Source of the DNA: Macrolepiota albuminosa
Taxonomy: Eukaryota; Basidiomycota; Agaricomycetes; Agaricales; Agaricaceae
NCBI GenBank assembly: GCA_027475525.1
Contig: JAMWFC010000122.1
Location: 868,001-932,000 of the forward strand
Length of the DNA stretch: 64,000 bases
Reading direction: 5' to 3'
The translations under genes and the position numbers were made by a program. Positions within the stretch are counted from its first letter, which is position 1, and each line of letters starts with the position of its first letter. Positions 1 to 64,000 of the stretch are shown piece by piece. The notes beneath the pieces were generated by a model. The model did no database searches, had not been told where the DNA came from, and was given only the letters and a program-made list of their open reading frames with translations.

Positions 1-765
1 GTCCTGACGAAGTGGTCGTAAGAGAGGGCTTTGCCGTCTGGTTGCTCGAACAAAGGGGCGTCGCCGTCGCGTGGGAGCTCGGCAAATAAGGCTTTGAGGG
101 CCATGACCGGACAAGTGGGGTGGCCGGGGGCTGCAGCCACCATGATCGTAACCCCTTTTTGGAAGGGGTCAGTCTTAGAAGCTGGCAGCGTGAGCCTGAC
201 GTGTGTGGCGTGATCGATGGAGGGAATGAATTGTACGGCCCCCCATGAGAGGTTGAGACTGGCGCTGTATCTGCCGCCCTTCCCGACCGTGAACTCCCCG
301 CTGCAGAGCAGGCCTGAGTAGGCCAGGCAACAGGCGGCGTAAACCGCTGTATGACCTGGTGTGGTGCCTGGCTTGAGATTTGCGAGGAGGGAAGTGAGGA
401 TGGGCAGGGTGACAGGCTGAACAGGTTTGCGGTCATGCTCGCCGTGGTAGCGTTTGATGCCACGGATGATGCGCTGGACAAGCGGCGATTCGACGGCTGA
501 AAAGGGAAGGTTGGCGTCGACGTGCAGTGAGCGGACCGCTGCCAGGTAGGCTTTAATTGTTTTGGGTTGAACTCGTCCACCGAGGCTCGCAACCCATGAG
601 AGGATGGCTGGCTGGGAGGCGGGGAGGATCGAGCCGTCAGCGTTGTACAGGTTGTTGAGCTGGACATGGAGGATGAATTGCTTTTGGCCCGTCGAGTAGG
701 TGTGTCTGGTGCTAGACGCGAGTCCATGCCAAAGGTAAAAGGCAACAATCGCGGGGTGCTGGCGG
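1..765 (-). CDS. Tyrosine recombinase of YR retrotransposon, C-terminus outside window
   Basis: Read on the minus strand, the protein begins with a core-binding-like segment (YLWHGLASSTRHTYS near 738-700) and continues through a helical domain into the first catalytic box near 320. It would cut and rejoin DNA during integration of the element cDNA. The box I motif reads YSGLLCSGEF, where the family normally has an Arg (GLLRxGE). The codon is TGC instead of CGC, a single C-to-T change at a CpG that would remove a catalytic residue. The His/Arg/Tyr boxes fall beyond position 1. The frame overlaps the downstream part of the RT-RNase H frame in a different register, so it is either a separate overlapping ORF or reached by frameshifting. 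The start is not resolved. Confidence 0.75.
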
Positions 766-2345
766 TTTTGCTGATACCACCAGCTTGGAGGCGCTTCGAG
801 GCAGGTTTCTTGTTGAGCCAGGGGGCAATCGTGAACATGCGAGAGAAGGAAAAACGAGAGGCAGCGTCAGCAACGGAATTCTCAGTAGAAGATAACCACT
901 TAGAGGAAAAAGAGAAATCGATGCGGCAGGCAAGGGCTATCAACTGTTGCACGAGATTCATGGTAGGCTTGGACCGGATTGTTTTATTGCGGATCGCGTT
1001 GAACACCGCGTCGTTGTCAATGTGAAAGATGACGTGAAGCCCACACAGGGCTTCTCCCCAGCACAGGACGGCATAAACGACGGCAAACATTTCCTTTACC
1101 TGGATATGTTCGTGGCGAAGGCGGCGAGGGCAGCGTGCAGAGAACCACTCCGCGCCGAAGTGGCCTCCCAGGCCTTTTGCGCCACTTGCGTCTGTGAAAA
1201 TGTCAACCATGTGCCTTGAGGGTGCGATGAGGCGTACGCTGTTCCACCCAGGGGCAACCGTGGACCACCATTTGATGTCGTTGCACGCTGCTTTTGTGAC
1301 GTGCCGAGAAGTGAAGCGAGATTTGGGAAACGTTGCCGCCATGTCGTAGAGACCTCTGAGAAAAGCACGCACGGCGGGTATGGCTTGGGAAGTGAACTGA
1401 AGAAACCCCGTGAGCTCGTCCAGGTCGCTGCGTGTGCAGCGCCGGCGGCCCAGCCATGTGGAGATCAAGTCCCGGAGGTAAGCAAGCTTGTCCTGCAGCA
1501 GGCGGATTTCCATTGTCGACGAGTCGAGTTCCATGCCTAGGAACTCTATTGACGTGCTGGGTCCCACAATTTTCGAGGGCTGAAAGGTGAGGCCAAGATG
1601 CTGGGCGAGCGTCAGGGCCCAAGACAGGCAGTCATCCACCAGGGAACGCGAAGCGCTGGGGGCGAAGATCCCCAGGAAATCATCGAGGTAATGCCGTATG
1701 CGCGCTGGAATGTTGCGCTGCAAGATCCAGTGCAGGGCCTCCGCAAAGAGGTTGAACACGTATGGTGCAGAGCGCGCGCCGAATGCGAGAACAATATCGT
1801 GGTAGAGTTTCCCTCGCCATTCGAAGCCGAGGAGCAGCCAGTCGTCGACGCAGACTGGTATGTAACGGAAAGCCAATTCCAGGTCAAGCTTCAGCATCAG
1901 GGAGCCGGGACCCGATGCGATGAGGTCGCGTACGGTGCAATCAACCATGTCGTACGTGATGGAAGCCTCGGAGTCTGGTATGCCGTCGTTGACTGAACTG
2001 CCCTCTGGCCACGACAAGTGGTGTATGCGGCGGATTTTCGTAGAACGCTTGCGGGTTACAGCCCCGATGGGGGACGTGCGGAAGCCGGGGAACGGGGCCA
2101 CATTGAATGGCCCCCGCGTGCGCCCGCAGGCCACCTGAGTGGTGATGTTGCGGGAGAGAGTATCGACGGTGGATGGGACGGCGGTGGCCGACTTTAGGTT
2201 GACGCAGCTCTGATTTACTGACCAGTCGCCAGTGAAGCCAAGTTTCACGCCAAAGCATATTATTTGAGTTAAAGTATTTACAAGCGAAGCGTCGGGATAA
2301 TCTCGTAAATAGAATGCCCATGCTGCTACGTTAAGTGACGAGGGT
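175..2345 (-). CDS. Reverse transcriptase-RNase H of YR retrotransposon
   Basis: A frame open for about 720 codons from near 2345 to a stop at 175-177. The palm domain shows LDLELAFRYIPV (about 1890), FGARSAPYVFNLFAEALHW (about 1770) and the active-site box YLDDFLG (about 1690). The thumb/connection follows, and then RNase H with IFTDASGAKGLGGHFGAEW (about 1170) and HIDNDAVFNAI (about 1000). These are the motif variants of DIRS/Ngaro-type RT rather than Ty3 or Ty1. The catalytic DD and the RNase H Asp residues are present, and no stop interrupts the domains. The last 180 codons, which overlap the recombinase frame, are probably not part of the functional product. No clear ATG precedes the domain, so translation may depend on the overlapping gag. 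Confidence 0.85.
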
Positions 2346-3483
2346 ACGTGAGGAAGGGAGGGGCCCGAGAGGACTGGGTGGTTGGCGTGCGGTGCGGTAT
2401 TGGGGCGTGGTGGAGGTAAGGGGAGCGAAGGATCGAGAGGTAGCAGATAGCGAGAGCCAGTAGACGGGAAGAAGGAACCTGTGGTTGGGCTTTGGCAGGA
2501 GCCGGGATGGTGACCTGCCCAGCCCCCAGCCTAATCCTTATGTTGATGCTTGCCATGCTCTGCCTTTCCGCACGTGGCGCACGTGTGCGGGCGACCCCAT
2601 GGGCAAGGGGTCGTGGTGCAGCGACCGTCGTTGAACTTGCGGCAGGCCTCATTAGGATTGGCTGTGCGGCCAGCTGCGCTCCCTTTTCCTTGCTTTGAGG
2701 GAGTGGCTTTGCGATGGCCGTGCACGTGCTCGGAGAGGAGGTTGTTGTCGCAGCGTCCCACTGAGAGTAATCGCCCGCGGCCATTTCAGCCCTGCGGCGG
2801 TTGAAGAAGATGGTGTGGTAATCATAAACGGCCGTCCATTCGTACTCGGCGATGAGCTTTAAGAGGTGTGCGGTGTAGCGGTAGAAGGCTCCCGTGGCTG
2901 TGGCGTTGTTGGCATGGAACACGAGGATGTCAAAGTAGGTTTGCAGGGGAATTAAGACGGTGAAGGGGGTCCTATATTCCTTGGCCGCGCGATGGCTGAC
3001 CTCGAACTGATTGGTAGAGCTGTTGAACGTGTACGTGGTCTTCTTGTCCCGGTTTGTCGGGTCGAGTTTGTGCAGGTCCACCGCCTTGAACTCATGTGTG
3101 ATGATAGCCGTTATTACCGCCGCATCAACGTCGGAGAACTGAGTGTGAAGAGTTATGGATGCTGTGGACGTACTGTTGGTTCCAACGCCTGGAATTGGGG
3201 GGACGAACGCACTGACTACCTGCAGCTGTACCGTCGATGCGGCATCCTGGGGGGTGGCCGCTGGGGTTGCGATAGAATTGCTTGTCATGCTGGAGATGGA
3301 CGTGAGGAGCTCGGTCATCATCGTGTGGAGTTGCGAGTGCGATTCATGAAGAGCAGTAAACTCTTCCACGGAGACCGCCGGCTGCGCTGACGACATCGTT
3401 GCTGGAGCTGGGCTGGGAGGAGGAGGCGTGGATCTAGTAAAACGGCCGTCAGGTGTTCTGGACGGCTGAGGAGGCATGCACAA
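2326..3483 (-). pseudogene. Gag-like protein of YR retrotransposon, frameshifted
   Basis: The open frame starts MCMPPQPSRTPDGRF, with a Pro/Ser-rich leader, and then a globular region with a coiled N-part and FYRYTAHLLKLIAEYEWTAV near residues 200-220. After about residue 240 (near 2765) the frame loses its sense. The expected C-terminal zinc-binding segment is found in another register at 2531-2761. There the spacing CRKFNDGRC...C...H-x-CATCGKAEH resembles the Cys/His-rich tail of fungal YR-element gag proteins. I infer one frameshift near 2765, so the reported 385-residue ORF is a hybrid of real N-terminus and out-of-frame tail. It overlaps the start of the RT frame by a few codons. Its function would be RNA packaging in cytoplasmic particles. 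Confidence 0.7.
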
Positions 3484-3560
3484 TTGGTGTGCTGCTTGAA
3501 ACTAGAACGCAAAAAAGACGCGTGATGTAATGTGGGCGTACGAGCGATCGTATGTAGGTG

Positions 3561-3633
3561 CTGCGAGCGCAGTGTGAGTCGACGCGTAATTAAACGTTTT
3601 AATGCTTACCTGCGAGCACAGTGTGAGTCGACG
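3561..3633. repeat. 24-bp direct repeat upstream of YR element gag
   Basis: Copies at 3561-3584 and 3610-3633 differ at one base (GCGC versus GCAC). A 10-bp inverted copy of the core (CGAGCGCAGT) lies at 3645-3654. The position just outside gag fits the terminal split direct repeats of Ngaro-type elements, but the matching repeats at the other end are outside the window. Confidence 0.5.
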
Positions 3634-4640
3634 GAGACATCCTCGACTGCGCTCGCTGGTCTATATAGAATTGGGAACAATGAAAGTGGCAAGTGGCCAG
3701 TGAAAGGGATGTGATATGTAAAGGGGGAATGTGATATTGAGAGGGATAGGAGACAAAGGCGGCGATTCAAGCTGTGCCTGAATTAACCCCGGGCAACCCC
3801 TCCACTCCTACTTGCCCGATCCATGTATGGATCATGTGATTTGAACATGAACTTGCTGATTAATAAATCAAACAAAATATTCAATCATTGGGGCAGTTTT
3901 TTGACCTACTCTAATTTATTCTAATTTTCTTATTTAGTACTTGGTTTGGCCTCCATTTGCCGTTATAACTGCTTTCATTCTTTTAGGCATGCTCTTTATG
4001 AGGCTTTGGCTGTCAGGGGACTCCTCATTTCTTCCTTTTTTCACTCCTTATCTCTTCACTCTCCCTTCATTCATTCTCTTATTTCTTCTGACATTAACTC
4101 CTCATTTCTTCCTTTTTTCACTCCTTATCTCTTCACTCTCCCTTCATTCATTCTCTTATTTCTTCTGACATTATTTCATTTCACTGTTTCTATTCTTTCA
4201 ACACTATCTGTTAGTACTACTCTCAGTCCTTGAGATGCTCTGGTTCTTTAGCTACCATTCAGACAAGTGTGGGCCCTTCAGCACCGCTTCCAGACTGCTT
4301 ATATAAGCCAGAGTTTGCCTTTCTGACTTCTAAAGTCCGGAGTTTTCCTGCCTTGTTTGCACAGTTGTTTGATTAGTCAATTTTCAAGTTTTTAAGGTTT
4401 TGTTGTACTGTACAGTTGTTTTCCATGTTTCAGAAGCCCCAGAAGCATCCAACCTGGCATAGGGAATCTCTAGACTTGTTCTCTTTGGATCTCCCTCTGC
4501 CAGATGAGTAGTTATTATGATATTGTCAGTACATACTCTAATACACCTAGACTTGTTCTCTTTGGATCTCCCTCTGCCAGATGAGTAGTTATTATGATAT
4601 TGTCAGTACATACTCTAATATACTTTGGATCTCCCTCTGC
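3634..4640. other. Gene-free, T/C-rich spacer with repeat relics
   Basis: No coding frame could be supported. The stretch is rich in TTC/CTT runs (3990-4200), and holds one 77-bp and one 74-bp tandem duplication (listed separately). Short plus-strand ORFs here are simple-sequence translations rich in Phe, Leu and Ser. Confidence 0.5.
4020..4173. repeat. Exact 77-bp tandem duplication (assembly-type)
   Basis: 4020-4096 is repeated exactly at 4097-4173 in a T/C-rich non-coding stretch. It is one of 13 duplications in the window with identical period. It is the only one outside the gypsy block, which argues against a property of those elements. Confidence 0.95.
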
Positions 4641-4644
4641 CAGC
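4470..4644. repeat. Imperfect tandem duplication, 74 bp at period 77, plus a partial third copy
   Basis: 4470-4543 matches 4547-4620. A third fragment of about 20 bp follows at 4624-4644. The match stops 3 bp short of a full unit and a third partial copy exists, so this may be a genuine minisatellite or a mixture of a repeat and an assembly join. Confidence 0.8.
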
Positions 4645-5295
4645 TGTGTGACTGAGCCACAGCCTCTAGAGGTTGCTCTTACAAGTACAGCATGATACAA
4701 AAGGACAGCAACAGCAAAAACAGCCACTATTTTCCCATAGGAAATGCTTTTCTTTGACAGACAGAGGCAGCAGATGGTCAGCTTTTGTTGTAGAAGAAGA
4801 GCTTCCCGCAACAGAGGTATTTGCTTTATTGGAGTTCAAAAGCGGCTTCTTTGACTGTCTGAAAACTTTGTCTGCAATCTCTCTTGCACACTTTTCTGAT
4901 TGACAGCAGGCCTCATTGATAAGTCGAATATTGTTAAGCTACTTGTAAAAATCTGTCATCGCATCAAGTTCAAAATGAGATGGTGTACCCAACAACAATG
5001 AATTTTGTTTTTGCAAGTATAAGGCAAAATCCCAAAATGTCTGTTTCTTGTGGTTAAAATTTGCAGAAAGGATACAAATATGGACTTTTGGTTCCTAGTC
5101 AGTGGGCAAATACTTGGAGCGAATCTCCTTCATAAACACATTAAATAAGAGCTTCACCATGTGGTCCCATTGATCCACAATCCAATTCCTCATACAGTGG
5201 TCCTTAATACCCACCAGCAAACAACACACTTGATCCTCTTCTTCAATCTCCTTTGTGTCAGAAAAATCTAGACAGGCCATTTTGTAGTCCTAGCC
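4640..5295 (-). pseudogene. Decayed retrotransposon gag relic with zinc knuckle
   Basis: The minus strand from 5280 reads MACLDFSDTKEIEEEDQVC, then a segment ending FMKEIRSKYLPTD, followed by a stop. The frame then continues with FWDFALYLQKQNSLLLGTPSHF to a second stop near 4930, and then a Cys-rich stretch near 4720 (CFCCCCPFVSCC). The order FMKEIRSKYLPTD, WDFAxxLQxxNxLLxGTPSH and C-F-x-C-x3-F-V is that of gag proteins common in Agaricomycete retroelements. At least two in-frame stops and no recognisable pol downstream mean it is a dead fragment. The family (gypsy or copia) cannot be decided. Confidence 0.55.
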
Positions 5296-6625
5296 ACTTC
5301 CGGAGTTAGATCTCTGTTGACCAAGTAGGTTGTTTATCTCAGTTTTGTCTGTGTCACGTGCATCATAGCATACATACAAGTTGTCACCTCTTTGCACCCT
5401 CAGTTGTTCTTCCTTCTGTGGCAGACACTGACGGTATAAGTGGCTCCAAATCATTCTTACCCAGAGTCATAATACTTATATTAACTTAAACTAGTATCAT
5501 TTACCAATACTAGGTATAATATATAGTTGTTCTTCCTTTTGTGGCAGACACTGACGGTTATCATTTACCAATACTAGTGTCAACTTAGTTTCCAGCAGAC
5601 AATCTCCCTCCATCAATATAGGCGGTTTTGTGTATTGATCCTCTATGGTTGCTTGTTTTGGTCCACTCTTGGCATTCAATGCTATTTTATGGTGAACAGG
5701 GGATAGTGATGAAGAACTGTCCAAAGAAACCATGCGCTTATGCACAGGACAAAAAGGTGTTGCTTGTATGCTGTCATAGTCCTGCCCTATGATCCCCGTT
5801 TTGGCCACAAACAATTGCTCTGTTATCAGTGTCGATGTCAAGGAGGAAGAAGACTCCTTCTGGGTAAGTGCTTTTCTACATGCTGACCGAGTAGTTGATA
5901 TTGCTGATGAACGAGGCAGCTTGGCTGTAAAACAGTTGGTGACATGTCAACACCCCCACTCCCTCAATATATACATCCAAACAAGGCAGAATTCAAGCTA
6001 CACGTTTAGCACTGGCCCTATCCCCAGTGCAAACAAGCTTGAATAGTTGTACTGATGTAAAGATTGCTCAGGGTCGATGGTTGATCCGAAACGACAATAG
6101 CAAGAGGTAGTTATTGTCAAAAAAGTGTAGGACAGTGTCCTCACTAAGGAACAAGGAACCCAACCAGACAATAGGACCTTGCTATATTCTCGAGCGAGAC
6201 GACAGTCGTACGTATGTAGACCAGATCGTAGAATAAGAAAGAAAGGAATCCCCCCTCCAGAATCAGAGGGCGGATATAAGAAGGAACAGAATCAGGACTC
6301 AGATGTAAGAGAACGGAAGCAAATGGCGGATATACTGTAAGTAGTAATCGTGAGGATTACACCCATGACACTCCAAACACAGAGTCTGTTGAATCCCAAC
6401 CCACAACTAGACGTGTTGCATGACGTACCTTACCCAAAGACCTCTGTGCTGGACCTCCAGAATAGGGTCATCACCTCTATCTGGAACTTTCCAGTGCAGT
6501 TCTGCCCATAACCACTTGAACCCAATCAGATCTTCTGTGTAGTATGTTGGACTTCGGTGGCCCTCCCTTTGTAATATCACACCGACGCTCTTCACACAGG
6601 GTCGACGGAACACAATATCACCCAC
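5296..6625. other. Gene-free stretch with interleaved short duplications
   Basis: I see no supported gene. A 34-bp block (about 5402) recurs 123 bp downstream and a 19-bp block (5495) recurs 64 bp downstream, so two duplications interlock at 5402-5577. The purine-rich minus-strand run near 5950, followed by TGTTGACATG, resembles a polypurine tract and LTR start but is unpaired. Confidence 0.35.
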
Positions 6626-6860
6626 TGTCACGACATGAACAATGACCCATTGTCCATCCTACGTATATATACTTAGATATTCCATAGACGCACCCTCAGT
6701 CTCTTATATCGGGCTGAGGGTGAGTAACGACTTATTATCATACATACGACACAATACTAACTGGACCGTAGAATAATACTTACATATTGTTCTTAGGTAC
6801 AGTTACCCTTAAGTCTCTTATATCGGGCTGAGGAATAATACTTACATATTGTTCTTAGTC
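6626..6860 (+). repeat. Copia-type LTR fragment
   Basis: It begins TGTCACGACATGAAC and contains a TATA-like run at 6663-6672. A stem-loop with 9-bp arms follows (6691-6699 and 6714-6722). Beginning, TATA spacing and stem-loop match a second fragment at 18891-19042, although the sequence between has diverged. Part of the stem-loop block recurs 114 bp downstream and a 26-bp block (6771) recurs at 6833. It is unpaired, so it is a solo or truncated LTR, and its 3' limit is approximate. Confidence 0.45.
6663..6722 (+). promoter_or_regulatory. TATA box and start-site stem-loop of Copia-type LTR
   Basis: GTATATATAC lies about 25 bases upstream of a perfect inverted repeat, CACCCTCAG / CTGAGGGTG, with a 14-nt loop. 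The same geometry is seen at 18956-19015. In LTRs this is where transcription starts, so the RNA would begin with a hairpin. Confidence 0.45.
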
Positions 6861-7976
6861 TCACACTGTCCGATTTCTAACATAGTATCGACATGTAGTG
6901 ATAGAAGGCCCATTGCTACTGTTTCAAGAATCAGCCTTAACCCCATCAAGAAGCAGTTACCATCATGCCAGCGGTGTATGTACATCGCAAGTCATATCAT
7001 ATGTCTTGAGATAATAATACTTAAAATATGTACTGCATTGAAGTTTGAATCACCTTTGACTCCTGAACTTCAGATTCGACTTAATACAATTCATTTAAAG
7101 TACCCCAGACAATGCTGCATCCACCCCCATACTATCAATCCTTAAAACCTGAGACTTGCCTGCATCTCCAACATTCCTGAGATAAACACTGGACCACCTC
7201 CTCAACGGCATAGTTAGTCTGCTCAATTAGGAGCCCCCGGAGTGAGCGGAACCCGACAGGCATCAGCAATCACAGTACTAAGGTGGACGGTCATAAATCA
7301 TCCATCAAGTCATACAGTTCTGGAAGGGTCCAGATCAGAAGAAGCCAGTGATGTTCTTTCATATTTTCTGCTATTCTTTGGGGCACCTTGGAACTCGTCG
7401 CGGCCGTAAATGAGCAGAGGGTACTAGGTAGTCTGCGTTGAAAGCGGTTCTAATAGCACCAGAGACGGCATGAACCGACATTGACAGATCATCTGTCAAA
7501 CGTATGATTTTTCTCAAGGTTCACAACGGTCAGCTAGGTTATATCATAGAGAACTAAAGATATCTACAATACTGACTTGTAGCTAACTGCGTCCTCCCTT
7601 CTTGCTAGATGGATTAGGTGGGACATGCAGATGTATAGTTATGCTATGCTACGATCAGAGAGTTATCAATCCGAGAACTTCCCTTGTTCTAAATGTACTT
7701 CGTGCCGCGCTAACGGCGAGTCGCTCAAGTTTGAGAACCTGTTGGAGTACAGCCGCCGGATACCTCTTCTACCACTGCGACAGAAGATGAGCACAGCCCT
7801 CGGGTCTTAGGGACTTGATGTTGAAACCAATGCTAGTAGCATCATGATTGTGATATCTGAGTGATGAGAATGTATCCGACGCATCCATCCGTAAGCTGTC
7901 CCAGGCCCCTGTTCTGTCGGTAGTCTCTTAAACTTCCTCTTGACTTACTCAGAATCCACTGGTGCTTTATAACTAC
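6861..7976. other. No gene seen
   Basis: Both strands were read for splice-compatible coding segments. Nothing beyond short random ORFs was found. It probably contains the upstream region of the gene at 7977. Confidence 0.4.
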
Positions 7977-9739
7977 ATGTTACCGTCAACATCTTCGTCT
8001 TCCCCCGATATTGCTTCTCAACGTGATGCTCAAGCAGTTATGTATGCCCGCCTTGTAACCACTTCATCGTCAAAAATGTCTCATTTTTTCCCATCTAGCG
8101 CGATGTTGTGTACGTCTTCTGAGTCCCTATCACCATCCCGTTGTACTGATATGGTTGTACTGGCCAGTTTCAGGTTTCTCGATGCTCATCTATGACCACC
8201 TTTTAACAGCAAGTGCTCGTTATCTGACTGAATTTTGTGCATATAACCCAATTTCCAGATTGATGACGAGGTGAGGTCTCGATCGATGTTCAACGTTCGT
8301 CTCAGATCAGTATCTACAACGTCAAAAGATTGAGTTCATATGGAGCAAGAAAAGGAACCTTGTCTCAGCAATTTTCATACTTGTGCGTGTTACACTGCAT
8401 ACTGCGATCCAGCTATCTCTTGACTGATCTTTCCTCAGAATCGATATACTGTGTATGTATCTTCAAGACAACTCAGACTGAAATGCGCTAAAACATAAAA
8501 AGGCCTGTTTTCCTCGCTCTTGATGCGTATGGTATGCTTCTGTCGTTGTCAGTCTTTGAGGCGTTTTTCACTACTTTTTTATCAGAGAAACTTTCGCCAG
8601 TATCGCACAATGTCATCTTGATCTTCTTTTACTCTCTTCGTAGCTCATGATACTCCCTAGTTTTGTAAAATCTGGGTGCTTTTGCGCGGCTACCTCATGT
8701 TCATGACTTACATTTCTTTATACGGTAATCCAAACATCATTGACATGCTATCATGCTGACTCGGACTTCCTTCCGAAGCTGTTGTCGCTATTCGTGTCAA
8801 CGCCGTACACGGTGATAACCGTTTGATGCGGTTATACCTGTGGATAAGCGGTACTTGTTACCTTCTGGCGACGATCGGGTTGGTGACTGCCTTATATATT
8901 CAAGCCATTAGTATGTGGCAGATTACATTCCAATACATCAGAACTGCTCACGAGGTATTCGTTCTAGGACACATGGATGTTTCGAAGGGTAGTTGTCTGC
9001 ACGAGGTATGTGAAGTTCGTAGAAGCCGAGTAAAACAGTATCACTCAATCCAGCTCGTCAGATACCGTCTTTTATGTGGGTTGTATGGCTTCCGACGTTT
9101 GTCCTATCTCTTCAAATTTTATCATTACTACACCTGATTTTACATGATTATCAGGATAATCTTCGAGACGGCACTCTGTCTTCTTACTGTTCGTCTTGGC
9201 GTTGCTCACTACTCAACCAGAACACAGTGTGGAGTGTACTATGCGTCTATATTGTGGGAAGGTAAGTGAATTCTTAGTATCCCTCAAGTTGGACTAAGCA
9301 AGTACTTTGAAGGTATCAGACATTTTGCCGTCGTTGCTGGTACCGGTCTCTTTTATCCATTGTTCAACTCTCATGGTTTTTCTAGTGGGAGCCATGTTTC
9401 CACTTTTGTAAGCTTAACGTGATGTGAATGCCTTCACCAACTTACAAGTACCACTTTTATCAGAACCTGGTCACTGGCATCAGACAATTGGATCGGGGTG
9501 TCCCAACCGTAGGTACTAACACCTTCGTCAGCAGCAGCTCATAAACTTTCAATGCCAGCTTCTCGTTATGTATGGTAACAGTATCTGGAAACAGGCTCAC
9601 GCTCAGCCTGAGACGTCGTCTGTCGTATCACACTGCTTTAAATTCAAAGTACTCGCAGGGACCCGGACCAAGCATTAATTTTGCAGTTCACAACCAAGGG
9701 AATCGATCGGTGCTTGATATCGAGTCTCGATCGTGGTAA
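7977..9739 (+). CDS. DUF6533-type multi-spanning membrane protein, multi-exon
   Basis: Several short exons separated by GT-AG or GC-AG introns spell the DUF6533 pattern. They read SMLIYDHLLT (about 8180), IDDE, IEFIWSKKRNLVSAIFIL (about 8330), NRYTV, FEAFFTTFLSEKLSP, FCKIWVLLRGYLMFMTYISL (about 8665) and AVVAIRVNAVHGDNRLM (8780-8830). A TM stretch WISGTCYLLATIGLVTALYI follows, then PSFMWVVWLPT joined to IIFETALCLLTVRLG (about 9160). The C-terminal exon ends NQGNRSVLDIESRSW before TAA at 9737-9739. The first ATG (7977) opens SSSPDIASQRDAQAVMYARL, typical of the family N-terminus. The first junction, the exons near 8900-9010 and those between 9260 and 9590 are unresolved, so integrity is unproven. 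The intron after LLT appears to use a GC donor (GCAAGT). The family is abundant in basidiomycetes, predicted in membranes and of unknown function. Confidence 0.7.
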
Positions 9740-10732
9740 GTCTCGTGTATACCTCATTCTTCGTTACCGTCCTCATTCTTCTCTTCGTACTCTTTGTACT
9801 GGAAAGAGAACGAGATATCGTCCTGTTGGAGTTTTTGACGTTACACGGTTTTTCCACGGGTGGAGGAGGTAGCATCTGCTGGACGTAATATGTCCTATCT
9901 GTTACCAGAATGTCAGTGAAAAGGACGCAAACTCTTAAGCGGGCACGATGCATGCATCTAGCAGATAGAATGATAATGGTTTACTTTATGGCCAAGTCCG
10001 GACATCCACGCCGATGAGACCATTATTGACAATGGTGATACAACAGTCCTGACACCATGGGCGTCTACATTGCTTCAATACCCTAGTGTGGAAAATCTGC
10101 GGTGTTGCAGGCCATTTGAAAGGCTGTAACAGAACTCACAACGCTAATTCTTCTAGGTCATAACTCCTGCATAAATTTATATTCTACGGAATTGAATTAG
10201 ACGATGTCAAGGCTGAATATTGAATTGCTGCGCTAGATTCTCAAGTCAGAATCCTGATCATCTTGATTTACCTCAAAAGTAGATTTTTAGGGCGTTTAAG
10301 GGTGTTGACAATTTTTCGATCACCATCACTACCATTCTGTGGAATATTCCATCCACGAATATCACTTCAGGCAATGAGCATATTTCAGCGTTGCCAGCTT
10401 GATTGTTTAAGCACCAATGGAAAAAAATAGGTGCTAAGGCCTGAATCAAAAACAACACTTTCAATTCAGTCCTCGTGTGATCGCTTTTCCATTACCAGAA
10501 TCATCCAACTGGCATCGGGCCCTTGGATCGACTGACGTTGGTGGGGTCGATGACGGTCCACGATTCCCAGCGAGTCGCGTTGTTTGAAAGTAATCACTAG
10601 GATATCTCCTGGCCCTACACGATGAAGGTATAGTATAAGAACCTGACTTGACAGCTCGTATGTTTGGTCAACTGGGAAGACAAGCTCTTCGCATTACGCC
10701 ATAAACAGTCCGTTGCGCTCATCTTGATCCAT
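9740..10732. other. Intergenic region between convergent genes
   Basis: No gene seen. It separates the plus-strand DUF6533 gene from the minus-strand DUF6534 gene and must hold both 3' ends. No terminator-like signal was identified beyond A/T-rich runs. Confidence 0.4.
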
Positions 10733-12746
10733 TCAATATGCAAGGCCAGGAGTAGATGGCGATGGATCTGGATATTCATCCTTCTCAACTAGCGTGTTCA
10801 CAGAAATTGCCACCCTACCGGCTTGGCTCTCCTATTCTCGACGGTGAGGTGCATGAGCCTTGAGGCAAAAAGCAAAAAGTCTTACCTTCTCCAAGCGTGA
10901 TTGTGTCGTCTGTGGAGTAATATGACTTATGAATCTGGGTGTGGATTCCAATCGCGAGAGATGTATGGAAAGTTCATCTGTCCCTTCACGTAGACCATCT
11001 CGCGCATTCAGCCTACAGGTAGTCCTGATGAGGCAGGAATCCAGGCACGGAAGACACACATACTCACACAGCCAAGTACGAGTTGAGATAAACTGTCAGA
11101 TACAATAAGGTTGAGTCTCCACAGTATTCCATTCCTCCCGAGACTTACGTTTGGTCAAGAGCAAATAAAATGCTGATCTAACCATTGAGAAACTCTTGGA
11201 ACAAACGAAGGCCGTTGGGACTCACCTATGAATATGAAGTTGTTGGGCATTACAGTGTAGAAAATCATTCCCAAAGCGGCATCAATTCTGGAAGGGGTGA
11301 AACGATCAGATGTCTAAACGTGACTCAGTAACATGCACTGGCATACCCGACGATAAGTCCTGTATAGACAGTATATGTCATGAGGGTGTTGACCAAGTTA
11401 TCGGTTCTGTGTGTAGAGTTACACGTCAATCTTCTCACTGAAATGGTTGGAGCGGATAAGTGCCTTCGAAAACCCGTCCGAGATCTCACAAATATCCAAG
11501 AAAGAGCAATTGCGACGCTAAAATCACTTGCAGTACCGGATGCAAAATTGAGGTAGAAAAATGTCTATAGATGGTGTTCATCACCTTGTGAAGTAAGAAA
11601 CAAGTATACATCAGACTGACCGAAAGTTTATTCAACTCAAGGTATGAAGTGAGTCCAAATCTGTTGTGGAACCCAGTTAGGACGTCAAGTTTCAGTTCTA
11701 GCGAGACCTTGACAGACGCTTTCACGGTGATGACTATAATATCAACCCAAATCAATGGTGATGAATGAGAGCCAGGTCAGGAGCACGTACGGATTCCGCA
11801 TACTGTTGAAAGCATATCAAGTCATCAGTGGGAAAATGACTGGGATAATGAGCAAGGACATACCGAGATCCAGTGCGGATACAGACATCTGGTATCATGT
11901 TGAGTCAGTAAATGGTGAGGTTCGCTCAACATCAAAACTCACGATCCACAGTGTAACAATGAGGTTGCCTTTGCTAACTGCCGGACGCATTTATTGATAT
12001 CAGAGGTAAAGTTCCATAAAGATGTCTTCAAAAAGCTTACGTCGGTAAAAGCGTTGAGCAAACATACTTCGGATGAGAAAATTGGAGACCGACTGGATAT
12101 TCTGCTCTGGATCATTAAAATAAGGAATGGACAGGAAAGCTTACTGTAATTGCCACATGGATCTAAAGAAGGTCCAAAACGTCAAGATGAAATGTATATT
12201 ATTGTCTTAAATAACTTACCACAACACTCCTAAGGCGAAGGGATGGTGTGAGTCAAGACTCTTTAATGTAGATTAATGTTTCGTACCAAATAGGTTTTGC
12301 GATGGCTAATGCATTGAGGTAATTCGAAACGAGGTAAAAGTAAAGAATGTGACAATCAAGCGCCGAATCGAATGTGTCCAATATCCTGCACAAAAGAATA
12401 TACGTTCCGGGTTCATGATTGAAGAAGATGAGACAACCATGGACTCGACTTACCACAAAAATGCGATCTGAGAAGAGAACATTAGGTGATGTCACAGGAA
12501 ACATGATTCCAAAGATCAAGTACCAGTGCTTTAAACAACGAGCTATCCCTCGGATTACGCGTAAAGAACGTGAAGGTCTGTGAACACGTCACCCCCCATA
12601 GACTAAGTGTGATGTGTGAGGTAAGTCCTTGCCGAAGGACGTCGAGGGAAAGAAACGTCTTACGCCATCGACAGCATGGCCCCTATAAGCAGAGCCCCCA
12701 GTGTATTGTTGAACGCGGGCATAGCCATTCCTGCAGATGCCGACAT
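10733..12746 (-). CDS. DUF6534-type seven-helix membrane protein, 329 aa, 19 exons
   Basis: A complete spliced frame can be built, with exons at 12746-12664, 12602-12524, 12467-12454, 12385-12287, 12229-12220, 12162-12145, 12101-12041, 11977-11943, 11888-11864, 11802-11791, 11733-11718, 11660-11621, 11564-11464, 11406-11347, 11287-11226, 11172-11149, 11092-11068, 11012-10886 and 10831-10733. Together they make 990 nt. The protein starts MSASAGMAMPAFNNTLGALL and passes through ALWGVTCSQTFTFFTRNPRD, ILDTFDSALDCHILYFYLV, SVSNFLIRSMFAQRFYRLS, SWIFVRSRTGFRRTDNLVNT and MPNNFIFIAFYLLLTKLYLN. It ends in a hydrophilic tail, ...STPGLAY. Order and length match the fungal DUF6534 family, integral membrane proteins of unknown function. 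Several exons are only 10-18 nt. The intron after FRR has a GC donor. No stop or frameshift is needed, so it is probably functional. It lies 604 bp from the P450, on the same strand. Confidence 0.85.
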
Positions 12747-13349
12747 TTCGTTCAGAGAACAGGTATCTGAAGAGGCAGGATGAAAGGTCCACGTCAATCA
12801 ACGCCATTCTTCGGCATAAGTACTAGAATGCAATGATGGGCTGGCTTCTGGTGTAGTGGACCTCGTGCTCTCGCTGAGTCTATGGAAAAATATCGACAGA
12901 TGGGGGCACACGACATCGGCTAGACTATACATTCCTTCTTTGGTTATACTAACCTGAGAATAACTCTATGGAATGACGAGAACAAAAAGGTTACCCTGGG
13001 CTGATGACGAAATAGAACGTTAACGTCAAGGACGATAGATTCCAATGCGTGCCGGAATTCGGAACAGATGCAATTGAATGAAATCAAATCATGCGCCCTA
13101 CCAATCACACGCCATTTTCCGCATTGAGTACGCAGAAAGCAGAGAAGCGCTAGAAGATGACAGGAGAAAATCGTGACACGTTTACAAGAATCCGCCTAGA
13201 ATCACTACGTATGATACACGTGAGATGTGCTGTTTCTCGACATGTAGACAAAAGGCTGATGTCACGAGTGCACGAATTATTCGGACAAACAAGTGATCTG
13301 CAGATAAAAGGTAGAAAAAATAACCAAGGAAAGGTGCAATAACGATAGT

Positions 13350-15507
13350 TTAAAGCGTTGTTTCTGACTGTTGTATGAGCCTCAAAGCCTGTTCAGAGCG
13401 TGGTCGAATTGCACATTCGAATGGATTCGGTATTCTGGAGTAAAATTAGCTGAACCTTGCCAAAAATATTTGAAGAAGGGGATGTCCGCTAACCTGAAGA
13501 TGGGATTGTTAAATTCGACTTTCGGCTCCACTGGATTACCCGACGCGTCAACAGCCTTGGTTATGTCTAGGGTAGCGATCATAGAGGCTATGAGCAGCCA
13601 CAGAGAGGACTCGACGAGGTTCTGGCCCGGGCATTGTCTGCCAAGACAAAGGTCGCGTAAACTCTGAGAAATCAACTCTAACCGATTACACTTCTACTCA
13701 CCTCCGACCAAAGCCAAAGACATATCTGCGAGGATCTCTTAGACGTTGGGTTACGGGATCCACCTTCTCCAGGAAGCGTTCAGGAATAAACTCAGAGGGA
13801 TTAGCATAAATCTGCTCGTCCCGCATTATTGCCCTAGGTTTAAATTGAGTACGCAATCTGACGAATGAAACAAAGCCTGGTTTACCAAATGTTACCGAAG
13901 ATCTAAAAAAAAACTGTGTGAGTATGCCTCACAAATACGTGCATTTCTCACTGACCAAGGAACCTTTGGGAATGAACATGCCATTATAGATGTCGTCTTC
14001 CATCAAGCGATGGGGTAGATCTGACAAACCAGCGTCAACATCGCATTAGTCATGTTGAATTTAAAGGCCCTACTCAGTGGTACAGGGACTCCCCAGCGCC
14101 AAGTCTCGTCCAAAATAGCTTCAACTGATTGATGTGTCAAACTGAGGCACGCGTCATATAGAGGGGGAAAAAACGAACTGTAAGGTAAATTTGGCCGATC
14201 GCTGAAATCTGGCAGCCTTTCTGAGCCAACTACCAAGTCAATCTCTTTCTGTGCCTTGGCGAGGACTCTTGGATGAGCCATCATCGCGAGCAGGAAATGA
14301 GATATGGTTGTTATTGTCTGAAATTGGCGACATAAATGAGCGTCGTAATATTGACGTAAATAACATTTAGCTCACTGTATCCATGCTGGCTGAATACATG
14401 GAGTTTGCGGTCCATTTGAGGTCGAATTCTGATAGCTTCATCGCCCTGTCTTCGAGTAAGGTGGAACAGAAAGATGGCTTAAAACTGCCTGATTTCTGAT
14501 GACTAAATGAAGTTTTAGTTATCAAAAGTAGTCATGTTAACTTACGATACTGTCTTTGACAAACTCGAATGGTTGATCAACAAACTCCTCTATCTTTACT
14601 TTCCATTTGGCCGCCTTGATCTTGAATCCAGCACCAGGAACCCATGTAGGTAGGTATTGGAGTGCCGGGAAAACATCGACAGGCCAAATCCCACCGCCTG
14701 ATGCAATTTTATTTGCAAGGAGGTCAACACACTCCTCAGCCATCAAGAGAAACTTGTCCTTAAATTCAAGCGGCTCATAGCCGTAGACCACCTTCAACGT
14801 AAGAGCGCCAGCATATCGACGTGTATGAGTCACATAATTTAGAGGGGATGCAACAATCCGCCGAAGAAAGCCGTGTGTCTCACTTTGAAGGAGCGGGTAA
14901 TATGATGGGATAATCGGCAGGCCAAAAGCTTTATGCATAAGTTTTCGTTGGCGCTTCGATTGCTCGCCATATCCCGTGAACGCGACCTGCAGCAGGCGAG
15001 GATTAAACGTGACTAGTGACTACGATTGACACGACAGTCGTACCATGTTCTTGCAGCCACATCTATGTTATCGCTGTGTTAGTCTATTTCAGCTGCTTCA
15101 AGATGTCTCGCTTGGACCCACAAATCTCCCGTCATCACCAGAGATGGCTTGTCGGAGTATATCATTCCCCGGTTATCCAACAATTCGGAAGTTGCCTCAG
15201 GGCTGTTCAAAAACACAAGTCCCTGGCCCAACACGTGGAGATACACAACGTCGCCTGTTAGCCGAAGGACTGTTTAGCAATGCTCGTAAGCCCAGACAGA
15301 ACTCACATGCTCACCATACCGTTTTGCCCACTTTGCCGCAGGCAACCACAATTCTTTGGTTGTGAGGTCCCTTACATTACCCAACAACGGCAACGGCCTC
15401 GGGCCAGGTGGCAAAGATGCCGTGGAAGCTTTATGCTTCCGGAACCAGATACAAAGAGTGACAATAAGACTGGCAAGGCCAACAGTGAGAGTTATCGAGG
15501 GTGGCAT
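13350..15507 (-). CDS. Cytochrome P450 monooxygenase, 506 aa, 12 exons
   Basis: Exons are 15507-15315, 15254-15122, 15062-15044, 14986-14551, 14488-14376, 14317-14179, 14124-14074, 14020-13952, 13902-13896, 13833-13702, 13637-13494 and 13434-13350. They sum to 1521 nt, an uninterrupted 506-residue protein, the usual P450 length. It shows an N-terminal membrane anchor (ITLTVGLASLIVTLCIW) and a proline hinge PPGPRPLPLLGN. The I-helix Thr pair lies in SMDTTITTISHF, and the K-helix ExxR in EAILDETWRWGVPVP. A PERF motif and the complete heme loop FGFGRRQCPG are present, and the tail reads IPNPFECAIRPRSE. It would be an ER-bound oxygenase fed by P450 reductase. The substrate is unknown. The style is that of the expanded basidiomycete P450s often labelled O-methylsterigmatocystin oxidoreductase-like. 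I chose the start at 15507 because the anchor follows directly. An in-frame upstream ATG at 15615 would add 36 residues. One exon is only 7 nt and another 19 nt. Confidence 0.92.
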
Positions 15508-18280
15508 GAGCGGCAGCGTGATCAAAAGCGGCTTGTAACTTGTTCCAGGGATGCTGGGAAAAGCGCTAAAATCGAGTTCAAAAGGATTTGAGAGGGTGGT
15601 CCTGGAGCAGGACACCGGAGCGATGAGGACGGACGGCAGATAATGAAATAAAGGAAGATGGTCATACTATATTTAAAGAATTTTTGGCAGGCGCCAGGGC
15701 AAGAGCCACGCGAGCAGCTGAGAACTCTTCCAAAGGAATCAGAAGCATATCAGGGCCAGTGGTCCGTGCCTCGTGGTCTCTTCGAATTCAGTAAGGCAAT
15801 TCAAACCCAACATATGTCACAGTCACCAAACTTGGAATAGAACACTTTGTTCTGACCCAGTTACATATTCCAACGATGACTTCGTATGCATCTCGCTCCA
15901 GCTTCTTGATAAAAGTTCAAAGTTATGATATCCTATTACGACTTGACGTGAACTTGATACTGTTCTTTGACAGACAGGATGACGGTCAATATGATTACAA
16001 CTGCTGGGTGGAAAACGGTTTCTCGCTTGCGCAGAATTGGGCGGCACAACCTTTAGCTCACACCTCGGTCTTGTACTTATCTGAGTCTTCACCGTTTAGA
16101 ATCCAAATTTCAATATGATTATCATGATCAATTGATCAGATCCAACGCGGTTACCTATCTGTGCACCTGTTTTCAGCTTCTTTGAATGTTGCAGTTGACA
16201 ACCACGCCGAAATCATAGGAGATGAAGCTTCCAGAAGATGTTTCAGGTAAGTAAGTAATACGAGCTCCACAACTGTAGGTCGTGATATAATAAGCCGGAC
16301 ATTTCAGGTAATCACCGACCAGCAGGACAAAACGAGGTGGACAGAATGATGCTATGTGAGAAAGTCAAATTGTCTATCTTGAGCTGTATATCGGTGCTTC
16401 ATTCGCTTTTTAGTTATTCACGATACTATCCACCAAACCGTTGTGGTGGAGAACAATTCAATGGTAACTCGGGTCCGACTCTTGAGATCAGGGGTCCAGT
16501 GTTGACACAGTCTGTTCTTTCAAACCCGCGGTCGGCTTCATAGTGCAAATGGTCCCGCGCCAACCTGCTTGAGGACATAGTGGATAGACTCGGCGGCGCG
16601 AAGGTGCGTGTCAGCTTTCCCGAATAAGAAAACAAACTGTCATATTTTCTATACTTAGGTACCGAACTTCGTGTGAGGAAGTACCGCGGACAGGTGCAAT
16701 TGATTTAGAGCATCCAAATCCCTGTATTCTTTTTGACTAACTAAGAGTCCCAAGTCCAAGTCACGCGCGCATGACCAGTTTTTACAGTTTTCATTACGAG
16801 TTTGTTTGGCACTCTTCTTGCTGGACAGCACCAGTATCGTGGATCAAAATAGCCAAGTAAAAATCGACTGTCACTCGCCTAAGGTCAATCAATATCCGAA
16901 ACGGAATATTCGTGAAGGTGCTGACTGCGAAACATAAATTGTCTCTGTTTCTAGTCGGAGTTGTACATTGAGTACACTGAGTCATTGAGTCAGTGCCTGA
17001 AGCCCTTCGACAGGTCGCTGGCCTTTAAAGTCGGTTTTTATCGTTCCTCGTGCCTGAAGATTCACACGCATACATCTGCGTTCCGATCCTAAGTTTTTAT
17101 GTATGTACATACTCCCATATTACGGTCTGATCATTTATCCAAGTCAGCTTTCCTTTACAAGGTAGCTTCTAATGGACAGGTTTTTCCCGGTCAAGATCCA
17201 CTGTTGGAAGGTATATGAAGCACGGGATCTCGTGGTACCTATCTGAATTAATGACGGCAGCTTGACGTGAAAGGACGTCGTTGAATTCAATCCTTCAATC
17301 CGAGTTGGAATTGGTCGGGAACAATACAACTGTATAAATTCGATCCAGGTGATCAGTCTGAATTTGAGTTTTCTCCTTGTATACTGTGATTTATCCCTTT
17401 TTATTGCTTGATAGCCAGTCGAGAATTGACTGAGAGGAAGATCCGGTGCGGGTCGCCGAAGGTCTCCATTTACTGATGTCACTCCATTTCTCTGCCTTGC
17501 TACCTTGAGATAATGGATTTCCCGAGTTCTCGCCCCTGAGCGACTACTTTCATGTTGCTCGCACGATACGCCAATAACACTACATCACCTGTCTCGCCTT
17601 CCTTTTGGTATGAATACCGGATACAGTGCTTCTAACCCAAAAATCTGTTGAAGGATCTGATATGACTGAAGATTGCCGGTTCAAGCTTGGATACACTTTG
17701 CCTTCTGTCTCTCATGAGAAGAACTGGAAGTTGAACTCAACAGTCTACTTTAGTCAGCTGTACATTCACTTTTCAATCGAGCGCTTAGTGTAAAGAGGGA
17801 GATAACTTGCAGTAAATCATTCGTAGCTGAGACGAGAAAAGTGTAATGATGCTTGGATGAGCATCAATGGTACGAGAACCCACAATTTTACTCATCCAAG
17901 GTCAACTCACAGGTCGAGAAACACGACAATTTCGTCATCCAGAACACGAAGCTTTAGCGTGTGCAATGGAGTAGAGGTCAACACTCAGCTTCTGGAATAA
18001 GTGGGTTGCATCGAACACATGAGCGATGTCCTCCCTGGAGTTCTCTTCCACATCAAGCCTTGTAGAGGTGATTAAAATCTCGTTAGATCATGTCTGACAT
18101 AACTTTTCTTTTGTAAGGGTTTAACCAATTCAAAGCAGATCCCTGGTTACACATAGATTTGATGACAGTATGCCAAGGAACATTTACTACATATGAGGCC
18201 TGAGGATGGTTTCAATTGTTGTCTGCTCATAGCTGGTGCTAATACTACCTGAATCGTCTCTTTCAAACGGGATATCGATA
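15508..18280. other. Gene-poor stretch, no supported gene
   Basis: No complete frame was recognised. Two minus-strand segments look coding-like but were not identified: about 16560-16620 (ADTHLRAAESIHYVLKQ) and about 17930-18075 (EENSREDIAHVFDATHLF, then VLDDEIVVFLDL before a GTGAGT). A plus-strand ATG at about 16221 runs into a plausible GTAAGT donor after nine codons. All are too short to call. Confidence 0.35.
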
Positions 18281-18857
18281 GACATTTTGAAATCACAGAC
18301 TTAGGGGAAATTCATTATGTCCTGGGCCTCCAAATCAAACGAGATCACATTAACCATATCATTTACCTAAATCAGTCCCTTTATGTCGATTAGATTCTCG
18401 AGCGATTCGGAATGACATCATGCCACCCTGTATCCACTCCCCTCGTCACTGATCATAACCTATCGTTATTACAATGTCCAAAAACCAAGGAAGAACGAGA
18501 TTTGTACAAACTGCACTCCAATGGTGTTAATTACATATCACTCATTGGCTCGTTACTCTACGCCACACAGAACGCGTCCTGACATACAATTCGCAGTCCA
18601 CTTACTTGTTTTATGAATCATCTGGGTGTTTATCATTTCGCTGCTTGCAAATGAGTTCTGCGATATCTAAAGGGCACAAAATCATACGGTTTGAAACTTG
18701 GAGGCTTACTGAATGATGAAATATGCCTGGTGGGATGGAGTGATGTGAACTGGGCTCAAGACAACCATGATTGTTGCTCAGTTAGCAGTTGGTGCTTTGA
18801 CATAAATGGAAGCATGGTTTCATGGTCTTCAAAGAAGCAATCAGTGTTGGAGTGTCG
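18281..18857 (+). pseudogene. Ty1/copia reverse transcriptase-RNase H relic
   Basis: The frame reads FEITDLGEIHYVLGLQIKRD, then ILERFGMTSCHPVSTPLV, SLIGSLLYATQ, then RPDIQFAVH one base out of register, VLRYLKGTKSYGLKLGG, GWSDVNWAQD and MVSWSSKKQS. This is the C-terminal RT connection and RNase H of a Copia polyprotein. It is broken by stops at LYVD*IL, by a one-base indel near 18585, and by a TGA in AACK*VLR. It ends abruptly before the expected AEY box, shortly before the Copia-type LTR piece at 18891. Confidence 0.85.
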
Positions 18858-18890
18858 TGAGCCGATGTGATAGTGTAACGAGATAAAAGG

Positions 18891-19042
18891 TATCACGACA
18901 CGACCAATGCACAAAGGGCTGCTTTGTCTCACTACCGCTTTGTTCCACTTACCCAGTATATAACACCCATGGACATTTGCAGTACCCTCAGTTTGTTGAC
19001 ATGCTCTGAGGGTACGTTCATTCACTACATTACATACAAACA
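18891..19042 (+). repeat. Copia-type LTR fragment, cut by gypsy element A1
   Basis: It starts TATCACGACACGACC (the first G of TG is lost) and has a TATA run at 18956-18964. The perfect inverted repeat GTACCCTCAG / CTGAGGGTAC lies at 18982-18991 and 19006-19015 with a 14-nt loop. It stops at 19042, where the gypsy LTR begins. It lies directly behind the Copia RNase H relic, as the 3' LTR of that element should. Confidence 0.55.
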
Positions 19043-19830
19043 TGATACTGTCACGACCCCTCCCACCCAGAACCACCCTGGGACATCACTAGAACTCTAT
19101 TCAGGACCCCCCCTCCAACCTCATGACACAACTCTGCCATCACAGCACCATCATGACTACTGACACAGCCATCACATGCATCAAAGGCCACCATCACCCA
19201 GCACCCCCAGCAACCCTGCATCATGGACTCCAGGATCAACCACCATCAAACTGCAATCAATGATTGGATCATGCTACTTGCTTCCGGCCATCACGCATCA
19301 CGCATCACAACTCCCTTCATGCCAATTGATCGCATGCCCTGCACACACAATCCCGGTATACAGTCCCCTTCTCACTACTCAATGTCTCCCAGAACTTATC
19401 CCAGACACCCTGGAATCCTGAGACCTGGACCTGGCCCTGTAGTACTTATAGCGTAGTTCCCCATTGTAATTGCTAGTCTTGATATTACATTTGATTGCTT
19501 GTGTGCCCTTTTGATTGACTGGTATGCACTGACTGGCATGCTGGACTGGCACGCTTTGACTGGCACGCTCAACTTGTTTGCATGCTCTTAAGACTGATAC
19601 GCACTTTGCAACTTAAGCTTCACTAACTGGGTCTCGCCCTAAAACCCCCAGTTCTTAACTTGACTTCATCTGATTCCCAGACTAAGTTCCTTACTCTGGA
19701 AATCCCCCTGTTCACGTCTTGAACCCTGGAGCTCAGTCTGGAGCTCCAGACACCTGAGCATCCATAGATCAAGTCCGCCTTGTAAGGGCATTGCTTTCCT
19801 GAAAAGCCTCCAATTCAGCAGAACCTGATA
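19043..19830 (+). repeat. 5' LTR of gypsy element A1 (788 bp)
   Basis: Begins TGATACTGTCACGACC and ends about CAGAACCTGATA. It aligns over its whole length with 54267-55049, roughly 85% by eye, with mostly C/T and G/A differences. The left flank AAACA does not match the right flank of the A2 LTR, GATAA. Confidence 0.8.
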
Positions 19831-19860
19831 TAATATCAAGACTCTCTCCTTACACCATTC

Positions 19861-22075
19861 TTGATGGCTACATATATTCACACCTATTACCTCACGGGCT
19901 ACCAGACCGACCCTTACAGGCACCCGATTCCTGACCACTACTTCGCACAGACCCCCCACCCTGCCTACCCACCTCTTTCATACAAATCCCAATGCCTCCA
20001 CCGCCACTGGGCCCCTGATCCATCCCTCTATGACCTGGAGCCCTCAGCTAGCTGGGCCCCTCCACCCAATCTAGCCATGGCCCAACCTGTGGAGGCCCCC
20101 TTGTACCAGAGCATCTCTGGGGGTCTACTGGAGACCCCACCCATCCTCAACGGGCCCCGCCCAATTCTCCCCAGCAAGAGTCCCTTTGCACCCACTTCCT
20201 ATTACAGTTATTAATGCCCTGCCCCCCAACCTGTGGATCTCCCAACTACGACTACCTCCCTCAACACTACCCAGCTGCTGCCACACCCACATAGACCCCT
20301 CCCTCGCCAATGGGACAACTACGCCTCGAGAAGTATGAATGACAACGAGATGAAGTGCTCTGCTCACTCAGGATCTCGCCAGAGGACTTCACACAGTGAA
20401 CAAGGGCGCTACTCATGGAATTTGGACACAAAAATTTTGAAGGCACTTCGGAGGACTGGGCCCATTGCTTGGTCAAATTCGGGGATCGCCTCACATGAGG
20501 AGAACTCCTGGAGCAGGCTATAGTAAAGTACTGATGCAACACAATCCTCTGCAAAGAGCTGCAGCAACTGCTTGATGAGGTCCACGCGTCTCCCTCCTCC
20601 TGACCCCTCAACGACCCCATGGACCTGGGTCACTCAATTCACATCTGATGGGAACTCCTGAAACCAGCCCTGGCCACCCTTGCAGTTCTGACTTCAGAGC
20701 AATGACAGCAGAAAGAGCGACAAAATGCCTTGGCCATACTGCGGTCCCTCAACCCAACAGAAGGGCTATTTGATCAGCCTGCTGCCTGCATGGTAGGCTT
20801 GTCAACTCGCCATAGGGCTAACTCCATTCCTAGCACCTTTGAGACTTGGGGACAGCCCTAGAGACCCCTGGAACTGCTCCTGCAAATAGACAATGCCCGA
20901 CTCCCGCCCCCAGCAATCTCTGGAAGACCCCAGGCAGACACCCCTAGTATGGACGACATACTGTGCTACATCAACAAGCTTACTCATGGCAACAACAAAC
21001 AACATCCCATGCCCACAACAACCCTGGCACTGCCTCCCACATCTGTCCCGGCCTCTTTGGAGCCCAACTTTCATCGTGACTCCCCACCCCACTTCAATCT
21101 GCAGAACCCCCTCACAGCCCCCAATGCAAGTGCAACTCTCCTGAGTTGAATGTCCCCTGTGCAACCCAGCATCCAGCACCCCCCAGATCAACCCAGCACC
21201 ACCAAACCCTCCCTGACTGCCTCCACCACCCCCAATCGACCTCTGAGGATGACCCCCTGGCCCGCCACCTCTGCTGCCCCCTGCATGGAGACTCGGACCT
21301 CCCCCTGACAGGAACAAATCTCCTTGGGACAATGGGCCTCCCAGCTGTGGACCCCCAGCCCCAGGTGAGCCACCCAGAAGAGGCCCTCCAGGTGGGTGGG
21401 GTCCTGCCCTTAGCACCTTTCCTCTCCAAGGAGGGAGGGTAACTACTATTACTATTATTACTGCTGGCCCCCCTCCCTGCAACACCACTGGACCGGACAA
21501 TGCTCACAATGCTCTCATCTGCAAAGAGCATCTGGACATCCAAAAACCTGACGCATTCATGGGCCAGGACCCCCAAAAATGGTGTACCTTCCTCACCCAA
21601 TGTCTTAACATGTTTCAGGTTGACAGCTCCTGAGTGGCCTTTGCCACCTTCTACCTCTAGGGGATCGCCTTTGACCACTACATGGCCCTGATCCAGTTCG
21701 ACCCAAACAATCTGGCCCTCTCCCACTGGCAGACCTTTATCAATGAGTTCTTGAGTAAATTCAGTATCTACGACACTGTAGCCAAGGCCAAGGACAATCT
21801 CTTCAACCTTCAGATGCATCCCAAAGAATGCTTCACCACCTTTATTGTATGTTTTGAGAAGGAAGCTTACAAAACAGGCTGGAACTACAGCACCCTCCAG
21901 TATGCCCTCCACCATGCACTGCCACAACATATCAGAGACGTTCTCCGACTCATCCCGAAACAACCCTCCTACAATGGATACAAGGCCCTCATCATGCAGA
22001 TTAACTAGCGCTACTGGGAGGACCGCAGCAAATACTCGAACTCCTGGGCCTCCTGGAACCCCTAGGGAGGACCAC
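19861..22075 (+). pseudogene. Gag polyprotein relic of gypsy element A1
   Basis: A Tyr/Pro-rich leader frame (MATYIHTYYLTGYQTDPYRH, 19861-20214) is followed by a frame with many stops to about 21500. The recognisable capsid domain follows at 21540-22010 (DAFMGQDPQKWCTFLTQCLN, HWQTFINEFLSKFSIYDTVA, YKTGWNYSTLQYALHHALPQ). These are motifs of chromovirus-type gag. More than ten stops, mostly TGA and TAG, make it non-functional. Confidence 0.7.
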
Positions 22076-22379
22076 TCTGGCCCTTCAGCAAACCTCCAAC
22101 CCTCAAAACTGAAACCCCAGCCCCTCCCTGTTCTCTGGCAGCTGCCCTCTGGTAAGTCATGGCCCACTCAATGCTAACCCCAGTAGCAGTGCTTGCCCCC
22201 AGGCCCAACTTAGCGCTGCTATGGCCACCAACAACCCTGGCAACATGCCAAACCCCAAGGAATCCTCAGAAGACTCTGAAGACCCCAATTTCACCAACAA
22301 ACAGGACAAAGAAGCCCTCTAAGCCAACTGGCTTCAGAAAAAGAAACGACCTTGAATCGAGGTTCCAAGGAATGTGCAG

Positions 22380-23013
22380 AATCAGCAAAGAAGAGAAGGT
22401 GTCTGCATACTCTGCGGTGAGAAAGACCATTTCATCTCTGAGTATCCCCAATGACAGGCTATGGAATGTGCTACCTGGACCTTCAAAGGGGAAGACACCA
22501 CCTACAAATATTTGGAAAACAACCCAGCAATTTAGACCTGCAAGACGCACTAAATTGCAGAATCAACTCCGATGTCTTCTTCACCCTGGTCTCCCACCTT
22601 TGCTCCACAATACTCGCACAGGACACCCTCATGGCTTATCTACCCTCCTACTCTTCACACTCCCTCTTCCTCAAAACCCGCCTCACCCCCTCTGGAGTCC
22701 CCTTCAACACCCTTGTTGATAGTGGCGCCATGGACAATTTCATTGATGAAGCATGGTCTTTGTCTGCCCCGGAACCCGCTCAATGACTCCTGGTTCTGGT
22801 ACGACTCTGCCTCTTTGATGGAGATGCCTCTGTGGTGGGAGATATTATCCATTTTATGCATATGCCCGTTATCTTCGCCAATGGACAGACTTACACTCTT
22901 CAGATGCTGATAACCAAACTCCACCCCTCTGCACCCTTGGTCTTAGGGCTTCCATGGCTCCAAGACACCAACCCCTGCATTGACTGGCGACATCTCACTC
23001 TTTGCCTGACCTG
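22380..23013 (+). pseudogene. Zinc knuckle and aspartic protease relic of element A1
   Basis: The knuckle near 22400 reads VCILCGEKDHFISEYP, with Tyr where the last Cys of the CCHC motif belongs (TAT for TGT). The retropepsin core NTLVDSGAMDNFID lies near 22720. A stop follows at 22783, and then the flap and C-terminal part, ending PLVLGLPWLQDTNPCIDW near 22985. The reading stops 60 bp before element B. Confidence 0.75.
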
Positions 23014-23046
23014 AGAACTGATGCCCAACAACCAGCAACTCCCCGG

Positions 23047-24089
23047 TGATAGGCTTCTACTCGGACTGAGCACATCAAGGGACATTATAGGCCGACCAAC
23101 ACTTGACACACTAGAGACTCTAGCAACCAGCCTTGTGTACAGAGCAGCCCTAGCGCAGGCACTCTATGGCAAGACTTATCCATTCATCACAATCACCAGT
23201 ATCAGCCCCTCAGCACACTCCACTCAGTTACTTTGAAGACCAAGAAGGCTCAGAACTCATAGCGCTAGCACAACGGCGGGAGGTGACTCTGACCAAATCC
23301 CAATCAATACCAAAAGGAGTTAGCAAGTGGCGCTGTCAATCACCAAGGCACTTCAATCAGAAGTCTAAAGGAATCAATGACGACAAGACAGGATACACGC
23401 AGACCCAATATTTAAATCTATCAAAAGATGGTACAATGTTTAGCGCTGGAATTAGCGCTCACGGCATCTGTCAAGGATTCCCCGACCATACCCCGGGATG
23501 GCATGGCCAATTAAATTACATCAAAAAGTGAGCAAACTCGTACCATTTCTAAGTAGTTTTAGAGTCGCCGTTGGTCGCCGTCACCCATATGCTGCAGGTC
23601 GCTGTTGACAGGTGGCCATTAGCTACAGCCACGAAGAAAGGCGCTAATTGGTAGCGCTGTCAATGGACTTATTTTAGAAATACCATAGCGCATAATATAA
23701 AAACTAGCTACTTGCCATGTATATACCAACAAATCGTAACCTCTTGAGCACCCAGTTACACTTAGCATTCAAATTGTGCTAGCATTGCCTGACTTTGTCA
23801 CCAAGTTCGGCGCTAGCTTAGTCTATCCCGTCTTCGTCGTTTACGGTGCCACCTACGGGCACGCTACGCTGCGCTATTTGTTTTATTCTCTATAACTTCT
23901 CCTAAACTACGACACTTACCACTTGCTAGGTAGCACCCGAGGTGCTATCATCTAGCGCATCACCCTATCACCTCTGCTTGAGCACACCGGGACCCTGCCA
24001 GGACTCCTCACAAACCCGTACACCAGGCGCTGGAGACGGCGTTGTACTGCGTATACGTCCAGGGCACCCAACTACAGTTGGCGTCATCA
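23047..24089 (+). repeat. 5' LTR of element B (1043 bp)
   Basis: Starts TGATAGGCTTCTAC and ends GGCGTCATCA. It is nearly identical to 46371-47413, and most visible differences are transitions. The PBS region that follows has TGAAGCCCACC, where C and D have TGGAGCCCACY. Confidence 0.9.
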
Positions 24090-24178
24090 TTTTGAAGCCC
24101 ACCGTGAGGGGTTCTATTAAGGCAGAATTCCGCTGGAAACTCGAGCCCAGCAACAGCGCCGCCTCCTATTGGAGAGCG

Positions 24179-24332
24179 CGTTTGAACAAACATTGACTGA
24201 GTCACCACACTTACCAGGCATGCTACCGAGACAGACTTTAGACCAGGAACTTGAACGTTTGAACAAACATTGACTGAGTCACCACACTTACCAGGCATGC
24301 TACCGAGACAGACTTTAGACCAGGAACTTGAA
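24179..24332. repeat. Exact 77-bp tandem duplication (assembly-type)
   Basis: 24179-24255 equals 24256-24332, in the leader of element B gag. Confidence 0.95.
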
Positions 24333-24521
24333 GCCACTCCAGATAGCTTGGCTGAAAGCTTCTTCCCGTTTTCCTGACTGTTCAAATACTTAGCAGGTGA
24401 AAACCATACACCACTTACTCCTTTGGAAGAGCTGTCTAGGTCATTATCGCCAGAACCTAGCGACTCAGAATTACCCAAGCCAGTACCGACTACGACCACG
24501 CCAAGCGAAACTACCACTAAC

Positions 24522-24675
24522 ACCACTATTCCTACCACGACGTCGACGCCAGCTAATATGGAGCAGGCAAACACACCACGCATGCCGCCAAGAAACCAAC
24601 CACTATTCCTACCACGACGTCGACGCCAGCTAATATGGAGCAGGCAAACACACCACGCATGCCGCCAAGAAACCA
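24522..24675. repeat. Exact 77-bp tandem duplication (assembly-type)
   Basis: 24522-24598 equals 24599-24675. It duplicates the start of the capsid domain of B gag. Deleting one copy puts the flanking frames in register. Confidence 0.95.
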
Positions 24676-24818
24676 CTTCTCATCGCCAAAATGGGATGAG
24701 ATGAAGCCTCGCAAGCTAACACAGTATTTCCAAGAATTGGAATATTTATTACGCAACTGCCGAGTCACCAACAACACACAAATGAAAGAATACGCCGCCA
24801 GATACGTTTCATACGATA

Positions 24819-24972
24819 CCGTGGAATCCTGGACAGGACTGGACAAGTTTCAAGGATTAACACAAGATGCGGTGCCAAGACTGTTTACCTACGAGCCGTG
24901 GAATCCTGGACAGGACTGGACAAGTTTCAAGGATTAACACAAGATGCGGTGCCAAGACTGTTTACCTACGAG
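24819..24972. repeat. Exact 77-bp tandem duplication (assembly-type)
   Basis: 24819-24895 equals 24896-24972, inside B gag. Here one further frameshift remains after removal. Confidence 0.95.
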
Positions 24973-26158
24973 AATGGAAAAAGGCGATCATTAAACTGTA
25001 CCCTGGCGCTGAAGAATCCACACGCTATACAGTCCTTGAAATCCAGAAACTGGTACAGGATACCTTTGTAATGGGCATTTATACGTTAGGCACACTATCT
25101 ACTTATTATCGAGATTTCCAGCGAATTGCACAATGGCTAGTACAGAACGGCAAACTCTACAGGAACGAGGAATGGCGCCTGTTCCAACAAGGGATTCCGA
25201 CATCGTTATGGACTTGAATAGCACGTCGCTTAGAAATTCCTAAGTCTGACCACCATCCCAAGGAACCCTACGATATAGAAGACATCTTTGAAGCAGGTAA
25301 ATGGATACTAAAAGGCACGGATACTGGCATCCCCTTCCAGCGACCCTCTAGTACTGATAATGGAGGAAAGGCGCCGCTTGTTGTGGCGCCAGCGCCTAGC
25401 GCGACTAACAACCAGGGAGGCTTTGTTAAGAAGGAGGATCTAGAAAACGCAGTCAACATGGCCGTTGCAAACATTATGAGCAAATTGGAAACATTAATCT
25501 CGACTAGCCTTAACGCGCCACGAGGTAATATGCAACCTGGGCTTTGTCACTTCTGTGGCGAGGCGGGACATACGATGACTCGTGGGTGCTGCGCTATTTT
25601 CGAACAGTATCTACGTCAAGGAAGAGCACGTCGGAGTGCCAACGGTAAAATAATCCTACCCTCAGGCGCTAACATCCCTCTATATCCTGAGCACTGGACT
25701 TTCCAGGGACGAATTGATGAATGGCACCGACAAAACTCTGGGAACTTAGCAATGGGCAACCTCAATAGTACGGCCACGATGGAGGCAGAGGCAACTCCAC
25801 AACAGGCGCTAATCCATGAAGTACTCCAGCTTAACACTGTTAACGAGCGGCCCACTTTGTCATAAGAGGAGAGCAACCATTGAAGGACTATAGACCCTCA
25901 GGCGCTACGTCAGACCCAGCACCAGCAAAGCCCTTGAATACCAGAGCTAACGACGACGCTCCCGACACCGCCAAAGCGCCAGTTAGCATGGAACTGCCAC
26001 TACACCCATATTCAGGACTTGCCGGTAACTACGCTCCGCCTGTCAATCAAAACTTTGGGGCGCCAGACAAGCCAGCAGGAGGCTACCGACCAACGGCACC
26101 AATCTACGACATAGAAAAATCCAAGCAAGTATTTGATCGCATTATGAAAAGCTAAGTC

Positions 26159-26920
26159 ATGATGTTGGTAGGGGAGCTATGCAGTGTGGCGCCAGATGTC
26201 AGGAATCAGATGCATACAGCGGTTACTCCTCGACAAAATGTAGCTAACAATGTAACGGCGGTGGACAAATGCAACAACGCGCTACCTGGATTCGCGTACA
26301 TAACAGAGACGGTAGCACCGGAAATCAAAGAAGAAGCCGAGCCACCCAAAGAAGCTATGTCGATTGACCCAGTCAAAACCTACCTTAAGTCACTAAGATC
26401 TAGCGACGATCCTGCTGTCCTCACTGTAGCCCAAGACTCTCATGCGATTCGCTCGATTATGTTGACAGTTGATGGAAAAAGCGAGATAGAGTCTATCGTG
26501 GACAGCAGATCACAGATTATTTCAATGGCTGCCGACGTCACTAACGAGCTTGGCATCATTTACGACCCGACCATCATTCTTAATATGCAAAGCGCTAACG
26601 GCACTATTGATTGATCCTTGGGAATGGCCCGTAACGTGCCATGTGCTGTTGGTGATCTTATGTTTTACCTTCAAATTCACATTCTTAGATTGTCTGCGTA
26701 CGACTTATTATTAGGAAGGCCCTTTGACGTCTTAGCACAATTGGTAGTCAAGATGACATCTGAAGATGAAACAACGCTAACTATTAGCGACCCTAATTCA
26801 GGCGTCAGGAGAACGGTACCGACATTTCTCTGGGGGAAATTCCAGAAGCCAGGACCAAGAAAGCGACCTTACGTTAGTGACGGCCCTTGCAAGTGTTTTC
26901 CGGTGCCATCAAGGAGATGA
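26159..26920 (+). pseudogene. Pre-protease and aspartic protease of element B
   Basis: After the gag-protease linker (ELCSVAPDVRNQMHTAVTPR), the retropepsin reads IESIVDSRSQIISMAADV, where D-S-R replaces the D-S-G of element C (IVDSGSQIISM). This is a change at the catalytic loop. The C-terminal LRLSAYDLLLGRPFDVLAQ near 26690 is intact. A TGA at 26612 splits the frame. Confidence 0.8.
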
Positions 26921-28956
26921 AGCGCTTATTTTGGACTATAACCATTGGACTGGGCAAGTAAACTTTATATCACATACCCCTTTAGCCCATGAAATCTTGA
27001 ATTCTTCTTCGTCGCTTACTAGCGAAGCATTATCCTACTTATACCTCACTGCGTCAGATATTACTGAAAACCTTTCAACAGACACTTATTTTGTTTCTAC
27101 TCCCAACTCTAAAGAACCTTTGATATCAGGTTTCGCTAGAAACCATGACTCTATTTATAATACGTTTGCTAACAATAGTACCCCTAAGCACAAAGGGGTT
27201 CAGGTCAAGAAGAAATATAAACCCGTAGCGCTTAAAATGAAACCGGTAGTGAGCGCTGTACCCGAGGAATTTTGCATTGAAAGAAAAATAATAGGCGACC
27301 CTTTGGCTACCCTGCCAAAACTCGATCCAAATCCACCACCCTTCAAACCAACAGGACAATTTACAGAGGAACGAAAGGCGCTATTTCTTAGTGCCCATGA
27401 TACCGGCTTCTCTTGACGGAGGAAATGGATGTATTAGTCGACATCATGCAAAAACAGAATGAGGCTTTCGCATGGGAGGACTCAGAGCACGGTAAACTTA
27501 GAACTGACTTTTTTCCACCAGTGGTTATACTGACAATACCGCACGTACCTTGGACTGAGCATAACCGGCCCATACCCCCGGGCATCAAAGCCGAGGTCTG
27601 CCAAATTATTCGCTCCAAGGTAGCGGCAGGTGTATACAAGCCTTCTAATTCGGCCTACCGCTCGAGATGGTTTTGCGTACTAAAGAAAAACGGGAAGCTA
27701 CGTATAGTCCACAGCCTAAAACCGCTAAACAAAGTCACAATTCGTCATTCAGGGGTACTGCCATTTCCCGATCATGTCACTGAATCTTTTGCGGGGAGAA
27801 TATGTGGCGCTACCCTGGATTTGTACGTTGGCTATGACGAGCGCTTAATCCATCCTTCCTCTCGTGACTTAACGACATTTCAAACGCTACCCTGGATTTG
27901 TACGTTGGCTATGACGAGCGCTTAATCCATCCTTCCTCTCGTGACTTAACGACATTTCAAATGCCATTTGGAGCGCTAAGACTAGTCACACTTCCTATGG
28001 GATGGACAAACTCGGTACCTATCTTTCACGACGATATTACGTTTATCCTACAGCCCGAAATACCCCATCATGTGCTCAGCTTCATAGACGACGTAGGAGT
28101 TAAAGGCCCAAAGGATTGGTGCCTGGTGGATGGCAAGCCCGCAGTATACCTGGAAAATCCTAATATCCATATGGTGCTATGGGACTTCTTTCAACTGGTT
28201 AACCGAGTACTTCAACGCATGAAGTATTGTGGCGGGACGTTTTCAGGGCACAAACTCGTTCTTTGTGCGCCGCAGTTTAAAATTTTGGAGCACGTTTGCA
28301 CACCAGAAGGCAGGATTCCAGAGGAGAGCCGATTAGCGCTGCTGGAGAAATGGGGGGTCTGTCATAACCTCTCGGAAGTTCGTCCGTTCTTGGGCACTGT
28401 AGGGGTGCTGCGCATGTTCATACACCATTTTTCACATCGCACAAACGCCTTTAATTGCCTAACCTGTTCAGGGTTCCCCTTCAAATTCGGACCTGATCAA
28501 ATCAATGCCCAGAAAGACTTAGTAAAGGCGCTACAGGAAGCAAAACCATTGGTGCCCATCAACTATACTACCGCCGATCCCGTTATACTTGCCGTTGACA
28601 CTTCATATATCGCCGTTGGCTTCTTTTTATGCCAGTGTGATGGCGAGAACCGGAAAATTAGGTGCTACAATCGCTTCGGATTGATTACCCTTAACGACCA
28701 AGAATCACGCTACAGTCAGCCCAAGCTAGAGTTATATGGCTTGTTTTGATCGTTTCAGGCGCTGCGCATGTACCTCATTGGGGTACAAAATCTGATTGTC
28801 GAGGTCAACGCACAATACATCAAAGGAATGCTTCAGAACCCTGATATTCAACCTTCAGCCAGTATGAACCACTGGGTAGTAGCGATATTAATGTTTCACT
28901 TTGAGTTAGTACACTTCAGAAGTGCGTTCCACGGGCTGGACGGATTATCTAGGTGA
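26877..28956 (+). pseudogene. Reverse transcriptase-RNase H of element B
   Basis: RT motifs are YRSRWFCVLKKNGKLRIVHS (about 27660), CGATLDLYVGYDERLIHPSS (about 27810), LRLVTLPMGWTNSVPIFHDD (about 27985) and the catalytic box FIDDVGVKGP (about 28080). This is a FIDD variant of the usual YxDD. RNase H shows VILAVDTSYIAVGFFLCQC (about 28580), ESRYSQPKLELYG and the C-terminal FHGLDGLSR. Breaks are a 77-bp duplication (27808-27961) whose removal restores the frame, a TGA at 28747 (LF*SFQ), and a TGA after LSR. Otherwise the domain is in good order. Confidence 0.85.
27808..27961. repeat. Exact 77-bp tandem duplication (assembly-type)
   Basis: 27808-27884 equals 27885-27961, in the RT palm of element B. 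The frames 27413-27925 and 27898-28749 join in register when one copy is removed. Confidence 0.97.
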
Positions 28957-29325
28957 CCCAGACAACCGGAGGATGAAGCGCTAGATGATAGCGACAACAA
29001 CATATTTGACGACTAGATTGATCGATTGCATGGTTTCATGCATATCATTTAGTTGCCTATTCCGGTGCTTCACAAAGACCAGCCAGTTTTAACTTGGCTT
29101 CACCCTATTGTTCCGTACCAGCCCCGACCATATCAGGCATCATCAACTTTTTACACGGCCAGTATCTATAACGTTGCTAAGCCGTCTAACGATCTAAAGA
29201 TAGTTGAGAAACTAAGACCCTTGTGAGAAGACAGTCAGAACCTGCCATATTCGGCAGTACCTCAAAGCGCCAAAGCTAAGTCAGAAGATCAGCCAGTTGA
29301 CCAGGTTAGGAAGTGGCTACGGGAT

Positions 29326-30724
29326 TTGCGACGACCATCAGACCTTACAGATACGGAATACGCCACCTTCATTCAATATGCGATGACTTTCTTTATAGTA
29401 GAAGACCGACTTTGGCGACGAAATAGAGATGGCGCCCATAAGCTAGTAATTAAACCGGATAATCGAGTTAGGATTCTACGTGCTATGCATGATGACTTGG
29501 GACACCGAGGACTCTACGTGACGAGGGCAAACCTTTTGGAGCGCTTTTGGTGGCCGCAAGTTAGCGCCGATATTGCGTGGTATATTCGCACTTGTCATCT
29601 CTGTCAAATCCAGCAGACACGTCAGGTTGGCCGCAAGTTAGCGCCGATATTGCGTGGTATATTCGCACTTGTCATCTCTGTCAAATCCAGCAGACACGTC
29701 AGGTCCTGATTCCTCCAACAGTAGCGACTCCAGCACCGTTATTTAGAAAAATATATATTGACACCATGCACATGCCCAAGTCAGGGCGCTACAAGTATAT
29801 CATTCAAGGAAGGTGTTCCTTGGTACATTGGCTGGAGTTTCGTATGCTCCAGCGAGAAAATACAGACGCTATAGCTAAGTGGCTCTTTGAGGACGTTATC
29901 TGCCGATGGGGAGCCCTTCACGAGATTGTTACAGACAACGGAGCGCCAATAGTCAAGGCACTCACTTATCTTGCCAAGAAATACAACATACAACACATCC
30001 GGGTCTCAGGATACAATAAACGTGCCAATGGAATTGTAGAAAGGCCTCATTTCAATATTTGACAGGTGCTATTCAAGACGGTCGATGGTGACAAAAGTCA
30101 CTAGAGCGAGGCAGCTTATTCAGTCTTCTGGTCGGAGCGGGTTACTGTACGAAAGAGGATGGGCTGCTCTCCCTACTATGTGGCGACTGGCACCCACCCC
30201 TTGCTACCTGCGGACGTGGTGAAAGCGACGTACTTACAACCCCCACCAAACTCAATACTATCCTCTACCAACATGATTGCTAGACGCGCTATAGACTTAC
30301 AATGACGCATGGAGGATCTCAAGCGCTTACATGAGGTAGTATTTCAGGCTAGACGACAAGCTGCGCTACGGTTTGAAAGCGAGCATAGCGCTATGATTTG
30401 AGACTACAACTTCACCTCTGGCGCCCTTGTACTAATGCGCAACTCAAAAATCGAAGTTACCCATAATAAAAAGATGCGACCTCGGTATCTGGGACCCCTA
30501 ATAGTGGTTTCCTGCAATAGGGGAGGCGCCTATGTACTCTGCGAGTTGGACGGCTCAGTTTTACATTGACCGGTAGCGGCGTTTCGGCTTATTCCCTACC
30601 TAGCACATGAACACATTTCATTACCTTTGTCGGTGCTGGACATTGACATGGCTAAACTACGAGAACTTGAAGAAACTGAGCTAGTGGACAATGACGAGAC
30701 CACTCCTGATGACGACGCCGAGCA
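29326..30724 (+). pseudogene. Integrase and pol C-terminus of element B
   Basis: The zinc-binding domain MHDDLGHRG...CHLCQ (H-x4-H...C-x2-C) lies at 29487-29610. The DDE core follows, with KIYIDTMHMP (about 29750), EIVTDNGAPIVKAL (about 29920) and RANGIVERPH (about 30030), so D, D and E are all visible. Stops occur at 30060 (CGA or CAG to TGA), 30303, 30400 and 30567-30569. The last lies exactly where C and D also have TGA. A short acidic tail ends at 30727. No chromodomain is seen. A 77-bp duplication at 29551-29704 breaks the zinc domain. Confidence 0.83.
29551..29704. repeat. Exact 77-bp tandem duplication (assembly-type)
   Basis: 29551-29627 equals 29628-29704. It repeats the CHLCQ part of the integrase zinc domain of B, and removal restores one continuous frame. 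Confidence 0.97.
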
Positions 30725-30784
30725 GTAAATAGGGACAAGAGGATAGGCGCTAACCGCTAGCGCCTCTAGTGAAGTATGGCTGCG

Positions 30785-30938
30785 CACTCAAGGGACCAAA
30801 AAGCCATAATTTGATGTCATTGAGAAGGACTAACAATGCTACAAATACACTACAAGTACATCACTCAAGGGACCAAAAAGCCATAATTTGATGTCATTGA
30901 GAAGGACTAACAATGCTACAAATACACTACAAGTACAT
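30785..30938. repeat. Exact 77-bp tandem duplication (assembly-type)
   Basis: 30785-30861 equals 30862-30938, just downstream of B pol, with one extra matching base at the edge. Confidence 0.95.
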
Positions 30939-30939
30939 C

Positions 30940-31985
30940 CAAAACAGGCCTATGATTCCCTACAAGGCTGGCTGGAAGAATTGACTCTGCCGCCTGGACA
31001 GGGGCACACGAGGTAGTTCTTGAGGACAGGGAGGCACAGGCCATGAGGGGGGGACAACACGATACGATTCATATAACTACGACATTTGGAATCAAAAATC
31101 TAAAATCTGTCAGTTCTGTGGCGCTACGCAAAAGAGAAGACTGCCTTACATAAACAACCTGGGAGACGGGAGCAAGTCAAGGACCGGTGATGAGGAGAGG
31201 CCCGGGTATGATTCACCTAGGGGAAGACCACCCTCCTTCAGAGGGGCCACGGAAGAGGCGACTACCAGAAGACGAGCGAGGAGTCTGTCGGCAGGATGCA
31301 GTTAGCCAAGAAAAGAGAAATAAGAGGTTAAGAGGCAGATGGACCAGGTAATGGCTCTCCTTGAGCAGCAACTCAAGGCACCCCTTTGTCTCGGTGGGAG
31401 GGAGGTGCTTTATTTAGCAACAATCAGAAAAGAAGGAAGCAGAAATGGCAATAGCGCACCTGAAAAAGGCGACTGAAGGACTTCTCCATACCAAATTGCA
31501 TCAGAGGTTTGCTGTCTGACCAGATCTCACAGGCCGCACACAGCAATTGGCAGCAACGACCTAATTTGAGGATGCCGTCGTCCAGCTCTGACACGCCGCC
31601 AGCAGGGTAGTGGTGAAGAAAAGAGGTAACACGCTCCAGGAAAGTAGGGGGATCCATTATTACATGGGCTCGATCACAGTTGGGAGTCCACACCAGGCCG
31701 GTCGGGCTGGCCATTGCAAAGACTGATGAGATCCAGGTGATGCATATGCAATTTATAGGACACAGCTAGCGTTTTGACAAGCGACAGCATGGGAGGACGT
31801 TTCACAAGGAACAAGGACCCTGGCAAAGATACTAGCCAATGAGAGGCGCTTGACTCATTGTTGGACCGCACAAAAAGGAAATCGACATTTTAGACCTAGC
31901 ACTTGTGATCACCATCACCAAATAGCCACAAAGCGATCACTGGCACTCTATTACTTTATAGACTAAACTTCTTGCATGGATCCAC
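30940..31985 (+). other. Extra ~1-kb segment in element B, absent from C and D
   Basis: In C and D only about 150-200 bp separate the end of pol from the conserved TTTTTnGCTATGATGA block. B has about 1.2 kb. The segment reads, with stops, as a plus-strand protein with CQFCGATQKRRLPYINN, an Arg/Ser-rich stretch (RGRPPSFRGATEEATTRRRA) and MDQVMALLEQQLKAP (coiled coil). I do not recognise it. It may be gained sequence in B, or a segment lost from C and D. Confidence 0.4.
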
Positions 31986-31989
31986 TGAT

Positions 31990-32143
31990 TATTTACAGAC
32001 AATACCCTTTTCTTTCTAGGCTGGCACGATAATGGCTATTGGGCCACGCTGGCAAAGGGGTTTTTGTATTTACAGACAATACCCTTTTCTTTCTAGGCTG
32101 GCACGATAATGGCTATTGGGCCACGCTGGCAAAGGGGTTTTTG
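31990..32143. repeat. Exact 77-bp tandem duplication (assembly-type)
   Basis: 31990-32066 equals 32067-32143, between the extra segment and the antisense gene of element B. Confidence 0.95.
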
Positions 32144-32315
32144 CGCTATGATGATCTACTGAGCATTTTCCCCTTTTTACTTATTTTTCTTTTGATTACT
32201 TACAAACTGACAATTTTGGAACAAGGGGGAGCGTTTAATTTTAGTATCACAAGCAACATAGTACGTATCAAAACTAACAAAGTCCAACAAAGTTCGAAGC
32301 GCTATGGGCCGGCGA

Positions 32316-33774
32316 CTACGGATCATACTCGGGAAGGGCGGGATCGTTCAAAGGAAGCAAGTCCCCATCCTGAATCGCGTTACTCGCTTGCCACTCAAGC
32401 GCATCAGTAATATTGTCATGGAGCTCGAGCAGGAGGCGCTCGCAGCACGCTAAGGTGGAAACACGAGGACGCAGGTTGGCAAGTTCGTGACCAGCGACTT
32501 CGGTCGCATCCTCGATATGGTGAAGTTGCTGGCAAAGGTTGGCAGAGGGACGGAGGGGAGTAATGGGATAGGAGAACTTGTTTCCGAGCCAAGGGAAGGT
32601 GTCGCCAGAAACTCACATGACAGGAGGGGGCGTCCAAAAGGGATCAAACTTGCCGAGAAATCAGAAAAGTGGAGAAAAGAAGCTAATAAGGAAGGGGCGT
32701 ACCCAAACAGTTACAGGCGCACAAGGTGTCCATTCATGACGCTCGTCGCCGGGAGACATAGGTCTGGCGGAAGATAGGTGGATACCGTAGGAAGGCAGGT
32801 ACCTCCAGCGGCGACAACGCTCACCCTGCGGTACCAAAGTTCCTTTGGACTCTGGCACTGTAGAAGTCTCGCGACTACTAGGAAAAGAGGAGAAGCTGTG
32901 GGAAGGAGTAAGGGACGGAGTAATAGGAAGAGCAACAGGAGTGTCGCTAGGCACAACCGGCTCGGGGGCAGGGGTAGCGCCAGCGACAGACATAACGACA
33001 TCTTCAGCAGCAGGGATAGCCACTACAGCGGGAACAGGAGTGGGGGACCTACTAGTCAAGAAGTTAGCATGCAAGAAAAAGAGGTTAGGAGAACGCGTAC
33101 TGGTTACCACTGGGGCCACTCTGACGAGGGTTAGCGGCAATAGGGGGAGTAAGGCGAAGCAGGAGAGCGTGTACCGCCAACAGTGCATTGGCATCAACGA
33201 CGGGCTCAGCTTCATCATCATCCTCTCCCTTGGCATCCCTCTTAGTGCCCTCCCCTTCATCTGTAGACGACTCAGTCGAAGACAAAACCACAGGCGTAGC
33301 AGGCGCTAGCTCGCGGCGCTTACCAGGACTCTTGCCAGGAGACGCAGCAACAGGCTTACGTTTTGAAGGAACGGGACGACGAGGAGAGCGAGTGAAAGGT
33401 GCCGCCATGGTGGTACCATCCTGGGTAGTCGGCAGCGCCAGGCTGGCTGTGCTGATCACTGTGGGCTGGTGAGTAGCTGCCATATCACGTTGCTGCAGCA
33501 CAAAATCCCGGGCGTTACGAACCAACACCATGTGCTCATAGTTCCTTTGCATGATGGCATCCCTACCACGTTCATGAGTACGAATCCCGTTGAAGGCGCA
33601 GCCTCGTTTCAACGCATCACACTGATAGCAAGGCAGAGAGGCGGTAGGGAATCAGCAGCCCTCAGGATCGTTCTCAGACCAACACTTGTCACACTAAGAA
33701 AGAAGTCAGCGATGGCATCAATCTACCAATGGGCAAACCAGTACTTACTGCGCCAATCTTTGCTCTAAATGCGC
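32316..33774 (-). pseudogene. Antisense cargo gene of element B, C-terminal part
   Basis: Minus-strand exons downstream of the element C insertion. The last bases of a split exon (33774-33749) are followed by GTAAGT. The Cys-cluster exon starts at 33693 with C-x2-C-x8-C-x8-C-x2-C-x6-C (CDKCW...CWFPT...PCYQC). A basic segment (PVPSKRKPVAASPGKSPGKR), a Ser/Thr-acidic stretch and a helical C-terminus follow. It ends LEWQASNAIQDGDLLPLNDP and a TAG at 32316. The Cys exon and the terminal LEWQA...GDLLPL block are conserved in C and D. The middle (32660-33100) changes frame at least once. Function unknown; the Cys cluster suggests metal and perhaps nucleic-acid binding. Confidence 0.65.
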
Positions 33775-34716
33775 TGATAGGACCCCATACAGGATCAGCG
33801 CATTAACGGCAGGCTACGGCAACACGGCACAGGTCTGGGATACCTTAGCGCACGCTAACTAACCAATTTTGGCAATATTTGACGGCCGCGTGCAGCAAGA
33901 AGCAGATCCGATCAATGATAGCGCTGACGGCAGACAGAATGACAACTGACAGATGGCATCAGTCACTAACGACAGCACTTAGCGAGAAGCCTGATGATCT
34001 ATCAAAAGCTGACGGACAGCTTGGCGTTTGACCTTGGCGTCTGACACTGCTTAGCGCCTCGATCTGGCACCTGACATCGCTAAGCATTTTGGACAGACAG
34101 AGGGATGATGGAGTGATGGTTTAGCTTCGTGATCTGTCACCTGGCGTCGCTAAGGTTCTTGAATGGACGGTAGGGATCTGAAACCGTTGGAGCTACCCCT
34201 ATGAAATTTTCTAGTTTACCGCACTTTGGCAATGGTTGGTCACTGGCGACGGTGAACTCCCTGTAGTATATAAAGTAATTACCGACTTGTACATAAAAAA
34301 AACAGAATAATGGACCAGAGTTTCCTGCTCCCCTTTTGTCAGCCTCCCTTACGCTTGAGATCTCATTTACGGTCAGCAACGTCGAGCTCGTCAGCAGTTG
34401 CAGACTTCATCGCTAGCCTTTGACTCATTCGCGCCTTGCATCTACGGCAGGCACCTATGACGCTTAGACTTCGCTAAGCTTACTGTGTTCTTGCCGTTGA
34501 TATTGCCGTGTTTGCTTACCGCTCTCTTTATAGGCGCTTTACCTTAGCGCTTTACACTTGCCGACTCCCCTTACCAACTTTTCCTCATTTTCACAGGCAC
34601 GTTCTCTGGGACCTGCCTGGGACTCCTCACATCACTTATAGCGCGCCCAATGCAAGCAATTGGTACCGGTAACACTATTACTATATTTGTTACTGACCAA
34701 ACTTTGGGCATCATCA
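33775..34716 (+). repeat. 5' LTR of element C (942 bp)
   Basis: TGATAGGACCCCATAC ... GGGCATCATCA. It matches 44237-45179 with scattered transitions and one base in an A run. A TATA box, TATATAAAG, lies at 34267-34275. Confidence 0.95.
34267..34275 (+). promoter_or_regulatory. TATA box of element C 5' LTR
   Basis: TATATAAAG, conserved at the same place in the C 3' LTR (44729-44737) and the D 5' LTR (55960-55968), in an otherwise drifting sequence. Confidence 0.6.
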
Positions 34717-34719
34717 AAT

Positions 34720-34737
34720 TGGAGCCCACTGCGAGGG
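34720..34737 (+). other. Probable tRNA primer-binding site of element C
   Basis: TGGAGCCCACTGCGAGGG starts three bases after the 5' LTR and opens with TGG, the complement of the tRNA CCA end. D has the same site with CCG for CTG (56407). B has TGA for TGG. The tRNA was not identified. Confidence 0.5.
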
Positions 34738-35096
34738 ATCTCTAGGGCAGAATTCCACCAGAAACCCGTCTCCAGCGTAGGCGCCGCCTGCTAGAACAGT
34801 CGGCAGAAGGCATAGCTCCTTCCCACCCATCAACTCCACAACCACCTGGTGCCTTACCGGGTCTCTCTCTTGCACAGGAACTACAGAACGCCACTGTAGA
34901 CAAATTTCCTGATCTCTTCTCACGTTCTTTTGACTTTAGCACCGACGACCTCTTAGCATCGCCGCTTGCTGTACCACAACCAGTCACCCCCATTACTCCG
35001 CTAACGCCTCTTTCTCAACTCATTTCTCTTACCCCATCGCCAATCTCTAGAACTCCTTTCCCACAACCGCTAACCGAACTCAGTACCACTGTCGCC

Positions 35097-36620
35097 ATGG
35101 AACAACAAGTTCAGTGCATGCCGCCACAAAATCACTTCTCGGCACCGAAATGGGACAAGTCCAAGCCACGGGAGCTCTCCCAGTATTTCAAGGAATTGGA
35201 GTATTTATTCAGGGATTGTGGCATTACTGACCACACACAGATGAAGGAGTACGCGGCAAGATACGTATTGTATGACACGGCAGAGACGTGGACAGGCCTT
35301 GCTGAGTTTGCCGCCTTTGTTCCTGCCACCCCACCCATACCAGCCCAAGGCGCCTCGTATGAAGGCTGGAAGACGGCAGTGATCTAGTTATACCCTGGCA
35401 CTGAAGAAGCTACCCAATACTCAGTAAACGAGCTGCAGAAACTAGTACAGGAATCATTCGACAGCGGCACATCGTCTCTTGGCGCATTCTCCACATATTA
35501 CCGCGAATTCCAAAAGATCGCTAGGTGGTTAGTACAAAACAGCGCACATCGTCTCTTGGCGCATTCTCCACATATTACCGCGAATTCCAAAAGATCGCTA
35601 GGTGGTTAGTACAAAACAGCAAACTATACATTAACAAGGAACACCGCCTATTCCAACAAGGCATCCCGACTTCGCTTTGGACTCGTATTGCTCATCGCCT
35701 AGAGATAGTTCATCAGGCCCATCACCCAGACAAGCCCTATATATAATGTTGCCGACGTCTTTGAAGCCGGTAAATGGGTTCTCAAGGAGACAGACACTGG
35801 TGTTGGGCTGCAACGTGCTAGGACGAGCCCACCACCTGAGTGAACTAACGGTATCATTCCCATCCCACCTCCTGTTGCCGACTTCGTTAAGAAGGAGGAT
35901 CTCAATGCTGCTGTTACCGCTGCTGTCGCTTCCGCCATGACTCGTATTGAAACTATAATTACCACCAATCTCGCTAACCGACCCGCTAATGTACCCGTGT
36001 CTGGCCCTTGCCACTTCTGTGGGGAAATTGGCCACACCATGACTAGAGGACGCTGCGCAACCCTCGAAAATTACATTCGGCAAGAAAGGATTCAAAGGGC
36101 TATTGACGGCAAGATAGTTCTGACCACTGGCGCCACCATCCCCAACTACCTGGACAAGAAGTCTTTCCAGGAACGAGTTGATAAATGGCATAGGCGCAAC
36201 CCAGGACAAATCGTCACCAGCATGCTTTCTGGCAATGCCAACCCCGACCCTGAACAGGCGACCCAACAGCAAACGATCCACGAGGTCTTACACTTCAACA
36301 GCGTTGGCAACCACCCTACTTTCTTGCGAGAAGAACGTATCGCCAAGCTACAGCAGGAGCTAGATTTGCTCAAGAATCAGGTCTTTGATGGGGTTGAAGT
36401 TAAGCAGCCTAAACAACCTCTTAAAGGATACAAGCCAATGCCTCCCGCTCCTGCAGCTCCGCCAGCCACCACTCCAGAACCATCGTCGACCGCTGCCGCT
36501 CCTGAAACACCCTTGCTGCCTTTACATCCCTACTCAGGGATTCCCGACCGTTATCATGCTTCCACACAATGAAATTTTGCCACTCCCGAGAAGCGTCCTG
36601 AGGGTGGCTACCGACCTACC
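35097..36620 (+). pseudogene. Gag of element C
   Basis: MEQQVQCMPPQNHFSAPKWD opens the conserved capsid domain. The frame is open further upstream to about 34743 without an ATG, so the true start is unclear. A zinc knuckle, CHFCGEIGHTMTRGRC, lies near 36010 (H-x6-C, longer than canonical). Breaks are a TAG at 35385 (CAG in D), the 77-bp duplication 35467-35620 (removal restores frame), a frameshift near 35745, and a TGA at 36570-36572 shared with D. The region after the knuckle (HPTFLREERIAKLQQELDLL) is a short coiled coil, then a Pro-rich linker. Confidence 0.83.
35467..35620. repeat. Exact 77-bp tandem duplication (assembly-type)
   Basis: 35467-35543 equals 35544-35620, in the capsid domain of C gag. 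Confidence 0.97.
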
Positions 36621-37531
36621 ATGCCAATTTTTGACATAGAGAAATCAAACCACGTCTTCAACCGCATCATAAAAACCGCCGTCACCTTATCAGTTGAGGA
36701 ACTTTGTAGTATTGCTCCTGACGTTCGCAACCAAGTCAAGATGGCAGTCACTCCTCGACGTCCCTTGGCGACCACCGTTGCCGAGGTCAAGGACCTCAAC
36801 AACGCGCTCCCTGGTTTTTCTGTTACCATTGACTCTCTGGATGCTGAAGACTCTCCTGCCGACACCATCGCTAATGCCACCTCTGTGGACCCAGTAGAGA
36901 CCTATCTTAGGTCAGTAGACCATGGAGAAGACCCAGCAATTCTTATCGTCGCTCAAGAATCGCACGCTATTCGCTCAGTCATGCTAACAGTAGACAACAA
37001 GCACGAGGTAGAGGCAATTGTGGATAGCGGGTCTCAAATCATTTCTATGGCAGCTGAAGTTGCTAAGTAGACAACAAGCACGAGGTAGAGGCAATTGTGG
37101 ATAGCGGGTCTCAAATCATTTCTATGGCAGCTGAAGTTGCTAACGATTTGGGCCTCATCTATGACCCTACAGTGATACTAAACATGCAGAGCGCTAATGG
37201 TATGGTGGACAGATCCCTAGGCCTCGCCAAGAATGTGCCTTGCATCCTTGGCAACATCACGTTTTATCTTCAGATACACATTTTACGCTCCCCGGCATAC
37301 GACTTACTACTTGGCAGACCCTTTGATGTCTTGGCGCAATCAGTTGTCAAGACAGTTACTGACGACGAGACAACTTTAACTATTAGCGACCCCAATTCCG
37401 GAATCCGACAAACGGTGCCAACGTTCCCTAGGGGACAACAAAAAGGCGCCCGCGCTAAGCCCCTGGAGTTTACCGACCAACACGCCAATGAGCCTCCCCA
37501 CCGGTGTTTTCACAGACCATCGAGGAGGTGA
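36621..37531 (+). pseudogene. Protease region of element C
   Basis: The pre-protease segment MPIFDIEKSNHVFNRIIKTA is followed by VEELCSIAPDVRNQVKMAVT. The retropepsin is EAIVDSGSQIISMAAEVAND (intact D-S-G) with SPAYDLLLGRPFDVLAQSVV near 37300. The 77-bp duplication at 36989-37142 copies the active-site loop, and its removal joins 36621-37070 with 37097-37531 in one frame. Without the duplication no stop remains, so the protease itself was probably intact. Confidence 0.85.
36989..37142. repeat. Exact 77-bp tandem duplication (assembly-type)
   Basis: 36989-37065 equals 37066-37142, copying the protease active-site region of element C. Confidence 0.97.
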
Positions 37532-39560
37532 TTGGCAATGATCACAGAGATGTGGCGCTAACGCTGGAATATGACCATTCTACTGGTCTTGTAAATGTTA
37601 TGACTACTGCTTTTCTTGACGAAGACATTTTAACTACTTTATCTGCTACCAACGCTGAGCTTTACCAGAAAAATCAAAACATTACCAACTCCGCTCTAGC
37701 GTACTTGTACCTTACCGCTTCCAAATCCTTTCAAAACATTGCATCTACCGATACTTATCTCACTACCCTTCCCGGAGCATCGTCTCCTGCCGTTCTTGGA
37801 CTTGCCGCCCCTCAGGCTACAGTTCCCCTTTCCACCTCAGTATATAACCAAGCTAACGCTCCCAAAAGGAAAGGGGTTCAAGTCAAAAAGAAATATAAGC
37901 CAGTTGCGCTTAAAACAAAACCCGTCGCCACGCACACTCCCGAGACGTTTAGAATCAAGTGCCAGATCATTGGCGACCCTCTTGCTGACATACCAGCTTT
38001 ATCACCAAATCCGCCACCCTTTCAGCCCACAGGATGTTTTACTGTGGAACGCCAACAACAATTCACGAAGGAGCATGACACAGGATTTTTGACCAAAGAT
38101 GAGTTGAATGTCCTTACCGACCTCGTCGCTAAGCAAAATAAAGCCTTCGCCTGGGAGGACTCGGAACACGGCAGTCTATGTACAGACTTCTTCCCGCCTG
38201 TTGTAATCTCGACCATTCCTCACGTACCGTGGACTGAGCACAACCGACCGTTACCGCCTGGAATCGAAGCCGAGGTCTGCCAAATCATTAGGACCAAGAT
38301 TAAGGCTGGCGTCTACAAACCCTCTAATAGCTCTTACCGCTCCCGGTGGTTTTGTGTCCTCAAAAAGAACGGCAATCTACGCATAGTTCACAGTCTCGAG
38401 CCGCTGAATAGAGTTACAATACGACACTCTGGTGTACCGCCTTTCCCTGACCACGTTGCCGAGTCCTTTGCCGGGCGTGTTTGTGGCGCCACCCTTGACC
38501 TCTACGTTGGCTACGACAAATGCCTCATACACCCTTCTTCCCAAGATCTCACTACTTTCCAGACTCTGTTTGGCGCCTTGCGCCTAGTCACTTTACCAAT
38601 GGGCTGGACAAACTCAGTCCCCATATTCCATGACGACATCACTTTCATCCTCCAACCCGAGGTACCGCATAATGTCCTTAGCTTTATTGATGACGTTGGC
38701 GTCAAAGGCCCCAAAGACTGGCGACTCGTAAACGGCTTACCGGCGACCCATCCCGACAACTCCAACATTTGCTTAGCGCTTTGGGAGTTTTTCCAGCTAC
38801 TCAACCGAGTTCTCCAACATATGAAGTATAGCGGTGGAACCTTTAGTGGCCACAAACTCCTCCTTTGTGCGCCAAGGTTCAAAATACTTGGTCACATCTG
38901 CACTCCCGATGGTCGCGTTCCTGACAAGTCTCGCTTAGCACTCTTGGAGCAATGGGGTCCTTGCCACGACTTATCTGAAGTACACGCCTTTCTTGGTACC
39001 GTTGGCGTGCTCAGGATATTCGTCAAGAATTTTGCCCATTGCGCACATGCCCTTAACCGACTCACCCACGCCAACGAGCCCTTTGAATTTGGGCCAGACC
39101 AGGTCACTGCACAACAAGACTTAGTAAAAGCCCTACAAGACGCCAAACCCCTAGTTCCAATTGATTATAGCTCTGCCAACCCTGTTATCTTGGCGGTGGA
39201 TACCTTGTACATTGCTGTTGGCTACTTCTTGTGCCAGTGCCTTAGCGACAACCGGAAACAGCAACGCTACAACCGCTTTGAGTCTATCATGCTAAATGAC
39301 TGAGAATCTCGCTACAGTCAGCCTAAACTAGAGCTCTATGGACTCTTCAAAGCCTTCCGGTCGCTAAAGATGTATTTGATTGGTGTACGGAACCTTATAG
39401 TTGAAGTTGACGCTAGGTACATCAAAGGCATGCTGCAGAATCCCAATATCCAGCCATCCGCTAGCATGAACTGATGGGTAGTCGCCATCCTCATGTTTCA
39501 CTTTGAGTTGGTACACATCAAGAGCTCTTTCCACGGACCAGATGGACTCTCTAGGCAACC
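37504..39560 (+). pseudogene. Reverse transcriptase-RNase H of element C
   Basis: A 599-codon open frame (37504-39303). The RT shows SSYRSRWFCVLKKNGNLRIV, CGATLDLYVGYDKCLIHPSS, LRLVTLPMGWTNSVPIFHDD, FIDDVGVKGPKDW (catalytic FIDD, about 38690) and HAFLGTVGVLRIFVKNFAHC. RNase H starts near 39185 (VILAVDTLYIAVGYFLCQCL). A TGA at 39301 (aac gac tga; CGA-like) and one at 39475 interrupt RNase H, which continues to the FHGPDGLSR box at 39530-39557. The RT is complete and open, the best-preserved pol domain of the three related elements. Confidence 0.9.
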
Positions 39561-39899
39561 ACGGCAGCCTGGCGACCCGGCAGTGGATCCCCAGGTGGAT
39601 AGCAATTTCGAGGACTGGATCAACAGATTACATGGTTTCGTGCACCTTATACAACAGCCAATCCTCCTACTACGACGGCAACAGCCTGCCAGTATCCTTT
39701 TACATCCCATTGTCCCTTACCGCCCCAAGATCTTTAGCGCACCCCTCACATTCTACATGGCAAGCATCCTTGGACAAGACTTGCCACCAGTAAAAGTTGT
39801 ACAGGAACCCCATCCGCTAAGAGAAGACAGCAAAAACCTGACCTACGATGCCGTTCCCCAATCCGCCAAGGCAAAGGCAGAAGACAGTCGCTTATTAAT

Positions 39900-41252
39900 A
39901 GTTGAACAATGGATACAAGACCTTAAGCGACCTGCAGGCCTTACCAATGAGCAATACATGACCTTTATCCGATATGCCACCCACTTCTTCTTTACCAACA
40001 ACCGCCTTTGGCGACGAAATTGAGATGGCGCTCACAAGCTGATCATCAAGCCAGAAAGTCGCTTACGAGTCCTGCGCACCATGCATGACAAGCTAGGACA
40101 TAGAGGTCTGTATGCTACCTGAGCTTCTCTGTTAGAACGATTCTGGTGGCCACACGCTAGTGCCAACATCGCCTGGTACATTAGGACTTGCCACCTTTGC
40201 CAAATTCAACAAACACGCCAAGTGCTCATACCGCCAACCGTTGCAACGCCAGCTCCCCTCTTCGGCAAAATCTACGTCGATACTATGCACATGCCCAAAT
40301 CTGGTTGCTACAAGTACATTATTCAAGGTCGTTGCTCGCTAATCCACTGGCCTGAATTTTGAATGCTTCAGAGAGAAAATATGGATGCGGTCGCCAAGTG
40401 GCTATTTGAGGACGTCATTTGCCGTTGGGGAGCACTAAGAGAAATCGTCACGGATAATGGTGCACCAATTATCAAAGCGCTAACATATCTCACCAAGAAA
40501 TACAACATTCACCACATTCGAGTATCTGGCTACAACAAACGCGCCAATGGCCTGGTAGAAAGACCACACTTTGACGTTCAGCAAGTGCTCTTCAAGGCAG
40601 TCGATGGCGACGAATCTTGTTGGAGCGAAGCGACCTATTCAGTATTTTGGTCGGAAAGAGTTACTATTCATAAGCGCATGGGTTGTTCCCCCTATTACGC
40701 GGCTACTGGCACCCATCCGTTACTCCCTGCCAACATTATAGAAGCGACCTACCTTCAGCCAGCACCTAACAGCATATTAGCGACTACCGATCTTATCGCC
40801 AGACAAGCCATTGATCTCCAGCGAAGGAAGGAAGATTTAGAGCGACTCCACGAGGTAGTCTTTAGCGCCCGTCGCCAAGCAGCCCTACGATTTGAGATTG
40901 AGCATAGCACTACTATCAAAGATTACAACTTCCTGAGAGGAGCGCTAGTGCTTATGTGCAACTCCAAAATTGAGACTTCATACAATAAGAAAATGCGCCC
41001 GCGCTATCTTGGACCTTTGGTAGTTATCTCTCATAACTGTGGAGGCGCTTACGTGCTCTGTGAATTAGATGGTTCAGTACTACATTGACCTGTTGCCGCC
41101 TTTTGCCTATTACCGTATCTTGCCAGGGAACAGATTGACTTGCTGTTGGAAGCGCTAGATATCGACACTGCCAAGCTTAGGGAACTTGAAGAAACAGAAT
41201 TATTGGACGATGATGATTTGCCGACTCTAGTTGAAGAAGAAGAAAATGATTA
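39900..41252 (+). pseudogene. Integrase and pol C-terminus of element C
   Basis: The zinc domain MHDKLGHRG...CHLCQ (40082-40200) is interrupted by TGA at 40021 and 40120. The catalytic core carries KIYVDTMHMP, EIVTDNGAPIIKAL and RANGLVERPH, so the DDE triad is visible. TGA codons at 40360-40362 and 41086-41088 are shared with D, and the second also with B. The tail AREQIDLLLEALDIDTAKLR ends in an acidic run before TAG. No chromodomain. Confidence 0.85.
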
Positions 41253-43154
41253 GAAAAGACTATATATTGATAAGCTCTTTCTTTCTATTACTTACCTTAC
41301 TTATCTTTCTTGCCGATACTTACTGTACTATATCCAACAGACAATTCCTTACATAGTCAAGTCGCAGCGCTAGCGTGTCGCCAATGCTTAGCACACTGCA
41401 CAACTCTTGCCAAGGGTTTTTTGCTATGATGATTTACTGAGCGTTTCCCTTTTTCCTCAAAAATTTGTCTAAGTCCCCCACCTGCTACTACTTTTGCTAA
41501 AAACCTACCTTAGAATACTTGCTGCTTGCTTTCTCTTTGCTTTACTTTCTTGGCTCTCTGCTGCTGCGCTAACTCAGAATACGGGACTTATTCTTCCACT
41601 CGGCAGGAAGGCGGCAAGAAATATATACACGTGCGGTAACAAACAAAAATATATATACAAACGGCCTATCTACTCTAAGGTCCATTTTCTACATCCGAGA
41701 GCGACAAAGAGTCGTCAAGCGGCAAGAGGTCGCCAACCTGAACGTGGTTGAGGGCTTGCCACTCTAGCGCCTCGTGACAGTCGGCTTGGTATTCCTCGAG
41801 GGTCTCCATGCTACGGGTTAGATTGGAGTACCGGAGTCGCGAAGCCATAATTTGTTGCCGAACTCGTTTGTGCTTGCAACCCAATACCGCACGCATACTT
41901 GCCGCACGTACCCCCATCCGCTCTATAACTTGAGGAGGATACAAGGCCACCACCGGATAAACCAAGTCTTCCCCCAGCCACTCGTAAGAGTCGCTAGCAA
42001 CTCTTGGCTGAGGCTGGGGGGTCCACGACGAAGGCCCACTCGAGCTCGCCCAGTGATGTGTCGCCAAGTCGCCCTCACTTACCCAGGGGGTGGCAGGCTC
42101 CAAGATCGGCAACCCCTGAGACTCGCCAGGGGCCTCCCGCAAAGTTTCCTCTGCCTCACCCTCAGGATCTTCACTGCCACCCTCAGCCTCCTGGTGACTA
42201 TGCGACCCTTCACGTGTTTCCTCGTCCTCGGCTGACGCCTGCATGCCAGTAGGCTCCCCCATAACGACGTCGTCCCCTTCTCCTTGCCAGTGGGTGAAGG
42301 GTCGGCAGGCGTGTTTTCAGGTAAGGTGAAGGGGGACAGCAAGTGGCTGGGGCCAGCCTCACCGCTAACGGGAGGAAGTTTGCTGGCGGCAAGTGCCTCC
42401 TCTAGATCCCTCATCTCGGTGTCCTCAGCAGTTGGAGAGGAGGGGGGCGACTCGATACAAACGCGCTTGGCCTTACTCTTGCCCTTGCTTGGGGAAGGGG
42501 CCTTGCGTTTTTCCTGGCGCTCACCAGCGCCGCGCTTTCTGACTGATTCAGACTCATCTCCTTGGCACGTCGGCAGCGCCAAGGAGGACTTGCTAATCTT
42601 GGCCACTCTCCCAGCGGCAACCTCCTTACGTTCCCCCTCAACAAACTCCCTTGCCCGCTTCACCAGAACCGCCCGGGAAAAAGTCTTCTCGACGAAGAGG
42701 TCAGGCGCACCACCACGCTCACGACTCTTGGTGCTGTCGACCATACAAGCACATTTGAGAGTGCCACATTGGTAACATGGTTGGGCGCCAGTGGGGAACC
42801 AGCAACTTTCGGAGTCATTATTGGCCCAACATTTGTCACACTACCCTTACTTGAGAACCCCAATCATACGAAAAGTTAAAGGCAACTTACCGCTCCATGC
42901 AAATCCTTAAACTCCTGGCGCATCGCCAGGGAAACCGTGCGCTTGTTCTTCATCTCAGGCAGCTCCACTCCTCCCTCAATGCCCTTGTCCAAGACTACGT
43001 CTTCCTGGCGTGGCAAGAGCAAACCCTTCAACTCCTTGTCGTCAAACATCGTCTGACTGGGGAGCTGGGAGAGGGTCAGTAAAAAGGCGGTAAAGAGTCA
43101 CTACAGTATACCTCGTATTGAGGGCCCTTCCCCTTGCGAGACTACCAAAAGTCA

Positions 43155-43308
43155 CTATCGGTAAGAAGAGACGCCAACGACAGCAAACTCACCTTTTTCT
43201 TCAAAGCTTTGCTAGGCTTTGAAGGTGAACCCTATCGGTAAGAAGAGACGCCAACGACAGCAAACTCACCTTTTTCTTCAAAGCTTTGCTAGGCTTTGAA
43301 GGTGAACC
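43155..43308. repeat. Exact 77-bp tandem duplication (assembly-type)
   Basis: 43155-43231 equals 43232-43308. It covers an exon end and donor site of the antisense gene of C. Confidence 0.95.
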
Positions 43309-43448
43309 CGTGTGCCTGCCGCAGTGTGGGGCTCTGAACACTGCCGGCACGAGACCCCTTGCTGGAACCCTCGGCAACGGACTCCTTCTTCTGCTCCTTG
43401 GCGAGCTCTGCCCTCACTACTGCCAAGGTGTGCGCGGCAGTGGCAGCA

Positions 43449-43602
43449 GCAGCCTCCTCCTGTTCCTGCTCGATCTGCAAGCAAGCAAGGGGCTCCAGTA
43501 CCTCCTGTTTACTACGGGGAGATAGGCAGCCTCCTCCTGTTCCTGCTCGATCTGCAAGCAAGCAAGGGGCTCCAGTACCTCCTGTTTACTACGGGGAGAT
43601 AG
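43449..43602. repeat. Exact 77-bp tandem duplication (assembly-type)
   Basis: 43449-43525 equals 43526-43602, inside the coiled-coil exon of the antisense gene of C. Confidence 0.97.
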
Positions 43603-44236
43603 TTCAGTCCATAGCTAGAGAAGGAAAGGTCAGAAGCTACTTACTCGGTTGCCGATGCGCTTACGGTCATCGGCAACGTGCCAGAAAGAATGTCCTCCAG
43701 CTCATCTTCAATAGTGGGGACAGGGGGAGGCACCTAGGGAACAATCAGCTAAGCAACATGGCAGACAGAAGAAACAACTTACAAAACAAGAGAAGGGCGT
43801 CAACCACTTGGCGCCACGATTGTCAATATATCGTGTGCGGCACCACTCCCGCACATCGATTTTGCGATCCCACCCAATGCCAAGGACTCTCACCTCATAC
43901 CATTTTTCCAGCAGCTTCATAACGCCAACCACTAAGTTTGGGGATGCCTCAGCGCCAACACCCTTGATGTGGCAAATGAAACGGTTAGCCTTGGCAATGT
44001 AGGTGTATGCGGCTTCTTGAGCAGCTTGAGAGGGAACGGGGGGTGAAGTTGGAATACGGAAGGACATATTTTTATTATTGAGCGCCAGGTAAAGATGAGA
44101 AGAAGAAACAAAGTCCAAACTCACACGCCAGGACTATAAACAAAATCTCAAGAACGCACGGACCACTTGTCACAAAAGCGGTAACAATAGCCTTATTTGG
44201 TGACTGAGGACAGTCAATTTTTCAGTTGGGGGGAGA

Positions 44237-45179
44237 TGATAGGACCCCATACAGGATCAGCACATCAACGGCAGTCTACGGCAACACGGCACAGGTCCGG
44301 GATACCTTAGCGCGCACTAACTAACCAATTTTGGCAATATTTGACGGCCGCGCATGGCAAGGAGCAGATCCAATCAATGATAGCGCTGACGGCAGACAGA
44401 ATGACAACTGACAGATGGCATCAGTCACTGATGACAGCGCTTAGGGAGAAGCCTGATGATCTATCAAAAGCTGATAGACAGCTTGGCGTCTGCCCTTGGC
44501 GTCTGACACCGCTTAGCGCCTCAATCTGGCGCCTGACATTGCTAAGCATTTTGGACAGACAGAGGGGTGATGGAGTGATGGTTTAGCTTTGCGATCTGTC
44601 GCCTGGCGTTGCTAAGGTTCTTGAATGGACGGTAGGGATCTGAAACCGTTGGAGCTACCCCTATGAAATTTTCTAGTTTACCGCACTTTGGCAATGGTTG
44701 GTCACTGGCGACGGTGAACTCCCTGTAGTATATAAAGTACTTACCGACTTGTAGATAAAAAAAAACAGAATAATAGACCAGAGTTTCCTGCTTCCCTTTC
44801 ATCAGCCTCCCTTATGCTTGAGATCTCATTTACGGTCAGCAACGTCAAGCTCGTCGGCAGTTGCAGACTTCATCGCTAGCCTTCGACTCATTTGCGCCTT
44901 GCATCTACGGCAGGCACCTACAATGCTTAGACTTCGCTAAGCTTACTGTGTTCTTGCCGTTGATATTGCCGTGTTCGCTTACCGCTCCCTTTATAGGCGC
45001 TTTACCTTAGCGCTTTACACTTGCCGACTCCCCTTACCGACTTTTCCTCATTTTCACAGGCGCGTTCTCTGGGACCTGCCTGGGACTCCTCACATCACTT
45101 ATAGCGTGCCCAACGCAAGCAATTGGTACCGGTAACACTATTACTATATTTGTTACTGACCAAACTTTGGGCATCATCA
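44237..45179 (+). repeat. 3' LTR of element C (943 bp)
   Basis: Directly preceded by the polypurine tract GGGGGGAGA (44228-44236). It pairs with 33775-34716. TATA box at 44729-44737. Confidence 0.95.
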
Positions 45180-46236
45180 GCGTGACGTTCCAAAGGTGCA
45201 ACGGTAACCTTCTTCTTGGCGCCCAGTACTTGGACACCAGCCAGGATGCCGGTATCAATAATGGTAGTATCACAGTGAAGATGCAACAGGTCACAAAGCT
45301 CCGCATCGGTGAACATGGTCTGGTTGGGCACCTATCGACATTAAAATTTAGGCGCTAAAGTCTAGCGACAATGAACAAAGCACTTATGACATACAAAGGG
45401 GCAACATGAGCAGGGAGATTGATCTGGAAGGGGAGAAGTCAGAAAAATGGAATAAGGAAAGATAGGGGAGAAACGCACGGTACGTTTGGGAGAACTAGCA
45501 CAAGCAGGGGGCGCTCGTTCAATAACAATGGCAAAATTACGTGGAGGACCATGGGAAGTTGGGCACGTCAGGCCGGGTCGTGGCTTGCTATGAGAAACGG
45601 CAATATGTTTGATGGCCAAATGGGGAGGGGCAGTATGAACAGGAGAAGCAGCGCTTGGGGCAGGGCGAGTGGAAGAAGCAGCGCCATGAAAAGGGCTGCC
45701 AAGAACGGAAGAAGGCGGAACCGAAGTCGAAGAAGGAGGGGCGGTAGGAACAGAAGGGACAGTAGAGGCCGATGGGGCAGTAGGAAGACTGGCGACGGTG
45801 GGAGACGTGGCAACCGACTACTCAAGGATTAACAGTGAAAAAAGGGGGAAGAAAAGGAAGGACTTACTTCGCTGATCTTGGTACTAGCCAACAATGCGTT
45901 GATCTTGTCGGATAAGGAGGGAGCCTAGTATGGGCGCTGAACCTTAGCGCCACAAAGCCAAAATCAAACTTAGAAACTTATGAAAAGGTCCACAAAAGAG
46001 CGCAACCAATCGGCACCTTCGTACTCACGGTACTGGGCCACACACCACTCGCAAACCTCATCACCCCGCTCCCAGGAACTGTCAGAACCACGTACTACTA
46101 GCCACCTCTGATAAAGCTGCATAATGCCAGGGACGGTCTGTGGTGCATCGACAGGACCAATATTCTTAGCGCGGTTGAATAAATAGGAGGCCTTAGCCAG
46201 GAAATTACGGAGGGCGGAAGCATTAAAATTGGACAT
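45180..46236 (-). pseudogene. Antisense cargo gene of element B, N-terminal part
   Basis: The start ATG at 46236 opens MSNFNASALRNFLAKASYLF and the exon ends CVAQYREYEGADWLRSF, matching the first exon of C (shared C-x2-WC...Y, AxWLxxF). A Pro/Ser/Thr/Ala-rich stretch at 45830-45480 is poorly conserved. An exon starting near 45326 (TMFTDAELCDLLHLHCDTTI) runs to VTVAPLERHA and is cut by element C at 45180. It resumes on the far side (33774) as FRAKIGA followed by GTAAGT. The joined end parallels the end of the same exon in C, TVSLAMRQEFKDLHGA, and uses the same splice donor. See the 32316-33774 entry for the rest. Confidence 0.68.
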
Positions 46237-46370
46237 GCTGAAGGAGATGGGACAAAAAATACGAGGAGAAACGATTTTATATGGCGCCGGCGGCATCTCA
46301 CAGACTGTAGCACAGTCAAATTAATGACGGCGTTTGACTGAGGACAGTCAATTTTTCAGTTGGGGGGAGA

Positions 46371-47413
46371 TGATAGGCTTCTACTAGGACTGAGCGCATC
46401 AAGGGACATTATAGGCCGACCAACACTTGACACACTAGAGACTCTAGCAACCAGCCTTGGGTACAGAGCAGCCCTAGCGCGGGCGCTCTATGGCAAGACT
46501 TATCCATTCATCACAATCACCAGTATCAGCCCCTCAGCGCACTCCACTCAGTTACTTTGAAGACCAAGAAGGCTCAGAACTCATAGCGCTAGCACAACGG
46601 CGGGAGGTGACTCTGACCAAATCCCAATCAATACCAAAAGGAGTTAGCAAGTGGCACTGTCAATCACCAAGGCACTTCAATCAGAAGTCTAAAGGAATCA
46701 ATGACGACAAGACAGGATACATGCAGACCTGACATTTAAATCTATCAAAAGATGGTACAATGTTTAGCGCTGGAATTAGTGCTCACAGCGTCTGTCGAGG
46801 ATTCCCCAACCATACCCCAGGATGGCATGGCCAATTAAATTACATCAAAAAGTGAGCAAACTCGTACCATTTCTAAGTAGTTTTAGAGTTGCCGTTGGTC
46901 GCCGTCACCCATGTGCTGCAGGTCACCATTGACAGGTGGCCGTTAGCTACAGCCACGAAGAAAGGCGCTAATTGGTAGCACCGTCAATGGACTTATTTTG
47001 GAAATACCGTAGCGCATAGTATAAAAACTAGCTACTTGCCATGTATATACCAATGAATCGTAACCTCTTGAGCACCCAGTTACACTTAGCGTTCAAATCG
47101 CACTAGCATTGCCTGACTTTGTCACCAAGTTTGGCGCTAGCTTTGTCTATCCCGTCTTTGTCGTTTACGGTGCCACCTACGGGCATGCTACGCTGCGCTA
47201 TTCGTTTTATTCTCTATAACTTCTCCTAAACTACGATGCTTACCACTTGCTAGGTAGCACCCAAGGTGCTATCATCTAGCGCATCGCCCTATCACCTCTG
47301 CTCGAGCACACCGGAACCCTGCCAGGACTCCTCACAAACCCATACACCAGGTGCTGGAGACGGCGTTGTACTGCGTATACGTTCAGCGCACCCAACTACA
47401 GTTGGCGTCATTA
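46371..47413 (+). repeat. 3' LTR of element B (1043 bp)
   Basis: Preceded by the polypurine tract GGGGGGAGA (46362-46370). Same length as 23047-24089. The last bases read TCATTA instead of TCATCA. Confidence 0.92.
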
Positions 47414-47982
47414 CTGGGCCCCAACCCAACTCTGAAGGACCTCCTGGATGGACCCCTGCTGCCTCTGGACTCCAGTCCCGCTCATCCCGATCCTTTGTCA
47501 TTGATGCCAGGTTGGACAGCACCCCAGAACTGTTATCAGCCCTCATCGACAGCAGAGCTACCGGAGTTTTCATCAGCGATGCCCTTGACTTTCCCCACGA
47601 CCTCCTTGATCAACTCCTCTGCTTACAACAGCTCGACGGCACCCCCTCCTCCTCTGGCCCCATCCAGAAGTCTCACTTGGGATGCATAATCCTGGACAAT
47701 GGCTTCAAGTTCACCTCCAACTTTCTGGTCACACAACTTCACGGATCGACTCTAATGGTATTGGAACTACCCTGGCTACAAGACATGAATCCCAATATTG
47801 ACTGGAGGATACTCACCATGACGTTTCCAGGATCCAAGGACTACCCCACAACCACTGTGCACCTCCGGGCCCTAGTAAGTGACCCAACACCTGACTCCTC
47901 TGGGGCCACAGCCTCATTCCCCAGCCAGATGCCTCCAGCCATGCCCTCAACACCCATCCAAACCTGCAAGGCCTCTGAATAA
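47414..47982 (+). pseudogene. Aspartic protease of element A2, 5' truncated
   Basis: Retropepsin with RSFVIDARLDSTPELLSALI, active site LIDSRATGVFIS (D-S-R for D-S-G, a disabling change) and C-terminal VLELPWLQDMNPNIDWRILT. This corresponds to PLVLGLPWLQDTNPCIDW in A1. The N-terminal boundary is the end of the element B 3' LTR. Confidence 0.8.
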
Positions 47983-47999
47983 CCCCCCAAAATTCCTCA

Positions 48000-49710
48000 A
48001 AACAAGTACAAAGAGCCAAACTACCTGGACTGGTCTCAGACACATGTCAAACCTGCTCTGACTTGTGAATCTGCAACCCCGATCAACCTGAAAGCAATTG
48101 ACATTAGAATCATTGGAGCCGCCCTCTTTGCCTGCCTCATAAAGGACAGAACCTCCACATTTCAGCTGCATACCTTGCCATCTCTTCTGGAAGAACACCT
48201 ATGAGCAGACGCTATTTCCCCAAAAAAGAAAATTGAGGAGCAGATCCTCCAAGAAGTAGTTTTTCCAAAGTACCATGAGTTTGCTGACATATTCTCTGAA
48301 GGAGATGCTAAGGAGATTTCCCCTCACTGCCCCTATGACCATACAATTGATCTTAAGGAAGGAACCGCCCCCCCCTTTGGCAAGGTATACAACATGTCAG
48401 AAGTCAAACTTCGGGCCCTCAAGGACTATCTCAATGAAATACTTGGGAAGAGATTCATCTGACCCTCCACCTCTGCCATTGAAGCTCCAGTTCTATTCAC
48501 CAAGAAGAAGGACAGCTCGCTCCGACTCTGCATCAACTATCAGGGACTCAATAAGATTACCAAGAAGAACCGCTACCCACTTCCACTCATCGGTAATTTG
48601 GTCAACTGACTCCACAGTGCCAAGGCTTACACAAAAATTGATTTCTGCTCTGGTTACAACAACGTCTGCATCGCCCCAGGACATGAGTGGAAAATCACGT
48701 TCTGCATGTGGTACAGTCTGTTTGAATACCTTGTAATGCCTTTCAGAATGACTAACTCCCCCACCATGTACCAATATTTCATGAACGACATTTTCCACGA
48801 CATGAGCGATGTCTTCTTGATCGTCTACCTGGACAACATTCTCATCTACTCTGACTTGAAGAAGGATCACTGGGAGCATGTCTGGCAGTTTCTTGAACAC
48901 CTTTAGAAATACAACCTCCATGCCAAACCTGAGAAGTATTCATTCCACATGGAAGAGGTTGAGTATCTTGGCGTCATAGTATTCCCAAACGGCATTTGCA
49001 TGGACCCTCACAAGGTCAAGGCCATTGTCAACTGACCACAACCCCGGAACGTCAAGGAGGTACAATCCTTCCTGGGTTTCGCTAACTTCTACCAGAGGTT
49101 TATAGACAACTACTCCGGTATCACAAAACCCCTCAACCAGCTCATGCAGAAGGACGTTGCATGGAACTGGGACAGTAAGTGCCAGAGCGTCTTTAACCTG
49201 CTTAAGGAGGCTTTTACAGCCACCCCCATACTCTGGCACTACAACTCCACCCTTCCAATCATACTGGAATGCAACACCTCCAATTACACTATTGCCAGGA
49301 TTCTCTCGCAGATGGGACCCAACAGTGGGAAACCCCAGCCAGTCGCCTTCTATACTCAGTCTATAATTGATGCCAAGCTCAACTACAACATCTACAATAA
49401 GGAGCTCCTTGCCATTGTCAAAGCCTTCAAACAGTGGCAAGCCTACCTCAAAGGAGCCCAGCATTGGATCCAGGTCTTCTCGGATCACAACAACCTGCAG
49501 TACTTCACCACAACCAAGCAACTTAGTTGACAACAGGCCTGATGGTCCAAAATCCTCTTGGAATACAACTTCACAGTCCAGTACTGCCCGGGATGACTCA
49601 GAGCTAAACCTAATGCCCTTACCTGGCAACTGGACGTCTACCCCAAGAAGTTGTTTGAGGTGGAGCACAATGCGTTCAATCATTGTGTGGTGATTCCTCT
49701 TGAACATCTG
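48000..49710 (+). pseudogene. Reverse transcriptase-RNase H of element A2
   Basis: RT motifs are [59 protein letters not shown] and LVMPFRMTNSPTMYQYFMND. The catalytic box is YLDNILIYS, where Asn replaces the second Asp of YLDD. RNase H begins ILECNTSNYTIARILSQ, with Asn at positions expected to be Asp. All fit G-to-A changes after C, that is CpG decay on the opposite strand. Stops follow at GKRFI*, LVN*, HL*, VN* and LS*. Strongly inactivated. Confidence 0.87.
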
Positions 49711-50825
49711 AATGCTGTACTAATTCTAAATGACAAAGGAATCCTAAGCCAGATTCGCCGCGCCTCCCAAGACAAGTACTTCACTGATCACAATCCCCAC
49801 AACCCTCCTGAAGGAACCAACCCGGACCCTGCCTTCTCCTTGTCCTCTGACAAAAAACTGCTCCTCCAGAACAGTTGCATCTACATCCCAGATCACGCCC
49901 AACTTCAATACAACGTTCTTCACCAACATCATGACCACAAGCTCCGGAGACACCCTGGGATATGTAAGACTCTCCAGCTTGTCTCCCAGACTGGCCAGGA
50001 TTGAAGAAGAATGTGACTTACTACATTCAATCATGCAAACCTTGCCTCCAGGCCAAGGTCTCCCAACACTGACCTTATGGACTTCTAAAACCTCTGCTGG
50101 TCGGACAATGTCCCTGGTCTTCCATATTCTTGGATCACATCGTTGAACTCCCAGAATCTGAAGGGTTCAATGCCATTCTTGTTGTTATGTGTAGGCTAAC
50201 CAAACAGGGCATTTTCCTACCTTGCCACACCATGGACACTGCCCCAGACTTTGCCCAGCTATTCCTTGAGCATGTCTTTGCCAAGCACGGACTCCTGGAT
50301 GACATTGTCTTTGACTGTGGCCCACTTTTTGTGTCCAAGTTCTGGACCTCTCTGTATAAGGCTCTTGAAGTAAAAACTAACCTCTCTACTGCCTACCACA
50401 CCAAAACTGACAGCCAGACTGAAAGGGTCAACCAATCTCTTGAGCAGTACCTCCAGCTATATGTCAACTACTTGCAGGACAACTGGCGCGCTGAGCTCCC
50501 TCTGGCCAAATTCACCTACAACAACACACCGCACTCTGCCACTGGGGTATCCCCCTTCTTTGCCAACAAGGGATACCATCCCTGACTGACCCTCTCGCTC
50601 TGGAACATCCCATTGCATGCCACCCACAAGGTCACCTGGGATCTCCAGTCTCTTCATGAGTTCCTCTGAGAAGAGATCAACACCGCAAACTAGGCCTATG
50701 CAAAACACACCAACCAGAAGCGGGAAGACACCCCCAACTGGGCCTCTGGGACAAAGGTATAGTTAGATCAACGCCATCTTTGCACCTGCCAACCCTTCCT
50801 AAAACTTGATCACAAGCACCTCTGT
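49651..50825 (+). pseudogene. Integrase of element A2
   Basis: The zinc domain region is near 49900-50060 (VLHQHHDHKLRRHPGICKTL...), with a frameshift near 50000. The catalytic core is MDHIVELPESEGFNAILVVM (first Asp), IVFDCGPLFVSKFWTSLYKA (second Asp) and DSQTERVNQSLEQYL (Glu). Stops follow after GYHP. The sequence reaches KLDHKHL just before the solo LTR at 50826. Confidence 0.85.
50822..50825. repeat. Target-site duplication of solo LTR, left copy
   Basis: CTGT at 50822-50825 and again at 51776-51779, flanking the solo LTR. Confidence 0.75.
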
Positions 50826-51775
50826 TGATGATGCCCAAATTGAGCTGAGTGCTGCGTGGACTATTACTAGTACAGCTACTTAGCCAATATAGCTCAGGTC
50901 CCAGAGAACACACAGTAGGCAAGAGGTTAGTGGCAAGGAAAGTGGGTGATTGGAGGCACTTGTGTATAGCTCCAAAAGGTGGCTACAGGGTGCTAAAAGT
51001 CGCTAAGGGGGAGTGCTAAGAGCATGGGAAAGTTGCTAAGGAAGGCGCTAAGAGGTGCGGGAAAGTTGCTAAGAAAGGTGCTAAGTGTTAGCACCTAGAA
51101 TGTGATAATAAAAAGATGAGATTGCTTAGCAAATCTAAGCACGAAAGCCAAGCTGTAGTTGCAAGGCGCTAGAGAGAGAGAGAGATAGAAAACTAGAGCA
51201 GAGTCCCCTTGCTTGACACGGTCAACAAGAGGTAGTCTGTTGCGTATGGTGACTAAAATGTTGGGATACAATCCCTACTGCCAAATTGATTCCTTTTACT
51301 ACTAACAAAAAGTAAGTATTTATAGTAAAGAAAGTTAGCTGACGCTAAGAGGTTAAGTGCCACTAGAGGGTGGTGAACTGATAAAAATGTAAGTAAATGC
51401 GGTGAATTGAATTGTATAGTAAAAAGGTCCATAATAATGCTGTCACAGAAATACTTCATCATTCTATCCTGTGAGCGCTGCCACTGGCTAAGAGCATTAT
51501 TCCAGATTGACTGATGCCAAGTGTCTGTGTAAACATATAGCCTTGGAGTGCAAGTGGCAAGGTGCGGTGAGGTGTCAATAGTGGTGCAAAGAATCAGTGG
51601 TGCCATAAAAAGTGGTCTGAGAGTAATTGGAGTCTGTAGCAGCAAGTTATTAGTGTAAAAATGAGAAAAATAGCGCTGGAAGTGCTGGAGCATGGCGCTT
51701 CTGGTGGTACTAGTGGGCCAATATGATGTGCGGGTATTGGTGCTATCTGTAGCCAGCCACAATGCAGGCTCATCA
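50826..51775 (-). repeat. Solo LTR (950 bp), antisense, B/C/D family
   Basis: It starts TGATGATGCCCAAA, the reverse complement of the TTTGGGCATCATCA end of the C and D LTRs, and ends GCTCATCA. It is flanked by CTGT on both sides. Excising it and one CTGT joins KLDHKHL to PFQILKKISFHAYKIKL of the integrase/chromodomain region, so the insertion boundaries are certain. It contains many GCTAA/GCGCTA motifs and an AG run at about 51174-51184. Confidence 0.88.
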
Positions 51776-51779
51776 CTGT

Positions 51780-52185
51780 CCATTCCAGATCTTGAAGAAA
51801 ATCTCATTCCATGCCTACAAGATCAAACTCTCCCTGGAACTCAAAGGCCTGCACCTGGTCTTTCACGTCTGTCTCCTGGAATGACACCCCCTGGACCCCT
51901 TCTCTAAACAATGCCCTGAGCCCCCTCCCCCAGTCGAGGTCGAGGACGAATACCACTATGAGGTCAAAGACATCCTCAATTCCCAGAACATCTGCAGATG
52001 ACCCCACTTCCTTATATGATGGAAGAGATACGGCCTGGAAGACAACACTTGGAAACTGTACCAAAACCTTGAGGGCACCTTTGACAAACTCCAGGATTTC
52101 CAGCAACGGCACCTGGGAAACGACCCTCCCAGGTGCAGGATTCACAGACGGCAGTAGTGGGTGTAACCCCTGCCTCTGGGTTTGA
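51780..52185 (+). pseudogene. Integrase C-terminus and chromodomain of element A2
   Basis: ISFHAYKIKLSLELKGLHLV is followed by FHVCLLE and a stop, then the chromodomain [20 protein letters not shown]...FLIxWKRYGLEDNTWKLYQN. Aromatic cage positions (Y, W, W) are visible. This marks A2 as a chromovirus. Three stops interrupt it. Confidence 0.85.
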
Positions 52186-52287
52186 TAGAGATTCAACTCC
52201 CACGAATACTTCCAATTCTTTCTTGCTATTTCTCCTTTCTTATCCATTTTCATATTTCTATGTATGACAGAACCTGGGAAGGTTTCC

Positions 52288-54142
52288 TCACTTATAATTT
52301 GTCTTCTTTACCAGTACTAACCACTTCCCCAAATCCTGAAACACCAAGTATATACATTTTTCTACATATACACTATCTACAGTACCAGGCTGGACAAAAA
52401 GCAACAAACGAATGAAAAGAGACAAGACAGAGTTACCAACCCTTGCTTCCTCCCCAACCCTGGGACCCCTCCCCCACCCTCCTGGACCATGCTCCTGCAA
52501 CATCTCCTCTGCTAATTGATCCCATGATGGAAGTGACTTGCCCTCATCTAGCACCTTCTCAAACCAACTATCCAGGGCAGGTACATTCCTCCACCAGTGC
52601 ACCGCCACCAACTTTCCCAGCAAGTCAAGACCCTGCTCTGTTCTGGGGGTCATCCACCCCAGCCACTGCTCCTCTTGTAACAAGGCAAGCACCACGGCTG
52701 CCCCGTCTATGAGCAGGCGATGCTCCTGGGCCCAATCTAGAAACATCAATGCAGACAAGAACGAGAAAGGAAGACACTCACTGAGGGCAGCTATATGTGC
52801 AACTACCACGTCCTCCTGCAGGACCTCGAGGAGTCCCTAACCCATAGGGGCCCACTCCAGGAGCCATATCTCTTGCGCCAGCCTGGCCTGAAGAGCATCC
52901 CGCTTGGCCTTGACCTCCCCCCAGGCAACCCTTGCCTCCTCCAGCTCCCAGAGCATGGCCTCCTGCTCCTCTTCCATCTCTACCTGGACCCCCACCCTGC
53001 CCCAAGCTCCCCCACTACTCTGCCTGCTTCTGGAGATTTCCTATGCCGACATCCAGCAGATGGCCTGACAGAGGCAAGAACATTGCTAGAGAGAGCTGCA
53101 GGGAGGAAGCCAGGGATAGGGCCTTAGAAGGCAGGCAAGCCCTTTTTAAGGAACCAGGGAAAGGGCTTGACAACACCCACCACTTCCCCTTGTTGGGACA
53201 TCCCCCATGCCCCTCCCAACTCCTCCTCTCAGCTCAGGTTACCTGCCATGTGATTAGGACCATGGGCCAGCCCTGACTGTCCACCGTGATCCTTCCACCC
53301 CCTGACCCCTCCTCAGAAACTCCTACAGGCAGCTCCTCCAGACCCCTCTCTGGCTCCACCACCCAAGTTCTCTCCTCCATCCCATCCTCTGGGTTACCCC
53401 TCCCAATAGCCACCCCTGCTCCTGCAAAACACAATATGCCTTCTATAGCACCAAGATGGAACACCACTCATAATTGAGGTGACACGTGTCAAGACAAGAA
53501 GGCTGGGGCCTCAAACAAACAGGGAACCACCCAGTGGGCGCAGTGGAGGCACTAGACGCCCAGATCAGCCATGGAATCAGGATCACAAGGTCACTTACCG
53601 GTCTATTACTGACACACCAGATGTGGGGGGGCAGACTTCAGGGCCTCTCCAGGGCATGCTCAAATTGCTCCTGCAACATGCTGGCCCACAGGACACGTCG
53701 GTCCTTCCAGACCACAAAAATAGTTCCCATGCCCATTCTGGACTGCCAGAAACAGGGAGTGGCAAGACAAGGCCATGGGGAAGGATGACGGTGGGAAGGA
53801 CAGACAGTCATTTGCACAAAAGTAGGCACGGAACGACTGGGGCCTGCCTTAGAGATAGGCTCAGAGGCCAACTCTGAAGGATCACTCAGGCCTGCTGTGG
53901 GGGCAGGCTCCAGGAAGTGACTGGAACTGGCCTCCAGAGTAGGAATGTTTTGCTGCTCTAAAAGAGAAGTTGGACACAGCAAGCAGAATAGCGTGAGACC
54001 ACTCATGTTGTTGCACCAGGGCCGCCACACGCTCTTAATCATGCTGGCACCAGTAGCAAGCGTCCTGGGCCTTCCAGACTATCAGAAGCACAACCTCGTC
54101 TGTGGAGGGAGGCATTGAGGAATGCGTCGGTGTACGTGACAT
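52288..54142 (-). pseudogene. Antisense gene of element A2 (Cys pair plus coiled coil)
   Basis: Between chromodomain and 3' LTR, the minus strand reads as a degraded protein. It begins MSRTPTHSSMPPSTDEVVLL (54142), with WKAQDACYWCQHD and ALVQQHEWSHAILLAVSN. A Pro/Ser-rich part, in another frame, contains RRVLWASMLQEQFEHALE. An acidic/Gly stretch follows near 53350. A coiled coil lies at 52990-52850 (EMEEEQEAMLWELEEARVAW, KAKRDALQARLAQEIWLLEW). A Trp-rich helical C-terminus at 52809-52440 includes LLIDGAAVVLALLQEEQWLG and VPALDSWFEKVLDEGKSLPS. The heptad and codon-like structure are clear on this strand. It does not visibly share sequence with the B/C/D antisense gene but has the same position and orientation and a similar layout. 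Confidence 0.55.
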
Positions 54143-54266
54143 GTTGAATTGGATGGTAAAATTTTTTTTTGCTATGTGTCAGGAGATGAGGTGATTCCTA
54201 TGCCTGTCTCCCAGTCTGAACAATTGGCAATGTGCACCTCAGAGGGTCTCAGCGCTGAGAGGAGAG

Positions 54267-55049
54267 TGATATCATGACCCTTTCCACCCAGAACTACTCT
54301 GGGACACTACCGGAACTCCATCTGAGACTCTCCCTGACCCCATGACACAACCCCGCTATCACAGTGCCATCACAACTACTGACACAGCCATCACACACAT
54401 CAAAGGCTGCCATCACCCAGCACCTCTGGCAACCCCGCATCACGGACCCCAGGATCAACCACCATCAAACCGTGATCAACAATTTGATCATGCTACTTGC
54501 TTCTGGCCATCACGCATCACGCATCACAACTCTCTTTGCACCAATTGATTGCGCACCTCACACATGCAATCCTGGTATACAGTCTCCTTCCCGCTATTCA
54601 ATGTCTCCCAGAACCTATCCCAGACACCTTGGAACCCTGAGACCTGGACCCAGCCCTGTAGTACTTATAGCATAGTTCCCCGTTGTAATCGCTAGTCTTG
54701 ATATTACATTTGATTGCTTGCGTGCCCTTTAGATTGACTGGTACGCTCTGACTGGCACGCTTGACTGGCATGCTCTGACTGGCACGTTCAATTTGTTTGT
54801 ATGCTTTTAAGACTAGTACACACTTTGCGACTTAAGCTTCACTAACTGGGTCTCGCCCTAGAACCCCCAGCTCTCAACTTGACTTCATCCAATCCCTGGA
54901 CTAAGTTCCTTACCCCAGGAATCCCCCTGTTTGCATCTTGAACCCTGGAGCTCAGTCCAGAGTTCCAGACATCTGAGCATCTGTAGATCAAGTCCACCTT
55001 GTAAAGGCATTGCTTTCCCAGAAAGCCCCCAATTCAGCGGAACCTAACA
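54267..55049 (+). repeat. 3' LTR of gypsy element A2 (783 bp)
   Basis: TGATATCATGACCC ... GGAACCTAACA. It aligns with the A1 LTR at 19043-19830. Confidence 0.85.
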
Positions 55050-55467
55050 GATAATAAAATACAATACCTGGGATAAACTTACATGTTATCTATAGGTATT
55101 CAATATCAGTTTGTTAACACGCTCTGAGAGATAAACTTACATATTTTCTATAGGATTAGACCTGGTTTTAACAGGTTATGGGCCTAAATTGAGCAGACCA
55201 CTTGCCAAGTATCATATGCTCGTTGAAACCTCTAGTCTCTTGTTTTTTTTTCTCTTGTCCCCCTTTGTGCATCGCAATTGCTAATCACACTGCATTATCC
55301 TAAATGGAGTTGCCCTCCATCCCTACTTGCTTAACTGAGATCTGTTTATCCTCTTCAAAGAAACAAGCCTATTGTTCTGAAAACCTGCCTACCTGCCCAC
55401 CTGGATCACCATCTTGAACGATGCCCTCAAATCCCAGCGATGCTACAATGCCCTCCATTCATGCTGT
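55050..55467 (+). other. Copia-type LTR end, leader and gag relic
   Basis: A 25-bp block (GATAAACTTACAT...TCTATAGG) occurs twice, about 58 bp apart (55072, 55130). Between them lies CAGTTTGTTAACACGCTCTGAG, the same hairpin core as at 18988-19010. After the LTR-like end comes ACAGGTTATGGGCC near 55170, close to the half-tRNA initiator-Met primer site used by copia elements. A weak gag-like reading, YLPTWITILNDALKSQRCYN, occurs near 55390. Element D starts at 55468. Confidence 0.4.
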
Positions 55468-56403
55468 TGATAGGACCCCATACAGGATCAGCGCATCAAC
55501 GGCAGGCTACGGCAACACGGCACAGGTCCGGGATACCTTAGCGCGTGCTAACTAACCAATTTTGGCAATATTTGACAGCCACGCATGGCAAGGAGCAGAT
55601 CCAATCAATGATAGCGCCAACGGCAGACAGAATGACAACTGACAGATGGCATCAGTCACTGACGACAGCGCTTAGGGAGAAGTCTGATGATCTATCAAAA
55701 ACTGATGGACAGCTTGGTGTTTGACCTTGGCGTCTGACACCGCTTAGTGCCTTGATTTGGCGCCTGACATTGCTAAGCATTTTGGACAGACAGAAGGGTG
55801 ATGGGTTGATGGTTTAGCTTCGCGATCTGTCACCTGGTGTCGCTAAGGTTCTTGAATGGACAGTAGGGATCTGAAACCGTTGGAGCTACCCCTATGAAAT
55901 TTTCCAGTTTACCGCACTTTGGCAATGGTTGGTCACTGGCGACGGTGAACTCCTTGTAGTATATAAAGTACTTACCGACTTGTACATACGGCATTGAACA
56001 ATAGACCAGAGTTTACTACTCCCCTTTCTTCAGTCTCCCTTATGCTCGAGATTTCATTTACGGTCGGCAACGTCGTGCTCGTTGGCAGTTGCAGACTATC
56101 GCCAGCTTTTGACCTATTTGCGCCTTGCAGCTACGGCAGGCATTTACGATGCTTAGACTTCGCTAAGCTTACTGCGCTCTTGCCACTCACGTTGCCGTGT
56201 TCACTTACCACTCCCTTCATAGGCGCTTTACCTTAGCGCGTTACGATTGCCGACCCCCTTACCGACTTTTCCTCATTTTCATAGGCGCGTTCTCTGGGAC
56301 CTGCCCGGGACTCCACACATCACTTATAGCACGCCCAATGCAAGCAATTGGTACAGTAACACTATAACTATATTTGTTCCTGACCAAACTTTGGGCGTCA
56401 TCA
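55468..56403 (+). repeat. 5' LTR of element D (936 bp)
   Basis: TGATAGGACCCC ... GGGCGTCATCA, TATA box at 55960-55968. The PBS TGGAGCCCACCGCGAGGG follows at 56407-56424. Confidence 0.93.
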
Positions 56404-56723
56404 AATTGGAGCCCACCGCGAGGGATCTCTAGGGCAGAATTCCACCAGAAACCCGTCTCCAGCGTAGGCGCCGCCTGCTAGAACAGTCGGCAGAAGGCAT
56501 AGCTCCTTCCCATCCATCAACTCCACAACCACCTGGTGCCTTACCGGGTCTCTCTCTTGCACAGGAACTACAGAACGCCACTGTAGACGAATTTCCTGAT
56601 CTCTTCTCGCATTCTTTTGACTTTAGTGCCGACGACCTCTTAGCGTCGCCGCTTGCCATACTGCAACCAGTCACCCCCATTACTCCGCTAACACCTCTTT
56701 CTCAACTCATTTCTCTTACCCCA

Positions 56724-58250
56724 TTGCCAATCCCTAGAACCCCTTCCCCACAACCGCTAACCGAACTCGCTACCACCGTCGCCATGGAACAACAAGTTCA
56801 GCGCATGCCACCACGTAACCACTTCTCAGCACCAAAATGGGACGAGTCCAAGCCACGGGAGCTCTTCCAGTATTTTAAGGAATTAGAGTATTTGTTTAGG
56901 GATTGTGGTATTACCGACCACACACAGATGAAGGAGTACGCAGCAAGATACGTATCGTATGACATGGCAGAGACGTGGACTGGCCTTGCCGAGTTTGCCG
57001 CCTTTGTTCCTGCCGCCCCACCCGTTCCAGCCCAAGGCGCTTTGTATGAAGGCTGGAAGACGGCAGTGATTCAGTTATACCCTGGTGCTGAAGAAGCTAC
57101 CCAATACTCGGTAAACGAGCTGCAAAAACTAGTACAGGAATCCTTCGACAGTGGCACATCGTCTCTTGGCGCATTCTCTACGTATTACCGCGAATTCCAA
57201 AAGATCGCTAGGTGGTTGGTACAAAATGGCAAGCTTTATATTAACAAGGAACGTCGCCTATTCCAACAAGGCATCCCGACTTCGCTTTGGACTTGTATTG
57301 CTTGTCGCCTAGAGATAGTTCACCAGGCTCATCACCCAGACGAGCCCTATAACGTTGCCGACGTCTTTGAAGCCGGTAAATGGGTTCTCAAGGGGACGGA
57401 CACTGGTGTTGGACTGCAACACGCTAGGACGAGCCCACAACCTGAGCAAACTAATGGTATCATTCCCATCCCACCTCCTGTTGCTGACTTCGTTAAGAAG
57501 GAGGATCTCAACGCTGCTGTCGCTTCCGCCATGACTCGTATTGAAACTATGATTACCACCAATCTCGCTACCCGACCCGCTAATGTACCCGCATCTGGCC
57601 CTTGCCACTTCTGTGGGGAAATTGGACATACTATGACTAGAGGACGCTGCGCTACCCTCGAAAATTATATTCAGCAAGGAAGAATTTGAAGGGCTATCAA
57701 CGGCAAGATAGTCCTCACCACTGGCGCCACCATCCCCAACTACCCGGACAAGAAGTCTTTCCAGGAACAAGTTGATGAATGGCATAGGCACAACCCAGGA
57801 CAAATCGTCACCAGCACGCTTTCCGGTAACGCCAACCCCGACCCTGAGCAGGCGACCCAACAGCAAATGATCCACGAGGTCTTACACTTTGACAGCGTTG
57901 GCGACCACCCTACTTTCTCACAAGAAGAACGTATTGCCAAGCTACAACAGGAGCTAGATTCGCTCAAGAATCAGGTCTTTGATGGGGTTGAAGTTAAGCA
58001 GCCTAAACAGCCTCTTAAAGGATACAAGCCAATGCCTCCCGCTAGCAAGTTACCGAATCCCGCTCCTGCTGCTCCGCCAGCTACCACTCCAGAACCATTG
58101 TTGACCGCTGCCGCTCCTGAAACGCCCTTGCCGCCTTTACATCCCTACTCAGGGATTCCCGACCGTTATCATGCTCCCACACAATGAAATTTTGCCACTC
58201 CCGAGAAGCGTCCTGAGGGTGGCTACCGACCTACCATGCCAATTTTTGAC
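56724..58250 (+). pseudogene. Gag of element D
   Basis: The 321-codon frame (56724-57689) begins MPIPRTPSPQPLTELATTVA, includes the whole capsid domain that is broken in C, and the knuckle CHFCGEIGHTMTRGRC near 57600. It ends at a TGA at 57687-57689. The tail resumes after a few codons, continues (MIHEVLHFDSVGDHPTFSQE from 57867) and meets a TGA at 58185-58187, identical in place to C. No 77-bp duplication here. This is the best copy from which to read the family's gag. Confidence 0.87.
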
Positions 58251-58259
58251 ATAGAGAAA

Positions 58260-59025
58260 TCCAACCACGTCTTCAACCGCATTATAAAAACCGCCGTCAC
58301 CTTGTCAGTAGAAGAACTTTGCAGTATTGCTCCCGACGTTCGCAACCAAGTCAAGATGGCAGTTACTCCTTGATGACCCTTGGCAACAACTGTTGCCGAG
58401 GTTGATGAACTCGACGACGCACTCCCTGGTTTTTCCGTTACCGTCGACTCTTTGGACGCTGAAGACTCTCCTGCCGACACCATTGCTAACGCCACCTCTG
58501 TGGACCCAGTAGAGACCTACCTTAGGTCAGTAGACCATGGAGAAGACCCAGCAATTCTTATCGTCGCTCAAGAATCGCACGCTATTTGCTCAGTCACGCT
58601 AACGGTAGACAACAAGCACGAGGTAGAGGCAACTGTGGATAGCAGATCTCAGATCATTTCTATGGCAGCAGAAGTCGCTAACAATTTGGGCCTCATTTAT
58701 GACCTACAGTTATACTAAACATGCAGAGCGCTAACGGTACGGTGGACAGATCCCTAGGCCTCGCCAAGAATGTGCCCTGCACCCTTGGCAACATCATGTT
58801 TTATCTTCAGATACACATCTTACGTTCCCCGGCATACGACCTACTACTTGGCAGACCCTTCGACGTCTTGGCACAATCAGGCGTCAAGACAGTTACCGAC
58901 GACGAGACAACCTTAACAATTAGCAACCTCAATTCCGGAATCTGACAAACGGTGCCAACGTTCCCTAGGGGACAACGAAAAGGCACCCGCGCTAAGCCCC
59001 CGGAGTTTACCGACCAACACGCCAA
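58260..59025 (+). pseudogene. Protease region of element D
   Basis: The pre-protease segment ends at a TGA at 58372 where C has CGA. The retropepsin loop reads VEATVDSRSQIISMAAEVAN (D-S-R, catalytic Gly lost). A one-base loss near 58710 breaks the frame before the C-terminal RSPAYDLLLGRPFDVLAQSG. Confidence 0.82.
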
Positions 59026-59040
59026 CGAGCCTCCCCACTG

Positions 59041-60760
59041 GTGTTTTCACAGACCATCGAGGAGGTGATTGGCGACAATCACGGAGATGTGGCGCTAACG
59101 CTGGAATACGACCATTCTACTAGTCTTGTAAATGTTATGACTACTGCTTTTCTTGACGAAGACGTTTTAACTACTCTATCCGCTACCGATGCTGAGCTTT
59201 CCCAGAAAAACCAAAACATTACCAACTCCGCTCTAGTGTACTTGTACCTTACCGCTTCCGAATCCTTTCAAAACATTGCGTCTACTGATACTTATCTCAC
59301 TACTCTTCCCGGAGCCTCGTCTCCTGCCGTTCTTGGACTTGCCACTCCACAGGCTACAATTCCCCTTTCCACCTCTGTATATAACCAAGCTAACGGTCTC
59401 CTGCCGTTCTTGGACTTGCCACTCCACAGGCTACAATTCCCCTTTCCACCTCTGTATATAACCAAGCTAACGCTCCCAAAAGGAAAGGGGTTCAAGTCAA
59501 AAAGAAATATAAGCCAGTTGCGCTTAAAACAAAACCCATCGCTACGCACTCTCCCGAGATGTTTAGAATCAAGCGCCAGATCATTGGCGACTCTCTTGCC
59601 GACATGCCAACCTTACCACCAAATCTGCCACCCTTTCAGCCCACTGGACGTTTTACCGCGGAACGCCAACAACATTTCGCAAAGGAACATGACACAGGAT
59701 TTTTGACCAAAGATGAGTTGAATGTCCTTACCGACCTCGTCGCTAAGCAAAATAAAGCCTTCGCTTGGGAGGACTTGGAATGCGGCAGTCTACGTACAGA
59801 CTTCTTCCTGCCTATCATAATCCCAACCATTCCTCACGTACCATGGACTGAGCACAATCGACCGTTACCACCTGGAATCGAAGGCGAGGTCTGCCAAATC
59901 ATTAGGACCAAGATTAAGGCTGGCGTCTACGAACCTTCCAATAGCTCTTACCGCTCCCGATGGTTTTGCGTCCTCAAAAAGAACAGCAATCTACGCATAG
60001 TTCACAGTCTCGAGCCGCTGAATAGAGTTACAATACAACACTCTGGCATACCGCCTTTTCCTGACCACGTTGCCAAATCTTTTGCCGGGTGTATTTGTGG
60101 TGCCACCCTTGACCTCTACGTTGGCTACAACAAACGCCTCATACACCCTTCTTCCCGAGACCTTACCACTTTTCAAACTCCGTTTGGCGCCTTGCGCCTA
60201 GTCACTTTACTGATGGCGCCCTTAACCGACTCACCCGTGCCAACGAGCCCTTTGAATTTGGGCCAGACCAGGTCACTGCACAACGAGACTTAGTAAAAGC
60301 CTTACAAGATGCCAAACCCCTAGTTCCTATCGACTATAGCTCTGCCGACCCAGTTATTTTGGCGGTGGATACCTTGTACATTGCCGTTGGCTACTTCTTG
60401 TGCCAGTGCCTTAGTGACAACCATAAACAGCGATGTTATAACCGCTTTGGGTCTATTACGCTAAACAACAGAGAATCTTGCTACAGTCAGCCTAAGCTAG
60501 AGCTCTATGGACTCTTCAAAGCCTTCTGGTTGCTAAAGATGTATTTGATTGGCGTACAGAACCTTATAGTTGAAGTTGACGCTAGGTACATCAAGGGCAT
60601 GCTGCAGAATCCCGATATCCAGCCATCCGCTAGCATGAACCGGTGGGTAGTCGCTATCCTCATGTTTCACTTTGAATTGGTACACATCAAGAGCTCTTTC
60701 CACGGACCGGATGGACTCTCTAGGCGACCACGGCAGCCTGGCGACCCGGCAGTGGATCCC
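59041..60760 (+). pseudogene. RT-RNase H of element D with internal RT deletion
   Basis: The fingers and first palm motifs are present (SSYRSRWFCVLKKNSNLRIV, CGATLDLYVGYNKRLIHPSS, FGALRLVTL). The sequence then jumps at about 60216 from VTLLM to ALNRLTRANEPFEFGPDQVT, omitting about 445 bp that in C hold the catalytic FIDD box and the thumb. RNase H (VILAVDTLYIAVGYFLCQCL, ESCYSQPKLELYG, FHGPDGLSRRP) is open from about 60290 to 61099. A 77-bp duplication at 59319-59472 breaks the N-terminal part, and removal restores the frame. Confidence 0.9.
59319..59472. repeat. Exact 77-bp tandem duplication (assembly-type)
   Basis: 59319-59395 equals 59396-59472. Frames 59041-59706 and 59559-60293 become one when a copy is removed. 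Confidence 0.97.
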
Positions 60761-61099
60761 CAGGCAGATAGTGATTTCGAGGACTGGATCAACAGATTAC
60801 ATGGTTTCGTGCACCTTATACAACAGCCAATCCCTCTACTACGATGGCAACAGCCTGCCAGTATCCTTTTACCTCCCATTGTCCCTTACCGCCCCAAGAT
60901 CTTTAGCGCACCCCTCACAGTCTACACAGCAAGCATCCTTGGACAAGACTTGCCACCAGTAAAAGTCGTACAGGAACCCCATCTGCTAAGAGAAGACAGC
61001 AAAAACCTGACCTACGATGCTGTTCCCCGATCTGCCAAAGCAAAGGCGGAAGACAGCCGCTTGTTAATAGTTGAACAATGGATACAAGACCTTAAGTGA

Positions 61100-62421
61100 C
61101 CCGCAGGCCTTACCAACGAGCAATACACAACCTTTATCCAATATGCCACCCACTTCTTCTTTACTGACAACCGCCTTTGGCGACGAAATCGAGATGGCGC
61201 TCACAAGCTGATCATCAAGCCAGAAAGTCGCTTACGGGTCCTCCACGCCATGCATGACGAGCTAGGACATAGAGGTCTGTATGCTACCCAAGCCTCTCTG
61301 TTAGAACGCTTCTGGTGGCCACACGCTAGTGCCAACATCGCCTGGTACATTAGGACTTGCCACCTCTGCCAAATTCAACAAACATGCCAAGTGCTCATAC
61401 CGCCAACCGTTGCAATGCCAGCTCCCCTCTTCAGCAAAATCTACGTTGATACCATGCATATGCCCAAATCCGGTCGCTACAAGTACATTATTCAAGGTCG
61501 TTGCTCGCTAATCCACTGGCCTGAATTTTGAATGCTTCAGAGAGAAAATATGGATGCGGTCACCAAGTGGCTATTTGAGGACGTCATTTGCCGTTGGGGC
61601 GCGCTAAGAGAAATCGTCATGGATAATGGTGCGCCCATCATCAAAGTGCTAACATATCTCGCCAAGAAATACAATATCCATCACATTCAAGTATCTGGCT
61701 ACAACAAGCGTGCCAATGGCCTGGTAGAGAGACCACACTTTGACGTTCGGCAAGCATTCTTCAAGGCAGTCGATGGTGACGAATCTCGCTGGAGTGAAGC
61801 GACATATTCAGTATTTTGGTTGGAAAGAGTTACCATTCGTAAGCGCATGGGTTGTTCTCCCTATTACGTGGCTACTGGCACCCATCCGTTACTCCCTGCC
61901 AACATTATAGAAGCAACCTACCTTCAACCAGCGCCCAACAGCATCTTAGCGACTACCAATCTGATCACCAGACAAGCTATTGATCTCCAGTGAAGGAAGG
62001 AAGATTTAGAGCGACTCCACAAGGTAGTCTTTAGTGCCCGTCGCCAAGCAGCCCTACAATTCGAGACTGAGCATAGCGCCACTATCAAGGATTACAACTT
62101 CCCGAGGGGCGCGCTAGTGCTTATGCGCAACTTCAAAATTGAAACCTCATACAATAAGAAAATGCGCCCACGCTATCTTGGACCTTTGGTAGTTATCTCT
62201 CATAACTGTGGAGGCGCTTACGTGCTCTGTGAATTAGATGGTTCAGTACTACATTGACCTGTTGCCGCCTTTTGCCTATTACCGTATCTTGCCAGGGAAC
62301 AGATTGACTTGCTGTTGGAAGCGCTAGATATCGACACTGCCAAGCTTAGGGAACTTGAAGAAACAGAATTATTGGACGATGATGATTTGCCGACTCTAGT
62401 TGAAGAAGAAGAAAATGATTA
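61100..62421 (+). pseudogene. Integrase and pol C-terminus of element D
   Basis: MHDELGHRG...CHLCQ zinc domain (61250-61370) intact, KIYVDTMHMP (first Asp). Then EIVMDNGAPIIKVL, where Met replaces Thr but the second Asp is kept, and RANGLVERPH (Glu). TGA at 61529-61531 and 62255-62257 coincide with C. A further TGA at 61991 (CGA in C) is private. The acidic tail ends with TAG at 62419. Confidence 0.86.
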
Positions 62422-62857
62422 GAAAAGACTATATATTGATAAGCTCTTTCTTTCTATTACTTACCTTACTTATCTTTCTTGCCGATACTTACTGTAATAT
62501 ATCCAACAGACACTTCCTTACATAGTCAAGTTGCAGCGCTAGCGTGTCGCCAACGCTTAGCGCCCTGCGCAACTCTCGCCAAGGGTTTTTCGCTATGATG
62601 ATTTACTGAGTGTTTCCCTTTTTCCTTAAAATTTGTCTAAGTCCCTCTCCCAACTACTCCTCTCGCTAAAACCTATCTTAGAATACTTGCCGCATGCTTT
62701 CTCTTTACTTTACTTTCTTTGCTTTCTGCTGCTGCGCTAACTCAGATTAAGGGATTTATCCTTACACTCGGCAAGAAGGCAGCAAGGGATTTATATACGC
62801 GTACTGTAACAAGCAAAAAAATTTACATACATGACAGCCTATCTACCCTAAGGTCCG

Positions 62858-64000
62858 TCAGTCTTCACCATCAGAAAGCGGCAGCAAGTCGTCGAAGGGC
62901 AAGAGGTCGCCAATCTGAACATGGTTGAGGGCTTGCCACTCTAGCGCCTCGTTGCAGTCGGCTTGGTATTCTTCGAGGGTCTCCATGCTGCGGGTCAAGT
63001 TTGAATACCGGAGCCGCAAAGCCATGATTTGTTGCTGAACGCGTTCACGCTCGCGACCCAATACCGCATGCATACTTGCCGCACGTACTCCTAGCCGCTC
63101 TATAACCTGAGGAGGGTACAGGGCCACCACAGGATAAACCAAGTCCTCCCCCAGCCACTCGTACGAATCACCAGTGACTCTTGGCTGAGGCTGGGGGGTC
63201 CACGACGAGGGCCCACTCGAGCTTGTCCAGAGCTGTGTTGCCAAGTCGCCCTCACTTACCCAGGGGGCAGCAGGCTCTACCATCAGCAACTCCTGAGACT
63301 TGCCAGGGACATTCCACAAAGTCTCGTCCATTTCCTCCTCAGCATCCTCATTGCCGCCCTCTGCCTCCTCGCGACTTGGTGACCCTCCCTGTGTCTCCTC
63401 CTCCTCGGCTAACTCCTGCGTGCCAGCAGGCTCTCCCATTACAATGTCACCCTTATCTCCTGGGGCGCCAGCAGTTAAAACATTGAGTGGCACGTTTTCA
63501 GGCAAGTTGAAGGGGGACAGTAGGCGGCTGGGGCCAGCCTCACCGCTAACAGGAGGGAGGTGGCTGGCAGCAAGGGCTTCTCCAAGCTCCCTCATCTCTG
63601 TGTCCTCAGCAGTTGGAGAGGAGGGGGGCGACTCGATGCATATGCGCTTGGCCTTACCCTTGCCCTTGCTTGGGGAGGAGGCCTTGCGTTTTTCATGGTG
63701 CTCGCCAGCGCCGCGCTTTCCGACTAATTCCAATTCATCTCCTTGGCGTGTCGGCAGCGCCAAGGAGGACTTGCTGATCTTTGCCGCTCTCCCAGCGGCA
63801 ACCTCCCTATGTTCCCCCTCAACAAACTCCCTAGCCCACTTGACCAAAACCGCCCAGGAAAAGGTCTTCTCCATGAAAAGGTCAGGCGCTCCGCCATGTT
63901 CACAACTCTTGGCGCCATCAATCATACAAGCATGCTTGAGAGTGCCGCAGCGGTAACAGGGTTGGGCGCCAGTGGGGAACCAGCAACTTTCGGGGTCGTT
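62858..64000 (-). CDS. Antisense cargo gene of element D, 5' part outside window
   Basis: This is the cleanest copy, open on the minus strand from the window edge to a stop at 62858. The Cys-cluster exon enters at 64000 with the CWFPTGAQPCYRCG core. MIDGAKSCEHGGAPDLFMEK and a helix (VLVKWAREFVEGEHREVAAG) follow, then a basic NLS-like stretch (EKRKASSPSKGKGKAKR), an acidic/Ser linker, WLGEDLVYPVVALYPPQVIE and a coiled coil (SNLTRSMETLEEYQADCNEA). It ends ALEWQALNHVQIGDLLPFDD. The same exon in C has a frameshift near 42260 that D lacks. Upstream exons would lie beyond 64000. I infer a nuclear or nucleic-acid-associated role only from the Cys cluster and basic stretch; no known family was recognised. 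Confidence 0.78.
   Translation of the reverse strand, partial: NDPESCWFPTGAQPCYRCGTLKHACMIDGAKSCEHGGAPDLFMEKTFSWAVLVKWAREFVEGEHREVAAGRAAKISKSSLALPTRQGDELELVGKRGAGEHHEKRKASSPSKGKGKAKRICIESPPSSPTAEDTEMRELGEALAASHLPPVSGEAGPSRLLSPFNLPENVPLNVLTAGAPGDKGDIVMGEPAGTQELAEEEETQGGSPSREEAEGGNEDAEEEMDETLWNVPGKSQELLMVEPAAPWVSEGDLATQLWTSSSGPSSWTPQPQPRVTGDSYEWLGEDLVYPVVALYPPQVIERLGVRAASMHAVLGRERERVQQQIMALRLRYSNLTRSMETLEEYQADCNEALEWQALNHVQIGDLLPFDDLLPLSDGED

Follow-up and report, generated by a model that had tools for sequence, protein, structure and literature searches.

What could have produced, within a single 64-kb stretch of DNA, 14 head-to-tail pairs of units that are unrelated in sequence and yet all share a period of 77 bp? 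The stretch analyzed here (hereafter the window) comprises bases 868001–932000 of contig C95; the assembly to which this contig belongs totals 100.1 Mb in 129 contigs. The pairs were located with Tandem Repeats Finder and by directly scanning each period from 10 to 1000, and the two methods were concordant. A preliminary description of the window had listed 13 of them, with edges stopping at 77 bases or occasionally one base later; all 13 were found at those coordinates with a period of 77, and the exact run was 77 bases in ten cases and 78 in three (30785, 36989, and 43155). To this list we added a fourteenth pair at 4470–4623, which is 77 long and whose two units differ only at their base 75. 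The direct scan of the window detected no exact run of at least 40 bases at any other period from 10 to 1000. Chance cannot be the source of the pairs.

Three of the pairs lie inside the same gypsy-type retrotransposon (24179–24332, 24522–24675, and 24819–24972), one falls in a reverse transcriptase coding region (27808–27961) and another in an integrase region (29551–29704); all five consist of two exact 77-bp units. The pairs at 4020–4173, 31990–32143, 35467–35620, 43449–43602, and 59319–59472 are likewise exact, and those at 30785–30939, 36989–37143, and 43155–43309 consist of two units plus one chance base.

With the 36 further pairs that were found in the 200 kb preceding the window, C95 had 50 pairs over the 264 kb scanned, or roughly one every 5 kb. 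All other periods from 15 to 600 together gave just eight rows with an exact run of 35 bases or longer in C95, as compared with 50 pairs at 77. When exact 60-base repeats located at most 5 kb apart were tabulated for C95, the distance of 77 accounted for 52 entries and any other distance for at most two. A single fixed period that matches a k-mer size was thus observed in unrelated sequences. Neither the preceding 200 kb nor the window contains the letter N, and the joins in this region were therefore made without gaps.

The lengths of the runs are equally constrained. Among the 46 exact runs of 77 bases or more in C95, 25 measured 77, 16 measured 78, four measured 79, none measured 80 and one measured 81; a model in which a fixed 77 is extended by chance predicts 25.9, 12.9, 4.9, 1.6, and 0.5, respectively. 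The run lengths hence agree with a constant 77 bases to which flanking bases are occasionally added by a chance match. A minority of the pairs is imperfect. A single mismatch within 77-base units was observed at C95:815533, at C95:872470 (position 4470 of the window), twice in locus L021 and in loci L029, L030, L033, and L054; the pair at C95:746880 has two mismatches, and C95:691045 has an exact run of 76. The pair in L032, which matches over 58 bases only, is unexplained, and an indel in one of its units is possible.

The same period is found well beyond C95. Three 10-kb samples chosen by coordinate yielded nine pairs on C1, one on C25 and one on C73, and of 11 other genomic loci, all belonging to a single retrotransposon family, 10 carried pairs, 26 in total. 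A probe made from an unrelated 26-base minisatellite brought up two neighbor pairs exactly 77 apart, on C89 and C114. Overall, 13 of the 14 contigs on which at least 3 kb were read contain pairs, and the absence of the period elsewhere in the assembly, which had been named beforehand as an observation that would speak against an assembly error, was not what we found. No pair was seen in the 3.3 kb read at L035 on C106.

If the pairs were real tandem duplications, inherited within subfamilies of retrotransposons, related copies should bear on the matter directly. A 951-base query that spans the pairs at 24179, 24522, and 24819 was compared with its own genome, which gave 110 matches, and 40 of 416 candidates were scored. 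At 24179, a single unit was present in 33 of the 37 other copies that aligned among those scored, the length excess of the query being exactly 77, and the other four copies aligned straight through. At 24522, among the same 40 of 416 candidates, 35 of 38 aligned copies had a single unit, the query being longer by 77 (32 copies), 78 (two), or 79 (one), and three copies (four alignments) aligned straight through. The straight-through copies at these two sites are what inheritance would lead one to expect; however, three of the four at 24179 and all three at 24522 possess exact pairs of their own at other positions, and the fourth at 24179, on C24, has only a 58-base run of period 77 further on (the L032 pair), mapping to 24385.

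The exact pairs of the relatives, when mapped onto the window, fell at +6, +14, and +32 relative to 24179, at −21, +27, +42, and +99 relative to 24522, and, in three relatives, at −34, +14, and +16 relative to 24819. None of these 10 pairs coincides with a breakpoint in the window (the offsets range from 6 to 99 bp), and it follows that the duplication was not inherited at 24179, 24522, and 24819. Rather, a 77-base doubling recurs at different points in different copies of the element. A pair of related elements within the window behaves likewise. The element at 33775–45179 is longer than a relative that begins at 55468 at the pairs 35467 (net −77, the related copy being 77 shorter) and 36989 (net −79), and the reverse is seen at 59319, where the relative from 55468 is the longer by a net shift of +77. 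In favor of inheritance, one copy (L054, on C107), a relative of the element at 29551, has a pair at the same site followed by the same next bases as in the window. Such a coincidence would be expected if the two places shared a graph join, but it could also be the result of inheritance. Given that pairs also occur in unrelated sequence and that their length is constant at 77, we regard inherited duplication as an extremely remote explanation for the pairs in general.

An assembly error of the kind considered here makes a prediction that can be examined in the units themselves, namely that the shared end of two de Bruijn edges should be a 77-mer found in at least two contexts that differ in a neighboring base. 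The sequence compared for this purpose amounts to ~0.33% of the assembly. Of its 77 exact units, 15 recurred, 11 of them with branching and four without; the remaining 62 occurred once within that same ~0.33%. Both the low recurrence in this sample and the four unbranched units weigh against the prediction. Within loci L025–L035, 11 of 22 units recurred and eight of the 22 branch, against an expectation of 0.54 calculated from all positions of these loci that lie outside pairs (nominal P 3e-8, which is indicative only since the loci are related). Expressed in another way, eight of the 11 units that occur twice in these loci branch, as compared with a background of 10.5% among 77-mers having a second occurrence. 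The corresponding values for C95 were four of 46 units with a second occurrence and three of 46 branching, against a branching background of 0.24%, and in L021–L023 none of nine units recurred.

We also searched the whole assembly for four of the window's units. All four 77-mers recur, and for every one of them at least one recurrence diverges at the immediate next base on one side. The unit at 24522 has a single recurrence (C36:610547), with which it shares a further 108 bp on the left and 0 bp on the right. The unit at 29551 is present exactly at 22 other places, of which 17 were examined: 16 match for 8 to 27 bp on the left and 0 bp on the right, the next base differing from that of the window in all 16, and the seventeenth is L054, in which a second unit with one mismatch precedes the same three bases that come next in the window. 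At 59319, the only recurrence (C89:1050774) differs immediately on the left and extends for 4 bases on the right. The unit at 4020 is present as a single unit at C106:449571 and C124:259557; one of these copies shares 0 bases to the left and 8 to the right and the other 9 to the left and 8 to the right, so that one of the two recurrences continues beyond the unit on both sides, which counts against the prediction. Since only about 81 to 94 bases are shared at 59319 and 4020, the edge test is weak at these two sites, and it is 24522 and 29551 that bear the weight of the genome-wide result. The prediction was borne out by all four units in the whole assembly and, in a statistical sense, by those of L025–L035.

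These data also bear on the idea that a cellular process, for instance slippage during replication, repair or reverse transcription, generates tandem duplications of exactly 77 bp. The constant length is the one property that speaks for such a process, but the edges fit pure chance extension of 77 and the tested units fall on branch points of an assembly graph; we rejected it. We know of no process that yields one fixed duplication length at unrelated sequences without any spread, and the probability that one is at work here is in our judgment negligible.

The preliminary description had stated that in seven of the cases hitting gypsy frames the removal of one unit brings both flanks into the same register. 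We approached this claim with the sequence unedited, by comparing, for protein alignments on either side of a pair, the register in which they ran; four sites were reached in this manner. A displacement of 2 mod 3, as 77 would give, was obtained at three of them, and 59319 provided no usable pair of alignment pieces. At 27808, all 121 pairs of alignment pieces were displaced by 2 mod 3, with net values of 74 in 111, 77 in 8, and 71 in 2; the commonest displacement in protein terms is thus 74 and not 77, which counts against an assembly error. At 29551, the displacement was 2 mod 3 in 24 of 25 pairs of pieces, with scattered net values, and at 36989 in three of three. One protein alignment each passes straight through 29551 and 59319. 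The frameshifts at 27808, 29551, and 36989 are consistent with an extra unit.

A second claim, that 12 of the 13 pairs lie in repeats, could be substantiated for nine (10 of the 14 now known), a lower bound as the comparison covered ~0.33% of the assembly, and one that is biased because some of the compared loci had been chosen for matching these very sites. For C95 as scanned, 36 of 50 pairs are in DNA that has a second copy, a property of 49.6% of bases overall (nominal P 0.001); the figure of 36 is again a lower bound and is biased by loci that were fetched as matches to three pairs and by short stretches fetched for 4020, 29551, and 59319.

Pfam searches of 20 of the 37 open reading frames of at least 150 amino acids gave matches for four of the 20, all to retroelement domains and one of them above the cut-off. 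The retroelement frame at 37504–39300 has its best match, among 120 of 698, in a protein of Sphagnurus paluster (64% identity). Rfam at gathering scores gave nothing in the window and in L021–L023, nor did a tRNA search turn up anything in the window. As to the genome itself, RPB2, which is on contig C6, is 91–96% identical, among the matches listed, to proteins of the agarics Marasmius, Mycena, Agrocybe, and Desarmillaria, and 97% identical to one unnamed protein. Together with the Sphagnurus match, these identities narrow the source to an agaric-like fungus.

Taken together, the pairs are almost certainly errors of assembly, i.e., overlaps of a de Bruijn graph at K=77 that were left unmerged, and not a product of biology. 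This was also the diagnosis made from the window at the outset, and it is supported by the fixed length, by the presence of pairs on 13 of 14 contigs and by the branching 77-mers in four of four units. A de Bruijn assembler run at K=77 would emit edges or contigs whose neighbors share a terminal 77-mer; a later step, be it path spelling, scaffolding or gap filling, would then set the neighbors end to end with the shared 77 bases untrimmed, and the k-mer at the junction would in this way be written twice. The junctions would arise at branches of the graph, which is where copies of a repeat, or alleles, cease to be identical over 77 bases. Their position at branches would explain the abundance of pairs in retrotransposons, as well as the fact that each of the four searched units ends where another copy diverges. 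Untrimmed joining predicts nearly all of the observations, including the single unit in most aligned copies at two sites and the position varying by copy at three. The L032 pair of 58 bases and the mismatched pairs require a further step such as polishing; for pairs with one or two mismatches, this reading needs later polishing or a base error.

We infer a SPAdes-type program from K=77 together with the convention of overlaps of K rather than K−1 bases, and the step that failed to trim the overlap is likewise a matter of inference. An error of the same class could have been made by another tool, either an assembler with K−1 overlaps and k set to 78 or a scaffolding or gap-filling tool whose 77-base anchor ends up written twice. 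This is a variant of unmerged K=77 overlaps and does not exclude them, and the data do allow for it, as they reveal only an unmerged overlap of 77, the step and the program being invisible in the sequence. An odd k, however, is the normal choice in de Bruijn assemblers, which favors an overlap of K=77, and a fixed anchor need not end where repeat copies diverge, yet the tested units do. We therefore consider another tool unlikely.

The pairs hence have no biological meaning, and unmerged overlaps on this scale amount to a quality warning for users of this assembly. Each pair adds 77 bases (2 mod 3), with the result that intact frames look broken and retrotransposons appear more decayed than they really are; surveys of tandem duplications or indels based on this assembly would be swamped. 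Extrapolation from 47 pairs in 230 kb (36 in 200 kb and 11 in 30 kb, chosen regardless of pairs, and representing 0.23% of the assembly, mostly of one contig) puts the number of sites at ~20,000 and the false sequence at 1.6 Mb. A scan for exact pairs of period k is a cheap quality check. Tentatively, and with rather less than even confidence, we suggest that period-k pairs may be a general fingerprint of an unreported pipeline fault that affects other public assemblies too, where false frameshifts would number in the tens of thousands. Judging from the titles and opening lines of abstracts in our literature search, we recognized no prior account of exact tandem pairs of length k.

Two known systems invite comparison. 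The false duplications that have been described in assemblies resemble the pairs in that the duplicated sequence is not in the real genome and upsets gene models; unlike the pairs, they are driven by heterozygosity or error and are most often separated by gaps, and the parts of that account available to us do not describe an abutting pair of fixed k-length (PMC9516828). The other likeness is to the graph of a SPAdes-type assembly. Adjacent edges overlap by K in the majority of de Bruijn assemblers and SPAdes has been used with k of 21, 33, 55, and 77 (PMC7379835); the length of the overlap, 77, and the shared k-mer at a branch point are alike in both. The difference is that correct spelling of a path writes the overlap once, and here it has been written twice.

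In a minority of the period-77 pairs, in which a 77-bp unit is written twice head-to-tail, the two units were found to differ at one base. These included the pair at 4470-4623 in the window and pairs in L021 (a 10-kb sample, C1:100001-110000), in L029, L030 and L033 (loci of one retrotransposon family), and in L054, a relative of the 29551 unit on contig C107. Such one-base differences suggest polishing or base errors that arose later than the joins. Unlike the other pairs, the one at position 2031 of L032, a further locus of this family, matched across 58 bases only, possibly owing to an indel in one unit.

L021 carried nine period-77 pairs in its 10 kb. Its stretch has a G+C content of 63%, as against 38-52% in the other 10-kb samples, and contains long retroelement-like frames.

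The 14-base-unit minisatellite at 19515-19569 and 54734-54786 lies inside two related 0.8-kb repeats, which are 85% identical to each other. A two-unit probe derived from its consensus had 60 exact matches, distributed among many contigs and all outside the window.

Long direct repeats form two pairs, 23047-24087 with 46371-47411 (95.3% identical) and 33775-34716 with 44237-45179 (94.7% identical), laid out as one LTR-type element nested within another; the edges of the BLAST alignments showed no evident target-site duplications. The inner element (33775-45179) has a relative that starts at 55468 and extends beyond the window end.
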